A stretch of DNA of 64,000 nt from Deinococcales bacterium (lineage in GTDB: Bacteria; Deinococcota; Deinococci; Deinococcales; JAAFIG01), in contig JAAFIG010000005.1 of NCBI GenBank assembly GCA_013298595.1, positions 62,001-126,000 of the forward strand. Reading direction: 5' to 3'. Positions 1 through 64,000 of this stretch are shown one piece after another. The first letter of the stretch is position 1. Each line of letters begins with the position of its first letter. The notes under the pieces were generated by a model. That model was not told where the DNA came from. It made no database searches and saw nothing but the letters and a program-made list of their open reading frames with translations. Both the position numbers and the translations under genes were made by a program.

Positions 1-3000
1 AACTGTAACCAATTGGCACAGGATGACAAACATAGTACTCGCCTGTTCCGTTTTGGTCTGCATCAATGACGGTTTCAATGGCGTAATTGCCAGTGGGTAC
101 TGTGCTGTTAAACCTGAACTTGTAGCCTTGTTCAGGAACCCATTTCATGACTTGTCGTCCAGCAGTTGTATATGCTGTGGCAGCATTGTTGAGTTGAAGT
201 AATGCAATATAGGCTCGTCCTGCGTCTACAGTACCAGCACCTTGTCGGTAATATACAGGAGCAAAGGTATTTTGCGTGCCTGTACTGGCTTGGATACTCC
301 CAATGTAAGAACCATCAGCTAATCCTGTGCGATTGAGATTGACGTTAATGGTCACACTGCTATTGCCTGCGATGTTGCCTGTGGCACTACCCGAAACATC
401 ACCACTAATAAAGGCATTTGAACCACTGAGTGTGTATGTTCCAGCGGTACTCGAGAGGTTGCGTAAAGTCATTGTACCTGTGGTGGTGCTTGCTCCAAAA
501 TCTAATCCAGGGTTGGTGGTTGTTCCCGAAGCATTGTACTCGAGTTGTAAGAACGCACCAATTGGGTTGTTGCTTATAGCTGCTGCTATGGCAGCAACGG
601 CGTTGACTGCACCTGCTCCGCAACCACTATCGCAACCAGAACCAGCGGGAATGGGTGTCGCGGTGCTTTGTAAGTAAAAAGTGGCTTGTTGCAAATTGAG
701 TTTAGGTAAACTGTTGGCTACTCGAGCAGCGTTCATTAAGCCAATAATGCCAACAATGTGTGGTGTTGCCATGCTTGTTCCTTGGTATTCGGTGTAGCCC
801 CACGGGGCAGCTCCGCAACCTGTAGTTGGGTCAGGTGGTGTTTGTCCATTGGCATTGCAACCAAGGGTAGAAAGAACGCCATTAGGTGTTGTGGCACTGT
901 TAAAATCGCCACCAGGAGCAGCAATTTCTACAGCAGAACCATAATTGGAATAATAAGCGCGTTTTACGCCAGGTCCTAGAGCCGCCACAGTTAAAACATT
1001 GCGTTGACCCGCTGGAGCGTAACCATAAGCATTGTCGTTGTCGTTACCAGCTGCGACCACAAGGACTTTACCAGCGGTGTTGACATCATCGGCTGCGTCT
1101 TGGTATGCCTGATCTACTCCAGCTCCACCTAGGCTCATGTTGAGAATATCCGCAGGATTTGGATTGGTGATGCTTGTATTGCCTGAACCTGTATTAACAG
1201 TAACTGGTAAACCAGCTGCCCAACGCATGGCTCGAGTAATGTCGGAGGTGGAACCACCACTAGGTCCTAATACTCGGACTGCCATCATGCGGCTGCTCCA
1301 GTTAATGCCTGCAATACCAAGATTGTTGTTGCTACAAGCCCCGATTGTGCCTGCAACGTGGGTTCCATGCAAGCTGGTATCAGCGTATGGTCCAAGGTCG
1401 TAAGGGTCGTCATCATCGAAGGTGTTGGCTTCGACACTGCTGGCATAGGAAACAAAATCAAAGCCGGGTAACCATCTGTTGGTTGCACCAGAACCACAGT
1501 ATAAATCTTCGTGGGTGCTGGCTTCTTTGGTGTTATTCACGTCTAAACCAATGTAATCGGCTTTGTTATACAAAATGCCTGTGTCTAAAATAGCAACGAC
1601 TACACTCGAGTCGCCTGTGGTTATATCCCAAGCCGTTGGAATGTTTGCCATTGAGTAATGCCAAAAGTTATTGGGGGTATTAGCAGGAGATTGCACAGGG
1701 TACTTTGGGTCGTTAGGGGTTAGGGTGTGTTTGTATAAATAATTGGGTTGGGCGTATTCAACATCGGCTCGAGTTCGTAATTGTGCAATAAAATCAAGGG
1801 TTGATTGAGCATCTGGGGTTGAAGCCTGAATTGAAGCGATGCCAGCTCGGGGGGGTATACTCGAGCTAGTCACCAAACTGGTGTTCTCAAATAAAGGTTG
1901 TTGATTCAGCACCGATAATGGACGTAACACACCATCGAATGGCAAGGGTTTAAATTTCACAATGGCTTGTCCGATGACAAAACGGGCTTCTGTGGCAATG
2001 CCTAAACTTTGCGGGGTGTTGCTGGTAACATATGGTAAGTACATTGTTCCCGAAACAGAAGCAGAAGTGGTCGGTGTCACCATAAAAGTGGGTGCGCTCG
2101 AGGTTCTGATATTATCGGCTCGAATGGCAACACAACCCGTACAAGCCGTTGAAACCGTACCACCAGGACCACCACGCACAAAAATTTCTTTTGTGCCAGA
2201 ACCAGCAAACGCTGTGGCTCGAGCTGCCACATTGGTAAAGTTAGCCACACCTTCTTCGATACTGCGCGTAAAACGCATGGTTGGTTCGTCTGCCACTAAA
2301 AACGACATAAAGAAACGGTAAGGGTCTTCGGCAGCACTCGAGCCTTTAGGTACTCGAATAGCCAGTGTAATTTCACCGATGTCACCATTGGCAAAAACCC
2401 TTGTCCAAGTTGGTGTAGCTGTTGCACAATTAGCAGTGCAACGCCGTGCCACATACCCGTACTCGAGAATTTCATCGGTACTGCCAATAATTCCAGCAGC
2501 TCGAGCTTGTTGTTGTGCGGCGGCAGCTTCGGCAATCTGAAAAAACTGCATATCGGCTTTGTTCGGATTGACTGTGGTGCTGTTGGTCATGCCATGAATG
2601 GGTTTGACTTTTTGGGCAAAAGCAGGATTGGTAATTTCTGTGTTACCAAAGTTAAACACGCGATTTAAAGCTGTGCCACCAAGATTAGTGCTTCGACCAA
2701 TGGCATACAATGTGATGTTACTAAAAGCCCGATTGGCTTGAACAGTAAATGTTCCAGCAATATCAATACTTGTTCCATTATCAACATTGCTATAGGTGCT
2801 TGGTGGGGTCAAGGTGATTGAACCAACCGCGAAAACCGTAGCTGGACGCAACTGCCCACTGTCTTTGTTGTCGTTGAGACCAAGTGTCACTGTACTTATT
2901 TCACCAGATGAAGGCACGGAAATAGATACGGGCGTTGGGGTTTGAGTACATGCACCTAAAAGCCCTAAAACTAAAATAGAAACACTCAAAAAATGCTTAT

Positions 3001-3004
3001 TCAT
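1..3004 (-). CDS. S8 subtilisin-like serine peptidase, lipoprotein (C-terminus beyond window)
   Basis: The frame is open from the ATG at 3004 to the left edge, about 1001 residues, so the C-terminus is missing. Residues 1-19 are a lipoprotein signal with lipobox LLGAC. The stretch before the protease ends in a typical S8 prodomain motif (VEYAQPNY). The catalytic triad is present: Asp474 in AILDTGI, His546 in HGTHVAG and Ser744 in GTSMATPH. After about residue 800 comes a beta-rich BACON-like region. It should be an active, membrane-anchored or secreted endopeptidase; its substrate is unknown. The ATG overlaps the stop of the upstream 55-codon gene as ATGA, so the two are probably translated together. 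The family call is firm; any link to the peptide is inference. Confidence 0.93.
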   Translation of the reverse strand, partial: MNKHFLSVSILVLGLLGACTQTPTPVSISVPSSGEISTVTLGLNDNKDSGQLRPATVFAVGSITLTPPSTYSNVDNGTSIDIAGTFTVQANRAFSNITLYAIGRSTNLGGTALNRVFNFGNTEITNPAFAQKVKPIHGMTNSTTVNPNKADMQFFQIAEAAAAQQQARAAGIIGSTDEILEYGYVARRCTANCATATPTWTRVFANGDIGEITLAIRVPKGSSAAEDPYRFFMSFLVADEPTMRFTRSIEEGVANFTNVAARATAFAGSGTKEIFVRGGPGGTVSTACTGCVAIRADNIRTSSAPTFMVTPTTSASVSGTMYLPYVTSNTPQSLGIATEARFVIGQAIVKFKPLPFDGVLRPLSVLNQQPLFENTSLVTSSSIPPRAGIASIQASTPDAQSTLDFIAQLRTRADVEYAQPNYLYKHTLTPNDPKYPVQSPANTPNNFWHYSMANIPTAWDITTGDSSVVVAILDTGILYNKADYIGLDVNNTKEASTHEDLYCGSGATNRWLPGFDFVSYASSVEANTFDDDDPYDLGPYADTSLHGTHVAGTIGACSNNNLGIAGINWSSRMMAVRVLGPSGGSTSDITRAMRWAAGLPVTVNTGSGNTSITNPNPADILNMSLGGAGVDQAYQDAADDVNTAGKVLVVAAGNDNDNAYGYAPAGQRNVLTVAALGPGVKRAYYSNYGSAVEIAAPGGDFNSATTPNGVLSTLGCNANGQTPPDPTTGCGAAPWGYTEYQGTSMATPHIVGIIGLMNAARVANSLPKLNLQQATFYLQSTATPIPAGSGCDSGCGAGAVNAVAAIAAAISNNPIGAFLQLEYNASGTTTNPGLDFGASTTTGTMTLRNLSSTAGTYTLSGSNAFISGDVSGSATGNIAGNSSVTINVNLNRTGLADGSYIGSIQASTGTQNTFAPVYYRQGAGTVDAGRAYIALLQLNNAATAYTTAGRQVMKWVPEQGYKFRFNSTVPTGNYAIETVIDADQNGTGEYYVCHPVPIGYS

Positions 3005-3168
3005 TGAGCTTCACCGTCCATAAAATCTGTGGCTTGCTCGAGAAATCCATCGGGTATGAAATTATTAAACCCTGTGGATTCCCCTGTGACTAAACACCAG
3101 TGTTGATGCAATTCAAGATGAGGTATTTGGTATGCCTGACGTTTTTTTGGTTGCGTATCAGTAGTCAT
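3001..3168 (-). CDS. 55-residue peptide with lasso-type leader motif, coupled to the S8 peptidase
   Basis: This short gene has a strong ribosome site (GGAGG, 6 nt before ATG 3168) and its TGA overlaps the peptidase ATG. The peptide starts with a basic stretch (KKR at 8-10). It then shows Tyr13, Pro16, Leu18 and Thr28, matching the spacing of the YxxPxLxxxGxxxxxT leader motif of lasso and related RiPP precursors, with Gln22 in place of Gly. The part after Thr28-Gly29 is 26 residues with Phe, Asn and acidic residues and one Cys before it (Cys25). No Asp or Glu lies at core positions 7-9, so a classical lasso ring is unlikely. No RRE, B or C protein is visible. That it is translated is likely; precursor function is a hypothesis. 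Confidence 0.75.
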   Translation of the reverse strand: MTTDTQPKKRQAYQIPHLELHQHWCLVTGESTGFNNFIPDGFLEQATDFMDGEAQ

Positions 3169-3472
3169 GTATTACCTCCGATTGAGTGACTCGAGCCAGC
3201 AGCGTCACAGTCTGATCAACACGCTACTGACCAAACGTCACACGGGCGTTAGACAAGAGTATTTTTGTCAATAAGACAATTAATTCGCTCGAGTAGAATA
3301 AACGTGATGAGCGAATTAAATTAGCGTCATACGGAGAAAAATGACAATTCTGTAAACAAATCACAACCTTATTGATTCCGAATCTTGTAGAGCAACCAAA
3401 GCTGCTTGATTATTTTTTAGCTCGAGTCAAGTTGGTTTTTCTGTTTTTATTTGTACTAGCATAAGATTTGGC
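3169..3472. other. Intergenic region, no gene seen
   Basis: About 300 bases with no convincing reading frame. It holds the Shine-Dalgarno of the 55-residue peptide gene at its left end, the 11-bp inverted repeat at 3280-3319, and probably the promoter for the peptide-peptidase pair. On the minus strand a TTGACA lies near 3266-3272, but I see no matching -10. Confidence 0.6.
3280..3319. repeat. 11-bp perfect inverted repeat upstream of the peptide-peptidase pair
   Basis: TTAATTCGCTC at 3280-3290 is mirrored exactly by GAGCGAATTAA at 3309-3319, with an 18-nt spacer. There is no T-run beside it. It sits about 110 nt upstream of the 55-residue peptide start on the minus strand, so an operator or an mRNA leader hairpin are both possible. 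Confidence 0.6.
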
Positions 3473-3706
3473 TTAATCGAATTTGAATTTTTTGAATTCA
3501 GTATCTTCGCGTTGCGTAATTTCATCAGCTTCGATACCCATTTTTGCCATTTGTGCTTGCCCGATGGCATTGCCAAAAGCTGCACCATCTTTGATGGCAT
3601 ATAAATCTTGTTCTGTGGTTTGGTGTTGTAGCTTCTGGCGTTTTTCATACCAACTCAGTGCCGCGAACGCGCACAGCAGCACAGCAAAGGCAATTACAAA
3701 GAGCAT
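3473..3706 (-). CDS. Small single-pass membrane protein, unknown
   Basis: 77 residues. A hydrophobic helix (residues 1-19) is followed by a charged, mostly helical tail ending in a Lys/Phe-rich stretch. I do not recognise the family. The start is supported by a TACAAT box (3713-3718) that ends 6 nt before the ATG, as in a leaderless transcript. It stands alone: the upstream neighbour is divergent and the next minus-strand gene is 300 nt away. Confidence 0.6.
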   Translation of the reverse strand: MLFVIAFAVLLCAFAALSWYEKRQKLQHQTTEQDLYAIKDGAAFGNAIGQAQMAKMGIEADEITQREDTEFKKFKFD

Positions 3707-3712
3707 AAAACA

Positions 3713-3718
3713 ATTGTA
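3713..3718 (-). promoter_or_regulatory. -10 box (TACAAT) for leaderless start at 3706
   Basis: The box ends 6 nt before the ATG and no ribosome site lies between them, which fits a leaderless transcript. Confidence 0.5.
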
Positions 3719-3789
3719 GCATGTAAATCACAACTCACCTGTTCTTTAGATGGGTCACAAATGCCTAGTCAAAAAGTAAGCTTCTGCAC

Positions 3790-4119
3790 ATGGCAAGACT
3801 TTCAGATATTGTTTCTCGAGGAAATAACCCTGTGTTTCCACCACAGGATGCTCGTTTGGGTTTGGTGGGCACATGGCGGGCATTATCTGGACAACAGGCA
3901 TGGACAGCTTTGGAAATCAGCCCTGATAGTAAAATACGCATTTTAATTGGGCAAAGCCAGTTAAATGGCACAGCCGATTTTTCCACAGATGGTGGCTTAG
4001 CATTACAAATTTATGCCGATAGTCGCACCGTGCCACTCGATGGGTATTGGATTTTGCATACCAATGAGTTACGGCTCGAGTTTAAGTCCATAGATATGAT
4101 GTTTGCTCGGATTAAATAA
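3790..4119 (+). CDS. Small beta-rich protein, unknown
   Basis: 109 residues with no signal peptide. The pattern LVGTWRAL followed by alternating hydrophobic strands (ALEIS, IRILIG, DFSTDGG, LALQIYA) looks like a small lipocalin-like or beta-barrel domain. A similar start occurs in the lipoprotein at 36932-37396 (LRGTWQSF). I do not recognise the family. TAAGCT at 3777-3782 ends 7 nt before the ATG, which supports the start. A hairpin at 4143-4174 follows it. Confidence 0.6.
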   Translation: MARLSDIVSRGNNPVFPPQDARLGLVGTWRALSGQQAWTALEISPDSKIRILIGQSQLNGTADFSTDGGLALQIYADSRTVPLDGYWILHTNELRLEFKSIDMMFARIK

Positions 4120-4142
4120 CAATTTTTTCATGTCCTCCTCTC

Positions 4143-4174
4143 AAGTGACCAGTTTTATTGGCTGGTCACTTTTG
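4143..4174 (+). terminator. Hairpin terminator between convergent genes
   Basis: AAGTGACCAG (4143-4152) pairs with CTGGTCACTT (4162-4171), giving a 10-bp stem with a 9-nt loop and a short T-run on the plus strand. The stop codon of the alaX gene (4166-4168) lies inside its right arm. Confidence 0.75.
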
Positions 4175-5320
4175 CGTGATACTCTGCTCAATTGCCTCGA
4201 GAGCAGCTTCTAAACCAAGTACTCGACTACCGCTGCCTTGGGCAAGATCTGATTTTCCACCACCTTTACCTTCGATCAGTGGTAAACCAATTTTTAATAA
4301 CTCACCAGCCTGTTGATTGGTTTTGCTACCACAAGTAATGGTGATAAAAGCTCGAGTGCCATCGGTTGCACCAAGAATGGCAACTAAGTTTTCGCGCAGA
4401 GCACAAACCTTGGCAAGGTCGCTTAGCAATTTGGCATCTTCGAGCATATGCACAACCACACCTTTGCTAAACCCAGCTGCGATTCGTGCGGCTAACTGCG
4501 TGCGTAATTGCGAGATTTCCAGCCGAGTTTGGTTTAATTCCTCGAGTACTGCGAATGTTCGTTCAGGTACTTTATCGATGCCACTCGAGTAACGCAAACC
4601 CAGAGCACTGATAAAATCGTGTTTGAAACGATAATCCTCCAGCACTCGAGCACCACAAATAAAATGTACTCGAGTAGCGCTGCCTTTGATTCGCTCGAGT
4701 TTAAGGATTTTTAAGATGCCAACTTCGCCAGAATTTTTGGTGTGCGTACCACCACAGGCACTGTAATCAAAATCACCAATTTGTACAACGCGGATCAAAC
4801 CCGTAACTTTTGGCGTTCTACGCAACGGAACACTGGCAATTTCTGTATCTGGTACTTCGTAGGTGCTGATTGGATACCCAGCCCATATTGCTTGATTAGC
4901 AAGGGTTTCTGCTTCGAGTGCCAATGTCCAATCGGTTTCTTGATCTAAATCTAAAGTACAAATATGGTGTTCCATATTAACTGCAATCACATAGCGCTTG
5001 AGGCGAAAAAAGGCTTGTCCAAGAATATGTTCCCCAGTGTGCTGCTGCATATGGTCAAAGCGGCGTTGCCAGTTTATTTGACCATCAACCCTCGAGCCAA
5101 CAGCAATCTCACCATCTAATACATGCCAAATTGCGCCTGCATTATCTTCCTTTGTTTCCAGTACAGGCAATTCATTAAGCACACCAATATCAAAAGGCTG
5201 CCCACCTGCTGTTGGATAAAACGCCGTTTGGTCTAAACGCACTGCGTTTTTGTCTACCTCGAGCACTGAAGCGCTAAAACTGGTTTGATACGCATCTTGA
5301 CGATAAAGTTTGGTGGTCAT
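4166..5320 (-). CDS. alaX: Alanyl-tRNA editing protein, AlaX-L type with DHHA1 domain
   Basis: 384 residues from ATG 5320. The N-terminal half matches the AlaRS second-additional/editing domain: the HxxxH zinc motif lies in HMQQHTGEHIL and the second zinc pair in CGGTHT. The C-terminal third has the DHHA1 signature GGGKSDLAQGSG. Such proteins hydrolyse Ser- or Gly-tRNA(Ala) in trans. It begins 18 nt after the tilS/tadA stop with no own ribosome site, so it is probably in the same transcript. That puts two tRNA fidelity functions together. A TTG 6 nt upstream is a possible alternative start. Confidence 0.92.
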   Translation of the reverse strand: MTTKLYRQDAYQTSFSASVLEVDKNAVRLDQTAFYPTAGGQPFDIGVLNELPVLETKEDNAGAIWHVLDGEIAVGSRVDGQINWQRRFDHMQQHTGEHILGQAFFRLKRYVIAVNMEHHICTLDLDQETDWTLALEAETLANQAIWAGYPISTYEVPDTEIASVPLRRTPKVTGLIRVVQIGDFDYSACGGTHTKNSGEVGILKILKLERIKGSATRVHFICGARVLEDYRFKHDFISALGLRYSSGIDKVPERTFAVLEELNQTRLEISQLRTQLAARIAAGFSKGVVVHMLEDAKLLSDLAKVCALRENLVAILGATDGTRAFITITCGSKTNQQAGELLKIGLPLIEGKGGGKSDLAQGSGSRVLGLEAALEAIEQSITQK

Positions 5321-5338
5321 CAGCAAATTATAAAACGA

Positions 5339-6964
5339 TTACGGAGTGGCTTTGCGTTTACTAGCAAAAAATTGGTTAAGTAACGCCACCGATTGTTTCT
5401 CGAGTACTCCTGTACGCACTGTAAAACTGTGGTTCCAATTGGCTCGAGTAGCATCTAAAACACTTCCCAGCGCACCATTTTTTGGATTACGAGCTGCAAA
5501 GACAATTCGGCTAATACGGGCTTCGATGGCAGCTCCAAGGCACATCAGGCAAGGCTCGAGCGTAACAACCAAGGTGCAATCGGTTAAGTATCCTGTGCCC
5601 AGCACCTGACTGGCATTGCGTAATACCTCGAGTTCGGCATGTCGAGTCATATCTTGATTGGCATACGAAACATTATGGGCTTGGGCAATAATCGTGCCAT
5701 TGTGCAAAATCACTGCACCCACTGGTACTTCGTTGAGGCTCGAGGCAAGTCTGGCTTGTTCAAGAGCGACTTTCATGGCATCAATTTCGGGGTCTTTGGG
5801 TTGAGGTAAACTGGCATCGAGTAAAGGCGGTTCGAGTCCGACATAAACAACTTTCTGCCCAAGTGCCAGCACCATGATGTTATCGCGGATTTCTCGAGGG
5901 ACTTTACGATCAATAAAAATATCCGAAAGCGAATTGCTGCCACCTACCAAATTGATCGTATCGCCTGGTGCTCGAGTACGAAGAATAGCATCTGGAAAGG
6001 CATTTTTGGTAATTTCTAAAGCTTGTGCACTTTCGGCTGAAACAGCCACAAAACCCGTCTCGAGCAGCGAAGAATAAACTTGCAGCATACCATCTTGTAC
6101 CACCCCAGCTTTGTTTTCGGGCAACGAAACCCTCGAGACTTTTGGTTGTTGCAATGCCTGACGTAGCGCTTCGATATGCTCAAAATCGGTTTGCACTCCA
6201 GCTTGCTCGAGGATTTTACGAATCACCCGCCGCTGAATCACACTGTGCTCAAGCCGCAAATCTGTCCAAGCGGGCACAGCTGATAATTCCTCGAGTAATA
6301 AATGCTCATCCCGAGCAATATCGGCATACCGAGCCAAGGCAATACTTGCCGTAGGGAAACGCTCGAGCAGCAACGGCATCACCTGCAAACGCACCCAGTT
6401 ACGAGTGAATTTTGTATTCGCATTGCTGCTATCCTCACGCCAGCTAAGCTGCTGAGCCAGCAAAAACTCTTCGAGCAACACCTTAGAAACATCCAATAGC
6501 GGACGCAACACCCGTCCGAAACGAGGCGGAATACCTGTTGCCTTCCCAGAACCCCGCAACAACTGCATCAATACTGTCTCAGCACAATCCTCGAGCGTAT
6601 GCGCCGTCAAAATAAACTGGCAACCCTGTGCTTTTGCCACTCGAGCCAAAAACTCGTACCGCACATTGCGAGCCGCTTCCTCGAGGCTCCAACCACGCTT
6701 CGTTGCAATACCCTGAACATCAATCCGCTCCGAGAAAAAAGATTTCCCCAGATCAAAAGCTGCCTGCTGCACAAACTCTGCGTCCAAGCCTGAATCCACC
6801 CGTAAACCATGATCCAGATGCGCCACAACCACATCCAAACTTTTAGCTAAATACAATAACGCCATCGAATCACGCCCACCTGATATAGCTAACAACAAAC
6901 GCGACCCTCGAGCCACCCCCAATTGCTCGAGGGCAGCATCAAATAAAGTCTCGAGCGATTGCAT
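5339..6964 (-). CDS. tilS/tadA: Fusion of tRNA(Ile)-lysidine synthetase and tRNA adenosine deaminase
   Basis: 541 residues. The first ~390 are TilS, which makes lysidine at C34 of tRNA-Ile; the PP-loop SGGRDS is at residues 28-33, followed by the Glu-rich AHTLEDCAE motif. The last ~150 are TadA, which converts A34 to inosine in tRNA-Arg, with zinc/catalytic motif HAE and EPCLMC. I recall the same two-enzyme fusion from Deinococcus. I start at ATG 6964 because TATACT (6971-6976) ends 6 nt upstream; a reading frame continues 25 codons further upstream but has no homology. Both enzymes modify position 34, so fusion makes sense. Confidence 0.95.
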   Translation of the reverse strand: MQSLETLFDAALEQLGVARGSRLLLAISGGRDSMALLYLAKSLDVVVAHLDHGLRVDSGLDAEFVQQAAFDLGKSFFSERIDVQGIATKRGWSLEEAARNVRYEFLARVAKAQGCQFILTAHTLEDCAETVLMQLLRGSGKATGIPPRFGRVLRPLLDVSKVLLEEFLLAQQLSWREDSSNANTKFTRNWVRLQVMPLLLERFPTASIALARYADIARDEHLLLEELSAVPAWTDLRLEHSVIQRRVIRKILEQAGVQTDFEHIEALRQALQQPKVSRVSLPENKAGVVQDGMLQVYSSLLETGFVAVSAESAQALEITKNAFPDAILRTRAPGDTINLVGGSNSLSDIFIDRKVPREIRDNIMVLALGQKVVYVGLEPPLLDASLPQPKDPEIDAMKVALEQARLASSLNEVPVGAVILHNGTIIAQAHNVSYANQDMTRHAELEVLRNASQVLGTGYLTDCTLVVTLEPCLMCLGAAIEARISRIVFAARNPKNGALGSVLDATRANWNHSFTVRTGVLEKQSVALLNQFFASKRKATP

Positions 6965-6970
6965 ACGTTC

Positions 6971-6976
6971 AGTATA
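6971..6976 (-). promoter_or_regulatory. -10 box (TATACT) for leaderless tilS/tadA start
   Basis: TATACT ends 6 nt before ATG 6964, with no Shine-Dalgarno between them. This decides the start codon. Confidence 0.6.
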
Positions 6977-7067
6977 AGGTGAAAGGCAGGCACAGCGAAA
7001 ACAGGTGAACTTGGGTGGGGTTGTGGAAACGTGGTGCAACTCTCACCCGACTCGCTTAGGCTCGTCA

Positions 7068-7133
7068 CCCTCTCTCGCCAAGCGAAAGAGGGTTCTGGAG
7101 ATATTTTCCTTTCTCTCGCCAGCGAGAGAAAGG
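7068..7133. repeat. Two related perfect or near-perfect hairpins in tandem
   Basis: The first (7068-7092) folds CCCTCTCTCGC against GCGAAAGAGGG with one mismatch. The second (7108-7133) folds CCTTTCTCTCGC perfectly against GCGAGAGAAAGG. Both share the CTCTCGC core and a very short loop. They lie in the gap between the tilS/tadA start (6964) and the stop of the gene ending at 7197. They could terminate that gene or be remnants of a small mobile palindrome. Confidence 0.6.
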
Positions 7134-7196
7134 TAGCGAACTTGTGAGCTGGATTGAGAGTGGTTCGCACCAATGTTATTTGCGAATACTCGAGTG

Positions 7197-7976
7197 TTAC
7201 TTATTTGGCGGTGTTGTTGGAGTAGGCGGAGTTGGTTCTGCTGGTTTTGGTTCTGCGGGTTTTGGCTCGGCTGGGTCAGTTGGTTTTGGTTCGGTTGGCG
7301 CGGCTGGTTTCGGTTCTGTCTCGAGTCCAACTTGTCCACCAAAATCATAATTGTTTTTGAGAATCTCAAAATCGGCGTTATCCACTTTGCCATCGCCGTT
7401 AAAATCACCTTTGATACCGCCTGTAGTGGCACTTTTTCCATATTCTTTGGCAAAGACTTCAAAGTCGTCTATGTTGATTTTGCCATCAGCCGTTAAATCG
7501 CCATTAGGTGCGTATTGCTGGCGCAATAACAAAATGTCTGCTTCGCCGATGTTGCGTTTACCATCCCAACTTGGTTCGAGTGGTAAGCCTAGACGAATAC
7601 CTGTCTCGAGCAGTAAGGCACTGTCTAAATTTTCGGCTTCTGGGTTGACGTAAACAATGGTGCTTTCTTTGCCACTGGCATCGGTTTCGATGATGGTGCG
7701 CGTGGCAAGGTCGGGGTTTAACTCGAGTTCGCCTGCACCCCAGCGAAATTGTACGGATGTGCCAGCTCGAGGGGCATCTATTTTTAAGGTGGTGCTGGGT
7801 ACGGCTTGCCATTTGGCAAAGGCTTCTTTGACCAGTTTCTCAAAGTTTTCTGGAGCGCCATCTTTGATGACGGTGTAAGCGAATGGGGCGGCGAGTGCGA
7901 GGGAGGTAAAGAGTAGGACAAAGGAAGAAGGGCGAAGGAGGAAGGGATGAATTTTCTTGTGAAAAAACTGTTTCAT
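7197..7976 (-). CDS. Secreted matrixin-like pseudo-protease with two dockerin-type EF hands
   Basis: 259 residues with a Sec signal (cleavage near residue 30). Residues 45-155 follow the matrixin (M10) layout: an early helix like AFAKW, then a helix where HExxHxxGxxH should be, then the helix ADILLLRQQYA. The zinc motif is degenerate: residues 123-133 read LETGIRLGLPL, with all three His lost. Two calcium loops follow at about 158-172 and 190-203 (both GDxxxDGK, dockerin-like). A Pro/Lys/Glu-rich tail with PAEPKP repeats ends the protein. It is last in a three-gene operon with ATGA overlap. It probably binds calcium and is not an active protease. Confidence 0.75.
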   Translation of the reverse strand: MKQFFHKKIHPFLLRPSSFVLLFTSLALAAPFAYTVIKDGAPENFEKLVKEAFAKWQAVPSTTLKIDAPRAGTSVQFRWGAGELELNPDLATRTIIETDASGKESTIVYVNPEAENLDSALLLETGIRLGLPLEPSWDGKRNIGEADILLLRQQYAPNGDLTADGKINIDDFEVFAKEYGKSATTGGIKGDFNGDGKVDNADFEILKNNYDFGGQVGLETEPKPAAPTEPKPTDPAEPKPAEPKPAEPTPPTPTTPPNK

Positions 7977-8470
7977 TTGCCCCCCAAGATTTTCTCGAGT
8001 GCGGCGATAAAACTACCTCGAGTGGCGGGTACTTTTTTCCCATTTTCCTCGAGTTGCACAGCTTTGTTATCGGTGTCAAATACCGCGTTACCCTCGAGGC
8101 GGTAGGCTCCTTGTTTGAAACCAACGATTGGGTTTTCATAAGGTTTGGCGTATAACAAGAAAATCCATTCTTCGCCGACTTTAAAACTGGGTGCGCCTTC
8201 GAGACGGGTTTTTTGATTACCAAAAATTGCAAAACTTGGGGTTTGATTGGTTTGTGGCAATGTGCTGGCATCGCCTCGCCAGTATTGCTTAATGTCTAGC
8301 ACGTAATTTGTCCAAGGGCGTTTGTTGCGTTCCTCGAGTTTAACTTCTTTAATAAAAACTCGAGCGATTAATTCGGCACGTTCGAGTTGTACTTCTAAAC
8401 TGAGTTTTGGGTACGTGGTTGCTAAGGCTACCGAGCAGATACAAAGTAAACAAAGGATAAGACGATTCAT
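7973..8470 (-). CDS. Secreted protein of the family that accompanies matrixins, unknown function
   Basis: 165 residues with a Sec signal (about 1-17). The pattern LSLEVQLERAELIARVFIKEVK, then a strand ending in an aromatic-Gly-Asp turn and later VGEEWIFLLY, matches an uncharacterised secreted domain that often sits next to matrixin genes (recalled, not searched). It is middle gene of an operon: its ATG overlaps the upstream stop (ATGA), with a strong AGGAGGT inside the end of that gene, and its own TGA overlaps the next ATG. Confidence 0.65.
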   Translation of the reverse strand: MNRLILCLLCICSVALATTYPKLSLEVQLERAELIARVFIKEVKLEERNKRPWTNYVLDIKQYWRGDASTLPQTNQTPSFAIFGNQKTRLEGAPSFKVGEEWIFLLYAKPYENPIVGFKQGAYRLEGNAVFDTDNKAVQLEENGKKVPATRGSFIAALEKILGGK

Positions 8471-9285
8471 TTTGCACCTCCTGGAGGGGTTGGCTCGGGT
8501 GGTGCAGGTGCGGGCGGTGCGGCAGGCGTCGAGGGTGTGGTTGGTGTACCTGTGGGTGTAGCAGGTTTTGGTAACTCGAGTAATGCCTTAGACAACAATT
8601 GATTTTTCGCTCGGAGTTCAAAACCAATTTTGCCCTCGAGCTTAATGGGTTTAGCCAAACCCAGCACCACATAAAACACCGTCGCAGGACGAACACTGGG
8701 AATATCTTCGGAAAGTGCTGCATCTACTCGCAGCACAGCCCCTTCGATTCTCGAGAGTAGCAAGGGTTTACCAGCGCTTGGCTCGAGGCGTTTTAGTGTG
8801 ACACCAGTGCCTAACGGAATGGCAACTCGCATCGAACGCACATTCTTCGGCACTTTCAGCACAATCGGTAAACGCACTTCGTCGCGCACCTGCGTCGGAG
8901 GCAAAGACCACTCGAGACTCGGCGCAGGTAAATTCCGCACCTCGAGTTTTAAATCCTGAAATTTATTGGCATTACGCGCATCCACAACCTCAAGCGTAAA
9001 TTCAAAACTTTTCGCCTCATTATTTTTTAGCGTCAATTTTGGAGTACCCGTTAATCTCGAGCCTTGCAATTGCAAACCATCAGGCAGTTTCCCCTTAGCG
9101 ATTCGCAATGTATAAGCCCGTTGTCCACCAGTTACTCGTAACTCCTCGGAGTAAGGTTCGTTGTTATACGCCACAGTCAAATTGGTATTAATCACCGTTA
9201 TGGCATTCGCATCGTTTTTATTGATGTCGGTACTGCCACAAGCCGCGCAAAGCAGCAGCAAAGAGAAACCCACAAAGAAACGCAT
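8467..9285 (-). CDS. Lipoprotein with putative Ig (He_PIG) domain
   Basis: 272 residues from ATG 9285. The lipobox LCAAC is at residues 12-16. A putative Ig fold follows with the He_PIG pattern GGQRAYTLRIAKGKLPDGLQL. The middle has a cohesin-like or adhesin-like beta segment, and the end is a Pro/Thr/Ala-rich linker. The reading frame extends 25 codons upstream, but TAAACT (9293-9298) ends 7 nt before this ATG. It leads the 9285-7197 operon, so an extracytoplasmic complex with the next two products, possibly by calcium-dependent docking, is an inference. Confidence 0.7.
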   Translation of the reverse strand: MRFFVGFSLLLLCAACGSTDINKNDANAITVINTNLTVAYNNEPYSEELRVTGGQRAYTLRIAKGKLPDGLQLQGSRLTGTPKLTLKNNEAKSFEFTLEVVDARNANKFQDLKLEVRNLPAPSLEWSLPPTQVRDEVRLPIVLKVPKNVRSMRVAIPLGTGVTLKRLEPSAGKPLLLSRIEGAVLRVDAALSEDIPSVRPATVFYVVLGLAKPIKLEGKIGFELRAKNQLLSKALLELPKPATPTGTPTTPSTPAAPPAPAPPEPTPPGGAK

Positions 9286-9292
9286 GTCAAAG

Positions 9293-9298
9293 AGTTTA
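9293..9298 (-). promoter_or_regulatory. -10 box (TAAACT) for the 9285-7197 secreted operon
   Basis: It ends 7 nt before the lipoprotein ATG, with no ribosome site between them. Confidence 0.5.
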
Positions 9299-9339
9299 AT
9301 CAAAGTACATGAGCGAGGGCTTTGAGGAGAGATGAAAAA

Positions 9340-9416
9340 CTCGAGAGAAGTGAAACCCACCCCAGTTTTCGGGGTGGGTTCTTGACATTAAGTGGTTTTG
9401 GACAGAGCGGCTCGAG
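9340..9416 (-). terminator. Terminator-like element, copy 1 of a repeated ~80-bp unit
   Basis: AACCCACCCC (9354-9363) pairs with GGGGTGGGTT (9371-9380) over a 7-nt loop, just downstream of the RCC1 lipoprotein gene. The whole unit is bounded by CTCGAG on both sides and is clearly similar to 11863-11944. Confidence 0.75.
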
Positions 9417-9425
9417 AAAACGCTT

Positions 9426-11726
9426 TTAGGGTAGGCGAATGGTGAAAGTGCCTAACAGCACAGATACAGGTGTTGGAGTGCTAAAACCAGTCGTGCCGTT
9501 TCCAATTTGTCCTCTATTATTTCCACCCCAACTCAATAGTGTTCCATCGGATTTTAGGGCAAGTGAATGAATAGAACCTGCCGCAATTGCAACGATATTA
9601 TTTGCGTTACTAACAGGGACTGGTGTGGGTTTACTCGCACTTGCGGTATCATCACCAAGTTCTCCGAAGAAGTCACTGCCCCAACTAAGTAAAGTGCCAT
9701 CTGATTTCAATGCAAGAGAAAAATTGCCACTTGCTGCAATTGCGACAATACTATTTGCCCCTCTTACAGTAACTGGTGTGGGTTTATTCGCTATTGTGGC
9801 ATCATCACCAAGTTTTCCTTCCGTATCACTTCCCCAACTGAGCAATGTGCCATCAGATTTTATAGCAAGAGAAAAATCGCTACCTGCTGCGATAGAGATA
9901 ACATCGCTTGCACCACTAACAGGAACTGGTGTGGGTTTGTTTGCGATTGTAGAGTCATCTCCGAGTTGTCCATTGGTATCTTGTCCCCAACTGAGCAATG
10001 TGCCATCAGATTTTAACGCGAGTGCAAAAAGACCGCCTGCTGCGATTGCGATAATGTTATTCGCTCCACTGACAGCAACTGGTGTGGGTTTGTTTGCGAT
10101 TGTAGAGTCATCTCCGAGTTGTCCAATGATATCCGATCCCCAACTGAGCAGTGTGCCATTTGATTTTAGCGCAAAAGAAGTATTACCACCCGCTGCGATT
10201 GCGATAATATTGTTTGCGGTGCTTACACTGACAGGTGTGTGTTTATCTGCGGGTGCTGTATCGTCTCCCAGTTGCCCATCGTTATCCCTTCCCCAACTGA
10301 GGAGAGTGCCATCGGATTGCAAAGCCAGTGAATGAGTGTAACCTGCTGCGATTGCTACAATGTTTTTTGTATCACTGATAGCAACTGGTGTGGATTTATT
10401 TACGAGTGGTTCATCATCTCCAAGTTGTCCATTGCTATCTTCTCCCCAACTGAGGAGAGTGCCATCAGATTTTATAGCAAGAGAATGACCAGTGCCTCCA
10501 GCAATACTGGCTTTCATCGGGTTGACACTAACAAAAATAGTACTTTTCTGACTCAAGTCTTGAACACTAGTAGCAGTAATCCTCACAACTCGTCCAAAAC
10601 TCGAGGGAGGAGCTTGGTAGAACACGGTATTACCAGTTGAACTCGAGAGTTTCCCAACACCACCATTTTCGATTGCCCAAGTGACTGAGTTACTAAATGC
10701 ACCTGTTCCTGCTACTGAGGCGAATAAAGTGGAACTTTCGGTTTCGCGCATTGCTACTCGAGAAGCTGAAACACTGACTGCTGTGATACTCGAGGCGGGA
10801 GGTACAACTGCGTTAATGTTGATGGTGACATCACCTGATTTGCTTGGGTCTTGAATACTTGTAGCTCGAATTATTGTTGAACTCGAGGTTGTCAGGCTTG
10901 GCGCTGTAAAGGTAGTTGTTGCACCCGTCGCCGCTGAGATTGTTCCACTACCACTAACAATGCTCCAGATTACACCTGTACCAATAGAACCTGTACCAGT
11001 AACGGTTGCTGCAATACTGGTTGTTGCTGTTGCATTCAAAGGCGTACTAGGAGTTGTAGTTAAACTCACATTGGTGACACTCGAACCTGCTGCTACTGGG
11101 TTGTTGGTGATTGTGATAACACCTGATTTACTCGAGTCTTGGACACTGGTCGCACGAATGATCGTTGTACTCGAGGTTGTTAAACTTGGAGCGGTGAAAG
11201 TGACTGGTGAACCTGTAACAGTCGAAAGTGTTCCAGAACCACTAACAATGCTCCAATTAACTGCGAGACTGAACCCATTTGTGCCTGTCACTGTGGAAGT
11301 AAGAACTGCTGGACTGGCTGCGTTAACAGTTGCGAAGTCTGAAGTGACAGTCACTGCTGTAACACTCGAGTTGACTGCAACGGGAATAACTTCGATGATA
11401 ATCTGCTCTGATTTACTGGTATCGGCTGTACTTTTAGCAGTTAAGGTGACATTGGTGTTTGTTGTCACGGTTGGTGCTTTGAAACGAACTGAACTGCCTG
11501 TGGTTTTAGATAGTGTTCCATTACTGGCTGTCCAAGTGACTCCTTTGTCATAGGCTCCTGTTCCGCTAACTTCAGCAAAAACAAATTGACTTGCCCCACT
11601 GCTGATACTCGAGTCTGATGTGATGCTGATCCCTGTGATGGTTGGTGCTGGAATGGTTTGTCCTCCACAAGCACTGAGTATTGCGGCGAGAGTGAATGTA
11701 ACAATTGACCATACTATTTTTTTCAT
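9426..11726 (-). CDS. Lipoprotein with four Ig-like repeats and a seven-repeat RCC1 propeller
   Basis: 766 residues from ATG 11726. The lipobox LSAC is near residue 20. Four Ig-like (BIG-type) repeats of about 95 residues fill residues 25-400; each has a VTWxxxxGxxSxxTG-like core. Then seven RCC1 repeats of about 51 residues follow, each with LALKSDGTLLSWG and GQLGDD-like motifs, enough for one complete seven-blade propeller. It is a surface-exposed binding protein of unknown ligand. The propeller part (9430-10600) contains no CTCGAG, while the Ig part has many. The blades are near-identical, suggesting recent repeat expansion. Confidence 0.85.
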   Translation of the reverse strand: MKKIVWSIVTFTLAAILSACGGQTIPAPTITGISITSDSSISSGASQFVFAEVSGTGAYDKGVTWTASNGTLSKTTGSSVRFKAPTVTTNTNVTLTAKSTADTSKSEQIIIEVIPVAVNSSVTAVTVTSDFATVNAASPAVLTSTVTGTNGFSLAVNWSIVSGSGTLSTVTGSPVTFTAPSLTTSSTTIIRATSVQDSSKSGVITITNNPVAAGSSVTNVSLTTTPSTPLNATATTSIAATVTGTGSIGTGVIWSIVSGSGTISAATGATTTFTAPSLTTSSSTIIRATSIQDPSKSGDVTININAVVPPASSITAVSVSASRVAMRETESSTLFASVAGTGAFSNSVTWAIENGGVGKLSSSTGNTVFYQAPPSSFGRVVRITATSVQDLSQKSTIFVSVNPMKASIAGGTGHSLAIKSDGTLLSWGEDSNGQLGDDEPLVNKSTPVAISDTKNIVAIAAGYTHSLALQSDGTLLSWGRDNDGQLGDDTAPADKHTPVSVSTANNIIAIAAGGNTSFALKSNGTLLSWGSDIIGQLGDDSTIANKPTPVAVSGANNIIAIAAGGLFALALKSDGTLLSWGQDTNGQLGDDSTIANKPTPVPVSGASDVISIAAGSDFSLAIKSDGTLLSWGSDTEGKLGDDATIANKPTPVTVRGANSIVAIAASGNFSLALKSDGTLLSWGSDFFGELGDDTASASKPTPVPVSNANNIVAIAAGSIHSLALKSDGTLLSWGGNNRGQIGNGTTGFSTPTPVSVLLGTFTIRLP

Positions 11727-11734
11727 TTGAACCC

Positions 11735-11789
11735 CCAAAAAGTGTTTTCACAAACTTGGACTCTGTGATGTGTTTACACTACTTTTTGG
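11735..11789. repeat. Inverted repeat in the 5' region of the RCC1 lipoprotein gene
   Basis: CCAAAAAGT (11735-11743) and ACTTTTTGG (11781-11789) are perfect 9-bp arms separated by 37 nt, directly upstream of the gene at 11726. This may be a leader hairpin or operator. Confidence 0.45.
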
Positions 11790-11862
11790 TGCATGACTGG
11801 AGCGTGACTGGGATTTTGACTTTGCTCGAGTCCGTCAAGTACGGGGTTCTTAAAATGTGATA

Positions 11863-11944
11863 CTCGAGATAAGTAAAACCCACCCCAGAATTTAGGGGTG
11901 GGTTATTGACCCTAAGATGCACCTTTTGGTCAGGGTCGCTCGAG
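11863..11944 (-). terminator. Terminator-like element, copy 2 of the repeated ~80-bp unit
   Basis: AACCCACCCC (11877-11886) pairs with GGGGTGGGTT (11895-11904), followed on the minus strand by a short T-run. It lies downstream of the GNAT gene that ends at 11964. It shares the stem, the flanking TTGAC and bounding CTCGAG sites with 9340-9416. Confidence 0.75.
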
Positions 11945-11963
11945 TGCCCATTTTGGTTAGTGC

Positions 11964-12491
11964 TTAATCCTCGAGTTCACTCAAGGCGCGTAAATCTTGC
12001 CAACCATAAGTGACTTCGCCAACAGTAGCAGCTCCGACGGCAACGGGATGTAAACCTAAGTCTTCGGCTCCCATGGCAATGTAGACTCTTGGGGTTGGGT
12101 TGCCACTGCGGAGTCTGACCAGCATCGAATTTAACCCGAGTTTAATTAAGCCTCGAGCCACTGCCAGCACCAGTTTCTTACCAACTCCTTGCCCTTGGTA
12201 ACGGGGTAGTACGTACAAAGAGTACATTTCGGCTTCGATGGTTGGGTGCCCACCCCATTCTGGTCCACCTGCGGCAAAACCAATAATTGCGCCTTCAAGT
12301 TCGACTACGTAGGCAACTTCGTCTCCCCATTCTGCGCCTTCAAGGAAATGTGCCCAACGTTGATCGGTTTTTGGGCTGAGTAAATCAAAGGCAAAATCGG
12401 GAACTAAACTCGAGAACAAGGCTCTCCAACATTCAAAGTGCAGTTGGGCGATGGCTTGGATATCATTTTTGGTTGCAGGGCGAATATTCAT
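11964..12491 (-). CDS. GNAT family N-acetyltransferase
   Basis: 175 residues, the usual size for a stand-alone GNAT. It opens with the family pattern IRPATKNDIQAIAQLH. The acetyl-CoA loop (motif A) is RYQGQGVGKKL near residue 97, preceded by the strand MYSLYVLP. The C-terminus is slightly longer than average. The acceptor substrate cannot be told. It is monocistronic and ends in the repeated terminator at 11863-11944. A TAGACT lies 12 nt before the ATG, too far to be confident of a leaderless start. Confidence 0.85.
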   Translation of the reverse strand: MNIRPATKNDIQAIAQLHFECWRALFSSLVPDFAFDLLSPKTDQRWAHFLEGAEWGDEVAYVVELEGAIIGFAAGGPEWGGHPTIEAEMYSLYVLPRYQGQGVGKKLVLAVARGLIKLGLNSMLVRLRSGNPTPRVYIAMGAEDLGLHPVAVGAATVGEVTYGWQDLRALSELED

Positions 12492-12558
12492 GTACCGTTT
12501 GCTAGTCTAACTTATTTTTTTGCAGCGGTGTGTTAAAAGTCTAGGTTGGGGGATTTTC

Positions 12559-12580
12559 CCTGAAAAAACTGGTTTTCAGG
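12559..12580 (+). promoter_or_regulatory. Perfect hairpin just upstream of the phosphatase start
   Basis: CCTGAAAA (12559-12566) pairs with TTTTCAGG (12573-12580), loop of 6 nt, ending 7 nt before ATG 12588. The only ribosome-site-like bases (CAGG) lie in its right arm, so it could limit translation. Confidence 0.4.
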
Positions 12581-12587
12581 TTAAACT

Positions 12588-13412
12588 ATGACTCATGTTT
12601 GTTTTCGAGGTGTTCTGTTGAGACTAGCCATTGCCGATTTGCATGGGCGGGCGGATTTGCTTGAGGGTTTACTTCTGCATGTGCCAGACGACACGACTTT
12701 TGTTTTTTTAGGTGATGCCATTGACCGAGGGCATCGTAATCGTGACACCATGCGGTTATTGTCACAATTAGCCGATCAGGGGCGAATGACTTTATTGCGA
12801 GGTAATCACGAAGCCATCGTACTCGAGGTGGACGAATCCTTCGAGCGTTTTAAGCGTGAACCCACCGAGTTGCGCCGAGGTGATGCTTTGCTTGCCATGC
12901 AGAATTGGATTCAAAATGGTGGTGATACAGTGGTTATCGAATATGGCGGTTGGGATTCTGGCGGCGAACCTGATGCTTTTGGTGAGTGGGGTTTACCACC
13001 AGAACTAATGGCTTATGCTGGTCGCACCGAGTACACGTACCGTCATCTTGGTGGCGAAAAAGGCGATGTGCTTTGTGTACATGCTGCACCATCGTTGGTT
13101 AAAGGCTACCGCAGTCTCGAGGATAGCATGGTTTGGGCACGTCCAGAGGATGGTCCTTTTGTGCTTCCAGAAGGTGTTTTGTTATCGGTTCATGGTCATA
13201 CGCCAATTCGTGCACCAACTCGAGTTGGGCAGCACATTTTCATGGATTTAGGTGCTAAATGGACAGGGCATTTATGTACATTGGATTTGGATACATTGAA
13301 ATTTACCACCTATAAAGGTGTTGCCGAAGATAAACTCGAGAATTTACCAGCCCTTGAACCAATGGGTGATTTACAACCAATGATGCTTGAATTTGATGTT
13401 GTTGAATTATAA
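12588..13412 (+). CDS. Metallophosphatase, PPP-type serine/threonine phosphatase family
   Basis: 274 residues. All metal-binding motifs of the calcineurin-like fold are present in order: DLHGR (about 17-21), GDAIDRG (about 43-49), RGNHE (about 71-75), a mid-protein VHAAPS and HGHTPI near the C-terminus. This layout matches bacterial PPP phosphatases and diadenosine tetraphosphatase relatives; substrates could be phosphoproteins or Ap4A. The start is uncertain: a TTG at 12618 is in frame closer to the first motif. A terminator follows at 13433-13464. Confidence 0.85.
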   Translation: MTHVCFRGVLLRLAIADLHGRADLLEGLLLHVPDDTTFVFLGDAIDRGHRNRDTMRLLSQLADQGRMTLLRGNHEAIVLEVDESFERFKREPTELRRGDALLAMQNWIQNGGDTVVIEYGGWDSGGEPDAFGEWGLPPELMAYAGRTEYTYRHLGGEKGDVLCVHAAPSLVKGYRSLEDSMVWARPEDGPFVLPEGVLLSVHGHTPIRAPTRVGQHIFMDLGAKWTGHLCTLDLDTLKFTTYKGVAEDKLENLPALEPMGDLQPMMLEFDVVEL

Positions 13413-13432
13413 TTTTGGTACTTGTGCTACAG

Positions 13433-13464
13433 AAACTGCTGACTGTTCAGGTTGGCAGTTTTTT
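13433..13464 (+). terminator. Rho-independent terminator
   Basis: AAACTGC (13433-13439) pairs with GCAGTTT (13455-13461) and runs into six T residues, just after the phosphatase gene. Confidence 0.75.
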
Positions 13465-13682
13465 GTTGTGTGGCAAAGAAATATGTTCTCAGTACCAATC
13501 TCGAGATAATCTCCACTTAGGAACTGTTGCCCTAACCCAAAGGCGGGTCACAAATGAGAGTAATTTTACTATTATTTGTTCATGTAGCGCTCCTACCATG
13601 TTATTCCTGACAAATTCTTGACAAATTTTTTGTCAGTTCTTGGTTATTTCTTCTTGTGTACACTGCGTTTCTTTTGGAATCT

Positions 13683-16600
13683 ATGATGGCAAATCGAGTT
13701 CGTATTCAACAAAGTAAACCTGTTCAAGGGCAAACATTGCTGCCTCGAGCTTCTGTATTGGTTCAGTACGAAGCAGTGCGTAGCATGGCAGCCGAGACAT
13801 TATTAGAAGCTGCACGTTTGCTGACTCTGGCTTTTCAGGGGCAAGCGGCAGCGGTTTGTTGGGCTGCCAGTAATTCGGTGCGTTTAGTATGCACGCATGG
13901 TTTGGGTGTGGATTCTTTAGCACGCAGTATGCCAAAGGATTTAACTTGGTTTGTACCAACCGAAGCCCGTTTTTCAACAGATCAAGCTGTTATACACAAT
14001 GTTGAAGTTTTTTTAGGCACTTCGGGTTTTGCGACTTTAATTTCTTTGCCATTACGTTCTTATAACCAAGAAGTGATTGGTTCTATTTTGGTTCTGGCAC
14101 AAGACACTCGAGCTGCGGGTAGTACGGATTTTTCTTTGTTATCGGGTATTGCTCATTTAGCTATGGATAGTATCAATGCGCGGATATTATCGCGTTTAAC
14201 TGCAACCTCGAATGTGGCTTTGCAAAAAGCTGTGCCAACGCAGCTCGAACAGGCTGTGGCACAAGCTCGGGAAAGTATTATTTGTTTTTCGCCAAATGGC
14301 GAGATTTTATCGTGGAATGCAGGTGCCGAAGAAACCTATGGGTACAATCAACAAGAAATTCTTGGGCATAGTATCGAAGCCTTAATTCCGAGTAGTGAAA
14401 TGACTTTTTGGCTTGATGCCATTGAGCAACTTCGGGTTCGCAAAGTTGTACCACCTCGAGAAGTGATGCGGATGCACAAATCGGGTTTCCGAGTTCAAGT
14501 GCGTTCCAGTATGCAAGCCATTCGTGATGAACGAGGTGAAGTAACAGGTATTCTCGAGTTGAGTGGTGTGCCAACAGACCCTGCTCGAGCTGCGATGATT
14601 GAACGGTTCCGACATCTGGTGGAGCACTTACCGATGTTATTTGTGCAGATGGATGCCAGTGGTGGTTTGACATTTATTGAAGGGCAGGTTTTACAGCATT
14701 TTCGGCGCAGCCAATTGGATTTATTGGGTACAAATATTCGTGAATTATTTGCCGATGATGCCCAAGCGTTAGCGGCTATGAATGAGGCTTTACAAGGTAA
14801 ATCGGTGCATCAGACTTTACCATTTCGTGAGCATCTATATGAAACTTGGATTGTACCTGTGATGGTTCGTGGACGTTTTGCTGGTTGCAATATTTTAGCG
14901 GTTGATGTCAGTGAAAAAATGCAAACCCAGAATCAATTGTTGCAAACAGAACAGAATTTACAGACAATTATCAATCAATTACCGCTTTTGATGCTCAGAA
15001 CCAATTCGCAAGGGCAAGTGGACTTTATTGGTGGTGGTGCTTTAAATGCTTGGCAAGAAGCAGGTTGGATGCCAGACGGTCAATCTAGCCCAGATTCACT
15101 AGCGGATTTCTCGAGTGCACCAGAGGCATTATCTGCCATCGAAGATGCTTTGCAGGGCAAAGAAGTTAATGCTTTAATAGATTGGCAAGGACGGTATTTT
15201 GATGCGTTTTTCCGACCGCTTGATCCAAATATGGTTGGAACTGGCACCATCGCTGTTGGTTTAGACATCACCGAACGTGAAAAAACCCAAAGGCAATTAC
15301 TTTCGGTTTCTCAACGTGTTGAACAATTACTTGATGCTGTGCCAATGCTGGCAGTGTCTGTGGATAGCCAAGGTCGCTTGACCTTACTCGAGGGTAAAGG
15401 CGTAGTGCATTTTGGTGGCGAAGACGTTGCAAACCAATTACTTGGTGTTTCGGTGCTCGATGTTTTACCAAAAGATCAGGCATTGCAAGCAGTGGTTGAA
15501 CGGGCTTTAGCAGGTGAAGCATTTAGCAGCGAAATCAAATTCTTAGATATCAGTGTGCGAATTTTTGTCAACCCTATCCTCGAGCAAGGCGTGTTTGTAG
15601 GTACAAGTGCGATAGCCATAGATATTACCGATGCAGTGCAAAGTGAACAACAAAAACAACAAGCAATTGCAGAATTAGTAGATGCCCAAAGCTCTTTAGC
15701 CCAACAACAAGCCTTTGCACAATCTATTCTCGAGACCATCGAACAAGGTGTGACTGTCACGGCTGCTGATGGCACATTTGAATATGTGAGTGCGGTCTTT
15801 GCTGCCATGATTGGGTACAACCCCCAAGACTTGATGGGTATAGATCCGATTTATCTGATTCCAGAAAACGAAAGAGATACTTTGGTGCAGCAGCGCCGCG
15901 AACGCAGTGAAGGTTGGCTGAGTACATATCGTCACCGAATTATTCGTCAGGATGGCAGTATTGGTACTGTCGAAGTCACAGGGTATCCTCGTAAAAATGC
16001 TCGAGGGGAATTACTTGGTGGCAGTATTGCAGTTGTTCGAGATATCAGTATTGAGGCTGAACACACAGCGGAAATTGCAGCTGTGCAAGCAAAACTCGAG
16101 CAGCAACGCCAATTTGCTGATAAAGTTGCTTCGACAATCACTCAGGGTTTTATTACCATCGACGCTCAGGGTTTGGTTGAATATGCTAATCAAGCCATTG
16201 CCGATATGCTTGGGTGCCGTATCGAAGATATGATTGGTATTAACCCAATAGATTATGTGCCTATTGAGCAAAGAGAAGCTGTGAAAATCGAGTGGCGACC
16301 ACTTGTTAAAGGGCAAATTTGTACGTATCGGCATGGTTTACTCAGTTTTAATCAACAAATTGTTCGAGAAGTTGAAATGACAGTGTATCCAACACTCGAT
16401 GCTGACCAGCGTTTTCAGAGTGCAGTTTTACTGATTAACGATATTACTGAACAACAAGCGCTCGAGGTAGCTGCTAACCAAGCTCGCCGAGCGATGGAGC
16501 GTGAAAGTCGTAATGCTTTACTGATTGCTAATAGCACATCTGATGGTTTGTTATTTATGAACGCTAACCACGAGATTGAATATGCAAACCCTGCCTTGTT

Positions 16601-17606
16601 GAAAATGCTTGGTTTTACATATTCAATCAAAGCGACATCCTCAAAAATAACAGCCCATCCTGATGATCTTGCTTTACTCTCAAGTGAAGATGGTTTTTTG
16701 CGCCAAGGGCAAAGCCGAATGTATCGTTACCGTGCAAAACGCCAAGATAACACGTATGTGCTGATCGAATGTAGCAGTTATCCACGGATGGAACAAAATC
16801 AGTATGCAGGGGCTATTTGTGTGCTGCGCGATATCAGCGCGGTACAACAGCAACAACGTCAACACGAAATTGCTGCCAACATTGCCGATACTGTGATTCA
16901 AGGTTTAGCGGTGCTGAATGCCCAAGGGAAATTTGAATTTATCAACCCTGCACTTGCTCGGTTGTTGCATTGTGACGCAGAACAATTACTAGGCACTGAT
17001 TTCCTGAGCATTGTTCACCCAGAAGAACGTAATCAACTCGAGCAACTTGGTTACCAAAGTGCTCATTCTTTGTACAGCCGATTAGAAACACCAAACCACA
17101 ACGAAATCCGAGTTGAAATCAGTTACTACCCACGCCATAATGCCGACCAATACGATGGTGCGGTGCTGGTCATTACCAATTTATCGGATAATATTGCTCG
17201 AGAACTTGAGGTCATGCGGGCTTCGCAAGCTATTTTAACCACCGAAAATGAGCTAAAAATCCAGCAACAAAAAACCACACTCATTGCTGAACTGATCGAA
17301 CAAGGCATTGCTGTTTTTGATGCCAATGGTTTACTCGAGTATGTTAACCCAAGTTATGTGCAGATGCTTGGTTATACCGATGCTTACGAATTACTTGGAC
17401 GTGACGAAGCGCAGCTTATTCCGTCCAATCAGCAGACAATTCTTGATCAGCAATTCTCAATGCGGCGCAATAATCAGCGTGGTACTTATCAAATCACCAT
17501 GAACCAAGCTGATGGTAGCCCAATCAAAGTTGAAGTACGCGGCTACCCACGATTTGTCAATCAACAATTTCTTGGTTCGGTTTCAGTCATGAACCGCGTT
17601 AAATGA
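13683..17606 (+). CDS. GAF plus nine tandem PAS domains, no output domain
   Basis: 1307 residues from ATG 13683 (a GTG 27 nt upstream is in frame but lacks a ribosome site). An N-terminal GAF domain (about 35-175) is followed by nine PAS domains of about 110 residues, joined by short Gln-rich helices. PAS1 and PAS5-PAS9 keep the classical core (FExxNPAxxxxxGY-like, then GYPR strands); PAS2-PAS4 are more divergent PAS_4 types. The stop codon follows the last PAS strand directly. No kinase, GGDEF, HTH or methyl-accepting domain is seen, and the next gene converges 3 nt away, so no remnant remains. It is cytoplasmic. It may scaffold or sense for a separate effector. Confidence 0.85.
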   Translation: MMANRVRIQQSKPVQGQTLLPRASVLVQYEAVRSMAAETLLEAARLLTLAFQGQAAAVCWAASNSVRLVCTHGLGVDSLARSMPKDLTWFVPTEARFSTDQAVIHNVEVFLGTSGFATLISLPLRSYNQEVIGSILVLAQDTRAAGSTDFSLLSGIAHLAMDSINARILSRLTATSNVALQKAVPTQLEQAVAQARESIICFSPNGEILSWNAGAEETYGYNQQEILGHSIEALIPSSEMTFWLDAIEQLRVRKVVPPREVMRMHKSGFRVQVRSSMQAIRDERGEVTGILELSGVPTDPARAAMIERFRHLVEHLPMLFVQMDASGGLTFIEGQVLQHFRRSQLDLLGTNIRELFADDAQALAAMNEALQGKSVHQTLPFREHLYETWIVPVMVRGRFAGCNILAVDVSEKMQTQNQLLQTEQNLQTIINQLPLLMLRTNSQGQVDFIGGGALNAWQEAGWMPDGQSSPDSLADFSSAPEALSAIEDALQGKEVNALIDWQGRYFDAFFRPLDPNMVGTGTIAVGLDITEREKTQRQLLSVSQRVEQLLDAVPMLAVSVDSQGRLTLLEGKGVVHFGGEDVANQLLGVSVLDVLPKDQALQAVVERALAGEAFSSEIKFLDISVRIFVNPILEQGVFVGTSAIAIDITDAVQSEQQKQQAIAELVDAQSSLAQQQAFAQSILETIEQGVTVTAADGTFEYVSAVFAAMIGYNPQDLMGIDPIYLIPENERDTLVQQRRERSEGWLSTYRHRIIRQDGSIGTVEVTGYPRKNARGELLGGSIAVVRDISIEAEHTAEIAAVQAKLEQQRQFADKVASTITQGFITIDAQGLVEYANQAIADMLGCRIEDMIGINPIDYVPIEQREAVKIEWRPLVKGQICTYRHGLLSFNQQIVREVEMTVYPTLDADQRFQSAVLLINDITEQQALEVAANQARRAMERESRNALLIANSTSDGLLFMNANHEIEYANPALLKMLGFTYSIKATSSKITAHPDDLALLSSEDGFLRQGQSRMYRYRAKRQDNTYVLIECSSYPRMEQNQYAGAICVLRDISAVQQQQRQHEIAANIADTVIQGLAVLNAQGKFEFINPALARLLHCDAEQLLGTDFLSIVHPEERNQLEQLGYQSAHSLYSRLETPNHNEIRVEISYYPRHNADQYDGAVLVITNLSDNIARELEVMRASQAILTTENELKIQQQKTTLIAELIEQGIAVFDANGLLEYVNPSYVQMLGYTDAYELLGRDEAQLIPSNQQTILDQQFSMRRNNQRGTYQITMNQADGSPIKVEVRGYPRFVNQQFLGSVSVMNRVK

Positions 17607-17608
17607 AT

Positions 17609-18349
17609 TTAATGCGCGTACAAACCACCATCCACAGCAATGGTTTGCCCATTGACATAAGCCGCACCATCTGAAACTAAAAAGGCAATAACCGCAGCCA
17701 CATCTTCTGGTTTACCAAAACGCCCTGCCGGGATTCCCTCGAGGTACTTGGTTTTGAGGGCTTCGGGTAGCTTTTCGGTCATGTCTGATTCAATAAAACC
17801 CGGTGCAATAGCATTACAAGTGATGCCTTTACCACCGTATTCCTTAGCGATGGCTTTGGTTAAACCAATTAAACCAGCTTTGGCAGCAATATAATTGGCT
17901 TGCCCAGGGTTGCCCATTAAACCAACCACACTCGAGACATTAACAATCCGCCCCCATTTAGCATTTAACATTCCACGAATGGCGGCTCGAATCAGGGCAA
18001 AAGGCGCAGATAAATTGGTATCTATAACTGCGTCCCAGTCTTCATCTTTCATTCGCATAACCAATCCATCTTTGGTAATACCTGCGTTATTGACCAACAC
18101 TTCGATACCACCAAGAGCTTCGTTAGCAGCAACTGCTACAGCTTTTGCGCCCTCGAGACTGGATAAATCGCCTTGTACCAGCACAGCTTGTCCACCACTG
18201 GCACGAATCAGCGTGGCGATTTCTTCGGCTTCGGCACTCGAGCGACCATAATGCACAGCGATGGTATGCCCCAATTTACCTAACTCGAGGGCAATGGCTC
18301 GTCCAAGACCGCGTGAAGCACCAGTGACTAAGATTTTACGTTGTATCAT
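17609..18349 (-). CDS. fabG: 3-oxoacyl-[acyl-carrier-protein] reductase
   Basis: 246 residues, the standard FabG length. It has the NADPH motif TGASRGLGRA, the NNAG motif, catalytic Ser (NVSSVVG), YxxxK (YIAAK) and the C-terminal FabG block GQTIAVDGG. It reduces 3-oxoacyl-ACP in fatty acid elongation. It is not next to fabD (36015) or other fab genes, unlike many bacteria. TAGAAT (18357-18362) ends 7 nt before the ATG. The neighbouring PAS gene converges on its 3' end. Confidence 0.92.
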   Translation of the reverse strand: MIQRKILVTGASRGLGRAIALELGKLGHTIAVHYGRSSAEAEEIATLIRASGGQAVLVQGDLSSLEGAKAVAVAANEALGGIEVLVNNAGITKDGLVMRMKDEDWDAVIDTNLSAPFALIRAAIRGMLNAKWGRIVNVSSVVGLMGNPGQANYIAAKAGLIGLTKAIAKEYGGKGITCNAIAPGFIESDMTEKLPEALKTKYLEGIPAGRFGKPEDVAAVIAFLVSDGAAYVNGQTIAVDGGLYAH

Positions 18350-18356
18350 AAAACCG

Positions 18357-18362
18357 ATTCTA
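18357..18362 (-). promoter_or_regulatory. -10 box (TAGAAT) for leaderless fabG
   Basis: It ends 7 nt before ATG 18349. The divergent gene at 18430 has its own box at 18418-18423. Confidence 0.55.
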
Positions 18363-18417
18363 CCGTGAAATGGAGCAATGCTTGCAAATTTTTATCTCGA
18401 GCAGCAACGCACTGCGT

Positions 18418-18423
18418 TAGAAT
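18418..18423 (+). promoter_or_regulatory. -10 box (TAGAAT) for leaderless start at 18430
   Basis: It ends 6 nt before the ATG, with no Shine-Dalgarno. Confidence 0.55.
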
Positions 18424-18429
18424 AGCTTC

Positions 18430-19125
18430 ATGAACCCACCCGAGGCTCGAGATGCTACTTTGCAACGAATTACGCAGCGTCTCGAGAAAGGTTTTGCGGC
18501 GCACGGTAAAACGTGGCTTGAACGAATTGACAGTATCGAAAAGAAGATTCCTGCTGGTTTGGTGTTGCAATTGCGTGAATTACCGCATTTACAAGCCGAA
18601 GCTTTTACCAAAAGTGCTGCTTTAACTTTTGAACAATTAGAATTGTTATCTCAACGTCTCGAGCCAGAAGTATCTGATGTTTGGACTGAAGCCCAACGCA
18701 ACGAAGCTCGAGCTAAACCCGAAGTAAACGTTCAGCGCTCCAGAAACACGCCACGCCCCAATGTTGCCTCGAGATTAGCTTGGTGGTTACATGACACTCG
18801 AACGGGCATTCCCAAACGGGCTTATGCGCTTAGTCGGCGTTGGCGTATCTCAGTTACGCTGTTGTTTGCTGTTTTAGGGGCAGTTATAGGTTGGCTGACG
18901 TTTGGGCTTGGTGCAGCTGCGATGATGGCAGCCATTGCAGCTATGTTTGCTTGGTTGATGTGGTCAGAAAACAGCTTAGCTCGAGGTATGTGGTTACAAA
19001 CTCGAGTGGTTGAATGGGGTTTCGCATTTTTCCGAGGCAGTCTTTTGGTTATGGGTATATTGCTCTTGTTGATTGTGGCTTCGGTCACAGCTTGGCTGAT
19101 TGCACGATACTGGAATACTCGTTAG
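18430..19125 (+). CDS. Membrane protein with cytoplasmic helical domain, unknown
   Basis: 231 residues. The first ~140 are polar and helical, then three hydrophobic segments follow: about residues 139-157, 160-178 and 197-221. Basic residues (RRWR) just before the first segment predict a cytoplasmic N-terminus. I do not recognise the family. It is monocistronic and diverges from fabG. Confidence 0.65.
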   Translation: MNPPEARDATLQRITQRLEKGFAAHGKTWLERIDSIEKKIPAGLVLQLRELPHLQAEAFTKSAALTFEQLELLSQRLEPEVSDVWTEAQRNEARAKPEVNVQRSRNTPRPNVASRLAWWLHDTRTGIPKRAYALSRRWRISVTLLFAVLGAVIGWLTFGLGAAAMMAAIAAMFAWLMWSENSLARGMWLQTRVVEWGFAFFRGSLLVMGILLLLIVASVTAWLIARYWNTR

Positions 19126-19225
19126 GCACGCATTTTAATTTTGTATAAGGGCTAGTCATCGGGCATTTGCAGCATGACCCGCAATGTAATTAGGTGTCTC
19201 GTGGTAACTTATTCCATATTATTTT

Positions 19226-19277
19226 CTCGGAACGGGAGCGTTTCCAAAGCCTAACCGAGTTTCCCAAAGGGGGATAC
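19226..19277 (+). promoter_or_regulatory. Possible structured leader of the alpha-oxoamine synthase gene
   Basis: CTCGG (19226-19230) can pair with CCGAG (19255-19259). A second small hairpin pairs CCC with the GGG of the ribosome site AAAGGGGG just before ATG 19278. It might modulate translation; the evidence is weak. Confidence 0.3.
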
Positions 19278-20495
19278 ATGACACAAACAATGACAAAAGT
19301 AGTGGATGCCTTTGAAAAAGCACGCAAATATGATCGGGCTGATGATGCCATCGCTCAAGGTTTATACCCCTACTTTAAAGAAATTCAAAAACATGGTGGC
19401 GGCAGTGTCATCGTAGATAACGAAGAATATGTTTTAACAGGCAGCAACGATTACCTTGGTTTAACCCAAGATGCCCGTATCCGAGAAGCCAGCAAAAACG
19501 CCATAGACTTATATGGCACAACTTGCACAGGCTCGAGGTTCTTAACGGGTACACTGGAAATCCATGCCACCTTAGAGCACGAGTTAGCCCAATTTCTGGG
19601 CAAAGAAGCCACATTGGTTTTTGGGGCTGGTTTTTTAGCTTGTGCGACCAGTGTGGTTGCTTTGTCGGCACGTCACGATTTGGTCTATTTTGATCGTGAA
19701 AACCATGCCAGTTTATACGATGGTGCTCGGCTCAGTTGGGCTTGGGATAATCTGCGCCGCTTCAAACACAACGATGCCGCTGATCTCGAGCGACTGCTGA
19801 AAGCCGATGAAGGCAAACCGGGTGGGCGCTTAGTTTACACTGAAGGCGTTTTTAGCATGTCAGGGCATATTGGCACAGTAGATGAAGTCGCGGCTGTTGC
19901 AAAAAAATATGGTGCTCGAGTAATTTGCGATGATGCCCATGCCACAGGGGTGCTTGGACCTCGAGGTGAGGGTGCTCATGTGCATTTTGGTATTGAAGAT
20001 CAAGTGGATGTGGTAGTTGGCACTTTTTCTAAATCCTTTGCTTCAGTGGGCGGGTTCATTGCTGGTGACCGTGGGATTATTGATTTTATTAAACACACAG
20101 GTCGCCCATTTATTTTCAATGCTGCCTTGCCAGCCCCAAGTGTCGCAGCGGCACTCGAGGCTTTAAGAATTATGCGTTCGGAATCGCATCACCGCGAGAA
20201 CATGTGGAAAAACGTTAATTTTATGCGTTCTAATTTGCTCAATCTTGGTTTTGATTTACTGGGCAGTAACAGCCCAATTATTCCTGTTATGGCAGGCGAT
20301 CAAGATGCCGCTATTCGTTTCTGGCGTGGTTTATGGGATGCAAAAATTTTCACTACCCCAAGTTTGCCCCCCGCTGTGACCAAAGACCAGTGCATTATTC
20401 GCACCAGTTACAATGGTGCACACACCCAAGAACAACTCGAGAAAGCTTTGTACGCTTTTGAACATGTTGGTAAAGCCCTACAAATTATTCGTTAA
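19278..20495 (+). CDS. Alpha-oxoamine synthase (serine palmitoyltransferase / KBL-like)
   Basis: 405 residues from ATG 19278, which has the ribosome site AAAGGGGG. Family landmarks are GSNDYLGL, the glycine-rich GTTCTGSRFLTGT, the PLP Asp-His motif DDAHATGV and the Schiff-base Lys in GTFSKSFASVGGF. That Lys loop is closer to serine palmitoyltransferase and its relatives than to 8-amino-7-oxononanoate synthase or glycine C-acetyltransferase. The enzyme condenses an amino acid with an acyl-CoA. No biotin or threonine genes are nearby. The facing SDR gene could reduce a keto product, but that is inference. Confidence 0.85.
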   Translation: MTQTMTKVVDAFEKARKYDRADDAIAQGLYPYFKEIQKHGGGSVIVDNEEYVLTGSNDYLGLTQDARIREASKNAIDLYGTTCTGSRFLTGTLEIHATLEHELAQFLGKEATLVFGAGFLACATSVVALSARHDLVYFDRENHASLYDGARLSWAWDNLRRFKHNDAADLERLLKADEGKPGGRLVYTEGVFSMSGHIGTVDEVAAVAKKYGARVICDDAHATGVLGPRGEGAHVHFGIEDQVDVVVGTFSKSFASVGGFIAGDRGIIDFIKHTGRPFIFNAALPAPSVAAALEALRIMRSESHHRENMWKNVNFMRSNLLNLGFDLLGSNSPIIPVMAGDQDAAIRFWRGLWDAKIFTTPSLPPAVTKDQCIIRTSYNGAHTQEQLEKALYAFEHVGKALQIIR

Positions 20496-20503
20496 GTTGC
20501 ACC

Positions 20504-20539
20504 AAAAAAGAACGAGCACCTTGACGCTCGTTCTTTTTT
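20504..20539. terminator. Strong bidirectional terminator
   Basis: A perfect 14-bp stem (AAAAAAGAACGAGC with its complement, 8-nt loop) lies between the convergent alpha-oxoamine synthase and SDR genes, with a T-run on either strand. Confidence 0.95.
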
Positions 20540-20544
20540 AAAGC

Positions 20545-21249
20545 TTATTTTTTAGCTGGTTGACTCGGACGAACCTCGACTCGAGAGGGCAGTGTTCGGG
20601 TTGGCATTGCCAGTAAATCGAGAATGATTTGGGCAATATCTTCTGGTTGGATTTTCCAGGCATCGGCTTCGGAAGGTGTGTGGTTATTAAAGTACGTTGC
20701 CACGCTTCCAGGCATGATTTGGGTGACTTTAATACCAAGGGCACGCAAATCAAGCATCATGGCTTCGGATAAACCATTTAACCCAAATTTACTAGCATTA
20801 TAGGCACTGGCACCAGCAAACGCATTTTTACCTGCTAAACTCGAGATGGTAAAAATATAGCCTTGGGTTTTTTGTAAAGCAGCAATGGTGGCTTTGACAG
20901 TGTAAAACACCCCTGTTAAATTGGTATCCACAACGCTGCTCCAGTCTTCGAGACTGAGTTCTTGGATGGGTTTGAAAATACCAACGCCTGCATTAGCAAC
21001 GACACAGTTTAACCCACCAAATTCGGTATTTGCTGCTAGGACAGCACTCTCGAGGCTGTCGTAATCTCGAGTGTCGGATATGACACCAATAGCTTTGCCG
21101 CCACCGAGAGCATTGAGGTTTTGGACGGCTTGTTGTAATTCGCCTGCGTTGCGAGCAGTAATAACAACATTCCAATGATTTTCTATCATAGCAACGGCGG
21201 TTGCGTAACCGATTCCTTTGCTGCCACCTGTAATTAAGGCTGTTTGCAT
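20545..21249 (-). CDS. Short-chain dehydrogenase/reductase
   Basis: 234 residues, classical SDR. It has TGGSKGIG (cofactor), NAGVG, a Ser strand (ISSLAG) and YxxxK (YNASK). The substrate is unknown. It resembles ketoreductases acting on acyl or keto intermediates, and it faces the alpha-oxoamine synthase gene tail to tail. TACAAT (21256-21261) ends 6 nt before the ATG. Confidence 0.88.
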   Translation of the reverse strand: MQTALITGGSKGIGYATAVAMIENHWNVVITARNAGELQQAVQNLNALGGGKAIGVISDTRDYDSLESAVLAANTEFGGLNCVVANAGVGIFKPIQELSLEDWSSVVDTNLTGVFYTVKATIAALQKTQGYIFTISSLAGKNAFAGASAYNASKFGLNGLSEAMMLDLRALGIKVTQIMPGSVATYFNNHTPSEADAWKIQPEDIAQIILDLLAMPTRTLPSRVEVRPSQPAKK

Positions 21250-21255
21250 ATTGGT

Positions 21256-21261
21256 ATTGTA
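21256..21261 (-). promoter_or_regulatory. -10 box (TACAAT) for leaderless SDR gene
   Basis: It ends 6 nt before ATG 21249. Confidence 0.5.
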
Positions 21262-21411
21262 TCGTATTCACTCAAGGGTAAACTTGCTTTTATTTTTAAA
21301 AGTCAGAGACGCTTTTTAGCTACAGTGCCTTTTGGTACCTGAGTGGTTCTCGAGCGCAGAGGCTACTTATCACAACAGACTAAGCTCTGGCATCGTATAC
21401 TGAATTTCATA

Positions 21412-22365
21412 ATGATGCCGAACAGCGCAGCACTCGAGGTGGCTGGTTTCACTCACCCCGGTCAAGTGCGAGAACTCAACGAGGATACATGGGCAAGTGA
21501 ATCTTTGCCTATGGGCGAATTATTTTTAGTTGCTGATGGTATGGGTGGACATCGCACTGGTGAAGTTGCTTCGAGTATGGCAGCTGAATCTTTGGTGCAA
21601 ACCATGCGGGAATTACCCGATGTGCCACCACAAAGTTTGCCTCGAGCTTTGCAACGCAGCAATTTAGCGGTTTTTCAGTATGCCAGTAAAAAAGCTGAAT
21701 CTCGAGGTATGGGTACAACCATGACGGCTGTCATGGTTGATGGTAATGCTGCCATTATTGGACATGTCGGAGATTCTCGGGCGTATTTGGTACGAAGTGG
21801 CAAAATTCTGCAACTTACCCGAGATCATTCTTGGGTGGCAGAACGTGTGCGGCAGGGTTTACTGACCGAAGAAGAAGCTCGAGATCATAAGTGGCGTAAT
21901 GTGATTACTAATGCTTTGGGTTCGCGCCCACAGTTGCGTTTGGATTTATTTGGTTTGGATTTGCGCGAAAACGATATTCTGATGGTTTGTTCGGATGGTT
22001 TATCGAACCTTGTTTTAGAAGCCGAGATGTTGCAAATCATCACCGAGAACCCTTTGGATTCTTTGGATGTCGTGGCACAAAACTTAGTTGATGCAGCCAA
22101 CGAAGCTGGTGGTTTAGATAATATTACCTGTGTCATGGCTCGAGTGCGACGTTTAGCTCCACGCAGTAAACCATATCCTTTGCCACAATTACCTAAGGAT
22201 GAAGGTTATGCCCCAGATTTAACCGAAGACCCAACCAGCACCATTATTTATGAAGGTGCAGCACAACCTGTAGCGCAACGTCCGTGGTTACTGCCTTTAG
22301 CAGTCATGCTCTATATTATTTTATTTGCTGCACTGCTTTTTGTTTTACAACAAGCTGGTAAGTAA
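21412..22365 (+). CDS. PPM-type (PP2C) serine/threonine phosphatase with C-terminal membrane anchor
   Basis: 317 residues from ATG 21412 (a second ATG follows at once). PP2C motifs in order are RELNEDTWAS, VADGMGGHRTGE, GHVGDSRAYLVR, LTRDHSW, CSDGLSNLV and DNITCVMARV, with all metal-binding Asp residues. Residues about 293-314 are one transmembrane helix, so the catalytic domain sits in the cytoplasm at the membrane, as in other PrpC/Stp-like phosphatases. No partner kinase is in the window. TATACT lies 10 nt upstream. Its TAA overlaps the next ATG by one base. Confidence 0.9.
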   Translation: MMPNSAALEVAGFTHPGQVRELNEDTWASESLPMGELFLVADGMGGHRTGEVASSMAAESLVQTMRELPDVPPQSLPRALQRSNLAVFQYASKKAESRGMGTTMTAVMVDGNAAIIGHVGDSRAYLVRSGKILQLTRDHSWVAERVRQGLLTEEEARDHKWRNVITNALGSRPQLRLDLFGLDLRENDILMVCSDGLSNLVLEAEMLQIITENPLDSLDVVAQNLVDAANEAGGLDNITCVMARVRRLAPRSKPYPLPQLPKDEGYAPDLTEDPTSTIIYEGAAQPVAQRPWLLPLAVMLYIILFAALLFVLQQAGK

Positions 22366-23576
22366 TGATTATTTTAGAGCAACTTGCAGCCGCTTTAGAT
22401 AGTGAAAGTGTTGTTGTGCTGGCACAGACACTGGTGCGAATGGATTCCGTAGCTGCACCTAATCGCCCACACGAAGCCACTGTAGCAACGTACTTAGCCT
22501 CATATCTCGAGCAAGCAGGGTTTATAGTCACACTCGAGGAAGTTGCACCCCAACGCCTTAACCTAATGGCACGTTTTGATACAGGCAAATCAGGTAAATT
22601 ACTGATTCTCGAAGGGCACACCGATGTTGTTACCGAAGGTGATATCAGCGCTTGGACTCGAGCACCATTTTCTGGCGATATTGCCGATGGTTGCTTATGG
22701 GGACGCGGCAGTGCCGATATGAAAGGTGGGCTTGCTGCTGCAATTATTGCTGCTAAAACCCTGAAAACAGCGTTTCTCGAGGGTAAAATTGATATCGCTG
22801 GCGAGTTACGTTTATTGATTCCTTGCGATGAAGAAGGCATGATGCTGGGGATTAAACAGATGGTGCGACAAGGTTGGCATACAAAAAATGGTCTGCCTGC
22901 CGATGCAGCAATTATTTGTGAACCCGAAGAACTCGAGTTGTGTTTATTTCAACGCGGTGGTATTCGGGTGGCGATGCGTTTTCATGGTAAACAAGCGCAT
23001 GGGGCAATGCCCTATGCGGGTATCAACCCAATTCCGTGGTTAGCCCAAGCTGTGTTGGCTGTGCAACAACTCGAGGCGGAAATCCAAGCCAGTGTGCCTG
23101 TTCATCTAATGTTAGGTAAGCCATATATCACACCGACAGTACTCGAGGCAGGCAGCTTGCCACAACTGAATGTCATGCCTGGCGAGGCGTTGTTGGCACT
23201 GGATATTCGCACTGTTCCAGGCATCGATCATGCCGAAATTCATAGCCGATTACAGGGTATTTTGGCTGGTATTGACCAAGCAAAAACCAGTTATCAAATC
23301 ATTGATGATCGCCCTTGGACAAGCACCCAAGCAGATGCCAGTATCGTGCAAGTCCTCGAGCAAGCCACAAGGCTGGTGTTGGGTCGTGAGGCACAGTATG
23401 GTGGTGTACCTGGTACAACAGATGGTACGTTCTTACATGCAGCAGGTGTGCCAATTGTGACGGTGGGACCTGGCGACCGAGAAATTCCGCATCAAGCCAA
23501 TGAATTTGTTCAACTCGAGGCGTTGGTTTCGAGTGCCAAATTGTATGTTGTGGCTGCTGCATTATTTTTGCAATGA
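22365..23576 (+). CDS. M20 family metallopeptidase / deacylase (ArgE/DapE-like)
   Basis: 403 residues. The metal-site motifs are GHTDVV, GRGSADMKGG and CDEEG, then the dimerisation lid starting near IRVAMRFHGKQAHGAMP. The late His motif is in HQANEF. Family members release succinyl or acetyl groups (DapE, ArgE) or cleave dipeptides; the exact substrate is open. It is translationally coupled to the PP2C gene (TAATG), so co-expression is likely, although a functional link is not evident. Confidence 0.88.
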   Translation: MIILEQLAAALDSESVVVLAQTLVRMDSVAAPNRPHEATVATYLASYLEQAGFIVTLEEVAPQRLNLMARFDTGKSGKLLILEGHTDVVTEGDISAWTRAPFSGDIADGCLWGRGSADMKGGLAAAIIAAKTLKTAFLEGKIDIAGELRLLIPCDEEGMMLGIKQMVRQGWHTKNGLPADAAIICEPEELELCLFQRGGIRVAMRFHGKQAHGAMPYAGINPIPWLAQAVLAVQQLEAEIQASVPVHLMLGKPYITPTVLEAGSLPQLNVMPGEALLALDIRTVPGIDHAEIHSRLQGILAGIDQAKTSYQIIDDRPWTSTQADASIVQVLEQATRLVLGREAQYGGVPGTTDGTFLHAAGVPIVTVGPGDREIPHQANEFVQLEALVSSAKLYVVAAALFLQ

Positions 23577-23651
23577 TTAGCCTGTAAGATTTCTGAAAGG
23601 TAAAGTTGCTACCATAGATGCGTTTGTGGAAAATCTCACACAAGGAAAATT

Positions 23652-23984
23652 ATGAGCTTACTTGACAATTTAACCAATGGCTTAAAAAATGGCTGGTCTA
23701 TTGCTAAAGAAAAAGGCGAGCTTGGTGCCCGTATTGGACGTTTACGGCTCGAGATGATGAGTTTAGTGCGTGAACGTGAAAGTCAATTTGCTCGTCTGGG
23801 TCGGGCTTATCATGCCAATGCCACGGATTTGGCTGGTTTGCAACCATTGATTCTCGAGATTGATCGTTTAACCCAAACCCTGCGAGATCGTGAAAGTGTT
23901 TTAGCCCAACTTTCGACCCCTGAAGTGATGACTGAACCTGTTTTGTACAGTCATCAAGATTTGACAGCCGAGAAACAAAGCTAA
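23652..23984 (+). CDS. Small coiled-coil protein, unknown
   Basis: 110 residues. After an amphipathic start it is almost entirely helical with heptad-like Leu/Arg/Glu spacing (about residues 22-90), so a coiled coil is likely. There is no signal peptide or known motif. A good ribosome site (AAGGA) precedes ATG 23652. It lies just upstream of glnA but has a separate promoter from it. Confidence 0.6.
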   Translation: MSLLDNLTNGLKNGWSIAKEKGELGARIGRLRLEMMSLVRERESQFARLGRAYHANATDLAGLQPLILEIDRLTQTLRDRESVLAQLSTPEVMTEPVLYSHQDLTAEKQS

Positions 23985-24050
23985 AAAATCTATAAAATTT
24001 GCATAATAGCCAAGACTTAAACTTATATTTTTGGTTTTTTTCTGGGTTTT

Positions 24051-24079
24051 TTGCAGACTGTCATAAAATGCGGTATCAT
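24051..24079 (+). promoter_or_regulatory. glnA promoter
   Basis: -35 TTGCAG (24051-24056), 17-bp spacer, -10 TATCAT (24074-24079). A ribosome site AGAGGTG (24091-24097) follows, so glnA has a normal leader unlike many neighbours. Confidence 0.65.
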
Positions 24080-24102
24080 CCGACGCATTTAGAGGTGACA
24101 CC

Positions 24103-25446
24103 ATGCCAATGACCAAAGCCGAAGTTCTGAAAACCCTAGAATCCGAGAAAGTTCGTTTCTTGCGATTACAATTCACTGATGTTCTTGGCGTAGCCAAAAA
24201 CGTTGAAGTTCCTGTCAATCAATTTGAAAAAGCCCTTGACGGACAAATTATGTTCGATGGTAGCAGCATCGAAGGATTCACCCGAGTTGAAGAATCCGAT
24301 ATGTTACTGCACCCGGACCTCGAGACCTTTAGGGTTTACCCAATGTTTTCCGAATCAGATGCAAAACGCGGACGTGTTGCCAGAATTATCTGCGATATTG
24401 CTCTCCCAGACGGTAAACCATTTGAAGGCGATCCACGTTTTGCCTTAAAACGGATGATCGAAAAAACCAATAAAGCTGGTTTTGATCGTGCCAATTTTGG
24501 ACCAGAACTCGAGTTTTTTCTGTTCCAGCGTAATGATAATGGTACTGCCACAACAATTACCCACGATGCCGCTGGTTACTTTGACCTCGCCCCACTGGAT
24601 AAAGGCGAAGAAGCCCGCCGCGACATGGTCAACCACTTACTCGAGCTGGGTTTTGAAGTTGAAGCTGCCCATCACGAAGTTGCTCCAGGTCAGCACGAAA
24701 TAGATTTTAAATACGCTAACGCGCTTGAGACCGCCGATGCCATCAGCACCTTTAAGTTTGTGGTGAAACGTGTTGCTCTCGAGCATAATCTACATGCCAC
24801 ATTTATGCCAAAACCCGTTGCCACCATGCCAGGCAGTGGTATGCACTTGCACCTGAGCTTATTTAAAGGCGACCAAAACACCTTCTTAGATCCCAAAGGG
24901 CAATTTCAACTCAGCAAAACAGCTCAATTTTTTATTGGTGGTTTACTCGAGCATGCCGCTGGTATGGTGGCTATTACCAACCCACTGGTCAATAGCTATA
25001 AGCGTCTTGTGCCGGGCTTTGAAGCACCCACCACCATCGCTTGGAGCGCCTCGAACCGCAGTGCCATGATTCGCGTACCCGCACGGCGTGGCGTAGGCAC
25101 GCGCACCGAGTTACGCATCCCCGACCCAGCCGCCAACCCATACCTCGCTTTTGCTGCGATTTTAGGCGCAGGTTTACATGGCATTCAAACCAAACTCGAG
25201 CCACCCCCACCGATTCAACGCAATATTTACGATATGAGTGTTCGTGACAAACGCAAACACAAAGTCAAAAACTTGCCAACCACGCTGCGTGAAGCACTCA
25301 ATGAACTCGAGTCAGACCGAATTATCCGCGATGCCCTTGGTGACCATATCTACAGCCATTTCTTGCATGCCAAACGTGCCGAATGGAAACTGTATGCTGC
25401 CACTGTTCACGAATGGGAATTGGTGCGATACCTCGAGATGTTATAA
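24103..25446 (+). CDS. glnA: Glutamine synthetase type I (alpha subtype)
   Basis: 447 residues. It has the GSI signatures FDGSSIEGF, the ATP region KPVATMPGSGMHLH, and NRSAMIRVP with the RxxRIPDPAANPYLAF block. The length matches GSI-alpha, which lacks the 25-residue insertion and the adenylylation loop of GSI-beta. It makes glutamine from glutamate and ammonia. Feedback control by a GlnR-type regulator is possible, but no regulator gene is in view. A strong -35/-10 promoter precedes it. Confidence 0.96.
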   Translation: MPMTKAEVLKTLESEKVRFLRLQFTDVLGVAKNVEVPVNQFEKALDGQIMFDGSSIEGFTRVEESDMLLHPDLETFRVYPMFSESDAKRGRVARIICDIALPDGKPFEGDPRFALKRMIEKTNKAGFDRANFGPELEFFLFQRNDNGTATTITHDAAGYFDLAPLDKGEEARRDMVNHLLELGFEVEAAHHEVAPGQHEIDFKYANALETADAISTFKFVVKRVALEHNLHATFMPKPVATMPGSGMHLHLSLFKGDQNTFLDPKGQFQLSKTAQFFIGGLLEHAAGMVAITNPLVNSYKRLVPGFEAPTTIAWSASNRSAMIRVPARRGVGTRTELRIPDPAANPYLAFAAILGAGLHGIQTKLEPPPPIQRNIYDMSVRDKRKHKVKNLPTTLREALNELESDRIIRDALGDHIYSHFLHAKRAEWKLYAATVHEWELVRYLEML

Positions 25447-25465
25447 ACCTCGAGTTGGTTGACTT

Positions 25466-26782
25466 TCACCGAGGTTTGGCTTTAACGCTTGTTTCGTTTT
25501 TGATTTTAACAGGTTTGGGACGAATTAAATCCTCTGGGCGAATCACTTTTTTGAGTGCTTGATTAATAAATTTAAAGGCAATATCGGTTTCATCTCGAGT
25601 AATTAAGTTTTGGCTCGAGTCGTTCATGTAGACATAAATCACTTTATCGCCAGATAAGGTCTCTAAGAAACCACTGTATGTTAAAACCCGAGCAGTATTG
25701 CCGCTTTTACCACCAAAGTATTTGAAGGGCACTCGCATATAAGCCCGTCCTTTGCCGTGGTACATGATGTCACGAAAACGTTTTTGTCCACTTGCTTTGA
25801 GGTCTAGGCTGACAAAGGCATTCCACATGTACCTTGCCCATTCTTGTGGACTGCTGGCATTTTGTAAATTACGATCTATTTGGCTCATGGTTTCAACTCC
25901 ACCGTTTCGACCTGCAAAGTAGCCTTGGTCAAGGTAACGGCGTAGTGTTTCGGCATTGACAGCTTGGGCGCGTAAATCAAGGCGTTTGGCTAACTCGAGT
26001 TGTAATTCGTAAGGAGCAGTTGCAAATCGTTGACTGGCAGCGACTAAACTGTACTTAGGAAAATCTGCTCCACCAAGTCCTGCTTGGGCTGTCCACCATG
26101 TTTTGGTTGGTAATAATAAGCGGGTTTTGCAAAATCCTAAACGTTGCGCGGTGGGTTGTAACGCAGCTAAACCAATACGACGAAACAGCATATCGGTGGC
26201 AGTGTTATCCGACCATGAAATCATAGCCAAGGCTAAACCCATCACATCGGTATTGTCATATGGGTAACGTCCGTAACTCTGATTGGCTCGAGTGACTTTG
26301 AAGCGTTCAGATAACTTGACTTTACCTGCGTCTACTTGGCGCATTAACTCGAATAAAACACTGGTTTTGAAATTGCTTGCCAGTGGAAATTGCCCTTCTG
26401 GGTTAATCCAAGTGGCTTTTTCAAGCCGAAAATCTTTTGTACCTCGAGCAAAACGTCCAACAAATAAGCCAACCCGACCCGTGATGGCTTTGGGTATTGG
26501 TGGTGCTGTTACAAGGTTGGCATTTGGTAAGGGGCTACATAGCTGTTGCACAGGCAAATCTGCTGGTTTTTCGACAGGGGCAGCAACAGCTACTGGCTCG
26601 AGTGAAGCAGTCTTGGTGGTACTCGAGCCAGTTTGAATAGTGTTACTCAAGCCAGTTTGAATAGTGGTAGTGGTACTCGAATTAGTTTGGGCAACAGGTG
26701 GTGCTGGTTGCAACACCACTGTCTGACCGCCATTCGAGCAAGCACTTAAAACAATGAAACACAAAGAAAAAAGCCAACGCAT
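25466..26782 (-). CDS. Serine hydrolase, penicillin-binding/beta-lactamase class A type, lipoprotein
   Basis: 438 residues from ATG 26782. The lipobox is LSAC. A Ser/Thr-rich linker (to about residue 100) includes a short tandem repeat (NTIQTGSS-like). The hydrolase motifs follow: SxxK in ASNFK, SDN in SWSDNTA and KSG in GGKSGN. The domain resembles class A beta-lactamases and the beta-lactamase2 family; peptidoglycan or another periplasmic substrate is possible, so drug resistance should not be assumed. It follows glnA tail to tail. Confidence 0.82.
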   Translation of the reverse strand: MRWLFSLCFIVLSACSNGGQTVVLQPAPPVAQTNSSTTTTIQTGLSNTIQTGSSTTKTASLEPVAVAAPVEKPADLPVQQLCSPLPNANLVTAPPIPKAITGRVGLFVGRFARGTKDFRLEKATWINPEGQFPLASNFKTSVLFELMRQVDAGKVKLSERFKVTRANQSYGRYPYDNTDVMGLALAMISWSDNTATDMLFRRIGLAALQPTAQRLGFCKTRLLLPTKTWWTAQAGLGGADFPKYSLVAASQRFATAPYELQLELAKRLDLRAQAVNAETLRRYLDQGYFAGRNGGVETMSQIDRNLQNASSPQEWARYMWNAFVSLDLKASGQKRFRDIMYHGKGRAYMRVPFKYFGGKSGNTARVLTYSGFLETLSGDKVIYVYMNDSSQNLITRDETDIAFKFINQALKKVIRPEDLIRPKPVKIKNETSVKAKPR

Positions 26783-26822
26783 CAAGTGGGCATTTTGACA
26801 TGGAATTGCAGAAAAACAAAAG

Positions 26823-27638
26823 TCAAAGTGACTTCTGAAAAAATGCAAGTGTGACCGCATGCACTTCAGCTTGGTGTTGTAGGTTGTCAAACGTGTGCAA
26901 ACCACCATCAATCAGATGCAGTTTGGTTTGTAAAGCATCGGCGTATTCTTGCCCAATTTGCCAAGGCACAGTCGGATCGGCATTACCATGAACCACTAAA
27001 CTCGAGCCTTGGTGTTTTTTGACAGATGCCACCGAATCATGCCCACAAGTATCTTCAAAAAATGCACTCGAGACAGGGTTGCCAGAAAAATCCAGCACAT
27101 TGTACTCGGAATTATAAATAATGCCATTTTGTAAGGCTGCGCCAGCAAATTTAGCAGCAAAAGCACCTCGGATCATTTCAGGACTTTGAAAGCCGCGTAA
27201 CATGACTTTAGGGGCAGCTGGTGCCCATAAACACAAGGCTTTTACCGACTCGAGACCAACTGTTAAAGCTGCAATCATACCACCCATGCTGATCCCGAGA
27301 ATGCCAAACCGAGTACGGTCAAGTACATCGCCTCGAGTCTCGAGTAAACGCAAAGCAGCTTGGGCATCTTCGAGTTCACGGCTTGGGGTCATTTCGGCAA
27401 ATGAGCCTTCGGAATTACCACTGCCACGAAAATCAAACCGAAAAGCCGCAATGCCATGCTCGGCGAGTAAACGTGCCATTAAAACAAATAAACGGTGTGG
27501 TTCGAGGGCATTGCCTGTAAAGCCATGCAGCAAAATCACACAGGGGTGTGGTGCGCTACCTTGTTGGGGCAAATGCAGCATCCCATGTAAGCGTTGCCCA
27601 GAAACGTCAAACGAAAGCCAATGTTCATTAAGTGGCAT
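26823..27638 (-). CDS. Alpha/beta hydrolase
   Basis: 271 residues, a typical dienelactone/acylaminoacyl-type serine hydrolase. The oxyanion motif is LLHGFTGNA, the nucleophile is in GISMGG, the acid is near ADPTVPW and the base is in GGLHTF. There is no signal peptide, so it is cytoplasmic. The substrate is unknown. TAGAAT (27646-27651) ends 7 nt before the ATG. Confidence 0.88.
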   Translation of the reverse strand: MPLNEHWLSFDVSGQRLHGMLHLPQQGSAPHPCVILLHGFTGNALEPHRLFVLMARLLAEHGIAAFRFDFRGSGNSEGSFAEMTPSRELEDAQAALRLLETRGDVLDRTRFGILGISMGGMIAALTVGLESVKALCLWAPAAPKVMLRGFQSPEMIRGAFAAKFAGAALQNGIIYNSEYNVLDFSGNPVSSAFFEDTCGHDSVASVKKHQGSSLVVHGNADPTVPWQIGQEYADALQTKLHLIDGGLHTFDNLQHQAEVHAVTLAFFQKSL

Positions 27639-27645
27639 AGCCTAG

Positions 27646-27670
27646 ATTCTACGACTTTTCGTAATACACT
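27646..27670. promoter_or_regulatory. Divergent leaderless promoters between hydrolase and truD
   Basis: TAGAAT on the minus strand (27646-27651) ends 7 nt before ATG 27638. TACACT on the plus strand (27665-27670) ends 6 nt before ATG 27677. The two genes start only 38 nt apart, so their promoters must overlap. Confidence 0.6.
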
Positions 27671-27676
27671 GCACAG

Positions 27677-28741
27677 ATGAAGTTGGAATTTGATTGGAAC
27701 GATTTTCCGTTAGTCTCGAGTGCGCTGCCAGGAACAGGTGGGCGAATTCGGGCTGAACTCGAGGATTTTCAGGTGTTTGAAAACCCTGCTTATGTACCCA
27801 GTGGCACAGGCGATCATACGTATTTACGACTCGAGAAACGTGGGCATACCACCAAGTTTTTAGTAGACGAATTACATCGGCAACTTGGTATTCCCTACAA
27901 GGATTTTGGCGTGGCAGGTTTAAAAGATCGCCATGCTATTACAGCCCAATGGATTTCGATTCCTAGTAAATTTGAAACTCGAGTTGAAAAATTTGCCCTT
28001 GAAGGTGTGCAAATTCTTGAGATTTCACGTCATGGCAATAAACTTGGTATGGGGCATCTCAGAGGCAATACTTTTAAATTACGAGTACGAGGCGCAAGCA
28101 CCAATGCCATTGCAAAAGCCACTGCTATTCTCGAGCACTTACGCACCACAGGGATACCCAATTACTTTGGAGTACAACGTTTTGGTAATACAGGTGGCAA
28201 TGCCATACGTGGTTTAGAACTGGTTTTGAATGGGCGGATGAAAGGTCCTGAAAGTATTCAAATTAAACGCTTTCTGATCTCGAGTTTACAGAGTTTGCTA
28301 TTTAATTATAATTTGCGATTACGGATTGAACGCCATATTTTTCAAAATGTACTTCTGGGTGATGTTGCCAAAAAACATGCCACAGGAGGAATTTTTACCG
28401 TTGAAGATGCCACCATAGATTCGCTGCGAGCGCAGCAACTCGAGATCAGCAGCACCGCACCGCTACATGGACGCAAAATCATGGCAGCCCAATTTGCCGC
28501 TCATGACCTCGAGACCGAGGTGCTGGCATTATTTGATTTGGGCTGGGCACATTTTGCCGATCGTAAAGGGGCACGAAGAATTACCCGTATCAAACTCGAG
28601 GAAACACAACTTGAAGCAACCGAAGATGGCTACTGGATTTCATTTAGCTTACCTAAAGGTAGTTTTGCTACGGTGTTACTGCGTGAAATGATGAAAAATA
28701 ATGTAGATGCCCCTGAAGACGAAGCAACTGAAGACGAATAA
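27677..28741 (+). CDS. truD: tRNA pseudouridine(13) synthase
   Basis: 354 residues. The catalytic Asp lies in GVAGLKDRHAI and the family block NYFGVQRFG follows. TruD converts U13 in tRNA-Glu and some other tRNAs. The N-terminus has the usual RIRAELEDFQVFE. The TRUD insertion domain is present and the length is normal. A leaderless-type TACACT box precedes it. A short acidic tail (residues ~345-354) is unremarkable. Confidence 0.93.
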   Translation: MKLEFDWNDFPLVSSALPGTGGRIRAELEDFQVFENPAYVPSGTGDHTYLRLEKRGHTTKFLVDELHRQLGIPYKDFGVAGLKDRHAITAQWISIPSKFETRVEKFALEGVQILEISRHGNKLGMGHLRGNTFKLRVRGASTNAIAKATAILEHLRTTGIPNYFGVQRFGNTGGNAIRGLELVLNGRMKGPESIQIKRFLISSLQSLLFNYNLRLRIERHIFQNVLLGDVAKKHATGGIFTVEDATIDSLRAQQLEISSTAPLHGRKIMAAQFAAHDLETEVLALFDLGWAHFADRKGARRITRIKLEETQLEATEDGYWISFSLPKGSFATVLLREMMKNNVDAPEDEATEDE

Positions 28742-28850
28742 GTTAATTCAGTAGTACGCACATCCAAACCTCGAGGTGTTGCCGTACATCCCCTTTGAAG
28801 TGCTTCGCAAAGCATCAAGACCTGTGCATGGGTTTTGATCGGAGGTTATT

Positions 28851-29717
28851 ATGACTAATGCCAGAAAATTAAGTCGTCGTCAAGCACTCAACAGCCTCGG
28901 TATGATGGGAGTAGGGGCAGCGCTCAGTGCTTGTGTTCAACCTGTAGTGGCACAAACAAATATTGATGAAGATGTGCTCAATTTTGCGCTTAATCTCGAG
29001 TATCTCGAAGCTGAATTTTATTTACAAGCTGCCTTTGGGCGTTCTCTGAGCGTTGCTGATAGTGGCGGTGGTCCTGCACCAATTGGTGGTAGCAAAGTCA
29101 CCTTTGCAACACCTGCAATTCAAGCTTACGCTGAAGAGATTGCTTTGGATGAAGAAGCCCATGTCAAGTTTTTGCGTGCAGCACTTGGCGCAAAGGCTGT
29201 CCCGCGTCCACAAATAGATATTGGTCCTGCATTTGCCGCTGCCGCTGATGCTGCTTTTGCAACCACTTTAACCCCAGCTTTTAACCCATATGCGAATGAA
29301 TTATTTTTCTTGCATGGCGCGTTTATCTTTGAGGATGTCGGCGTGACTGCTTATAAAGGCGCAGCGCGGTTAATAACCAACAAAGATTTTCTCGAGGCAG
29401 CCGCTGGTATTCTTGGTGTTGAAGCCTATCACGCTGGAGAAATCCGCACTTTGTTGTACGCCCAAAAAGATGTGGTGACACCTTATGGTGTGACTGTTGA
29501 AACGATTGTGCAAAAAATCTCGGATTTACGTGGCGCAGCAGGTGGCGGCAAAGACCAAGGGCTAGTGGTTGGTGGTAAAGCCAATATTTTACCAACCGAT
29601 GCTAATTCGATTGCTTTTAGCCGCAGTACCGACGAAGTGCTGAAAATTGTTACGCTTGGCTCGAGTACCAATAAAGGCGGTTTTTTCCCAAATGGCTTAA
29701 ACGGTAATATTAAGTAA
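28851..29717 (+). CDS. Ferritin-like (desiccation-related) protein, Tat-exported
   Basis: 288 residues. The signal has a twin-arginine motif (SRRQALNSLG) and a lipobox-like LSAC, so it is probably exported folded and lipid-anchored. The body is a four-helix ferritin-like fold: ALNLEYLEAEFYLQAAFG with Glu ligands, EIALDEEAHVKFLRAALG, FEDVGVTAYKGAA and EAYHAGEIRTLLY. Family members in fungi and Deinococcota are linked to desiccation or oxidative stress. A good ribosome site CGGAGG precedes the ATG. A strong terminator follows. Confidence 0.88.
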   Translation: MTNARKLSRRQALNSLGMMGVGAALSACVQPVVAQTNIDEDVLNFALNLEYLEAEFYLQAAFGRSLSVADSGGGPAPIGGSKVTFATPAIQAYAEEIALDEEAHVKFLRAALGAKAVPRPQIDIGPAFAAAADAAFATTLTPAFNPYANELFFLHGAFIFEDVGVTAYKGAARLITNKDFLEAAAGILGVEAYHAGEIRTLLYAQKDVVTPYGVTVETIVQKISDLRGAAGGGKDQGLVVGGKANILPTDANSIAFSRSTDEVLKIVTLGSSTNKGGFFPNGLNGNIK

Positions 29718-29745
29718 ATTCTCCAATTTAAGGATGGTTCTGATA

Positions 29746-29782
29746 CCGATAAACACTGATGAATAGTGTTTATCGGATTTTT
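29746..29782 (+). terminator. Rho-independent terminator
   Basis: A 12-bp stem (CCGATAAACACT, 29746-29757, with 29765-29776), a 7-nt loop and ATTTTT close the ferritin-like gene. Confidence 0.95.
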
Positions 29783-29826
29783 GCGGTTTTGTACCTTGCT
29801 AAAATTTTCTTGTTAGGCTATAGCAT

Positions 29827-30319
29827 CGTGATTTCAGCTCGAGTGATTGTGGTAATGGGTGTGGCTGGCTCTGGAAAAACCAGTGTTGGCATTTGCCTTG
29901 CTAATAGCTTACAGATTCCTTTTTTTGATGCTGATGATTATCACTCAAGGGCTAATAAAACAAAAATGGCTGCTGGCGTTGCACTGACCGATGCTGATCG
30001 TGCCGATTGGCTTGAGACACTGGCAGGATTGCTCAAGCAGGCTATTATGTCGGGGTGCGTGTTGGCTTGTTCAGCATTAAAGGAACAGTACCGACAAGTT
30101 TTAACTCGGCATGCCAAGGTGATCTTTGTGTATTTACAAGGGAGCCAAGATTTAATTGAAAAGCGCTTAGCCACTCGAGCACATTTTTTTCACCCAGATT
30201 TATTGTGTAGTCAATTTGCTGCGCTTGAAGAACCCAGCAATGCTATTGTGCAAAGTATCGAGTTACCACTCGAGCAAATTATTGAAAATATTGTGCAAGC
30301 ACTCGAAAGGACATCATGA
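29827..30319 (+). CDS. gntK: Gluconokinase
   Basis: 163 residues from GTG 29827. The P-loop is GVAGSGKTS, and [22 protein letters not shown]-type substrate motifs follow, with [10 protein letters not shown] and later Arg motifs typical of GntK. It phosphorylates gluconate to 6-phosphogluconate. An ATG at 29759 is in frame but lies inside the upstream terminator, so I reject it. TAGGCT (29813-29818) ends 8 nt before the GTG. Its TGA overlaps the gnd ATG as ATGA. It opens a gntK-gnd-zwf-pgl operon. Confidence 0.88.
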
Positions 30320-31779
30320 CCACACCTATGGCTACTGCCGACATCGGCGTTATTGGACTCGCTGTGATGGGCGAGAATCTCGTTTTGAATATGGCAAGTA
30401 AAGGTTTTACTGTTGCTGCTTTTAATCGTACTGTTGAAAAAGTGACTGCTTTTAAAGCCGCTCGAGGCTCGAGTGAGAAAATTGTTGGAGCCTTATCGTT
30501 ATCCGAGTTTGTGCAATCCTTGAAACGTCCGCGTCGAGCCATGCTGATGGTCAAAGCAGGTGATGCTGTGGATGCAACCATTGCTCAATTATTGCCGCTG
30601 CTCGAACCTGGTGACATTATTATTGATGGTGGCAATAGCCATTTTGAAGATACAAACCGCCGTGTCAAAGAACTCGAGGTGCATGGCATTTTATTCGTTG
30701 GTTCGGGTGTGTCTGGTGGCGAAGAAGGGGCATTGCTTGGTCCGAGTATCATGCCTGGCGGGGCAAAAGCTGCTTGGCAGGATATCAAACCGATTTTCCA
30801 AGGTATTGCAGCTAAAGCAGCTGATGGTGCGCCGTGCTGCGATTGGATGGGCGAAAACGGTGCTGGGCATTTTGTCAAAATGGTGCATAACGGCATTGAA
30901 TACGGCGATATGCAAATGATTACCGAAGCGTACAGCCTGTTGCGTTTTGCGGGGCTGAGCAATCAAGAAACGGCTGCTGTTTTTACCGATTGGAACAAAG
31001 GCGAACTCGAGAGTTACTTGGTTGAAATTACTGCCGAAATCCTCGAGAAAAAAGATGAAGCCACAGGTCAGGATTTGGTGGATGTAATCCTCGATACGGC
31101 TGGGCAAAAAGGCACAGGTAAATGGACATCCACAGTGGCTTTAGATGTCGGTAGCCCTGCCAGCACCATTGCTGAGGCGGTTTTTGCCCGTTGCTTATCG
31201 GCATTAAAAGAAGAACGGGTTCGTGCCTCGAGCCTTATTAGTGCCCCACCGACGGTACCAATTGTAGATCGCGCAGCGCTGATTGAAGATGTAAGACAAG
31301 CCCTTTTTGCTAGTAAAATTTGTTCTTACGCCCAAGGTTTCCAGTTAATGCGCCTTGTGGCAGCCGAACAAAAATGGACTTTAGAGTATGGCAGTATTGC
31401 GGCTGTATGGCGTGGAGGCTGCATTATTCGGGCTGGTTTTCTCGAGAATATCCGTCAAGCATATGCAGCCGATGCCAATTTAGCTAACTTATTGCTCGAC
31501 CCGTACTTCACTAAAATTGTTGCCAGTCACCAAGCAGCATGGCGGCGCGTTATTTGTACAGCCACCATGAACGGCATTTGGATACCAGCTTTCTCGAGTG
31601 CTTTAGCCTACTTTGATGGTTACCGCACTGCCAGACTGAGCACCAATATTTTACAAGCTCAACGTGATTACTTTGGTGCTCATACTTACGAGCGCACCGA
31701 CCAACCTCGAGGACAATTTTTTCATACTAACTGGACGGGTCGTGGTGGGTCTACCAGTGCAAGCACATACAGCATTTAA
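30316..31779 (+). CDS. gnd: 6-phosphogluconate dehydrogenase, decarboxylating
   Basis: 487 residues. It has the cofactor motif [22 protein letters not shown], the catalytic [18 protein letters not shown] and the C-terminal HTNWTGRGG. It converts 6-phosphogluconate to ribulose 5-phosphate, making NADPH. A ribosome site AAAGGA precedes the ATG within gntK. The N-terminus is slightly long (about 8 residues before IGVIGL). Confidence 0.95.
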
Positions 31780-31822
31780 TTTGTAGATCACCATTGCTAA
31801 GCAACCCGAAAGGAACACTGTG

Positions 31823-33292
31823 ATGAATACTCTCGAGCCAACAGCGATTATTATTTTTGGGGCTTCAGGCGATTTAACCAAACGCAAATTACTACCTGCT
31901 TTATACCAACTGATTTTAGATGGTCATGCTCCCGCGCAATTTAGCATTATTGGTGTGGCTCGCACGGTCATGACTTCAGCCGAGTATCAAGCAATTGCCA
32001 AAGAGGCGCTCGAGAAAGCTTATAAAGCGCCGCTTGAGGAAAATGCGTGGCAGCGTTTTGCCGCAATGCTGAGTTATCAGGCTTTGGATTTTCATAATAT
32101 CCAAGATTTTATTGCGCTCAGAGAGCAACTCGAGGCGGCGGGTTTACACAATTGGTTGTTTTATTGTTCTGTGCCGCCAAGTGCTTTTCCAACGATTACG
32201 CAACAACTTGGCGATTCTGGTATGAACTCCGAGGAGCACGGTTATACCAGAATTATTGTTGAAAAACCATTTGGCACAAACTTAACAACTGCTCAAACAC
32301 TGAATCTCGAGTTGCACAAGGTTTTTGCCGAAAAACAAATTTATCGAATTGATCATTTTCTGGGTAAAGAAACGGTGCAAAATATTCTGGCTTTGCGTTT
32401 TGCAAATACCATTTTTGAACCACTCTGGAACAGAAACTATATAGATCATGTGCAAATTACCGTTGCCGAAGATTTAGGCATGGAAGGTCGGGGTGGTTTC
32501 TACGAAGAAGCAGGCATTTTGCGTGATATGGTACAAAACCATATTATGCAACTGCTTTGTTTTGTTGCGCTTGAGCCACCCGTAGGACCTTGGCAAGGCA
32601 ATATTCATCCACTCGAGGCTGGGGCATTGCGTGACGAAAAAGCCAAAGTGATTCGAGCATTACGTCCGATCAGTGCTGAATTCCTCGAGCATTCAATTGT
32701 TTTAGGGCAGTATCAACAAGGCACCATTAAAAACGAAGCTGTGGTTGGTTATCTCGAGGAAGCCAAAGTCAGTGCGACTTCAAAAACAGCCACATATGCC
32801 GCACTCAAAGTCGAAATTGATAATTGGCGTTGGGCTGGTGTGCCATTTTATTTACGCAGTGGTAAGCGCTTACCTGTTAAAAATACTGAAATTGCTATTG
32901 TTTTTAAGCGCCCACCACTGGATTTATTTCCGCAACCAAGCAAACCCAATATGTTGCGAATCAATATTCAACCCAACGAAGGTGTCACCCTTTCCTTTGA
33001 TGCTAAAATGCCAGGATTAACCGCAGATTTACGTCCTGTGAACATGGATTTTGATTACTCGGATTTTGGTACAAGTGGTCCTAGTGCCTATGAACGCCTG
33101 ATTCTTGATGCCATGCACGGCGATGCCAGTTTATTCCCCAGAGGCGACGAGGTGGAAGCATCATGGGCTTGGATTGAACCTTTACTCGAGGGAGAAATTG
33201 CTGTACAGCCATACACTGCTGGTACTTGGGGTCCAAAAACGGCTAACGATTTACTCAGTGCTGGTCAGAGATGGCATAAACTCGAGCCATGA
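31823..33292 (+). CDS. zwf: Glucose-6-phosphate 1-dehydrogenase
   Basis: 489 residues from ATG 31823 (a GTG lies directly before it). FGASGDLTKRKLLPALY is the nucleotide motif and RIDHFLGKETVQNI the substrate/catalytic signature. It makes 6-phosphogluconolactone and NADPH. A ribosome site AAAGGAAC lies 8 nt upstream. Its TGA overlaps the pgl start. The gap from gnd is about 40 nt. Confidence 0.96.
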   Translation: MNTLEPTAIIIFGASGDLTKRKLLPALYQLILDGHAPAQFSIIGVARTVMTSAEYQAIAKEALEKAYKAPLEENAWQRFAAMLSYQALDFHNIQDFIALREQLEAAGLHNWLFYCSVPPSAFPTITQQLGDSGMNSEEHGYTRIIVEKPFGTNLTTAQTLNLELHKVFAEKQIYRIDHFLGKETVQNILALRFANTIFEPLWNRNYIDHVQITVAEDLGMEGRGGFYEEAGILRDMVQNHIMQLLCFVALEPPVGPWQGNIHPLEAGALRDEKAKVIRALRPISAEFLEHSIVLGQYQQGTIKNEAVVGYLEEAKVSATSKTATYAALKVEIDNWRWAGVPFYLRSGKRLPVKNTEIAIVFKRPPLDLFPQPSKPNMLRINIQPNEGVTLSFDAKMPGLTADLRPVNMDFDYSDFGTSGPSAYERLILDAMHGDASLFPRGDEVEASWAWIEPLLEGEIAVQPYTAGTWGPKTANDLLSAGQRWHKLEP

Positions 33293-33951
33293 AAAAAGTT
33301 TTTGCAACACCCACAGATTTAGCCTTTGCCGCCGCGCAATCCTTTCAAGCATTGGCACTCGAGGCAATAACAGCGCGTGGTCGTTTTGATGTGGCATTGG
33401 CGGGCGGCAGCACACCTAAAATTATTTATCAAACCCTAACTACTTTTGAATTGCCTTGGCAACAAATTCATATTTTTTGGGGAGATGAACGCTGTGTACC
33501 ACCAACCGATGCTCGTTCAAATTACTTGATGGTACAACAAGCATTGCTCGAGAAAATTCTGATACCACCTGCCAATGTTCATCGAATGCAAGGCGAACTC
33601 GAGCCTGCAATGGCTGTGCAAGCCTATCAACAACAATTACCAATCAAACAATTTGATTTAATTCATCTTGGGCTTGGCACAGACGGACACACCGCATCAT
33701 TATTCCCAGCCAGCCCACTCGAGATATCAGACAGTGTACTCAGTACTTTCCCAACCCCAAATCTTGAACCACAAGTACCACGAATCAGCTTGGGATTCAG
33801 TGTGATCAACGCAGCTCGAGTGAAACAAATTTTTGTCACAGGCGAAAACAAACGCCCTATTTTCGAGCGACTCGGCAACAATGAAGACTTACCAATTGCT
33901 CGAGTCATCAATGCCGAATGGTGGTTTGACCAAGCGGCTGCTATAGACTAG
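33289..33951 (+). CDS. pgl: 6-phosphogluconolactonase
   Basis: 220 residues. It has the SOL/DevB motifs DVALAGGSTPKIIYQ, WGDERCVPPTDARSNY and HLGLGTDGHTASLFP. It hydrolyses 6-phosphogluconolactone. It overlaps zwf by ATGA and is the last gene of the operon, so the oxidative branch from glucose 6-phosphate to ribulose 5-phosphate is complete here. A weak hairpin at 33953-33976 follows. Confidence 0.93.
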   Translation: MKKVFATPTDLAFAAAQSFQALALEAITARGRFDVALAGGSTPKIIYQTLTTFELPWQQIHIFWGDERCVPPTDARSNYLMVQQALLEKILIPPANVHRMQGELEPAMAVQAYQQQLPIKQFDLIHLGLGTDGHTASLFPASPLEISDSVLSTFPTPNLEPQVPRISLGFSVINAARVKQIFVTGENKRPIFERLGNNEDLPIARVINAEWWFDQAAAID

Positions 33952-33952
33952 A

Positions 33953-33976
33953 TACCCGAAAGCGCGCTTTATGGGT
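33953..33976 (+). terminator. Weak hairpin at the end of the gntK-gnd-zwf-pgl operon
   Basis: CCC and GGG arms with an inner AAAGCGCGCTTT palindrome; there is no long T-run, so function is uncertain. Confidence 0.4.
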
Positions 33977-34248
33977 TAACTGTAAATGATATTGGCTACA
34001 TATATGGAGTTCACATACACCAATTTCTCACCAATCTTAATTGCCAATACGAAAGTATTGAGTCTGTGTTAACACAAAATAAAATCGTCAAATAGTGATT
34101 ATCTTCGGTTCTCGTCTCACTTTTCAATTCAGTTAAATTCATAAACCCTGTGCAGCACCTATGATTTATTGTTAAACGGACATGACTCGTTTCATAGGGT
34201 TTTACACACCTTAATTCATTGATTAAAAGTATCGTGAAAGGAACACTT
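33977..34248. other. Intergenic region, no gene seen
   Basis: AT-rich. It holds a small hairpin CAATAC-GAAA-GTATTG (34045-34060), and AAACCCT near 34145 facing AGGGTTT near 34195. No CTCGAG occurs between about 33,903 and 34,438. The last bases carry the ribosome site AAAGGA of the next gene. Confidence 0.5.
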
Positions 34249-35715
34249 ATGCGATTAGCATTGTTCAATCGTTATACATTAGGTTTAAGTTTACTTGCGT
34301 TAACCATATTGAATGCTTGTAACTCATCACAGGTTGGCGATATCGCTATGACTGATACACCAGCTAAACGCCTTGTATCAAACATTGCAAATCCAAATAA
34401 TTTGCTAGCAGCCACTTGGTCATTTGGTAACTGGAGTGCTCGAGTTGCCAATACCAGAAGTGTGCCCACGTCAGAAGATAGTGATGGCTTCTTGGATAGT
34501 CTTACTGCATCAACATATGGTTGGACGGGAACTCAATTCACAGTTGGTGTTGGCGATGTGGTTAACTCGAGTGTTTATATGGCAGTACCAGTTGGTTCAC
34601 CTTCAATTACAGTACGAGTGGCTATTCAGAATACCAGTGGCACAGAATTTGCAGGAGCTGGAGTCGGTGGATTGAATGGTCAACTTTTTACAATTACCAG
34701 TACACCACAAAGATACGCACCACCAGCCTGGACTTCGACAGCGACTGGAACGGTACAACTCGCAATTACAGGAGTCAATCCAGGAAAAACGATCCAACTT
34801 GGCGGTGTACGAGTTTTTGGGAGTGCAACATTTAGCCAAGAAGTGCTTTTCTTTGATTTTAATACTCGTCAGTACCGAGTCAATGCTGGCGCTAATCAAA
34901 ACTTACCCAGTGATGAACCGTTGGTTCCCACTTCAGTTGGAGCGAATTCAGGTGGACGGGCTTGGGGTCCACTGTACATTCAAGGCACAAATGCCATTGA
35001 AAGTGCCAAGATTATTACTGCACCTTGGAATTCAAGTGTTAAAGCATTGCGTGCTCGAGTCCAAGGAGGCTCTAATTGGAATGGTACAAATTATCCGCGT
35101 ACTGATGTGATTTTTGAAGGTAATGTACTTACAGTAAAAAATGCTTCTTATTTGCAACGTGGGGTTGAATATAGACTTGAAACAACTTGGTATTTTCAAG
35201 GAAAAGTGAACCTACCCAATGAAGCCACTATTGGTTGGCAACTTCATCAAGGATTAGCTTGTGGAGTTAATCCGATTGGTACGGTGTTTCAAGGCACAAC
35301 CATTCAATATCGCAGAGTACCAAGTCCATTTCCAACTGTGGTCAACAATTGTAATAATGTACCCACTTACACAAATACGCAATGGGGTAACTGGGGGGCA
35401 CTTGAGTGGCGTAAACCATTTATTAACGCAATTGCAGCTAATACTTTGTATACAGTACGATTTGAATTTAAATTAGGCGGTTCAGGAACTGGTTACTTGA
35501 AAATGTTTTTGAACAATGCACAATTACCAGATAGTTACGTTGGTGACGTTGGCTATTACCTCGATACGCCCGCAGGTTTTGATGATACTCACATCTTAAA
35601 AATGCTAACCAATTACCATTTTGGTAATGCTAACGCTGGGAGTACCACGTTGAATAATGGTGAACAACTGGATTTATGGGTCGGACCAACTTGGACTTTG
35701 TCAAGGAAACCGTAG
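34249..35715 (+). CDS. Lipoprotein, probable carbohydrate-binding / polysaccharide-lyase-like
   Basis: 488 residues from ATG 34249, which has AAAGGA 6 nt upstream. The lipobox is LNAC. Residues about 40-190 look like a carbohydrate-binding beta-sandwich (WSFGNWSARVANT and FTVGVGDVV). The C-terminal half resembles concanavalin-like polysaccharide lyases: RGVEYRLETTWYF, then TVRFEFKLGGSGTGYLKMFLNN and a late GYYLD. Secreted glycan binding or cleavage is likely, but catalytic residues cannot be assigned. Codon and CTCGAG content differ from neighbours (only three sites). Confidence 0.6.
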   Translation: MRLALFNRYTLGLSLLALTILNACNSSQVGDIAMTDTPAKRLVSNIANPNNLLAATWSFGNWSARVANTRSVPTSEDSDGFLDSLTASTYGWTGTQFTVGVGDVVNSSVYMAVPVGSPSITVRVAIQNTSGTEFAGAGVGGLNGQLFTITSTPQRYAPPAWTSTATGTVQLAITGVNPGKTIQLGGVRVFGSATFSQEVLFFDFNTRQYRVNAGANQNLPSDEPLVPTSVGANSGGRAWGPLYIQGTNAIESAKIITAPWNSSVKALRARVQGGSNWNGTNYPRTDVIFEGNVLTVKNASYLQRGVEYRLETTWYFQGKVNLPNEATIGWQLHQGLACGVNPIGTVFQGTTIQYRRVPSPFPTVVNNCNNVPTYTNTQWGNWGALEWRKPFINAIAANTLYTVRFEFKLGGSGTGYLKMFLNNAQLPDSYVGDVGYYLDTPAGFDDTHILKMLTNYHFGNANAGSTTLNNGEQLDLWVGPTWTLSRKP

Positions 35716-35784
35716 CAAAGTTCGTTGCTCAATGATGATTTTGATGTTGAAGTGTCTAATATCATACTAAAGTGCTTGAAAAAC

Positions 35785-35855
35785 ATCGTTTCGGACTTTG
35801 TTAAGTCTAATTTTGCCCGCTTTTGGTCAAATAGAGCATACAAAGCCGAAACGAT
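35785..35855. repeat. 71-bp palindromic element with 15/16-bp arms
   Basis: ATCGTTTCGGACTTTG (35785-35800) is mirrored by CAAAGCCGAAACGAT (35841-35855), with a single bulged base and a 40-nt centre. No T-run follows it on either strand. It may be a small non-autonomous element, a structured RNA or an operator. Confidence 0.6.
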
Positions 35856-36001
35856 ATAACTGTTTTTATAACAGCTTAGTTATGTGTTTATTGCACCTCA
35901 TTGTTTTACAATATGGTCAACCCCATTATAAGTATAAGAATCACATAGTAGAAGTCAATATTTGTGAACTCGAGCTAAGCAATGTTGAAGCTAGAAGCTG
36001 T

Positions 36002-36007
36002 TAAACT
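36002..36007 (+). promoter_or_regulatory. -10 box (TAAACT) for leaderless fabD
   Basis: It ends 7 nt before ATG 36015, with no ribosome site. Confidence 0.5.
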
Positions 36008-36014
36008 AATCAAC

Positions 36015-36932
36015 ATGAAAATAGCTGCTTTATTCCCCGGTCAAGGTTCGCAAACAGTTGGCATGACCAAGGATTTTTTTGAGCATAACGATAGCGCTCG
36101 AGCCTTATTAGAACGGGCTTTTCAGGTCTTACCTGGTCTCGAGACACTAATCTTTGAAGGTCCCGAAGAAGCCCTGAAACTCACCGAGAACGCCCAACCC
36201 GCTTTGGTGGCTGCGAGTATGGCTTGTTATCGTGCTTGGCGAGCAGCTACTGGTTTAACGCCTGATTTTGCAGCGGGTCATAGCCTTGGTGAGTTCAGTG
36301 CTTTGGTGGCTGCCAGAGCACTAGAATTTGATGATGCCTTGCGTTTGGTTCGTGCTCGAGGGCGCTATATGCAAGCAGCTGTACCTGTTGGTGAGGGTGC
36401 AATGGCAGCCGTGATGAAGGTTGGTTTGGATGTGATTCAAGAGGCTTTGCTTGGTCTCGAGGGAGCAGAAATTGCTAATCTCAATACGCCAGAGCAAACC
36501 GTGATTTCTGGTTCTGTGGCAGGTATTGCTGCTGCTTCAGAAGCTTTAAAAGCCAAAGGTGCAAGACTGATCCCACTTCAGGTCTCTGCGCCATTTCATA
36601 GCAGTTTAATGCAGCCCGCTCGAGAACGTCTTGAAAAGGATTTAGCCATTACCGAATTCCACGATTTTTACTTTCCAGTGGTAGCTAATGTGACTGCCCA
36701 AGCCAATACCAACTCAAGTGTGTTACCTGATTTATTATCAAAACAAGTCACAGGCAGTGTGCGTTGGGTGGAAAGTGTACAAAAACTGCATAGCCTTGGC
36801 GCTGAAGAATTTATTGAATTTGGTCCTGGTACGGTTTTAACGGGTATGATTAAACGCATTTTACCCGAAGCCAAAACCTTTAATATCTCGAGTCCAGAAA
36901 GCTTGGATGCGTATCTCAAAACGAGAATCTGA
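36015..36932 (+). CDS. fabD: Malonyl-CoA:ACP transacylase
   Basis: 305 residues from ATG 36015. It has FPGQGSQ, the nucleophile Ser in GHSLGEFSA, the Arg motif and the His in FHSSLM. It loads malonyl onto ACP for fatty acid synthesis. The in-frame ATG 33 nt upstream is less likely because TAAACT sits between them. No other fab gene adjoins it; fabG is at 17609-18349. Confidence 0.94.
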   Translation: MKIAALFPGQGSQTVGMTKDFFEHNDSARALLERAFQVLPGLETLIFEGPEEALKLTENAQPALVAASMACYRAWRAATGLTPDFAAGHSLGEFSALVAARALEFDDALRLVRARGRYMQAAVPVGEGAMAAVMKVGLDVIQEALLGLEGAEIANLNTPEQTVISGSVAGIAAASEALKAKGARLIPLQVSAPFHSSLMQPARERLEKDLAITEFHDFYFPVVANVTAQANTNSSVLPDLLSKQVTGSVRWVESVQKLHSLGAEEFIEFGPGTVLTGMIKRILPEAKTFNISSPESLDAYLKTRI

Positions 36933-37396
36933 TGAATTCATATAGGTTGGCAATACCCCTTTTTTTATTGGTGAGTTGTATTGATGTGCCAAAACCAATT
37001 TTATTCGCTTCGGATGAACGAATTTTACGTGGAACTTGGCAAAGTTTTGTTGGTGTGTTTGGAGCACAAGAAGATATTCGGCTCGAGTTAACTGCTACCT
37101 ATCTTGATTCGGCGCAGTATAGTCTGTCTGGTACGATTCAATTGGCAGCAAACCCAGTGGTTGCTATTGTTGGAGTGGTAGAAGGCAAAGATACTCACAG
37201 TTATATTGCACCACAAATTCCAGCGCCTCGAGCTTCGATAGCGGTACTAAAATACACTTTGACTAGTACTGAACGTATTCTAAGTTGTGAAGCTCCTCGA
37301 GTTTTACAAGCCAATAGTAAACCCATTATCAGCTGTCAGAATAACGTGGGCGAGGCTGCCTCGAGTCGAAAATTTTCAAGTTTACAAAAGCAATAA
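36932..37396 (+). CDS. Small lipoprotein, unknown
   Basis: 154 residues. A lipoprotein signal with lipobox LVSC (near residue 16) is followed by a beta-rich body (LRGTWQSFVGVF, IRLELTATYLD) with one Cys pair later (SCEAPR, SCQNN). The start overlaps the fabD stop as TGATG, so it is translationally coupled, yet no link to fatty acid synthesis is evident. I do not recognise the family; the opening resembles the gene at 3790-4119. Confidence 0.65.
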   Translation: MNSYRLAIPLFLLVSCIDVPKPILFASDERILRGTWQSFVGVFGAQEDIRLELTATYLDSAQYSLSGTIQLAANPVVAIVGVVEGKDTHSYIAPQIPAPRASIAVLKYTLTSTERILSCEAPRVLQANSKPIISCQNNVGEAASSRKFSSLQKQ

Positions 37397-37502
37397 AGTG
37401 CAGAATAAAAAAAGTATTCAAGAATTGCGTTGCTCAAAACGTATTGCAAGCCGTTACTTCACTCGCTTCTGATCCTAGCAAGGTTAATGCGTATTTGCGA
37501 AT

Positions 37503-38387
37503 TTAGTTTTTTTGTTTTTGCCAGTAACGCACTAAACCATTGGCTGCTATTTCATACGGTGTTGAAAGTGCGTATTTTTGCTCGAGGTCTTTACTTGATA
37601 TGGTCTTAGCAGCAGCTTGTTTGATGGCTTCGGCAATTTCTGTTTTGCCACCACCTGCTGCAATAATAGTTTGTGACAAGGTTTTTAAGTGCTGTAAATT
37701 TTGCTTGAGTTGGGTTAAATGTAAAGTGACATCGTTATGAGCACCAAAATGCGTTGGGTATAAACACGTTGGCTCGAGGGCACGCAGTTTTTCGAGGCTT
37801 TGTTGCCAAGCAGCAAAATCAATATCGGGTGGTGGGGTCGGAGCAACCACATGGCTTGAGCCTTGTAAGCGAACCCCACCCACATCACCACAAAAAACAT
37901 CGTGCCCAATGGCATAAGCCAGATGATGAATGGCATGACCTGGGGTGTAAACCGCTTGTATCTCGAGAGCACCAACTTGCAATGTTTCAGACCCCTCGAG
38001 CACAACGATTTGTTGTTCTGGTACAGCTTCAAAAGCCCCCCAGAGCGAATCCATCATTGCACCATAAATTCTGGTAGCACTCTCGAGTAGCCGTTCTGGG
38101 CGTTGTAAATGCGGTGCGCCATTGCTATGAACATAAACTTGTAGCCCAAGTTCTTTGGCTAATGTGCCGGCTGCTCCTGCATGATCTAAGTGAATATGGG
38201 TCAGCAGTAAGTGCTTGACATCGCGGATATTATAGCCAAGGTTGGTAACACCAGTTTTAAGGGCAGCTAATGTACTCGAGGGTCCGCAATCAACTATAAT
38301 ATGCCCCGCACTGGACGGAATAAAGTACGCTGCAACCACACCTGTTGCTCCCATTAACATCAGGTCTATGGTGTGAATGGTGTTCAT
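37503..38387 (-). CDS. MBL-fold metallohydrolase
   Basis: 294 residues. The zinc motif THIHLDHAG is near residue 65, with the second His in TPGHAIHH and a metal Asp in FCGDVGG; a late His is in YPTHFGAHND. It resembles hydroxyacylglutathione hydrolase or quorum-lactonase relatives; the substrate is open. Its start overlaps the upstream FAH-family stop as ATGA, giving a two-gene operon for small-molecule hydrolysis. Confidence 0.85.
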   Translation of the reverse strand: MNTIHTIDLMLMGATGVVAAYFIPSSAGHIIVDCGPSSTLAALKTGVTNLGYNIRDVKHLLLTHIHLDHAGAAGTLAKELGLQVYVHSNGAPHLQRPERLLESATRIYGAMMDSLWGAFEAVPEQQIVVLEGSETLQVGALEIQAVYTPGHAIHHLAYAIGHDVFCGDVGGVRLQGSSHVVAPTPPPDIDFAAWQQSLEKLRALEPTCLYPTHFGAHNDVTLHLTQLKQNLQHLKTLSQTIIAAGGGKTEIAEAIKQAAAKTISSKDLEQKYALSTPYEIAANGLVRYWQKQKN

Positions 38388-39136
38388 GCTTTATCGCCAA
38401 TTCGGGTTTCTAGTGTGCCAACACCTGCCACCGTCACTTCGATATGGTCATTTGGTTGTAAGGCACCAACACCATCTGGTGTGCCTGTGATAATCACATC
38501 GCCTGCTTCGAGAGTCATAAATTGTGAAACATAAGAAATGACAAAAGGCACGTTGTAAATCATGTTGGAGGTGCTGCTATCTTGGCGAATTTCACCATTA
38601 ATTCGGGTGGAAACTCGAGACGTGCTAGGGTCTAAATTGGTTTCTAAGTGCGGTCCAAATGGCAGGAAATCATCGGCGCTTTTGGCTCTGAACCATTGTA
38701 AATCGGCGCGTTGTTTATCTCGAGCAGTTAAATCTATAGCACAAGTGTAGCCAAGTACATGGGATAAAGCTTGTTCTGGACTAATTTTGCGTGCTTGGGT
38801 TTTGATCACTAAACCGAGTTCACCTTCAAAATGCAGGTTTTCTGTCCAAGCAGGGTAGGCAACAGTTGCCCCATGATGCGTTAAGGTATTTGCTCCTTTT
38901 AAGAATAAACCAGGTTCAACAGGAACTTCGCCGCCCATTTCGGCAGCATGAGCTGCATAGTTTTTACCGACACAAATAATTTTTGATGGCGCGGCTGGAA
39001 CGAGCATTTGTACTTCGCTACTCGAGAAAACCTGCCCTGTTGGTTCAAGGTCCGGCAGTCTAATGGCTTGGATATTTGCACCCTCGAGAATACCCCAGTG
39101 GACTTGGGTGCCGACTGAAAAACGAATCAATTTCAT
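38384..39136 (-). CDS. Fumarylacetoacetate hydrolase family protein
   Basis: 250 residues. It has VGKNYAAHAAEM, the glycine-rich FLKG, the metal-binding EGELG motif and TGTPDGVG, typical of FAHD-type hydrolases or decarboxylases of acylpyruvates. It is smaller than true fumarylacetoacetases. Substrate is uncertain. TAAACT (39144-39149) ends 7 nt before its ATG, inside the end of cheR, so it has its own promoter. Confidence 0.88.
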   Translation of the reverse strand: MKLIRFSVGTQVHWGILEGANIQAIRLPDLEPTGQVFSSSEVQMLVPAAPSKIICVGKNYAAHAAEMGGEVPVEPGLFLKGANTLTHHGATVAYPAWTENLHFEGELGLVIKTQARKISPEQALSHVLGYTCAIDLTARDKQRADLQWFRAKSADDFLPFGPHLETNLDPSTSRVSTRINGEIRQDSSTSNMIYNVPFVISYVSQFMTLEAGDVIITGTPDGVGALQPNDHIEVTVAGVGTLETRIGDKA

Positions 39137-39143
39137 GCCATAC

Positions 39144-39149
39144 AGTTTA
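39144..39149 (-). promoter_or_regulatory. -10 box (TAAACT) for leaderless FAH-family gene
   Basis: It overlaps the last codons of cheR (stop at 39147) and ends 7 nt before ATG 39136. Confidence 0.5.
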
Positions 39150-40433
39150 CTTTAATTGCCCTGTTAATGCTTGAATGGCTCGGTTTAAATCTTGCACAGT
39201 TGTCTCGAGTGATAACATTGCATCATCGGGTAAAGAAGCAATTAAACGTCGGGCTTGTCGCAAGGCAGTTTGAGCACGTTTTTTATCATTAGCAGCAATA
39301 CTGGCTTTTGCCAGTGCAAATTGTGTTACGGCGTCGTTTGGGTCAAGGTAGACAGCTCGGCGTAATATGGCAAGTGCTGCAATCGCATCATTTTGCTCGA
39401 GCAGCGTTAAACCTTCTAAAGTGAGAGTATTTTGACTACTAATGATTGGTATAGGTGCAGGCATTTCGACGGTGGCATTACGTGGTACAAATTCAACGGT
39501 GGCATTACGTGGCACAAATTCAACGGTGGCATTACGTGGCACAAACTCGAGAGTGGGCGTGCGAGTTGTTAATTCTGGATTGGTTTTGTGCTCAAGGTTT
39601 TTAGGCACCATTGGTTTTTTTGCTCTGGTTACCCGTTGCCACAAAATTGCGCCTTCTTCAAAGACAGCTTGTAACTGGCTGCGCTCGAGGGTTTGCTCAG
39701 TTGGTGGTGGGTCAGAAGGTCCGAGGATAAGCCAACCATCTTCAGCTAAATGAATGGCTAAGTGGCAATACACTTCTTGGGCGCGTTGGTTTGAAAAATA
39801 AATTGTCACATTACGACACAAAATCAGATCTAAATTTTTAGGAACATCCCAAGATTCTGCTATCAAATTAAGCAAAGCAAAATGTGCCCGATGCCGTACA
39901 GTATCAGCTACTCGCCATGTATTTGCCACTTGTAAAAACCATTTATTACGCCATTCGGGTGGTGTATCTCGAAACGACCACTGCCCATAGACAGCTTGTT
40001 CGGCACGTTCTAAAACCACCGCATTCAAATCTGTACCAAGCACCTCGAGTTGCCAATCAGGAGCAGCCTCAAGTGCCAGAATAATCAGGGTATAAACTTC
40101 TTCGCCACTGCTGCACCCAGCTGACCAGAACCGCCAACGGCGTTGCATTTTTTTTTGTACCAGTAAATCGGGTAGCACTTTAGCCCGCAATGCCTGAATT
40201 TGTGGTTGAATTCGATGAAAATGTGTTTCGGGAATGGTAAACATTGCCGAGAAACGCTGCAATGCCACCAAATCGGACTCGAGCCAACTGACTGTATCAG
40301 CAAGTTCTTCGTTGCGTTGCATCGCCAGTTGTAACAAAGCAGCCCGACACTGAGTCATTTGATTGGTTTTTAAACGCAAACCTGTGGCACGCTCAATGCT
40401 GCTTAGTAAGCGCTGCTCGAGGTCTGGTTGCAT
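39147..40433 (-). CDS. cheR: CheR-type protein glutamate methyltransferase with TPR tail
   Basis: 428 residues. The N-terminal helical CheR domain is followed by the SAM-binding core (FWSAGCSSGEEVYTLI) and ILCRNVTIYF. After about residue 265 a linker carries a 9-residue unit EFVPRNATV repeated three times (27-bp repeats at 39469-39549), and TPR-like helices end the protein. It methylates chemoreceptors. No receptor or cheA is in the window. It begins 5 nt after the cheW stop. Confidence 0.9.
   Translation of the reverse strand: MQPDLEQRLLSSIERATGLRLKTNQMTQCRAALLQLAMQRNEELADTVSWLESDLVALQRFSAMFTIPETHFHRIQPQIQALRAKVLPDLLVQKKMQRRWRFWSAGCSSGEEVYTLIILALEAAPDWQLEVLGTDLNAVVLERAEQAVYGQWSFRDTPPEWRNKWFLQVANTWRVADTVRHRAHFALLNLIAESWDVPKNLDLILCRNVTIYFSNQRAQEVYCHLAIHLAEDGWLILGPSDPPPTEQTLERSQLQAVFEEGAILWQRVTRAKKPMVPKNLEHKTNPELTTRTPTLEFVPRNATVEFVPRNATVEFVPRNATVEMPAPIPIISSQNTLTLEGLTLLEQNDAIAALAILRRAVYLDPNDAVTQFALAKASIAANDKKRAQTALRQARRLIASLPDDAMLSLETTVQDLNRAIQALTGQLK
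39469..39549. repeat. Three tandem 27-bp repeats inside cheR
   Basis: Three near-identical 27-bp units encode three copies of EFVPRNATV in the linker between the methyltransferase and TPR regions. Copy number may vary between strains. Confidence 0.85.
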
Positions 40434-40438
40434 CTTAT

Positions 40439-40858
40439 TTATGCCGCCTGACTGATGAGATCGCCCGGATCAAGTACCGCAACATCAATCAGTGGCAAGG
40501 TTTCGTCGGCAAAGCGTACCAAATGCTTGACAAAAGCATCTGCGCTGGTAGCAACAGCTTCGATCTGAGCAGGATCAATCTCGAGTGAAGTTTCTACAGC
40601 ATCTACCCAAAGTAAAAAACGCCGTGGTGAATTTAATTCAATCAAATGATGCTCGAGGGCTAAGGTGCCAACGGGTTGAGCAAAAAAAATGCGAGGATCA
40701 ACCACCACAAGGTTTTCGCCAGCCACATTCAGCACACCCATTGCACCCCGAGGTAAACCACTTAATGGCAACCAAGTGGCTGCATTAAAAATTCGATTCA
40801 CAACCTCTGCCGAGACAACAAAACGGGTGTTCTGAGCACGACAAACCAAAGCAAGCAT
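40439..40858 (-). CDS. cheW: CheW-like scaffold protein
   Basis: 139 residues from ATG 40858, a typical CheW length. It shows the CheW strands RFVVSAEVVNRIF, GVLNVAGENLVVVDPRIFF and RFLLWVDAVE. It would couple a receptor to CheA. A perfect TATAAT (40865-40870) ends 6 nt before the ATG, so the longer in-frame start upstream is rejected. It forms an operon with cheR. Confidence 0.85.
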   Translation of the reverse strand: MLALVCRAQNTRFVVSAEVVNRIFNAATWLPLSGLPRGAMGVLNVAGENLVVVDPRIFFAQPVGTLALEHHLIELNSPRRFLLWVDAVETSLEIDPAQIEAVATSADAFVKHLVRFADETLPLIDVAVLDPGDLISQAA

Positions 40859-40864
40859 GGTTGT

Positions 40865-40892
40865 ATTATACCGCCCAATTGCACGGTAGAAT
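40865..40892. promoter_or_regulatory. Divergent leaderless promoters of cheW and the beta-lactamase-fold gene
   Basis: TATAAT on the minus strand (40865-40870) ends 6 nt before ATG 40858. TAGAAT on the plus strand (40887-40892) ends 5 nt before ATG 40898. The starts are only 39 nt apart. Confidence 0.6.
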
Positions 40893-40897
40893 AGGTC

Positions 40898-41704
40898 ATG
40901 GCATTCCAAAAGCAACTCGAGCAACAACTACAAACTTTCTCTGGCACAATTGGTATTGCTGCCCGCCGACTCGAGGATGGTTTAACCCTAACTCATAATG
41001 CAGAGCAGATTTTCCCCGCTGCCAGTGTGATTAAACTGCATCTACTGATGGCTGCATTGCAACAAGTTGAAACTGGCAAACTCGAGTTAAGTACTTTGTA
41101 TCCCATGCCTCAAACAGAAATTGTGGCAGGAAGTGGTATTTTGCAACATCTCACTGCTGGTTTAGAACTGAGTTTGCGTGATTATTTAACCTTAATGATG
41201 ATTGTTTCTGATAACACGGCTACCAACATGATCATAGATATGCTTGGTGGGCGTGAAAAAATTAATAATCAACTCGAGACTTGGAATTTGGGTACAACTC
41301 GGGTTGTTGGTAAGTTAATGCTGCCAGTCGAACGCAAAAACCCTGACCAATTAGCAGGCAAACTAGCCGAAATTAAACCAAACGAAGTGATTGATCTGCT
41401 CGAGGCATTACACACAGAACGTTTATTAAATCCAGACTTAACCAGTCTTGCCATCGATATTCTCAAACGTCAACAGTACACCGAAATTCTGGCACGATAC
41501 TTACCAGATCAAACCGTTGTTGCCAGCAAAAGCGGACAGATTATGGGCGTTCGTAACGATGTTGGCATTGTCTACGCCAACAAAACATATGTGGTTGCCT
41601 TGTGTAGCAAAGGCTGTACCGATCCGCGTTACCACTTGGATAACGAAGCAGTGCTGATGCTTGGTCGAGTTTCAAAACTGATTTTTGATCATATGCAGCA
41701 GTAA
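40898..41704 (+). CDS. Serine hydrolase of class A beta-lactamase fold, cytoplasmic
   Basis: 268 residues with no signal peptide. Motifs are SxxK (AASVIK), SDN (VSDNTATN) and KSG (SKSGQ). Such proteins are close to class A beta-lactamases but may act on other amides or esters. The lack of a signal makes a role against extracellular beta-lactams doubtful. A second hydrolase of this fold is at 25466-26782, with a lipobox. A terminator follows on the minus strand. Confidence 0.82.
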   Translation: MAFQKQLEQQLQTFSGTIGIAARRLEDGLTLTHNAEQIFPAASVIKLHLLMAALQQVETGKLELSTLYPMPQTEIVAGSGILQHLTAGLELSLRDYLTLMMIVSDNTATNMIIDMLGGREKINNQLETWNLGTTRVVGKLMLPVERKNPDQLAGKLAEIKPNEVIDLLEALHTERLLNPDLTSLAIDILKRQQYTEILARYLPDQTVVASKSGQIMGVRNDVGIVYANKTYVVALCSKGCTDPRYHLDNEAVLMLGRVSKLIFDHMQQ

Positions 41705-41708
41705 AAAA

Positions 41709-41735
41709 GGTCAATGCGTAGGAGTCGCATTGACC
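41709..41735 (-). terminator. Terminator of the HtrA gene
   Basis: GGTCAATGCG (41709-41718) pairs with CGCATTGACC (41726-41735), and the minus strand continues into six T residues. It also closes the plus-strand gene from the other side. Confidence 0.92.
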
Positions 41736-41782
41736 AGTGAGGGGAAGAAGGCTCGAGAGGGATATACTCGAGCAGAAGAAAG

Positions 41783-43072
41783 TTATTTAATGATTTCAGG
41801 TTTGATTCTAATCTCGAGTTCTTTACCACGACGTACAACAGTCAGTGTTAATTCATCGCCTGCTTTGCTGTTAAAAACAGTGCGTTGTAAATCGGCAGCA
41901 CTGTTCACTTCGATACCATTGATTTTGGTGATCACATCACCATTGAAGCTTTCTGAACTGGTAGCAGCACGTAAACCTGCTTTTGCCGCTGGGCTATTGG
42001 CTTCGACTTTACTGAGCATCACACCATTTTTAGGTAGGTCATACTGGCTGCGAATATCACTCGGAACTTGCGCCATACCGTAACTAAAAGTACCAACTCC
42101 TAAACGTGGACGGCTCGAGGCAAGACTGGTGCTGTCAATGTTTTTACCTGCTTTAAGTTCAGGTAAGAGGCTTTGTACTAAGTTACTGGGTACAGCAAAA
42201 GCAATACCAGCAAATTGCCCAGTGCCTGACATACTGGTGCCTGGTGATAAAATAGCTGTGTTAATACCAATCACTTCGCCTGACGAATTTAGTAAAGGTC
42301 CGCCAGAATTACCAGGATTAACCGCAGCATCGGTTTGAATCACATTACTCGCTAGGTTTTCTTTGCCTTCAAAGGTTCGCCCTGTTGCCGAAACAATACC
42401 TTCTGTAACACTAAACTCGAGTCCGAATGGGTTGCCCATCGCAATGGCTTTTTGCCCCACTTTTAAGGTATCAGAATTACCAAAAGGGATTGGGATAAAT
42501 TTTTTATTGGGTGCATCCACTTGAATTAAAGCCACATCATAAGCACTGCTGCGACCAATGACTTTGGCTTTATAGCTTTTTGAATCATTATGAAACTTGA
42601 CCATTAAATCGCCAACAGTATCGGAATCGAGTGTGACGACATGGTTATTGGTGAGCATCAAACCAGTTTCGTCAATCACAAAACCACTTCCCGAACCACC
42701 CGCTTGACTGCCCTGTTGTTGCTGTTGTTGGCATTGCCAGTATAAAAACGGGTCGCTAGGATCGCATTGTGTTTGTGCCACAGCTTTTTCGCTGACTTGA
42801 ATATAGCCAATACTCGAGTCGTAAGATTGCACTACTTCGATGGTGTTGCGTTCATTCTCGAGTTTGGCTCTGCCGTAATCAAAACTGCCACTTGAACGTG
42901 GAGCGGTGGTACTTGGGGTTGGGTTATTTGGACTAGAGGGTTGTTGTGTTGTGTTGGTAGATGGCGACCAAAGCTGGGCTGAACTGATTGGTGGATTAAG
43001 GCTTTGGTACAATAAACCCGCTGCAACTAAGGCAACAAAAACAAAAGTTAAAGCAAAGAACCTATTTTTCAT
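41783..43072 (-). CDS. htrA: HtrA/DegP-type serine protease with PDZ domain
   Basis: 429 residues. One N-terminal helix anchors it (residues 5-22). A Ser/Pro/Thr linker follows. The trypsin-like triad is His in TNNHVV, Asp in SAYDVALIQV and Ser in GNSGGP. A single PDZ domain fills about 325-425. It is a periplasmic or cell-surface quality-control protease. A strong ribosome site (TAGGAGGT) precedes the ATG. A short poly-Gln run (QQQQQQ) precedes the protease core, unusual but harmless. Confidence 0.93.
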   Translation of the reverse strand: MKNRFFALTFVFVALVAAGLLYQSLNPPISSAQLWSPSTNTTQQPSSPNNPTPSTTAPRSSGSFDYGRAKLENERNTIEVVQSYDSSIGYIQVSEKAVAQTQCDPSDPFLYWQCQQQQQQGSQAGGSGSGFVIDETGLMLTNNHVVTLDSDTVGDLMVKFHNDSKSYKAKVIGRSSAYDVALIQVDAPNKKFIPIPFGNSDTLKVGQKAIAMGNPFGLEFSVTEGIVSATGRTFEGKENLASNVIQTDAAVNPGNSGGPLLNSSGEVIGINTAILSPGTSMSGTGQFAGIAFAVPSNLVQSLLPELKAGKNIDSTSLASSRPRLGVGTFSYGMAQVPSDIRSQYDLPKNGVMLSKVEANSPAAKAGLRAATSSESFNGDVITKINGIEVNSAADLQRTVFNSKAGDELTLTVVRRGKELEIRIKPEIIK

Positions 43073-43273
43073 TGGAAAAACCTCCTACAAATCTGTAAAC
43101 CTGTGTCATTTCTGGGTAGTTTGTCATATTGTACAACTCACCGCGATATCCGCGATTACAAAAACAGCATCACAGGTTGGTATGAACCTGATATGAAGCT
43201 AACAAGAATGAAACCAATTCTACTCTTGGGATGATTAAGTTTCTGATGACCACAAGTTAGCAAATATGTGTGA

Positions 43274-43279
43274 TAGATT
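43274..43279 (+). promoter_or_regulatory. -10 box (TAGATT) for leaderless buk
   Basis: It ends 8 nt before ATG 43288. The upstream 200 nt also hold the htrA promoter and a short palindrome CGCGATATCCGCG near 43142. Confidence 0.45.
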
Positions 43280-43287
43280 AGCGGCGC

Positions 43288-44406
43288 ATGATTATTTACG
43301 TGCTGAACCCAGGCTCGACCAGCACCAAACTTGGCTTAGCCACTGTGGTGCAAACCCCCAAGGGGGTTAGTGCCTTTGTTGAAAAACACGAAATTCAACA
43401 TCCAGCCAGCTTTGATAGCGAAGAAGACCTGATGCTTTCTTTAGATGGAGGCTTGCACAGCAATGCTGGTTTAGACAATGCTTCACTCGAACAAATCCGT
43501 ATTGAAATCGAGCAGCACACCAATACATGGGCAAAACCCGATGCTATTGCCGCTCGAGGTGGCTTAATTGGTGCCTGTGCAGCTGGCACATACGCCATCA
43601 CACCTGCCTTAGCGCAACACAGCTTGCAACACCCATATGGTGTTCACCCAGCCAATTATGCAGCCAGTCTTGCCCTCGAGTGGAGTCAGACCCTGAACGT
43701 ACCAGCCTTTATTGTAGACCCTCCAACAGTGGATGAACTGCTACCAGAAGCTCGAGTCACAGGTATTCCCAATGTGTATCGTCGCTCGAGATTCCATGCT
43801 TTAAACACCCGTATTTGCGCCCGTCGAGCCGCTCAGGAAGTGGGTAAAAAACTCGAGGAAGCTGTGGTGGTTGCCGCGCATTTAGGTGGTGGTGTCAGTA
43901 TCACCACTTTTGACCGAGGACGTGCTGTAGACACCACGGGAGCACTCCTTGATGAAGGACCTTTCAGTGCCCAAAGAGCAGGCACGCTGCCCACCGAAGC
44001 CTTACTTGACCTTGCCTATAGTTTGCCACGGGTTGTACTCGAGCAACAATTGCTGACCGAAAGCGGTTTTCAAGGTTTGCTTGGCACCAACGATCTTAAA
44101 CTTGTGCAGCAACGCCAAGCCGAAGACCCCATCATCCAAAACGTGATCAACGCCTTTATCTTACAAGTGGCTAAACATATCGCAGCCCAAAGCAGCGTTG
44201 CAAACCGCCCTGATGTCATTGTCATCACAGGTGGCATGGCACGTTGGACAGAACTGATGCAACGCCTCGAGCATAAACTCTCGTGGATCGCTCCACTGAT
44301 TGTCATACCAGGAGAACTCGAGATGGAAGCATTAGCCGAAGGTGCAGGTCGGGTATTGTTTGGACTCGAGGAAGCTCAGAGCTTTGAAATAATTTCTAGC
44401 GCCTAG
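43288..44406 (+). CDS. buk: Butyrate kinase (branched-chain acyl kinase)
   Basis: 372 residues. It has the acyl-kinase start LNPGSTSTKLG, HLGGGVS, the GLLGTNDL block and ITGGMARW near the C-terminus. These fit butyrate kinase rather than acetate kinase, which is separately present at 62524. It interconverts acyl-CoA-derived acyl phosphate and acid, making ATP. No ptb (phosphate butyryltransferase) is adjacent. Branched-chain acid activation is an alternative role. Confidence 0.92.
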   Translation: MIIYVLNPGSTSTKLGLATVVQTPKGVSAFVEKHEIQHPASFDSEEDLMLSLDGGLHSNAGLDNASLEQIRIEIEQHTNTWAKPDAIAARGGLIGACAAGTYAITPALAQHSLQHPYGVHPANYAASLALEWSQTLNVPAFIVDPPTVDELLPEARVTGIPNVYRRSRFHALNTRICARRAAQEVGKKLEEAVVVAAHLGGGVSITTFDRGRAVDTTGALLDEGPFSAQRAGTLPTEALLDLAYSLPRVVLEQQLLTESGFQGLLGTNDLKLVQQRQAEDPIIQNVINAFILQVAKHIAAQSSVANRPDVIVITGGMARWTELMQRLEHKLSWIAPLIVIPGELEMEALAEGAGRVLFGLEEAQSFEIISSA

Positions 44407-44448
44407 CAAAATATATTGTTGGCTTGTGGGGCTACGGTTTTTTAGGGC

Positions 44449-44703
44449 TTAGGCTGCCCCTAAACCAACTTGCTCAAGCCACGCGTCTAATTTGGCTCTC
44501 GAGAAACCGCTCATGCTGGCGGCTTGTCCGTTGTACTCGAGAGTGGGCACACTGCGTTTGCCATTGTTGACTTTCATAACAATTTCGGCAGCAGCAGGGT
44601 CTTGTTCGATGTCAACTTCGGTAAAGGCAATACCTTTTTGCTCGAGGACGCGTTTAGTAACTCGGCAATCGCCGCACCAAGTGGTGGTATACATGGTTAT
44701 CAT
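44449..44703 (-). CDS. Glutaredoxin-like (mycoredoxin type)
   Basis: 84 residues. It has the redox motif TTWCGDC near residue 9 and the cis-Pro SVPTLEY, then a GFSRAKLDAWL tail. The CGDC with an actinobacterial-like layout suggests a mycoredoxin-1-type enzyme that reduces mixed disulfides of a low-molecular-weight thiol. A TAGATT box (44710-44715) ends 6 nt before the ATG. Confidence 0.88.
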   Translation of the reverse strand: MITMYTTTWCGDCRVTKRVLEQKGIAFTEVDIEQDPAAAEIVMKVNNGKRSVPTLEYNGQAASMSGFSRAKLDAWLEQVGLGAA

Positions 44704-44709
44704 TTGCTT

Positions 44710-44715
44710 AATCTA
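44710..44715 (-). promoter_or_regulatory. -10 box (TAGATT) for the glutaredoxin-like gene
   Basis: It ends 6 nt before ATG 44703, a leaderless layout. Confidence 0.5.
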
Positions 44716-44779
44716 GCATGGCTGTGTGGCTTGCTTGGTTTTGTTACACACATCATATTGGTTGTTTTGCTTACAGGTG

Positions 44780-44785
44780 TAGACT
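44780..44785 (+). promoter_or_regulatory. -10 box (TAGACT) for the secreted phosphoesterase gene
   Basis: It ends 6 nt before ATG 44792; a TTGGTT about 16 nt upstream is a possible -35. Confidence 0.55.
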
Positions 44786-44791
44786 CGAGCA

Positions 44792-45661
44792 ATGAAATTT
44801 TTCTGGATTTTTGCTTGCCTAGCACTGGCTGTTTTACCCGTGCTGGGTGGCTCGAGTGGTGCTACCTTGGTTGCAGTTGGTGATATTGCCACGTGTGGAC
44901 AGCTAGGGCAGTTTGTGACCGCGAATATCACTCGAGAAATTGTTAAAGCTATTCCGAATGCCCAGATTGCTTTACTTGGTGATATCGCCTATGAACGCGG
45001 TACAACTGATGAATTTCAGTGTTTTGATGCAGCTTGGGGCGAATTTAAAGCCATCACCAACCCAGTTCCGGGCAACCACGAGTATTTCACAGCCAATGCT
45101 GCACCGTATTACGCGTATTTTGCGACTCGAGCCAGAGACCCAAAGCGTGGGTATTACACCTATAAACTTGGTGATTGGCGGATATTTGCCTTGAATAGCA
45201 ATTGCGCTGCCATTGGTGGTTGCGATCAAAACAGTGTGCAAGTGAAGTGGTTGAAAAAAACCTTAGCCGCTAACCCCAGTCAATGCAGTCTTGCATACTG
45301 GCATCATCCAAGGTTCTCGAGTGGTTCGCATGGCGATCAAATTTTTATGCAGGATGTCTGGGCGGTACTGGCAAAAGCCGGTGTGGACGTTGTGTTGAGT
45401 GCACACGACCACACTTACGAGCGCTTTAAACCCTTAGACTCGAACGGAAAAGTCAACCCAAAAGGAACTCGAGCTTTTGTGGTTGGCACTGGTGGACGTA
45501 GTCTTTACGCTTTTAAGAAACCAAACCGCAACAGCCAAATAAAAAATAACAACACGCTGGGTGTGCTGCAATTAACCCTCAACACCAGCAGTTACGAGTG
45601 GCAATTCAAAACCCCAACAGGCTCGAGCTTTACTGATAGCGGCACAGCTTCTTGCTATTAA
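44792..45661 (+). CDS. Secreted calcineurin-like metallophosphoesterase
   Basis: 289 residues with a Sec signal (about 1-23). Metal motifs are VGDIAT, LLGDIAYE, PGNHEYF, YWHHPRFSSGSHG and SAHDHTYERF. The layout matches purple-acid-phosphatase-like secreted enzymes that remove phosphate from organic esters. Its leaderless promoter overlaps the region upstream of the glutaredoxin-like gene, which is divergent. Confidence 0.9.
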   Translation: MKFFWIFACLALAVLPVLGGSSGATLVAVGDIATCGQLGQFVTANITREIVKAIPNAQIALLGDIAYERGTTDEFQCFDAAWGEFKAITNPVPGNHEYFTANAAPYYAYFATRARDPKRGYYTYKLGDWRIFALNSNCAAIGGCDQNSVQVKWLKKTLAANPSQCSLAYWHHPRFSSGSHGDQIFMQDVWAVLAKAGVDVVLSAHDHTYERFKPLDSNGKVNPKGTRAFVVGTGGRSLYAFKKPNRNSQIKNNNTLGVLQLTLNTSSYEWQFKTPTGSSFTDSGTASCY

Positions 45662-45664
45662 ACA

Positions 45665-45694
45665 TTGACAGCAACGCAGCAAACCCCATACACT
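45665..45694 (+). promoter_or_regulatory. preT-preA promoter
   Basis: -35 TTGACA (45665-45670), 18-bp spacer, -10 TACACT (45689-45694). It predicts a leader of about 75 nt before ATG 45777. Confidence 0.7.
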
Positions 45695-45721
45695 ACAACA
45701 GTACACATTGGTTAAATCAGC

Positions 45722-45776
45722 TCCCGCGAGGGCGACACCCGAAGGCAATCGGCACCCCCTTACTTTCGGAGGCACT
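45722..45776 (+). promoter_or_regulatory. Structured 5' leader that can mask the preT ribosome site
   Basis: A small GNRA-capped hairpin CCC-GCGA-GGG (45723-45732) is followed by CCGAAGG (45739-45745), which can pair with CTTTCGG (45763-45769), overlapping the ribosome site GGAGG (45768-45772). This is the layout of a translation-control switch. I do not match it to a named riboswitch class. Confidence 0.45.
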
Positions 45777-47147
45777 ATGACGCAATACGCTACCCTCGAG
45801 CCATCACCATTAAATGCGGCAGATCTCGAGCGCAACTTCCAAGAAATTCATCCTGCTTTAACATCTCGAGAAGCGGTGATCGAAGCCAACCGTTGTTTGT
45901 TCTGTTACGACGCGCCATGTACCCATGCGTGTCCAACCCATATTGATATTCCTGGGTTTATTAAAAAAATTGCCACAGAAAACACTCGAGGCAGTGCCAA
46001 AGTGATCCTCGAGAGCAATTTTTTGGGCAGTACATGTGCTCGAGTTTGTCCTGTGCAGGAACTCTGCGAGGGGGCTTGTGTGCTGGGAAGCGATCATAAA
46101 CCCATTGAAATTGGGCGTTTACAACGATTTGCGACCGATTATGTTTTGGAGCGTAAACTCGATTTGTTTAAACCAGCCAAAGCTACTGGTAAAAAAATTG
46201 TGGTGATCGGTGCTGGTCCAGCTGGGCTTTCCTGTGCGGCTGAACTCGCCAAACGTGGGCATAGCGTCACGGTGCTTGAGAAAAAACCATTGGCGGGCGG
46301 GCTGAGCACTTATGGCATTGTGGTTTTCCGCGAACCTGTCGAGATTAGCCTTGCCGAAGTGGATATGGTCAAACGCTTAGGTGTGGAAATCAAAACAGGC
46401 ATCACTGTTGGCGAGGATGTGCAAATTGCAGATTTACAACAACAATACGATGCGATTTTTATTAGCATCGGACTGGGCAACGTACCCAAACTAGGTATCC
46501 CAGGCGAAAATCTCGGTGGAGTTGTCGACGGCATAGACTTTATTGAGCTCACCAAAACCAGCCCATACTCGAGCATCCCCGTCGGTAAAAAAGTTGCCAT
46601 TATCGGCGCTGGTAACACCGCCATAGACGCAGCCACCATTGCCAAACGGCTCGGCGCAACTCGAGTGACAATGGTGTACCGTCGTAGCGAATCAGAAATG
46701 ACGGCATACGGATTTGAATACGAATTTGCCAAACAAGAAGGCATCGAATACCGCTTTTTAACCGCACCCGTTGCCATTCATGGCGACTCGAGCGGCATCA
46801 AAACCCTCGAGTGTGTACAAATGAAACTTGGTACACCTGATGCCAGCGGCAGACCACGACCAGAAATCGTACAAGGCAGCAACCACATGCTCGAAGTGGA
46901 CATGGTCATCACTGCCATCGGACAAAACAAACAACTCGAGCTTGCCCAAGCTCTCGGACTCGAGATGCAAAATGGGTACATTGTCACCGATGCAGGGAAT
47001 CACACTTCAAACCCGAAAGTGTTTGCAGGCGGTGACTGCGTGCGCGTAAAAGGCGATGCCAGCACCGTTATGGCAGTACAAGATGGCAAAATTGCAGCAA
47101 AAAGTATCACTGCGATGCTCGAGCGAGCCGCTATCGCAAACGATTAG
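45777..47147 (+). CDS. preT: NAD-dependent dihydropyrimidine dehydrogenase subunit (PreT-like)
   Basis: 456 residues from ATG 45777, with GGAGG upstream. An N-terminal Fe-S region has CLFCYDAPCTHACP and CARVCPVQELCEGAC. Two Rossmann motifs follow: GAGPAGLSCAAEL and GAGNTAIDAA, with GGDCV near the end. The layout fits PreT and the glutamate-synthase small-subunit family. Coupling to preA argues for reductive uracil/thymine degradation. No dihydropyrimidinase is nearby, so the pathway is incomplete here. Confidence 0.88.
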   Translation: MTQYATLEPSPLNAADLERNFQEIHPALTSREAVIEANRCLFCYDAPCTHACPTHIDIPGFIKKIATENTRGSAKVILESNFLGSTCARVCPVQELCEGACVLGSDHKPIEIGRLQRFATDYVLERKLDLFKPAKATGKKIVVIGAGPAGLSCAAELAKRGHSVTVLEKKPLAGGLSTYGIVVFREPVEISLAEVDMVKRLGVEIKTGITVGEDVQIADLQQQYDAIFISIGLGNVPKLGIPGENLGGVVDGIDFIELTKTSPYSSIPVGKKVAIIGAGNTAIDAATIAKRLGATRVTMVYRRSESEMTAYGFEYEFAKQEGIEYRFLTAPVAIHGDSSGIKTLECVQMKLGTPDASGRPRPEIVQGSNHMLEVDMVITAIGQNKQLELAQALGLEMQNGYIVTDAGNHTSNPKVFAGGDCVRVKGDASTVMAVQDGKIAAKSITAMLERAAIAND

Positions 47148-47156
47148 GAGACCCAA

Positions 47157-48542
47157 ATGGCTGATCTTTCTATTGATTTTTGTGGCATCAAATCTCCGAA
47201 TCCTTTCTGGTTGGCTTCTGCGCCACCAACCAATTCTGGTGCTCAGATTCATAAGGCATTTGAGTACGGTTGGGGTGGAGCAGTTTGGAAAACCATTGGT
47301 TCACCTGTGCTAAATGTGTCAAATCGGTATGGTGCTTGGCATTATGGTGGGCAAAAAATGCTTGCGATTAACAATGTCGAACTCATTTCAGATCGTCCAA
47401 TTGATTTGAATCTGCGCGAAATTGCTGATCTCAAAAAGCACTGGGCAGACCGTGCTGTGATTGTTTCGGCAATGGTTGAATGCCAAAAACAAGCATGGAT
47501 TGATATTGTGCGGCGCATCGAAGATACTGGTGCTGATGGTATCGAAATCAATTGCGGTTGTCCGCACGGTATGTCCGAACGCGGCATGGGCAGTGCAGTT
47601 GGTCAAAACCCTGATTTAATCGAACAAATTTCTGAGTGGACAACGGGTGTCTCGAGAATTCCGATCATTATTAAACTCACACCAAATATCACCGATATTA
47701 ACGATCCTGCTCGAGCTGCTGTCAAAGGTGGTGCGCCAGCGGTGAGTTTAATCAATACGATTAACAGTATTATTGGTGTGGATTTGGATTCGTTTGCGAT
47801 TACCCCCAATGTTGGCGGTAAGGGCGGACATGGTGGGTACGCGGGACCTGCGGTTAAACCGATTGCCTTAAATATGTTGTCTTCAATTGCTGGTTTACAA
47901 GAATTGCAGGGTGCAGGAACCAAAATTAGTGGTATGGGTGGAATTAGTACGTGGAAAGATGCTGCCGAGTTTTTGCTGCTAGGTGCACATTCCTTGCAGG
48001 TTTGTACTGCCGTCATGCACTTTGGTTATCGTTTAATCGATGATTTGTGCGATGGGCTTTCTAATTGGTTGGATGAAAAAGGGTACTCGAGTGTCAATCA
48101 GATCATTGGTGCCAGTTTGCCACGCATTTCGCAATTCCAAGATTTTGATTTGTCCTACCGAGCCGTGGCAGAAATTAATGCTGATAAGTGTATTAACTGC
48201 AATCTTTGCTATGTTGCCTGCAACGACACCGCGCATCAGTGCATAGATTTATACTCGAGCGATGGCTTGCAAGTGCAACCGTACGCTTACGATATCCGTG
48301 AAAATGGCAAAGTAGCTGCCACAGCAGATCGTGCTCAGCCTGTGGTGCGCGAGGCAGATTGTGTTGGCTGTGCTTTGTGCGCCAATGTTTGCCCAGTGGA
48401 TAATTGCATCACAATGGTTGAACGTCCAAGCGGACGCGAGAGTGTTACGTGGCGCGAAATCAGTACCAACTTGCCTGAAGTCACCACCGATTGGGCTGCA
48501 ATGCAACGTTACCGCAGCGAAAAAGGTATCGATATTCATTAG
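47157..48542 (+). CDS. preA: NAD-dependent dihydropyrimidine dehydrogenase subunit PreA
   Basis: 461 residues. The N-terminal DHODH-like barrel binds FMN, with NPFWLASAPPTN, EINCGCPHGM and GGISTWKDAAEFLLLGA. Two 4Fe-4S clusters follow near the C-terminus: CINCNLCYVACND and CVGCALCANVCPVDNC. Together with PreT it reduces uracil and thymine with NADH. Its ribosome site TAGGAG overlaps the preT stop. The first ~490 bases lack CTCGAG, unlike the flanks. Confidence 0.94.
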   Translation: MADLSIDFCGIKSPNPFWLASAPPTNSGAQIHKAFEYGWGGAVWKTIGSPVLNVSNRYGAWHYGGQKMLAINNVELISDRPIDLNLREIADLKKHWADRAVIVSAMVECQKQAWIDIVRRIEDTGADGIEINCGCPHGMSERGMGSAVGQNPDLIEQISEWTTGVSRIPIIIKLTPNITDINDPARAAVKGGAPAVSLINTINSIIGVDLDSFAITPNVGGKGGHGGYAGPAVKPIALNMLSSIAGLQELQGAGTKISGMGGISTWKDAAEFLLLGAHSLQVCTAVMHFGYRLIDDLCDGLSNWLDEKGYSSVNQIIGASLPRISQFQDFDLSYRAVAEINADKCINCNLCYVACNDTAHQCIDLYSSDGLQVQPYAYDIRENGKVAATADRAQPVVREADCVGCALCANVCPVDNCITMVERPSGRESVTWREISTNLPEVTTDWAAMQRYRSEKGIDIH

Positions 48543-48575
48543 ACTTCTTGCATATGTGTACAAAATTATCGAAAA

Positions 48576-48603
48576 CAGGGCGAACACAAGGTTCGCACCC
48601 TAC
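48576..48603 (-). repeat. REP-like palindrome (copy A) with 5' GTAG
   Basis: GCGAAC (48580-48585) pairs with GTTCGC (48591-48596), extended by GG/CC with one bulge; a GTAG lies at the minus-strand 5' side (48600-48603). The layout matches the short palindromes seen at 51657 and 57656. Confidence 0.45.
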
Positions 48604-48624
48604 GAAAATCCACGCGTTTAACAG

Positions 48625-48643
48625 GGTGATGCTTGTCATCACC
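48625..48643. terminator. Small hairpin after preA
   Basis: GGTGATG pairs with CATCACC over a 5-nt loop, followed by TTAGTTTTAG. A possible terminator. Confidence 0.4.
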
Positions 48644-48695
48644 TTAGTTTTAGGTAACGAAAATTATTGATGCGTGAGGTCTATTAAAATCCTAG

Positions 48696-48733
48696 AAAAG
48701 AGGAGAACTCGAGTTTGGCGTTTTCCTCTTTTT
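48696..48733 (+). terminator. Hairpin with T-run
   Basis: AAAAGAGGA (48696-48704) pairs with TCCTCTTTT (48724-48732), with a CTCGAG in the loop; it ends about 50 nt before the next start. Confidence 0.55.
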
Positions 48734-48782
48734 CGTTGTTTTGCCTACCAACTTACTCGAGGTTAGTAACGTATCGTTTTGT

Positions 48783-49304
48783 ATGACTGATTTGCGTTAT
48801 CCGATTGGTAAATTCGTTCGTCAAGATTCGTACTCGAGTGCAGAACTTAGCGGTTTTTTGCAAACCCTTGAGACATTACCAGCGCAACTGCGAGCAGCCG
48901 TGACAGGTTTATCCGAGGCGCAACTCGAGACCCCGTATCGTGATGGTGGTTGGACTGTGCGGCAATTGGTGCATCATATTGCCGATAGTCATATCAATAG
49001 TTATGTGCGTTTTAAGTTGGCTTTAACCGAGGATGCACCGATCATTAAGCCATACGATGAAGCAGCTTGGGCATTACTCGAGGATAGTAAACTGCCAATC
49101 GAAACCAGTTTAGTGTTGCTAGAGGTTTTGCATTTGCGTTTAACCACCATGCTAAAAAGTTGCTCGAGCGATCAGTTGCAAAGAACGTTTGTGCATCCTG
49201 TTTCTGGAGCAACTACGCTTGCCACAGCCATGGGTTTGTACGCTTGGCATAGTTGGCATCATCTCGAGCATATTCTTGCACTGAGGGTGCGTCAAAATTG
49301 GTAG
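48783..49304 (+). CDS. YfiT/BstA-like DinB-fold metal-dependent transferase
   Basis: 173 residues from ATG 48783. It has the YfiT signature DGGWTVRQLVHHIADSHINSYVRFK and HSWHHLEHI, giving three His ligands for a divalent metal. The fold family includes bacillithiol S-transferases, which fits thiol metabolism known in Deinococcota. TATCGT lies 5 nt before the ATG. It is followed by DUF212 at 10 nt. Confidence 0.85.
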   Translation: MTDLRYPIGKFVRQDSYSSAELSGFLQTLETLPAQLRAAVTGLSEAQLETPYRDGGWTVRQLVHHIADSHINSYVRFKLALTEDAPIIKPYDEAAWALLEDSKLPIETSLVLLEVLHLRLTTMLKSCSSDQLQRTFVHPVSGATTLATAMGLYAWHSWHHLEHILALRVRQNW

Positions 49305-49307
49305 AGT
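49302..49307 (+). promoter_or_regulatory. -10 box (TAGAGT) that overlaps the upstream stop codon
   Basis: It ends 6 nt before ATG 49314; its TAG is the stop of the YfiT-like gene, so an internal leaderless promoter is possible. Confidence 0.35.
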
Positions 49308-49313
49308 GGGTGT

Positions 49314-49763
49314 ATGCAAGCCCTGCTTAGTAACCAATTGCTTTGGACAGCGTTGATCGCTTCAACTTTGGCGCAGGTCTTAAAAGTGCTGCTGATCTTA
49401 TTAATCGAACGTAAATGGAGTCCTGAACGGGTACTCGAGACAGGTGGTATGCCATCTTCGCATACTTCTTCGGTGGCGGCTTTAGCTGTGATGTGTGGTC
49501 TCGAGTTTGGTTGGGATAGTGCTTATTTTGCGATTGCCACTATTTTTGGTAGCATCGTTATGTACGATGCTACGGGGATTCGTCGAGCCAGCGGTATGCA
49601 AGCTGAAGTTCTGAACGATTTGGTGGTCGAGTTACAAGCGGTGCTGCGAGAAGGTTTTGCGCCAAAACCATTAAAAGAACTCCTCGGACATACCTACTTC
49701 GAGGTTTTTGTGGGTTTTTTATTAGGCATTCTGGTGGCTGTTGTTTCCCACACTTGGTTTTAG
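49314..49763 (+). CDS. Divergent PAP2 family protein (DUF212)
   Basis: 149 residues. It has the DUF212 signatures GGMPSSHTSSVAAL and DATGIRRASGMQA, then LLGHTYFEVFVG. Hydrophobic segments at about 9-28, 50-65, 68-84 and 126-144 show an integral membrane protein. It is distantly related to PAP2 phosphatases. Function unknown; lipid or undecaprenyl phosphate handling is only a guess. Confidence 0.88.
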   Translation: MQALLSNQLLWTALIASTLAQVLKVLLILLIERKWSPERVLETGGMPSSHTSSVAALAVMCGLEFGWDSAYFAIATIFGSIVMYDATGIRRASGMQAEVLNDLVVELQAVLREGFAPKPLKELLGHTYFEVFVGFLLGILVAVVSHTWF

Positions 49764-49794
49764 GCTCATAGCTCAAGCCACCCCTCGATTCTGC

Positions 49795-49800
49795 TAAACT
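49795..49800 (+). promoter_or_regulatory. -10 box (TAAACT) for leaderless crotonase gene
   Basis: It ends 5 nt before ATG 49806. Confidence 0.5.
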
Positions 49801-49805
49801 TTGCT

Positions 49806-50579
49806 ATGCCAGAAAATATTTTGCTTGAGTCACCCCTTGAGGGTGTGCGTGTCATTCGTTTGAATCGTCCTAAGGTGCTCAATGCCTTAAATGCCGATAC
49901 CATTGCCGAAATCAATGCGGCACTCGAGGGTTTTGCAACTGACGAAGCTGTTCGAGCAGTTATTTTGACGGGTTCGGATCGGGCATTTGCAGCGGGTGCC
50001 GATATCTCTGAAATGAGTGGGCAAACTGTCTCGAGTATGGTGACGCAGAATCGGTTTGCGTTGTGGCAAAGAATTGCTGAGTTTCCTAAACCACTGATCG
50101 CAGCGGTCAATGGTGTGGCTTTAGGTGGCGGTTTAGAACTTGCCATGACTTGCGATATCATGATTGCTGGCGAAACAGCCCGTTTTGGACAACCCGAAAT
50201 TAATTTAGGTATTATTCCTGGCGCTGGTGGTACGCAACGTTTGACTCATGCAGTGGGAAAAAGTTTAGCCATGGAAATGGTTTTAAATGCCAGAATGCTT
50301 TCGGCAGACGAAGCTTTGCGAGCAGGTTTAGTCTCGAGCGTCTACCCTCCCGAGGTGTTAATGCACCACGCTGTGTTACTGGCTAAGCAATTGGCAACTC
50401 GAGCACCGCTGGCGCTACGGGCAGCCAAAGCCAGTGTCAATGCGGCTTTTGAAAATAGTTTAACCCAAGGCTTAGCTGCTGAGCGCCAGAATTTTTATTT
50501 GTTATTTGGTACCCAAGACCAAAAAGAAGGTATGCAAGCCTTTCTCGAGAAGCGTCGTGCAAATTGGCAAGGGAGGTAA
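49806..50579 (+). CDS. Enoyl-CoA hydratase/isomerase
   Basis: 257 residues. It has the crotonase oxyanion motifs FAAGADISEM and NGVALGGGLELAMTCD, and the catalytic Glu region PEINLGIIPGAGGTQRL, as in classical enoyl-CoA hydratases. It hydrates 2-enoyl-CoA in fatty acid or amino acid breakdown. No thiolase or dehydrogenase adjoins it. A leaderless-type TAAACT precedes it. Confidence 0.92.
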   Translation: MPENILLESPLEGVRVIRLNRPKVLNALNADTIAEINAALEGFATDEAVRAVILTGSDRAFAAGADISEMSGQTVSSMVTQNRFALWQRIAEFPKPLIAAVNGVALGGGLELAMTCDIMIAGETARFGQPEINLGIIPGAGGTQRLTHAVGKSLAMEMVLNARMLSADEALRAGLVSSVYPPEVLMHHAVLLAKQLATRAPLALRAAKASVNAAFENSLTQGLAAERQNFYLLFGTQDQKEGMQAFLEKRRANWQGR

Positions 50580-50615
50580 AGCAGGGGATGTAGAAAACTA
50601 ACCTTGCCTTTTTTG

Positions 50616-51596
50616 ATGCTTTTTACCCTCGAGCCTTTTTACCCAAACACGCCTGCGTTTCTCGAGGCGGTGAGTGCGTATCAAATTGTTTGGGGTGGGT
50701 ATGCCGAACCAATGTATTCGACCATCGAATTTTTTGTGCGCCAAGCTTCGTACCCAGATTGGTCTGGTTTTGTGGCTCGAGCCGAGAATGGTGCTTTGTT
50801 GGGTTTTGCTTTTGGTTCGAGTGTAGCAACTGGTCAGTGGTGGTATGACCATTTACAAAGCCATTTGGTTTTGAAGCAAACATGGTGCTTAGTCGAACTT
50901 GGTGTACTTGAGGCAGCTCGAAGACAGGGTGTTGCCCAAGCGTTACACGATGCTTTATTGCAACAAGTCAAACAACCTCGAGTGGCTCTCAGCACGCAAA
51001 TCAACAATATAGCTGCACTCGAGTTTTATCGCAAAAACGGCTACCAAACCTTACTCGAGCAAATTGAATTTACGCCAGGACAAGTGTTTTACACCATTTT
51101 AGGTAAAGAATTATTGCGAATCTCCGAGCATGGACAGCGTGCCCGAGCTGGTGGGTTTATTTTAAGAAGTCATGCAGGTCAACTCGAGGTGCTGTTAATG
51201 AAACGTTTTAAACCTGAACGAGGCGAGTACTTTGTTATCCCAGGTGGTAGTGTCGAAACTGGCGAAACCTTTGAGCAAAGCGCCACTCGAGAATTACGCG
51301 AAGAAACCAATCTGCAATTTCATCTCGAGCAAAAATTATACGAATCTATCAACCCAAGTAGTGCTCGTACAGCTCATTACTTTATTGCCAAGTACCATAG
51401 TGGTGAACCAAGTTTGCATCCACATGCCCCAGAAAGCCTCGAGCGTCAAGATCAGTTTAATCGGTACACACCAACATGGGTTCAGCTCGAGCAAATCGAA
51501 CATATTCCATTATTTCCAAGTGCTATTCGGCAACGCTTAGCCAGAGATTTACGCAACCCCCCAGTGCAAACAGTGCAACTCGAGGAGTACGATTAG
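50616..51596 (+). CDS. Fusion of GNAT acetyltransferase and Nudix hydrolase
   Basis: 326 residues from ATG 50616 (a TTG 12 nt upstream is in frame). Residues 1-160 are a GNAT domain with ELGVLEAARRQGVAQAL and the end NIAALEFYRKNGY. Residues ~175-315 are a Nudix domain with FVIPGGSVETGETFEQSATRELREET-like signature (Nudix box complete) and a preceding GGFILRS. The pairing is uncommon. Nudix proteins hydrolyse nucleoside diphosphate derivatives; the GNAT substrate is unknown. Confidence 0.88.
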   Translation: MLFTLEPFYPNTPAFLEAVSAYQIVWGGYAEPMYSTIEFFVRQASYPDWSGFVARAENGALLGFAFGSSVATGQWWYDHLQSHLVLKQTWCLVELGVLEAARRQGVAQALHDALLQQVKQPRVALSTQINNIAALEFYRKNGYQTLLEQIEFTPGQVFYTILGKELLRISEHGQRARAGGFILRSHAGQLEVLLMKRFKPERGEYFVIPGGSVETGETFEQSATRELREETNLQFHLEQKLYESINPSSARTAHYFIAKYHSGEPSLHPHAPESLERQDQFNRYTPTWVQLEQIEHIPLFPSAIRQRLARDLRNPPVQTVQLEEYD

Positions 51597-51632
51597 AGAC
51601 AAGGTTAAAAGATTCAAAGAAAACTGTAGTAT

Positions 51633-51679
51633 GCCTCGCCCAGCACTGTATAAACTGTAGAAGCGAGGCGTGCCTCACC
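51633..51679 (+). repeat. REP-like palindromes (copy B) with 5' GTAG
   Basis: GCCTCGC (51633-51639) and GCGAGGC (51663-51669) form an outer pair; inside, GTAG (51657-51660) is followed by a small palindrome GAGGC-GT-GCCTC. A second GTAG lies at 51626-51629. It precedes a crotonase gene. Confidence 0.45.
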
Positions 51680-51698
51680 TGTTCAAAAGGAGAAAAAT

Positions 51699-52469
51699 AT
51701 GTCTGATACCATCACCACACGGCTCGAGAATAATGTTTTTTATATCACCATGAATCGCCCAGATTCATTAAACGCAGCCAACGAAGAAATGTTGGTTGCG
51801 ATGACACAAGCATTAACCTCTGCTGAACGCGATGCGAATGTGCGCTGTGTAGTCATTACAGGTGCAGGTCGAGGATTTTGCAGCGGTGCAGATTTAAAAT
51901 CTGGGATTCATGGCAGCCTCAAAGAACATTTAGATCGCACATTTCGTCCCTTAGTCTCGAGAATGCGTTCGATAGCTAAGCCTGTGGTGACAGCAGTCAA
52001 TGGGATGGCAGCAGGGGCGGGTGCTAGTATTGCATTGGCTGGGGATATTCGTGTTTTTGCCGAAAGTGCTGTTTTTGTTGAAGCTTTTATTGGCATTGCC
52101 CTCATTCCAGATGCTGGTAGTACATGGTTTTTACCACGTTTAGTTGGCTATAATCGAGCTTTTGATCTTATGGTTAACGCTGAAAAAGTGAAATCCGAGG
52201 ATGCTTATCGTATGGGGTTATGCGAACGAGTTTACCCAGATGCCGATTTTATGGCTCGAGTCACCGAACTTGCCGAGAAATTAGCAACTGGACCAACCAC
52301 CACGATTGGTTTAACCAAACGTGCTTTAAATAAAGCCATGACGGTGAGTTTTGAAGAAGCCCTCGAATACGAAGGGCAACTCCAAGATATTGCAGGAGCT
52401 AGTGCCGATTTTAAAGAAGGTGTGCAAGCTTTCCTCGAGAAACGCCCTGCAAAATTTACGGGTAAATAA
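51699..52469 (+). CDS. Enoyl-CoA hydratase/isomerase, PaaG-like
   Basis: 256 residues. It has RGFCSGADLK and NGMAAGAGASIALAGD, and the block LIPDAGSTWFLPRLVG as in PaaG-type isomerases of phenylacetate breakdown. In PaaG the Asp of that block is catalytic and is present here. No other paa genes are in the window, so the substrate is uncertain. A strong ribosome site (AAAGGAG) lies upstream. Confidence 0.88.
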   Translation: MSDTITTRLENNVFYITMNRPDSLNAANEEMLVAMTQALTSAERDANVRCVVITGAGRGFCSGADLKSGIHGSLKEHLDRTFRPLVSRMRSIAKPVVTAVNGMAAGAGASIALAGDIRVFAESAVFVEAFIGIALIPDAGSTWFLPRLVGYNRAFDLMVNAEKVKSEDAYRMGLCERVYPDADFMARVTELAEKLATGPTTTIGLTKRALNKAMTVSFEEALEYEGQLQDIAGASADFKEGVQAFLEKRPAKFTGK

Positions 52470-52568
52470 GCAGCTCAAAGCCTCGAGTTTGTTGTGATCA
52501 GCAAATTGATTGGTTGTGGCTTGGGAAACGCAGGACTTGTTTGACCAAAGTTCCCTCATCTTTTCGTG

Positions 52569-52601
52569 TACAATCTTTCCTTGCGCGTCCAAATGTGGAC
52601 G
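52569..52601 (+). promoter_or_regulatory. Possible promoter and leader hairpin of the RGG-like gene
   Basis: TACAAT (52569-52574) may be the -10, and CGTCCA (52586-52591) pairs with TGGACG (52596-52601) in the short leader before ATG 52617. Confidence 0.35.
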
Positions 52602-52616
52602 AGAAAGTAGGAATTT

Positions 52617-53429
52617 ATGCCCCGCAAGAAAAAAGAAGTCGAAGAAATCGTTGAAGAAAATTTGACTCCAGATGAAACTGATTTGGAAAATGATGCTTTG
52701 GATACACTCGATGCTGAAGAAGAATACACGTTAGCTTCGGATGAAGAAGTGGCTGCAATGGATGAAGAAGTTGTCAGTGGTATCGAATTGCAATTGGGTG
52801 TTTTGACCGCCCGTATCGAAGAATTAACCACCATTGTTCGTAAACTCGAGAAGAAACTCGACAAAGCTGGTATCGGCGATACCCCAAGTGCTGCACCAAA
52901 ACGCGAAGGTGGTTTTGGACGCGAAGGCGGCTTTGGTGGTGGCAATCGTGAAGGCGGATTCCGACCACGTGAAGGTGGCAATAGCTTCCGACCACGTGAA
53001 GGTGGTAGCCGTGATGGTGGCGGATTCCGTCCCCGCGAAGGCGGCTTTGGTGGCGGTAATCGTGATGGTGGCGGTTTCCGTCCTCGAGAAGGTGGTGACT
53101 CACGAGGTGGTAGTAGTAGCAGCTTCCGTCCGCGTGAAGGTGGCAGCCGCGATGGTGGTGGCTTCCGTCCTCGAGAAGGTAGCGATTCACGCGGTGGTTT
53201 TGGTGGCGGCAACCGTGAAGGTGGTTTCAAACCACGCGAAGGCGGTTTTGCTCCTCGTGAAGGTGGCTTTGCCCCACGCGGTGGTGGCGAATCTCGCGGT
53301 GGCGGTTTCTCACGTCCAGCTCGTGATGGCGATTCCCGTCCGCCACGTGACGACTCCCGTCCTGCCGCCAGTGGTTTTGGTGGCAAACGCCGCGACCACG
53401 GTTTTGGTGGCAAACGCCGCGAAGATTAA
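52617..53429 (+). CDS. Disordered Arg/Gly-rich (RGG-like) protein with coiled-coil head
   Basis: 270 residues. Residues 1-90 are acidic with a basic start (RKKK) and a coiled coil (LQLGVLTARIEELTTIVRKLEKKLDKAG). From residue 98 to the end the protein is low-complexity: REGGF, RPREGG and GGGNREGG units repeated about a dozen times. This composition resembles RNA-binding RGG tails. It is probably an RNA- or nucleic-acid-binding, phase-separating protein; no enzymatic motif is visible. It is not identified with any named gene. Confidence 0.75.
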   Translation: MPRKKKEVEEIVEENLTPDETDLENDALDTLDAEEEYTLASDEEVAAMDEEVVSGIELQLGVLTARIEELTTIVRKLEKKLDKAGIGDTPSAAPKREGGFGREGGFGGGNREGGFRPREGGNSFRPREGGSRDGGGFRPREGGFGGGNRDGGGFRPREGGDSRGGSSSSFRPREGGSRDGGGFRPREGSDSRGGFGGGNREGGFKPREGGFAPREGGFAPRGGGESRGGGFSRPARDGDSRPPRDDSRPAASGFGGKRRDHGFGGKRRED

Positions 53430-53446
53430 ACACTGCTGAGCAATGT

Positions 53447-53479
53447 AGCTGCACCTCGGGTCTCGAGGTGCAGCTTTTT
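53447..53479 (+). terminator. Strong terminator
   Basis: AGCTGCACCTCG (53447-53458) pairs over 12 bp with CGAGGTGCAGCT (53464-53475), then five T residues. The loop-side arm holds a CTCGAG. Confidence 0.95.
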
Positions 53480-53582
53480 GTTATTTACAGAACAATCCAA
53501 AACTGAACCACTCGAGTAGGCTAATGCGTACACCCAAAAAGGTAGCGTTCTTAGTTTAGAACTGCTACCCAAGGAGTCTCTT

Positions 53583-54512
53583 ATGAAAAAGCAACGATTA
53601 CAAAGTTTAGGTGCATTGATGGCATTAGCCTTGGTTAGTCTTGCCTTGGCACAAAAAGGAACAGTGACTGTTGGTAGTAAACTCGATAGCGAAGGACAAG
53701 TCCTTGGACAAATGATGAGCTTAGTGCTCGAGAATGCAGGTTTCCAAGTCAAACGCCAAATTCCAACAGGTAATACCTTTGTCACCCGCAAAGCTTTGCT
53801 CGAGGGAGCAATTGATATTTACCCTGAGTACACGGGTAGTGCGATTGGAAATTTTTTTAAAGGACAAAAAATCGCTGATGGTACAGCCCAAAACGCCAGT
53901 CGTTCGTATGCAACGGTCAAAGCTTTCGATCAGCGTTTAAATAATATTGTTTGGCTCGAGCGGGCACCAGCTAATAATACGTTTGCTATTGCTATTCCAA
54001 ATGCGCTTGCCAGTAAAGAAAAAATTAAATCCTTGATCGATTTTTCAAGGTATGTCAATGCAGGTGGTTTGGTGCGTTTGGTTGCCAGTCAAGAATTTTT
54101 TGAACGCGATGATGCGTTACCAAGTTTTGAGAAAACATATGGGTTTAAACTTAAAGCTGATCAGAAAATCACCCTTGCCAATGCCACACCAGCCCAGACC
54201 CAACAAGCTGTTGCTCAAGCCACAGGTGGCGCAAATGCAGCCATGGCATATGGTACAGATGGCACTTTGGATGCGCTTGGTTTAATTGCTATGACCGACC
54301 CTAAAGGTGCTCAGCCTGTGTACCAACCTGCCCCAACTGTTCGTGGTGCACTGATTAAGCAATACCCCGAAATTGCTGGTTTGCTCAATCCAGTCTTTAG
54401 AGGCTTAACATTGCCTGTGTTACAAAACTTAAATCGTCAAATAGATGTGGATGGTAAACCACCACTCGAGGTTGCCAAAGCGTACTTAAAGAGCAAAGGC
54501 TTTATTAAGTAA
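53583..54512 (+). CDS. Osmoprotectant/betaine-type ABC transporter substrate-binding protein
   Basis: 309 residues with a Sec signal (about 1-23). It shows the OpuAC/QAT fold: VTVGSKLDSEGQVLGQM, GAIDIYPEYTGSA, and the late AAMAYGTDGTLDAL with APTVRG. The class binds glycine betaine, choline or carnitine. No permease or ATPase gene is adjacent, so the transporter must be encoded elsewhere. A strong ribosome site AAGGAG precedes the ATG. Confidence 0.9.
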   Translation: MKKQRLQSLGALMALALVSLALAQKGTVTVGSKLDSEGQVLGQMMSLVLENAGFQVKRQIPTGNTFVTRKALLEGAIDIYPEYTGSAIGNFFKGQKIADGTAQNASRSYATVKAFDQRLNNIVWLERAPANNTFAIAIPNALASKEKIKSLIDFSRYVNAGGLVRLVASQEFFERDDALPSFEKTYGFKLKADQKITLANATPAQTQQAVAQATGGANAAMAYGTDGTLDALGLIAMTDPKGAQPVYQPAPTVRGALIKQYPEIAGLLNPVFRGLTLPVLQNLNRQIDVDGKPPLEVAKAYLKSKGFIK

Positions 54513-54518
54513 AAGCCG

Positions 54519-54558
54519 AAAACTCGAGGACAGTGTTTAACTGTCCTCGAGTTTTTTT
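54519..54558. terminator. Perfect 16-bp terminator containing two CTCGAG sites
   Basis: The stem (54519-54534 with 54540-54555) has a 5-nt loop and A/T runs on both sides, between convergent genes. Each arm contains CTCGAG. Confidence 0.95.
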
Positions 54559-54572
54559 AGGCTTCAGGGGTG

Positions 54573-55787
54573 TTATGTCCAACTGACATGCCCAAAAGTT
54601 TCAGCTCGAGATTGTCCCGTTCCAAAAATAACCACTGGGCAATTGACTAATTCTTCAATACGAGCAATATATTTTAAGACAGCAGTGGGTAAATCCTCAC
54701 GGCGTTCAATGCCATCTAAGCGCCCCCAACCATCCATTTGCTCGAGAATAGCATTGCCGTTTTCATCGTGGTCTATACCCAATTGGATTTTATCAAAACC
54801 CGATAAAAAATCGAGTTTCGTTAAGGCAATACCATCAAAACCATTGACATCCACAGCATATTTGACGAGTTTGGTATCAAACCAACCCATGCGTCTTGGT
54901 CTGCCAGTAGTCGTGCCGTACTCTGCCCCAGGAGCATCACGTTCACCTCGTAAACGATGCTCGAGATCACCAAAAACTTCGGTGGGGAATGGTCCGTGCC
55001 CAACTCTGGAAGTAAAGGCTTTTGCCACGCCATACACTTTGTTAATGTGCTTATGGTTGACCCCTGCACCAATCAGAATGCCACCGACTGTTGGATGACT
55101 CGAGGTAACAAAAGGGTAAGTACCATAATTTAAGTCAAGCAAAGTGGCTTGTGCCCCTTCAAATAACACATTTTTATTCTGGTTTAAGGCATCACGTAGC
55201 ATCGAACCAGTATCGTGGATAAATGGTGCCAGAATTTCTCGAGCTTCAAGCATATGTGGCAAAGCCGCTTCGACATTCTTCCAACCCACTTCGGCAGTGC
55301 TGTTTGGTTTGGCTTCGATTAAACGCTCGAGCCGTTCGCGTAAAACACTATCCGAGAGAATATCGCCTGTGCGGATACCAATACGCCGAGCGCGGTCTGC
55401 ATAAGCAGGTCCTATGCCTCGACCTGTTGTGCCAACAAAATCGTTTTTGCCATCCACATGTTTATGGTGTGGTAAAACCAAATGAGCACGGTCGGAAACA
55501 TAAACTTCAGGGTTTAAACCGTGCGCTTTTAAGTAAGCCAATTCTTCTTTAAACTTGAACGGATCAATCACTAAGCCGTCACCAAGAACAATTTTTACAC
55601 CAGGGCGGACAGCGCCAGCTGGGAACAAATTAAGCTTAAAAACCACATCGGGTAAAACAATGGTATGTCCAGCATTTGCTCCACCAGAGTAGCGCACAAC
55701 AAAATGTGCGTCTGGTGCTAAGAAATCTGTGACTTTACCTTTACCTTCATCGCCCCACTGAGCGCCAATTATTGCAATTCCAGGCAT
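54573..55787 (-). CDS. purA: Adenylosuccinate synthetase
   Basis: 404 residues. It has IIGAQWGDEGKGKVTD, the NAGHTIV loop, GTTGRGIGPAYADR and TTTGRPRRMGWFD. It makes adenylosuccinate from IMP and aspartate with GTP. The length is a little under the usual 425-430. A good ribosome site AGGAGTT precedes the ATG. It stands alone; no purB or other pur gene adjoins it. Confidence 0.96.
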   Translation of the reverse strand: MPGIAIIGAQWGDEGKGKVTDFLAPDAHFVVRYSGGANAGHTIVLPDVVFKLNLFPAGAVRPGVKIVLGDGLVIDPFKFKEELAYLKAHGLNPEVYVSDRAHLVLPHHKHVDGKNDFVGTTGRGIGPAYADRARRIGIRTGDILSDSVLRERLERLIEAKPNSTAEVGWKNVEAALPHMLEAREILAPFIHDTGSMLRDALNQNKNVLFEGAQATLLDLNYGTYPFVTSSHPTVGGILIGAGVNHKHINKVYGVAKAFTSRVGHGPFPTEVFGDLEHRLRGERDAPGAEYGTTTGRPRRMGWFDTKLVKYAVDVNGFDGIALTKLDFLSGFDKIQLGIDHDENGNAILEQMDGWGRLDGIERREDLPTAVLKYIARIEELVNCPVVIFGTGQSRAETFGHVSWT

Positions 55788-55948
55788 GAATAACTCCTAT
55801 TGCCTTGCGCCCATAAAAAAACGGCGCGAAGCACCGTAAGTCAGTGTACCCCGAAACAGCCTAGGATATTCAAGTATTTGTCTAGGATTTTGTTTTAAAA
55901 ACCGATACAAAATTGTCAATTGCTTTGTACCACAGGGTAAAACAATAG

Positions 55949-55975
55949 AGATTGGGCTGCGTTCAAACCCAATCT
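55949..55975 (-). terminator. Possible terminator of the cytochrome-like gene
   Basis: AGATTGGG (55949-55956) pairs with CCCAATCT (55968-55975), 9 nt after the gene end at 55985; T-run weak. Confidence 0.5.
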
Positions 55976-55984
55976 TTGTGTATT

Positions 55985-56404
55985 TTACTTGGCTTTAAAC
56001 TGTATAACCCCACCTGATTTTTTTAAACTGGCTTGTAAAGCAGCTACTGTTTGTTTAGGTTTACTGCTGGCATTACCAGGGGCTGTTTTAGCAAATACCT
56101 CGAGCACATCTGCGTAGCCATCTTTATCTGAATCTGTATTGGCTTTTAAAGCCTCGAGTAATGCCACACCAATATTGCCGCCATTGGCACGCAAATATTG
56201 GTTAACGTTCGCACCAAAGGCATTAAAATTTCGCCCTCCAGAAGCACTCTGATGACAAAATTGGCAAGTTGTCAGGTTAGGCACGGCTTGTAATTTATAC
56301 TGCTCAATCATTTGTAAGCGAAAAGCGTTTTTGGCGCTTGCTGGCATGAATAAACTTAAACCAGCCACTGCAACCACGACTAAACCATGAATTGGTTTTA
56401 ACAT
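55985..56404 (-). CDS. Small periplasmic cytochrome c-like protein
   Basis: 139 residues from ATG 56404. A signal (cleavage after PASA near residue 24) precedes a single heme motif CQFCH in TTCQFCHQSASGG, and DSDKDGYAD downstream looks like a calcium loop. It is probably an electron carrier or a diheme-type fragment. The in-frame start 7 codons upstream is less likely. It is divergent from the DinB-like gene. Confidence 0.72.
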   Translation of the reverse strand: MLKPIHGLVVVAVAGLSLFMPASAKNAFRLQMIEQYKLQAVPNLTTCQFCHQSASGGRNFNAFGANVNQYLRANGGNIGVALLEALKANTDSDKDGYADVLEVFAKTAPGNASSKPKQTVAALQASLKKSGGVIQFKAK

Positions 56405-56486
56405 CTTTAAATTATGACAGTTCAATATGAATTTGTGATGGAAAGAACATTGATAAATGATTGTTTTTTGGCTCGAGCTAAAAGAT

Positions 56487-56516
56487 TTGACAAAAAATCT
56501 AATTTAGACATAAAAT
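56487..56516 (+). promoter_or_regulatory. Promoter of the DinB-like gene
   Basis: -35 TTGACA (56487-56492), 18-bp spacer, -10 TAAAAT (56511-56516), then ribosome site AAAGGAG before ATG 56538. Confidence 0.7.
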
Positions 56517-56537
56517 AAACACCTAAAGGAGAAAACC

Positions 56538-56987
56538 ATGTCTTACCCAGCTCAGGAATACAGCGATGCTTTCCTCAATCACCGTCAACCACTGCTCGAA
56601 TTGCTCGAGAAAATCCCTGATGACCAAAGTCATTTTACAATTTATAATGGTGGGCTGAGCCTAGTGAATCAGATCAACCAATTGCTTGGTTTTGATAACA
56701 GTGTACTCGAAGCCTTAACGCAACAAACACAACCTGCACCAAACTACACTGCTCTCTCAAACGCCTTGGCACACTTAAAAATCAATACGCCACAAATTGC
56801 TGAATTACTGGCTGCCCTACCCAAAACAAACCTCGATGCCAATTTGACCATCGAAGGTGAAACCCGCAAAATCTACCAATGGCTCGACTTTGTTCGTGAA
56901 CACGAAATTCATCACAAAGGACAACTCTGGATGGCAGCTAGAATGTTAAAAATTGAACCGCCATACTATATTAAAATGGAAAGCTAA
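56538..56987 (+). CDS. DinB-family protein
   Basis: 149 residues, helical. The end has FVREHEIHHKGQLWMAARML, the metal-binding HxxxH/HHKGQ pattern of DinB/YfiT-like proteins; the first His is less clear than in the YfiT-like gene at 48783. Function unknown, possibly a thiol-dependent transferase. It is followed at 21 nt by the regulator gene, which has its own leaderless-type box. Confidence 0.8.
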   Translation: MSYPAQEYSDAFLNHRQPLLELLEKIPDDQSHFTIYNGGLSLVNQINQLLGFDNSVLEALTQQTQPAPNYTALSNALAHLKINTPQIAELLAALPKTNLDANLTIEGETRKIYQWLDFVREHEIHHKGQLWMAARMLKIEPPYYIKMES

Positions 56988-56994
56988 AACAGCG

Positions 56995-57000
56995 TAAAAT
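56995..57000 (+). promoter_or_regulatory. -10 box (TAAAAT) for the regulator gene
   Basis: It ends 7 nt before ATG 57008. Confidence 0.45.
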
Positions 57001-57007
57001 AAGAAAT

Positions 57008-57643
57008 ATGTCAACCAGAATTACGCGTCTCGAGAAGCAATACCAACAAATCCTACCCATCTGCGAAAGTCTGGCAGCTTGGCTACACCCACATGCCGAA
57101 ATTGTCATTCATGACCTCGAGACCGATACAGTGGTACGCATTTGGAATAATTTCTCGAAACGCAAAATTGGCGAACCTAGCCTTATCGCCGAGGAAATTC
57201 AACTCGAGGAAACCCAAGATGTTTACGGACCCTACGAACGCACAAACTGGGATGGCAAACGCTTAAAAAGTATCAGCAGTGTTATTAAAGACCATACGGG
57301 AAAACGCATCGGGTTGCTGTGCATGAACTTAGATATCTCGAGCTTTGATGCACTCCAAAACTTCCTCGAGGCTTTTACCAGCACCACCAGTGCCATACCA
57401 GCAGCCTTAATCGAACACGACTGGCGCGAACAAATTCACCAAACGCTCAGTACATATTTGCAGCAACAAAGCACTACTTTGAATGCCTTGACTCGAGAAC
57501 AAAAAATACAAGCTGTTCGTTACCTAGACCAGCAACACTTATTCGCCACAAGAAACGCCGCACAGCACGTTGCCCAAATTCTAGAAGTCTCGAGGGCAAC
57601 TGTGTATAACTGGCTAAACGCATCTCGAGAAACAAAATCCTAA
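57008..57643 (+). CDS. YheO-like PAS/HTH transcriptional regulator (DauR-like)
   Basis: 211 residues. The first ~120 are a YheO-type PAS domain (AEIVIHDLETDTVVRIWNN, then IGLLCMNLDIS). The end is a helix-turn-helix (AAQHVAQILEVSRATVYNWLN). DauR of Pseudomonas, which regulates D-arginine use, has this architecture. Two genes downstream is an ornithine-cyclodeaminase-family gene, as in the dau locus. It probably controls the next two genes; this is inference. Confidence 0.82.
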   Translation: MSTRITRLEKQYQQILPICESLAAWLHPHAEIVIHDLETDTVVRIWNNFSKRKIGEPSLIAEEIQLEETQDVYGPYERTNWDGKRLKSISSVIKDHTGKRIGLLCMNLDISSFDALQNFLEAFTSTTSAIPAALIEHDWREQIHQTLSTYLQQQSTTLNALTREQKIQAVRYLDQQHLFATRNAAQHVAQILEVSRATVYNWLNASRETKS

Positions 57644-57655
57644 TTCCTGCAACTC

Positions 57656-57678
57656 GTAGTGGCAAGGTGTGCCTTGCC
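57656..57678 (+). repeat. REP-like palindrome (copy C) with 5' GTAG
   Basis: GTAG (57656-57659) is followed by a perfect GGCAAGG-TGTG-CCTTGCC hairpin (57661-57678). It lies between the regulator and the aminotransferase. Confidence 0.5.
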
Positions 57679-57767
57679 CAACCTCAAGAACTACCCATTA
57701 TGTTGTTTTTTGGTTTTTGAGACAATGCAGACTGATTGTGTTTAAGGCACAGAAATAGGGGAGACTT

Positions 57768-58880
57768 ATGAAATTAAATACATTTAGAATCGAAAAATAT
57801 TACGCAAAATACGAATTTACAGCCAAGTACATGCTCTCGAGTTCTGATGCTGAGTCGCGCAGTATTGCTGAGTTACTGGCTTTTGAACCTGATGCTCGAG
57901 AAAAATTTGATGCCTTGCGTTTAGGGTATACTGAGTCGGCTGGTGCGCCTGATTTGCGACAAACAATGGCTGGTATTTACGCCTCAGTCTCGAGTGATGA
58001 TGTGCTGGTGATGTCCAGTGCTGAGGAAGGCATTTTTGTTTTTTACAATGCGCTTCTTACGGCTGGTGACCACGCGATTATCGAAACGCCGTGTTACGAA
58101 TCGGGTTTTGAACTGGCTCGAGCAACAGGTGCTGATGTCAGTGCATGGCAACGCTATTTTGAAGATGGTTGGGTACATGATCTAACAGCACTCGAGAAAT
58201 TGATTCGCCCCAATACCAAAGTGATATATCTCAATTCGCCATCAAATCCCACGGGTATCAATATGAAACTCGAGGTGATGCAAGCGGTGATGGATTTGGC
58301 TCGAGCTAATAACATTATTGTTCTCTGCGACGAAGTGTATCGTGAACTTGAACATGATTCAAAAACAATCATTCCAGCGGTTTGTGATCTATACGACAAC
58401 GCTGTCTCGCTGGGTTCAATGTCAAAATCTTACGGCTTACCTGGCTTACGGCTTGGTTGGTTAGTGACAAAAAACGCTGCTTTACTCGAGAAATTCTTAC
58501 ATTTTAAGTGGTACACCACCATTTGTTCATCTGCACCATCAGAATTCCTCAGCGATTTAGCGTTGCGGCATCGTCATATTTTACTTGAGCGTAACCGTAA
58601 GATTGTGCAACAGAATTTACCGTTACTCGAGGCTTTTTTGCAGCGTCAAGCGCATTTATTTACTTGGGTTAAACCCGATGCCAGCCCGATTGGTTTTCCC
58701 AAAGTGCATGGTGTAAAAAATGTTTACGATTTCTGTGAACAAATTGTTGAAAATACGGGTGTTTTATTGCTTCCAGGTAGTGTTTACGATCAGCCAAATC
58801 ATGTGCGTATGGGGTATGGTCGAGCCAATATGCCCGAAGCCCTTGGTATTCTCGAGTCGTACTTGGATGGCTTAAAGTGA
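57768..58880 (+). CDS. PLP-dependent aminotransferase, class I/II
   Basis: 370 residues. It has a fold-type I core with SPSNPTGIN, the Tyr/Asp region CDEVYREL and the Schiff-base Lys in GSMSKSYGLPGLRLGW, as in class I/II aminotransferases (capreomycidine-synthase relatives also match). The substrate is unknown, but its partners suggest an amino acid. Its stop overlaps the next GTG as GTGA, so it is translated together with the OCD-family gene. Confidence 0.85.
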   Translation: MKLNTFRIEKYYAKYEFTAKYMLSSSDAESRSIAELLAFEPDAREKFDALRLGYTESAGAPDLRQTMAGIYASVSSDDVLVMSSAEEGIFVFYNALLTAGDHAIIETPCYESGFELARATGADVSAWQRYFEDGWVHDLTALEKLIRPNTKVIYLNSPSNPTGINMKLEVMQAVMDLARANNIIVLCDEVYRELEHDSKTIIPAVCDLYDNAVSLGSMSKSYGLPGLRLGWLVTKNAALLEKFLHFKWYTTICSSAPSEFLSDLALRHRHILLERNRKIVQQNLPLLEAFLQRQAHLFTWVKPDASPIGFPKVHGVKNVYDFCEQIVENTGVLLLPGSVYDQPNHVRMGYGRANMPEALGILESYLDGLK

Positions 58881-59794
58881 GAGTGATTTCAGCCCAAGAA
58901 ATTGAAGTGGCTATGCAATTAGCAGACTTGGCTGCGCCATTAGAAAATGCGTTTAAGATGTTCTCGAGCGGTGACTCGAGTGGTTCGCTTGGTTTTTTAC
59001 GCCCCAATGGTGGTGAAGTTCATATTAAAAGTGGCTTTATGCAAGGTAGTAACATCTTTGCTGTCAAAGTCTCGGCTGGTTTTGCCGCGAATGCTACCAA
59101 GGGCTTACCAATTTGGGACGGTGTTGTCATGGCATTTGATGCCAACACTGGTGCACCAATCGCACTGATTCAAGATGGTGGACTGCTGACTGATTGGCGT
59201 ACTGCTATGGCTGGTGCTGTGGCGACTCGAGCCTTAGCCCGAAAAAATGCCCGTACCTTAGGTATTGCGGGCACTGGTATCCAAGGGTATTTTCAACCGC
59301 TGGCGCACGCTGCGATTCTCGAGTTTGACGAACTTTTGATCTGGGGTCGAAATGCTGACAAAGCAGACAACTTAAAAACAAAACTTGAAAAGCAACTCGG
59401 GGACAAAAAAATTAGAGTTTGTACAAGTCTCGAGGCATTGGTGCAACAAAGCGAGGTTCTGGTTACAGCCACCAGCAGCCTCGAGCCGATTATTCAAAGC
59501 GCATGGGTGCAAAATGGCACGCACATCACAGCCGTTGGTGCCGACGATGAACATAAACGCGAACTCGAGTCAAGTTTAATACAGCGTGCCGATATTGTGG
59601 TGGTAGACTCGAGAAATGCCAACGAAAAATACGGAGACTTAAAAGATTCGCCGATACAAGTGCTAGAACTTGGTGAAATTCTTGAGCAACCAGAACTTGG
59701 TCGCAAATCAGATCGGCAAATTACGATAGCCAAACTGATTGGGTTAGGTGTTCAAGATTTAGCTGCGGTGGAAATATTGCTCGAGAAACTCTAA
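58877..59794 (+). CDS. Ornithine cyclodeaminase/mu-crystallin family protein
   Basis: 305 residues from GTG 58877. It has the NAD-binding GIAGTGIQGYFQ, the substrate motif GFLRPNGGEVHIKSG and TGLLTDWRTAMAGA. Family members include ornithine cyclodeaminase, alanine dehydrogenase and the L-arginine dehydrogenase DauB. With a DauR-like regulator and an aminotransferase, an amino-acid interconversion is likely. Its end overlaps the convergent methyltransferase gene by 4 nt. Confidence 0.9.
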   Translation: MRVISAQEIEVAMQLADLAAPLENAFKMFSSGDSSGSLGFLRPNGGEVHIKSGFMQGSNIFAVKVSAGFAANATKGLPIWDGVVMAFDANTGAPIALIQDGGLLTDWRTAMAGAVATRALARKNARTLGIAGTGIQGYFQPLAHAAILEFDELLIWGRNADKADNLKTKLEKQLGDKKIRVCTSLEALVQQSEVLVTATSSLEPIIQSAWVQNGTHITAVGADDEHKRELESSLIQRADIVVVDSRNANEKYGDLKDSPIQVLELGEILEQPELGRKSDRQITIAKLIGLGVQDLAAVEILLEKL

Positions 59795-60552
59795 GTGTGG
59801 ATGGCATATAACAAAAGGCTTCCTGCTACACCCAGATTTAACGAATCGGTATTGGCTTGCATTGGAATTCGCACAAAATCGGTGCAAAGTTCGCGTTGTA
59901 CTTGGCTTAACCCTGCACGTTCCTCACCAAGCATCAAAAATGTTGGCTGAGGATAAGCAAATTCCTGAAAACCCATTGTGCCATCAGGTGAAGCACCAAT
60001 GGCACAAAAACCATTTTGCTCGAGAAATTTCTTCAATTGCACAGGACTGGCACGAACAAATTTTTGTTGATAAATTCCACCCATTGAAGCTCGGACTGTG
60101 GCAGGCGCAAACGGCTCGATACTCTGTTCGAGTAAAATAAAACCTGTATTGCCAGCGGCATTCGCACTGCGAATTAGCGTGCCAAAATTGCCAGCATTAC
60201 GAATCTGATGGAGCACAATCCAACTCGAGTCTGAGGCATAGACGGCTTTAAGACTTTGTATTTGTTGCTCGAGAACTGCCGCAATTCCAGAAGCACGTTC
60301 AGTCTGACTAAATACTCTGAATTCTTCAGGCGAGACACGAATCACTAGGGCTTTGTTTACTTGTATGTACTGGCGAACCTCACTGGATTGACAAAGTTTT
60401 TTGCAATACAAAATCACTCGAGCCTGAAACGGATGTTCGCTGGCTCGTAAGAAATTTCGGATTCCTTCAACAAAAAATAAGCGCTTCTGATCTCGAGTAA
60501 CTCGGTTAGTTTGCAAATGCTTAACCAAAGAAAAAATAGCTTCCTTGGTCAT
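59791..60552 (-). CDS. SpoU/TrmH-family RNA 2'-O-methyltransferase
   Basis: 253 residues. An N-terminal L30e-like domain (about 1-100) is followed by a SPOUT fold: QIRNAGNFGTLIRSANAAG, LGEERAGLS and RIPMQANTDSLNLGVAGSLLLY, the trefoil-knot motifs. It methylates a ribose in rRNA or tRNA; the target is not deducible. Ribosome site AAGGAG precedes its ATG. Confidence 0.9.
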   Translation of the reverse strand: MTKEAIFSLVKHLQTNRVTRDQKRLFFVEGIRNFLRASEHPFQARVILYCKKLCQSSEVRQYIQVNKALVIRVSPEEFRVFSQTERASGIAAVLEQQIQSLKAVYASDSSWIVLHQIRNAGNFGTLIRSANAAGNTGFILLEQSIEPFAPATVRASMGGIYQQKFVRASPVQLKKFLEQNGFCAIGASPDGTMGFQEFAYPQPTFLMLGEERAGLSQVQRELCTDFVRIPMQANTDSLNLGVAGSLLLYAIHT

Positions 60553-60627
60553 GCTCCTTGTGGTGTTACAGATGGATTTGACATTGCTTTAGCCTAAAAT
60601 GCTTGGCAAAGGAATACAAGATAAGAG

Positions 60628-60655
60628 AAATGGCGTACCCATAGGCACGCCATTT
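60628..60655 (-). terminator. Hairpin after the serine hydrolase gene
   Basis: AAATGGCGT pairs with ACGCCATTT, with extra inner pairs; it lies just past the stop at 60664 on the minus strand, without a long T-run. Confidence 0.6.
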
Positions 60656-60663
60656 CTTTGTGA

Positions 60664-61812
60664 TTATCTAAACAGTGCTTCGGTGCTTGGTTCACGTAAC
60701 AACATTTTCAGGATTTGTACAAAATTCTTGTTATTCTGATCGCTCACGGCTGTGTTTGCCATAATTACAGCCCCGAATTTGGTTTTTGGATTCCAATACA
60801 AGTAACAAGCTGCGCCTGGATCGCCACCAGCATGTCCAAGCAAACCAGATTTAAACGCTACAAAAATGCCTTGCAAGTTATCGGGGGTAGCATCAGAAAA
60901 TTGTGGCTTGAGCATTGAACGCACTGTTTTAACCTCGAGTAATTGTTTATTGGCATACATACCATCGTTCATCAGCATAATCAGAAACTTAGCCATATCA
61001 TTAACACTCGAGCGCAACTGCCCATCGGGGTATGTTGGGTAGCCATAATGGGTTAATGTTGGGTAATCGCTATCGTAAGGGAAAGCAATTTGTTCAAGAC
61101 TCGAGAAATCGCGTAAAAACCAATGCGAGTTTTTCATACCAAGCGGAGCCAGTACATTCTGCTCGGAGTACGCAGCGAAATCCATACCAGTTTGCACCTC
61201 GAGAATATAGGCAGCTAATCCAATGGCAATGTTGCTGTAAATAAATTTTTCACCCGGTTTGCTAGTGGCAAAATTGAGCGTAGCATCAAACCTCGAGCCT
61301 GTGGTGGTGAAATAACTTTTTAAGAAATCACCTAATTTAATCGGGCTATCACCAGTGCCATAACTGGCTTCGAGAATCTTTTTGTTATCCACTAAACCCG
61401 AAGTATGCGTGGCTAAATGCCGTAAGGTGATTTTTCCAGCAACTCGAGGATTTTTGATTTCAAAAGGCAAGTACGAATTGATATCGGCATCCAAGTCGAG
61501 CTTACCTGCCTCAACTGCTTTCATGATGGTGACACCCGTAACCAGTTTACTGACCGAAGCGATGATAAATGGTGAATCTGCTGTGACAGGGAGTTTACTT
61601 TCCTTATTTAAGACACCGTAACCTTTGCTAAAAACCAATTTGTTATCTAAAGTAATTGCCACGGCAAAACCAGGGAATTGAGCCGATTGAACCTCTTTAC
61701 TTAACCAAGCATCCAGTTCGGTAACGCTTTTTGGGGTATTGGTTTGAGGTGCACAAGCACTGATAAAAGCAGCAAAGAGACTCGAGACGGCAAGCATGGC
61801 TTTCTTTGTCAT
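60664..61812 (-). CDS. Serine hydrolase, class C beta-lactamase/PBP4 family, lipoprotein
   Basis: 382 residues from ATG 61812 (another ATG lies 6 nt upstream). Lipobox ISAC. Motifs are SxxK in IASVSK, YxN in YSNIA and HAGGDPG. This class includes esterases, D-aminopeptidases and beta-lactamases. TAACAT (61820-61825) ends 7 nt before ATG 61812, which favours that start. The adjacent divergent regulator may control it. Confidence 0.87.
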   Translation of the reverse strand: MTKKAMLAVSSLFAAFISACAPQTNTPKSVTELDAWLSKEVQSAQFPGFAVAITLDNKLVFSKGYGVLNKESKLPVTADSPFIIASVSKLVTGVTIMKAVEAGKLDLDADINSYLPFEIKNPRVAGKITLRHLATHTSGLVDNKKILEASYGTGDSPIKLGDFLKSYFTTTGSRFDATLNFATSKPGEKFIYSNIAIGLAAYILEVQTGMDFAAYSEQNVLAPLGMKNSHWFLRDFSSLEQIAFPYDSDYPTLTHYGYPTYPDGQLRSSVNDMAKFLIMLMNDGMYANKQLLEVKTVRSMLKPQFSDATPDNLQGIFVAFKSGLLGHAGGDPGAACYLYWNPKTKFGAVIMANTAVSDQNNKNFVQILKMLLREPSTEALFR

Positions 61813-61819
61813 ATTCATA

Positions 61820-61825
61820 ATGTTA
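61820..61825 (-). promoter_or_regulatory. -10-like box (TAACAT) for the serine hydrolase
   Basis: It ends 7 nt before ATG 61812. Confidence 0.35.
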
Positions 61826-61882
61826 GTATGCCTAGGGTGCTACTCAAATTGTCACTGCTAAATTTGAGTAGGATACGATTGC

Positions 61883-62503
61883 ATGAAACCCCTTGTCATT
61901 ACCGATGCTCGAACAGCCGAATTACTGCTCAACCCAGACTTTATGAGTTGCCTCGAGTCTTTAATGCAGGATCAATGGGCAATTTCGGCACTGGCAAAAA
62001 AATTAGGTGCAAGTATCGGCAGTACCCATTACCGAGTCCAACAATTACTCGAGCGTGATTTGGCAATGATTAGCCAGGAACAACAACGAGCAGGTCGAAG
62101 TATCAAATACTATACAGCTACGGCTAAAGCATTTTTTGTGCCATTTCTGATGACCGATTTTGAAACACTACTGGCTTTTTGGTCTGCGATTCTGCAACCC
62201 AAACACGATGCTTTTGTGCATCATTTGATTCGTAATCTTGAAACTCGAGATGCAAAAACTTGGGGTGTTTTGATGCAATACACTCCCGAGCATGGTTTTC
62301 ACATCACCAATGCAGCTAAGCGCCAAACCACAGCGAGTCACCCCGTGGCATGGTTTAACGCAGAAGATTTGTATTTAACCCATGAACAAGCTCGAGAATT
62401 ACAACTCGAGCTACGAGGCTTAATCGAAAAGTATCAACAAAACACTGGTTCAGAGCATTACATTTTACAAAACGGTTTGGTCTGGACAAACGAAACGACA
62501 TAA
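61883..62503 (+). CDS. Winged-helix transcriptional regulator (ArsR-like)
   Basis: 206 residues. The N-terminal ~75 residues are a wHTH (AISALAKKLGASIGSTHYRVQQLLERDL) of ArsR/PadR-like type; the rest is a poorly conserved effector-binding or dimerisation part. A TAGGAT (61869-61874) lies 8 nt before the ATG. It diverges from the serine hydrolase gene and precedes ackA by 20 nt. Target unknown. Confidence 0.7.
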   Translation: MKPLVITDARTAELLLNPDFMSCLESLMQDQWAISALAKKLGASIGSTHYRVQQLLERDLAMISQEQQRAGRSIKYYTATAKAFFVPFLMTDFETLLAFWSAILQPKHDAFVHHLIRNLETRDAKTWGVLMQYTPEHGFHITNAAKRQTTASHPVAWFNAEDLYLTHEQARELQLELRGLIEKYQQNTGSEHYILQNGLVWTNETT

Positions 62504-62511
62504 GCTCGAGT

Positions 62512-62517
62512 TACAAT
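62512..62517 (+). promoter_or_regulatory. -10 box (TACAAT) for leaderless ackA
   Basis: It ends 6 nt before ATG 62524. Confidence 0.55.
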
Positions 62518-62523
62518 ACCAGT

Positions 62524-63657
62524 ATGCAAATTCTTGTTTTAAACGCTGGCAGCTCGAGCTTAAAATATGCTGTGATAGAAACTAACAATGCACAAACCCT
62601 CGCTCGAGGTGTGATTGAACGTATTGGTGTACCCCAAGCTGCCTATGTCCGAGGTAACGAAATTGTCAAAGTGCTGGCAATGGATCATGCCCAAGCTTTA
62701 ACTGCCATTGCTAAGTACGAAAATTTCTCGAGTGTGCAAGCGGTTGGGCATCGGGTGGTACATGGTGGATTGGCTTTTACAGCGCCAACCAAAATAAATC
62801 ATGAAGTGCTTGGTGTACTCGAAGAGAATGCCAAATTTGCGCCATTGCACAATCCAGCCAATATCACAGGAATCAAAGCGGCTCGAGCCATTCTGCCAAA
62901 TCTCGAGAATGTTGCTGTTTTTGATACTGCCTTTCATGCCACGCTGCCAGAACATGCGTACAGTTACGCAATTCCTCGAGAACTCACCACTCAGGGTTTA
63001 CGGCGATTTGGCTTTCATGGAACCAGTCATGGTTTTGTGGCACGTCAAGCCGCTCAATTCTTAAATCGTCCACTCGAGCAATTAAAACTGATTATTCTAC
63101 ATATCGGCAACGGAGCCAGTGCCAGTGCAGTTCAATTTGGGCAGAGTATAGACACCACAATGGGTTTTACACCCCTCGAGGGCTTGGTAATGGGAACGAG
63201 GTGCGGAGACATAGATGCTGGGCTTGTTCTCGAGCTTGTACGGCGCAATGGTATCGAAACCACTGATGCGTTGCTGAATAAACAATCTGGAATGCTTGGT
63301 ATGGCAGGAGCCGCCGATTTACGTGATGTCTGGAAAGCTGCCGATACGGGCAACCATGCCGCACAAAACGCACTCGAGGTATTTGCTTACCGTATTCAAA
63401 AAACCATCGGCGCCTACAGTGCCGCCCTCGAAGGAGCTGATGCTATTGTCTTCACTGCAGGCGTTGGCGAAAACGACACCCGTACTCGAGCCAAAATTCT
63501 CGAGAAAATGAGATGGTTAGGCATTGAACTTGATAGTCAAGCCAATGCCGCTCGAGCCACACGTATCTCAACCCTCGAGTCAAAAGTCCAAGCTTTGGTC
63601 ATACTCACCAACGAAGAACTTGCCATCGCCCTCGAGACACAAGCTTTACTCGAGTAA
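62524..63657 (+). CDS. ackA: Acetate kinase
   Basis: 377 residues. It has LVLNAGSSSLKYAVI, GHRVVHGG, the motif FDTAFHATLPEHAY, HIGNGASASAV, DTTMGFTPLEGLVMGTR and FTAGVGEND. It converts acetyl phosphate and ADP to acetate and ATP. No pta gene adjoins it. A second acyl kinase, butyrate kinase, is at 43288. TACAAT (62512-62517) ends 6 nt before its ATG. Confidence 0.96.
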   Translation: MQILVLNAGSSSLKYAVIETNNAQTLARGVIERIGVPQAAYVRGNEIVKVLAMDHAQALTAIAKYENFSSVQAVGHRVVHGGLAFTAPTKINHEVLGVLEENAKFAPLHNPANITGIKAARAILPNLENVAVFDTAFHATLPEHAYSYAIPRELTTQGLRRFGFHGTSHGFVARQAAQFLNRPLEQLKLIILHIGNGASASAVQFGQSIDTTMGFTPLEGLVMGTRCGDIDAGLVLELVRRNGIETTDALLNKQSGMLGMAGAADLRDVWKAADTGNHAAQNALEVFAYRIQKTIGAYSAALEGADAIVFTAGVGENDTRTRAKILEKMRWLGIELDSQANAARATRISTLESKVQALVILTNEELAIALETQALLE

Positions 63658-63661
63658 GGCT

Positions 63662-64000
63662 TTATACAGTCACTGCCGCAAAGGCTTTGGCGTGTAAACC
63701 AACCCACGTTTCAAGGCTAGTTAATTGAACAGGCAATTGCTCGAGAACTGCCACCATGTTTGTATTCATGGCATCATCAGATTGAGCATTTGAGTGGGTA
63801 TATCCAGCCCGAATGGCTTCGCCTGCTTCTGCACCCATAATTTTGGTCATGGTGGCTGCAAATGCTTCTGGGCTGATGGCTTGGTAAGTTATGGGACGGT
63901 TTAAGCCTTTGGTAAATGCCTTGGCAATGGCTGCTCCGTCCAAGGCTTCTGGTCCACCTAATGCAAAGCGCTGACCAGCCAAAGCAGGACGTGTCAGTGC
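63662..64000 (-). CDS. NmrA-like / NAD(P)-binding protein, C-terminal part
   Basis: The frame is open past the right edge; the visible 112 residues are the C-terminus. The pattern GQRFALGGPEALDGAAIAKAF then a late SLETWVGLHAKAF fits the C-terminal part of NmrA/HSCARG-type NAD(P)-binding proteins. The Rossmann motif is outside the window. It converges on ackA. Confidence 0.65.
   Translation of the reverse strand, partial: ALTRPALAGQRFALGGPEALDGAAIAKAFTKGLNRPITYQAISPEAFAATMTKIMGAEAGEAIRAGYTHSNAQSDDAMNTNMVAVLEQLPVQLTSLETWVGLHAKAFAAVTV

Follow-up and report, generated by a model that had tools for sequence, protein, structure and literature searches.

CTCGAG as a highly iterated palindrome distinct from HIP1 in a clade of Deinococcota

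CTCGAG qualifies, in the broad sense, as a highly iterated palindrome (HIP) of a clade of uncultured Deinococcota related to Thermus and Truepera; it is a genome-wide outlier that neither codon nor amino-acid usage explains. The excess consists of exact copies, is independent of reading phase, is conserved between species, extends to the encoded proteins and is distributed over a clade of related genomes, and its sites are occupied independently of one another beyond about 36 bp and exclude each other below about 18 bp. The cause tentatively preferred here, as a possibility that falls somewhat short of a likelihood, is an enzyme with the specificity of restriction/modification systems through which sites accumulate one by one by biased repair.

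The window, the whole stretch of 64,000 nucleotides that was analysed, contains 396 copies at a mean spacing of about 160 bp (exact count). Its genome carries 27,159 in 4.58 Mb, which amounts to 5.9 per kb or about one per 170 bases; the reversed word GAGCTC occurs 15 times in the same genome. The sequence-only reading of the window, which had put the number at several hundred, was right about the over-representation and understated its size, and its hand counts of 12, 27 and about 22 correspond to exact counts of 12 (positions 1-3,000), 27 (4,100-7,000) and 23 (17,600-21,100). The features of the window, none assigned to a strand, are as follows.
1..64000: 396 copies of CTCGAG, intergenic as well as in every reading phase
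4100..7000: dense stretch with 27 copies (exact count)
17600..21100: dense stretch with 23 copies (exact count)
9411..10600: longest CTCGAG-free gap of the window, 1.19 kb, within a 770-aa minus-strand ORF
35054..35969: CTCGAG-free gap of 0.9 kb with 38% G+C

Base composition predicts 12.8 copies in the window, an order-1 Markov model 6.1 and an order-2 model 29.2. The maximum-order (order-4) model expects about 335 copies (671 against 792 observed when both strands are counted). It does not serve as a null, since its training 5-mers, CTCGA and TCGAG, almost always lie within CTCGAG. Among palindromes the motif stands apart, with an observed to expected ratio (O/E) of 28.7 in genome G000 of the window's family, where the runner-up reaches 2.25, and of 19-30 in the six strongly enriched genomes (G000-G003, G012 and G016), where the runner-up is at most 3.5. 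The HIP1 core CGATCG has an O/E of only 0.09 in G000. The description of CTCGAG as a HIP1-like palindrome with a different sequence is supported.

The copies in the window are divided over reading phases 0, 1 and 2 as 199, 94 and 73, with 30 outside ORFs, which agrees with the suggestion that the motif occurs in all frames and between genes. The further suggestion of a place in terminator stems is weak: in positions 1-20,000 about 3 of 28 terminator-like hairpins carry the motif core and such hairpins are in no clear excess (28 against 23.1 +/- 4.6), and terminator stems are therefore no special home for CTCGAG. Synonymous-codon shuffles of the window ORFs yield 30.2 +/- 5.0 copies, with a maximum of 47 in 300 shuffles, against 367 observed.

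The fold excess compares the occupancy of protein-permitted places with what codon use outside the motif predicts. For phases 0/1/2 it amounts to 35/15/30 in G000, 29/19/25 in G001, 7/35/13 in G002, 13/23/19 in G003, 31/28/21 in G012 and 11/48/25 in G016, 3.7/7.6/5.4 in G008 and 0.5/0.7/0 in G004. Outside the clade, where some samples comprise only 20-40 kb, it is 3.7/12/3.5 in the Meiothermus-type genome G025, 19/12/15 in G104 (Trueperaceae), 1.7/4.3/2.4 in the Truepera-type G009 and 0.7/0/2 in the Thermus-type G007. Occupancy of the permitted sites of G000 is 0.64/0.63/0.37, where codon use predicts 0.018/0.042/0.012. Intergenic density equals coding density (5.1 per kb in G000 and 5-9 per kb across the strong genomes).

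The pressure for CTCGAG has changed both the codons and the amino-acid order of proteins. Of the Leu-Glu dipeptides of G000, 64% are encoded as CTC GAG, and Leu-Glu is 2.5 times as frequent as expected, with Glu-Leu at 1.0; the six strong genomes range from 2.3 to 2.6 for Leu-Glu against 0.85 to 1.2 for Glu-Leu. The Leu-Glu dipeptides of G000 that are not spelled CTC GAG number 339, close to the random expectation of 379 for all Leu-Glu, and the excess is therefore the motif. AT-rich genes (below 36% G+C; 9 in G000 and 4 in G001), which were probably acquired recently, show an occupancy of 0.11 and a Leu-Glu O/E of at most 1.0. An island of 3.5 kb in G000 (L036:6590-10148, 33% G+C) has no copy at all. 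It encodes a HEPN protein, a GmrSD_N protein and a beta methyltransferase (C66), and is probably a defence island of recent acquisition. CTCGAG thus seems to enter genes after their arrival, and the excess of Leu-Glu without one of Glu-Leu, together with its absence from AT-rich genes, indicates that the motif shaped the proteins. Extrapolation from an excess of about 585 in 222 kb would give some 12,000 extra Leu-Glu per genome, by order of magnitude. The initial exclusion of codon preference as the cause is upheld, and that of dipeptide usage requires qualification: Leu-Glu does "explain" some of the count, with causation reversed. A DNA word that reshapes a proteome is a warning for codon and dipeptide controls, since a shuffle that keeps dipeptides would hide part of an effect in which the motif itself raises Leu-Glu.

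Counts over 111 genomes of the class place the strong enrichment in six, namely the window's family (f1; four genomes in three genera, 26,600-28,200 copies per genome) and one genus of a second family (f2, genus g11; 21,868 and 14,690); elsewhere in f2, g8 has 13,552 copies and g4 has 683. Enrichment is weaker in the Meiothermus-type genome and some Trueperaceae, and absent from the Thermus-type genome and the sister genome G004. A contig named Trueperaceae (L144) is 100% identical to G093, by which family f3 is Trueperaceae and the order falls within Deinococcota. G025 may be close to Meiothermus ruber, G009 to Truepera radiovictrix, G006 to Marinithermus hydrothermalis and G061 to Meiothermus silvanus. 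G104 (48% G+C; L410) has CTCGAG at 12 times expectation and a strong codon-controlled excess, with an intergenic density of only 0.54 per kb and a Leu-Glu excess of only 1.3-fold, and is perhaps a younger or weaker case. A scan of a genome collection for clustered CTCGAG listed mostly GC-rich genomes, with the Deinococcota clade possibly not among the matches listed; haloarchaeal loci, a biased sample because they were chosen for clustered CTCGAG, are dense in it mainly through CTC GAG codons.

CTCGAG is over-represented as an exact word. Its flanks carry at most 0.025 bits per position, and in 222 kb of G000 the one-mismatch hexamers total 628 against 1,250 perfect copies, a class that is not enriched and lies at or below background, with transversions lowest (CTAGAG 0.09, CACGAG 0.30). 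Such an all-or-none landscape is typical of restriction/modification enzymes. In the comparison of G000 with G001 (37 gene pairs, 74% nucleotide identity), the partner has a perfect copy at 65% of sites, compared to 22% for control hexamers of equal G+C, and a one-mismatch partner is found at 5% of sites against 34% for the controls; at the 65% identity of G000 and G003 the perfect fraction is 48% against 11%. Where both species have Leu-Glu, occupancy shows a moderate correlation (odds ratio 3.6, p = 0.0008), so single sites come and go at a steady overall level.

After removal of mutually overlapping permitted sites, the odds ratio for both members of a pair being occupied is 0.25 at 6-12 bp, 0.48 at 12-18 bp and 0.86 at 18-36 bp, and about 1 or slightly higher beyond 36 bp. 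A negative interaction over 50-75 bp in nearest-neighbour bins was partly an artefact of the overlapping sites, without which it shrank to below about 36 bp. The lack of saturation at longer range is evidence against one site serving a stretch of DNA, and of the roles suggested initially the range-limited ones (uptake, the spacing of mismatch-repair marks) lose ground because occupancy is independent of other sites beyond about 36 bp. Either a protein footprint or the avoidance of hairpins formed by two palindromes could account for the exclusion at short range. The effect peaks at 6-12 bp and is already seen at 6-9 bp, too close for a hairpin with a full stem, which weakly favours the footprint.

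It is proposed that the pressure would act on the DNA itself wherever CTCGAG can arise, and that it would keep the exact word in about one third to four fifths of the places where the protein allows it. A putative enzyme of restriction/modification-type specificity, be it a methyltransferase, a repair endonuclease or both, would favour CTCGAG when paired with or competing against a one-mismatch form, and biased repair would then let sites accumulate one by one, either as a by-product or with a secondary function in marking self DNA. Such a drive is favoured by the outlying O/E of 19-30, flanks almost devoid of information, the scarcity of one-mismatch forms, orthologous conservation, an occupancy far above codon use, the Leu-Glu excess, the low motif content of AT-rich genes and the lack of saturation at distance. 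Against it count the failure to find a shared methyltransferase among five Pfam families in four genomes of the window's family, the lack of a decisive sign of 5-methylcytosine decay, with TTCGAG about as common as CTTGAG, and the fact that simple additive selection for binding sites would produce an almost identical pattern. That a site-by-site drive, by sequence-specific repair or by an unrecognised modification enzyme outside the tested families, rewrote a whole bacterial clade is a more doubtful proposition; if true, such a drive would have left each genome with some 27,000 identical palindromes and, extrapolating from the sample, with extra Leu-Glu of the order of 12,000.

The conserved CTCGAG methyltransferase that the sequence-only reading expected was not found in the five Pfam families searched. 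No methyltransferase of PF00145, PF01555, PF07669, PF02384 or PF02086 is common to the four genomes of the window's family, and the hypothesis of a conserved one, including a conserved orphan, is rejected for these families, whose matches are not orthologous across the family. This negative covers assembled DNA, five Pfam families and orthologous enzymes; PF05063 (MT-A70), for which the control searches gave no matches, stands outside it. G000 encodes six candidate DNA methyltransferases with putative specificities, none of which has, among the matches compared, orthologues in each of G001, G002 and G003.
C15: C5 type, sharing about 58% identity with an enzyme that is annotated next to an HpaII-family endonuclease
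C34: beta type, with 67% identity to enzymes from plasmids, of which one is annotated RsrI
C66 (L036:6590-10148): beta type, inside the motif-free island
C11 (L083:399-2823): gamma type, adjoining a gene with a strong match (350 bits) to the type II restriction enzyme PDLC03405
C9: DrmMI/type IIG-like
C2: weak D12-family match
TTCGAG (149) and CTTGAG (150) are equally common in the G000 sample, and only a weak tilt from C3 to T is seen among codon pairs for Leu-Glu and among orthologues (22 against 9, p = 0.03). Vsr-type conversion of T:G only is ruled out, as CTTGAG is not depleted.

The best surviving alternative, which we regard as rather unlikely, is additive selection for sites bound by an abundant protein of the nucleoid or of chromosome organisation, with a small fitness gain per site. 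It would account for site-autonomous occupancy, for exclusion below 18 bp as the footprint of a protein predicts, and for the even spread and intergenic copies, and an enrichment of about 30-fold would correspond to a scaled selection of about 3.4. However, a full loss of advantage at one mismatch and the absence of flank preference are unusual for nucleoid proteins, selection would be required at each of some 27,000 sites, and the spacing gave no signal of helical periodicity.

Two further explanations are improbable, and to a similar degree. In the first, CTCGAG would be a DNA uptake sequence, spread by transformation as a molecular drive in competent cells that take up DNA carrying it. The uptake sequences of Neisseriaceae and Pasteurellaceae (DUS/USS) are likewise dense genome-wide motifs able to spread as a drive, and uptake motifs also affect proteomes; DUS/USS are several times less dense than CTCGAG is here, and CTCGAG differs in being palindromic and 6 bp long. 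The absence of CTCGAG from AT-rich, probably foreign genes is compatible with uptake, and uptake sequences are the known instance of motifs that spread over whole genomes by transformation (PMC1939737, PMC2397512). The benefit of uptake should however saturate at one site per fragment, whereas sites occur about every 170 bp with no negative interaction beyond 36 bp, and the exact palindrome has no extended flanks.

In the second, methylation-directed mismatch repair, which Elhai proposed for HIPs, would operate through CTCGAG methyltransferases that are not the same from genome to genome. The pattern is of the same class as that of cyanobacterial HIPs, and the cyanobacterial genomes with highly over-represented sequences all had a putative matching methyltransferase, according to the excerpted text of Elhai (2015, PMC4390886). 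CTCGAG methylation itself exists in Nocardia and Halorubrum (PMC4752239, PMC8112702). Opposed to this are the lack of a methyltransferase of the five Pfam families common to the window's family, a predicted density of about 1 per kb that is exceeded sixfold, and a predicted saturation that is not seen. The last alternative, an artefact of codon, dipeptide or base composition, can be dismissed: phase 0 (Leu-Glu, CTC GAG) is the most frequent and codon preference gives much of the count in GC-rich genomes and the selected haloarchaeal loci, but the excess over codon use in G000 is 15- to 35-fold in every phase, CTCGAG is as dense between genes as within them, Leu-Glu is in excess and Glu-Leu is not, and the synonymous shuffles of the window fall far short of the observed count.

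Like HIP1 (GCGATCGC), CTCGAG is a short palindrome found genome-wide, within and between genes, at a level unique within its genome. It differs in sequence, in phylum, in length (6 nt compared to 8), in density (about 6 per kb compared to about 0.5-2.5), in that no matching methyltransferase was found and in that its one-mismatch forms are not in excess. The reason for the existence of HIP1 has long been open, in part because HIP1 was thought to be a cyanobacterial peculiarity. CTCGAG provides an independent and denser HIP-like case in another phylum; its gradient from strong (the clade) through weak (the Meiothermus-type genome) to none (the Thermus-type genome and G004) allows comparison to be used in looking for the cause, which relatives that can be cultured make testable.

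The excerpted text of Elhai (2015, PMC4390886) gives about 500-2,500 copies per million bases for HIP1 and the alternate HIPs of cyanobacteria, reports a putative methyltransferase alongside each HIP and proposes mismatch repair directed by GmeC. The alternate HIPs in that text are GGCGCC, rCCGGy, GCsGC, GGGATCCC and TCGATCGA, and CTCGAG is not named among them. They resemble it as over-represented short palindromes in the place of HIP1; the exceptional ones are sporadic there and have a putative methyltransferase, whereas CTCGAG is common to a family and a further genus. CTCGAG is the recognition sequence of an orphan methyltransferase of Nocardia, where it clusters beside dnaA (Blow 2016, PMC4752239) rather than covering the whole genome as here, and is a 5-methylcytosine motif in Halorubrum (PMC8112702). 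The initial impression that the motif is undescribed in a HIP-like role stands in so far as no paper found describes CTCGAG in such a role or links it with HIP1 and cyanobacteria; as a methylation motif it was already known. The kind is therefore known, and the variant is new to the literature searched in its sequence, phylum, density and protein effect and in that no shared methyltransferase was found.

Several viral contigs in IMG/VR (L241, L218, L269, L320 and L327-L329) carry CTCGAG at 16-43 times expectation in all phases, three being also rich in GAGCTC and the remainder in GTCGAC; none of these contigs is attributable to phages of the Deinococcota clade. Most other 6-nt palindromes are strongly avoided in the six strong genomes (median O/E 0.11-0.24), with medians of 0.7-0.9 in G008 and G004; this avoidance coincides with strong CTCGAG enrichment, and the Thermus-type sample is also low (0.22). 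In G000, GGCC stands at 0.01 of expectation, CTAG at 0.28 and CCGG at 0.11, and the avoidance of CCGG is in line with the resemblance of the predicted methyltransferase C15 to an enzyme adjacent to an HpaII-family endonuclease.

Follow-up and report, generated by a model that had tools for sequence, protein, structure and literature searches.

A peptide gene overlapping a lipoprotein gene

The window, i.e., the whole stretch of 64,000 nucleotides that we analyzed, comes from a Deinococcales MAG that is 94% complete (hereafter G000), for which gene calls were based on ORF lists. Near its start, on the minus strand, a gene for a 55-residue peptide runs directly into that for a large lipoprotein. 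The features of this locus are as follows.

3175..3179, minus strand: GGAGG ribosome-binding site preceding the ATG of the peptide gene by 6 nt, read directly from the sequence
3001..3168, minus strand: precursor-like peptide, 55 aa, identified as an ORF and through homologues and their alignment
Inside 3001..3168, minus strand: leader motif Y13-x2-P16-x-L18-E19 plus T28, and the candidate modified residue Ser31 (Tyr+18)
3001..3004, minus strand: ATGA, overlap of the peptide stop with the lipoprotein start
2948..3004, minus strand: signal peptide and lipobox LLGAC (Cys19) of the downstream lipoprotein, from the sequence
2105..2905, minus strand: conserved N-terminal domain of ~270 residues (aa 34-300), a predicted beta-sandwich belonging to no Pfam family
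611..1609, minus strand: Peptidase S8 (subtilase) domain, aa 466-798

The product of the 3001-3168 ORF is MTTDTQPKKRQAYQIPHLELHQHWCLVTGESTGFNNFIPDGFLEQATDFMDGEAQ. The initial annotation had recognized in it a lasso-type leader motif with Gln in place of Gly, and this is what we found: Y13, P16, L18 and T28 are all present, Q22 replaces the G, and the motif is conserved at homologous loci. The strong ribosome site and the overlap with the S8 peptidase gene that had also been described are both in place, and the same ATGA overlap occurs on contigs C26, C15, C16 and C41 of G000 and on C605 of another genome, G012. To judge from this overlap, the peptide and lipoprotein genes are presumably translationally coupled. 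The ribosome site, the overlap and the homologues elsewhere establish that the peptide ORF is real.

Scans of the peptide and of the window against Pfam, NCBIfam and Rfam gave no match to the peptide, and the regular expression Y..P.LE.{5,10}[TIVM]G found the window copy alone in a 177 kb six-frame translation. When the single peptide was searched against its own genome, six further weak matches were obtained (E 0.03-0.8), five of which were short ORFs of 47-53 residues beside paralogous lipoprotein genes; the chance of such an outcome is ~1e-15 by a binomial estimate. The peptide family in this genome is thus beyond chance.

The S8 lipoprotein comprises 1036 aa, its gene extending past window position 1. 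Cys19 of the lipobox is invariant among 16 aligned homologues, and the catalytic motifs of the S8 domain are in place (DTG474, HGTH546 and GTSM742).

Direct reading of the window also drew attention to an ORF at 5339-7039 (minus strand), an apparent fusion of a TilS-like ATPase with a TadA-like tRNA deaminase, and to a lipoprotein at 9426-11738 (minus strand) in which Ig-like repeats are followed by RCC1-like repeats (LKSDGTLLSWG). Separately, the HIP1-like iterated palindrome CTCGAG occurs 396 times in window 1-64000, against 6.15 expected, and 3-6 times per kb in the loci of related genomes.

The peptide family and its lipoprotein partners

A profile search of 111 genomes brought the count for G000 to at least nine peptides; G003 has six and G012 four, while G033 and G001 contribute a single peptide each. 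Their consensus is YxxPxLExHxxWxxxTGxSLPIG, with Y, P, L, E and G invariant or nearly so. The SLPIG start of the core is conserved, whereas the cores of lasso peptides vary freely. At Tyr+18, eight of the nine G000 peptides have Ser and one has Thr; this Ser/Thr is missing in four of the six G003 peptides, even though G003 carries the enzymes described below. A divergent kinase was considered as the cause of this loss but found no support, the G003 kinase being as similar to the others as these are to one another.

Asp or Glu at core positions 7-9 is lacking in the window peptide and in 20 of 21 cores altogether, the sole exception being E7 of the G033 peptide, whose core ends one residue later. 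Against NF033521, the NCBIfam model for the lasso RiPP family leader peptide (cut-off 19), the G033 peptide scored 16.7 bits and a peptide from G099, a genome of another family, 23.7, while the window peptide gave no match.

All nine G000 peptides adjoin genes of exported lipoproteins that share, after the lipobox, the N-terminal domain of ~270 residues. This N-domain is previously undescribed. G000 contains it 11 times, it was absent from ~100 further genomes of the class, and a search with a tighter alignment gave matches confined to Deinococcales MAGs. The AlphaFold model is a beta-sandwich (pLDDT 76, pTM 0.77), for which comparison with solved structures returned no credible match (best Foldseek E 0.015; best VIA Z 6.6, no higher than the usual background).

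The C-terminal modules of these lipoproteins differ. S8 is found in the window copy alone among the nine G000 partners; the others carry an Exo_endo_phos nuclease with LTD, a GSDH sugar dehydrogenase, RCC1, NHL/SGL, FG-GAP or a P-domain. One N-domain lipoprotein subtype is directly followed by one to three tail-collar (PF07484) proteins in G033, G041 and G000:

L163 11942-13494, L166 1870-3407 and L114 4369-4881: tail-collar PF07484 loci

Pairs of peptide and N-domain genes occur in four other genomes as well, and three families are represented in all. The recurrence of the pairing in other genomes, which the initial annotation had suggested looking for, was therefore observed for the N-domain lipoprotein; the S8 peptidase is not the shared partner. 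In the enzyme-bearing genomes, a peptide accompanies 18 of about 35 N-domain genes, about half being without one.

A lasso-type enzyme set and the search for a cyclase

The hint in the initial annotation that the leader might be bound by a RiPP recognition element (RRE) is well supported, in that the genome encodes both a lasso-type RRE (PqqD) and a B2 protease. The discrete, PqqD-type RRE lies on contig C10 and scores 61.9 bits against PF05402 (Pfam cut-off 23.4); its best NCBIfam model is lasso_PqqD and the closest PDB chains are TbiB1 and TfuB1. The end of its gene is overlapped by that of an HprK-like kinase with the Walker A sequence GESGRGKTTT (GxSGxGKTT). Relatives give matches to TIGR04352 that fall under its cut-off (1e-8 and 1e-6), and the G099 kinase passes PF07475. 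On contig C34, inside a polysaccharide locus, we found a fusion of an NTP_transf_5 nucleotidyltransferase (PF14907, 86 bits) with B2, which passes the NCBIfam lasso_biosyn_B2 cut-off (36.2 vs 33). The presumed catalytic Cys/His and a YGDxDV motif are kept in the fusions of five genomes.

Because the enzymes and the peptides of G000 are on different contigs, their linkage there is by presence only. In G033, a single cluster holds PqqD, kinase, fusion, peptide, an N-domain lipoprotein and three collar-domain proteins. G012 has PqqD, kinase and peptide on one contig and the fusion beside an N-domain gene; the fusion gene of G041 shares an overlap with an N-domain gene. Kinase matches above 250 bits were restricted to six of the 111 genomes, all of them N-domain-bearing. 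The genomes compared are draft MAGs, nearly all fragmented.

G001, of the same genus as G000, contains 15 N-domain copies, one intact-looking peptide and a marginal PqqD; no kinase, fusion or clear PqqD was found in this draft genome. The scarcity of peptides in G001 relative to the enzyme-bearing genomes gave a Fisher p of 0.0035 with paralogues counted as independent, and we treat the contrast as supporting evidence only, because the copies are non-independent and G001 is a draft.

A search of G000 with PF00733 for a lasso cyclase returned a sole, weak Asn_synthase match, namely MnmA, and no Asn_synthase or cyclase was found in G041, which is 99% complete. G033 has one full-length Asn_synthase match, which scores as an asparagine synthase and is far from the cluster. 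By contrast, G003 has two real lasso clusters, but the precursor adjoining one of the cyclases has WxxP, not YxxP. As an observation in its own right, G003, a Deinococcales MAG, carries on C74 (L226 3236-6884) a lasso cluster resembling that of paeninodin, in which a cyclase and a kinase accompany the WxxP precursor. Of the RRE, B and C proteins that the initial annotation had proposed searching for, PqqD and B2 are thus present and C, the cyclase, was not detected. With no ring-closing enzyme in the toolkit, the product is therefore probably linear. A dedicated exporter was not identified either, and no MsbA-like one was noted beside the precursor or enzyme genes.

A similar enzyme set was found in G099, which encodes PqqD, an unfused B2, kinase, radical SAM and NTP_transf_5 proteins, with no neighboring cyclase:

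G099 C285, L224 4030-11953: cyclase-less cluster around a secreted SpaA-fold protein

Since a SpaA/DUF11 lipoprotein, which is secreted, and a peptide with YTPPKLQEHGNVEDVTLQTFFGTFSPPAGVGN are encoded within this cluster, the pairing with secreted proteins may extend beyond the N-domain.

Proposed pathway, alternatives and known systems

We propose that the peptide is processed into a linear, leader-cleaved and probably phosphorylated product by a trans-acting, cyclase-less enzyme set, a reading to which we assign a probability of roughly 0.7, covering the precursor and the enzymes only. The peptide family, its pairing with the lipoproteins, the presence and conservation of the enzymes and the lack of a detectable cyclase were established here, whereas leader binding, cleavage, phosphorylation, export and role are inferred. 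One lasso-type enzyme set would serve nine or more precursors in trans. The PqqD-type RRE of C10 would bind the YxxPxLE leader, and the adjacent kinase would phosphorylate the Ser at Tyr+18, which is S31 here and in most copies S3 of G-x-S-L-P-I-G. The transglutaminase-like B2 protease of the C34 fusion would cut at or near T28/G29, and the fused nucleotidyltransferase may decorate the phosphate. No ring would be closed.

As for the function, each precursor gene adjoins its own lipoprotein gene, often with translational coupling, and for this reason the modified peptide could be a dedicated partner of the N-domain rather than of the S8 domain, a tentative view that we hold at somewhat below even odds. 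A stronger version, in which the phosphopeptide, once processed, serves the shared N-domain as its dedicated tag or prosthetic partner and may even be attached to it covalently, seems improbable. If true, it would mean that a RiPP toolkit equips a family of surface proteins having diverse cargo domains, rather than making a free natural product.

The same machinery might instead release a free secreted signal or antimicrobial, the pairing with lipoproteins reflecting mere co-regulation. Lasso peptides are usually free products, and N-domain genes without peptides do occur; against this stand the one-to-one pairing with N-domain genes, repeated in several genomes, and the lack of any exporter gene noted beside the precursors, and we consider such a product unlikely, if worth keeping in mind. 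It is much harder to accept that the ORF is just a translational leader, acting in cis on the downstream gene. Its shortness, its position just upstream and the ATGA overlap would suit that role, but the amino acid motif is kept across three families, the peptide gene on G000 C3 is downstream of the N-domain gene, that on G012 C551 is instead accompanied by the genes for PqqD and the kinase, and the G099 peptides come after the secreted-protein genes.

The ATGA coupling to the S8-bearing gene is also what favors a propeptide, inhibitor, substrate or chaperone specific to the secreted subtilisin, the partner named in the initial annotation. As a conserved partner, the subtilisin did not hold up: one of nine peptides and one of 13 S8 genes are so paired in the genome, and eight of the nine paralogous peptides adjoin lipoproteins without S8. 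The peptide is absent from all 12 other S8 loci of G000, and the small ORFs before eight of these genes do not resemble it, so that the S8 domain is incidental. On these counts an S8-specific role is very unlikely; moreover, no signal sequence is visible in the peptide, and the S8 protein itself weakly matches a Fervidolysin_NPro-like prodomain. A true lasso precursor, its ring closed by an unlinked cyclase, is likewise very unlikely. It would account for the leader motif and its spacing, PqqD and B2, and cyclases are present in the related G003. However, none was detected in G000 or G041, the acidic residue is missing from nearly all cores, and the G003 precursor next to a real cyclase is of the WxxP type. 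That this is no ordinary lasso peptide, as first annotated, is thus borne out. The reading we prefer remains that of a linear, phosphorylated product.

The LPPs (Linear Polyphosphorylated Peptides) of Bacillota, described in May 2026 (PMC13381572), are made by a set comprising an RRE, an HprK-like kinase, an NTP transferase, an SpI-like peptidase and an exporter, without a cyclase; LppK phosphorylates S3, LppA is cut after T-1, and LPPs are called restricted to Bacillota (PMC13381572). The Deinococcota system resembles this in its discrete RRE, HprK-like kinase and NTP transferase, in the absence of a cyclase and in the YxxP leader motif. The LPP motif YxxPxVLxHQxIxFETxxS is in register with YQIPHLELHQHWCLVTGES: HQ, T and S, including the phosphorylated Ser, have the same spacing in both. 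In the window peptide, Y, P, H, Q, T and S match, and V, L, I, F and E differ. LPP and paeninodin genes are often in polysaccharide loci, as is the G000 fusion gene.

The differences are several. The Deinococcota system has the B2-nucleotidyltransferase fusion instead of an SpI-type peptidase; the SpI-like (archaeal-type) leader peptidase TIGR02228 was absent in all eight genomes searched, the B. subtilis positive control being matched. No MsbA-like exporter was noted beside the precursors, of which there are up to nine per genome, dispersed and each beside a secreted lipoprotein gene, and the host belongs to Deinococcota. Because the SpI-type peptidase is absent, we do not file the system as an LPP member; we call it a cyclase-less, LPP-like RiPP system, which probably works as LPPs do. 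The new RiPP class entertained in the initial annotation is accordingly only partly sustained: the variant has distinct features, but a closely similar family, the LPPs, has already been published (PMC13381572). Our search of the open-access literature turned up no report of a system like this from Deinococcota.

Paeninodin, pseudomycoidin and Bsf are the other relatives. In pseudomycoidin, the phosphate is further modified by N, which attaches hexoses, and fusions of N with B2 have been described (PMC8498205); BsfK phosphorylates Ser3 with RRE help, YxxPxL lying at -17 to -12 (PMC10368454). B1 (PqqD), B2, the kinase K and the nucleotidyltransferase N, including the N-B2 fusion, are shared with these systems (PMC8498205, PMC10368454), as are the [Y/W]xxPx[L/I] leader, T or I at -2 and, putatively here, Ser phosphorylation. 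Unlike them, G000 lacks the macrolactam cyclase, the acidic ring residue and a compact gene cluster.

The cyclase-less relatives of the lasso pathway that we found reported are the LPPs, described as restricted to Bacillota and with no known role. In a second phylum, a similar enzyme set seems to act on many precursors whose genes are dispersed, each neighboring the gene of a specific secreted lipoprotein, and this pairing may offer a genetic clue to the targets of linear phosphopeptides.
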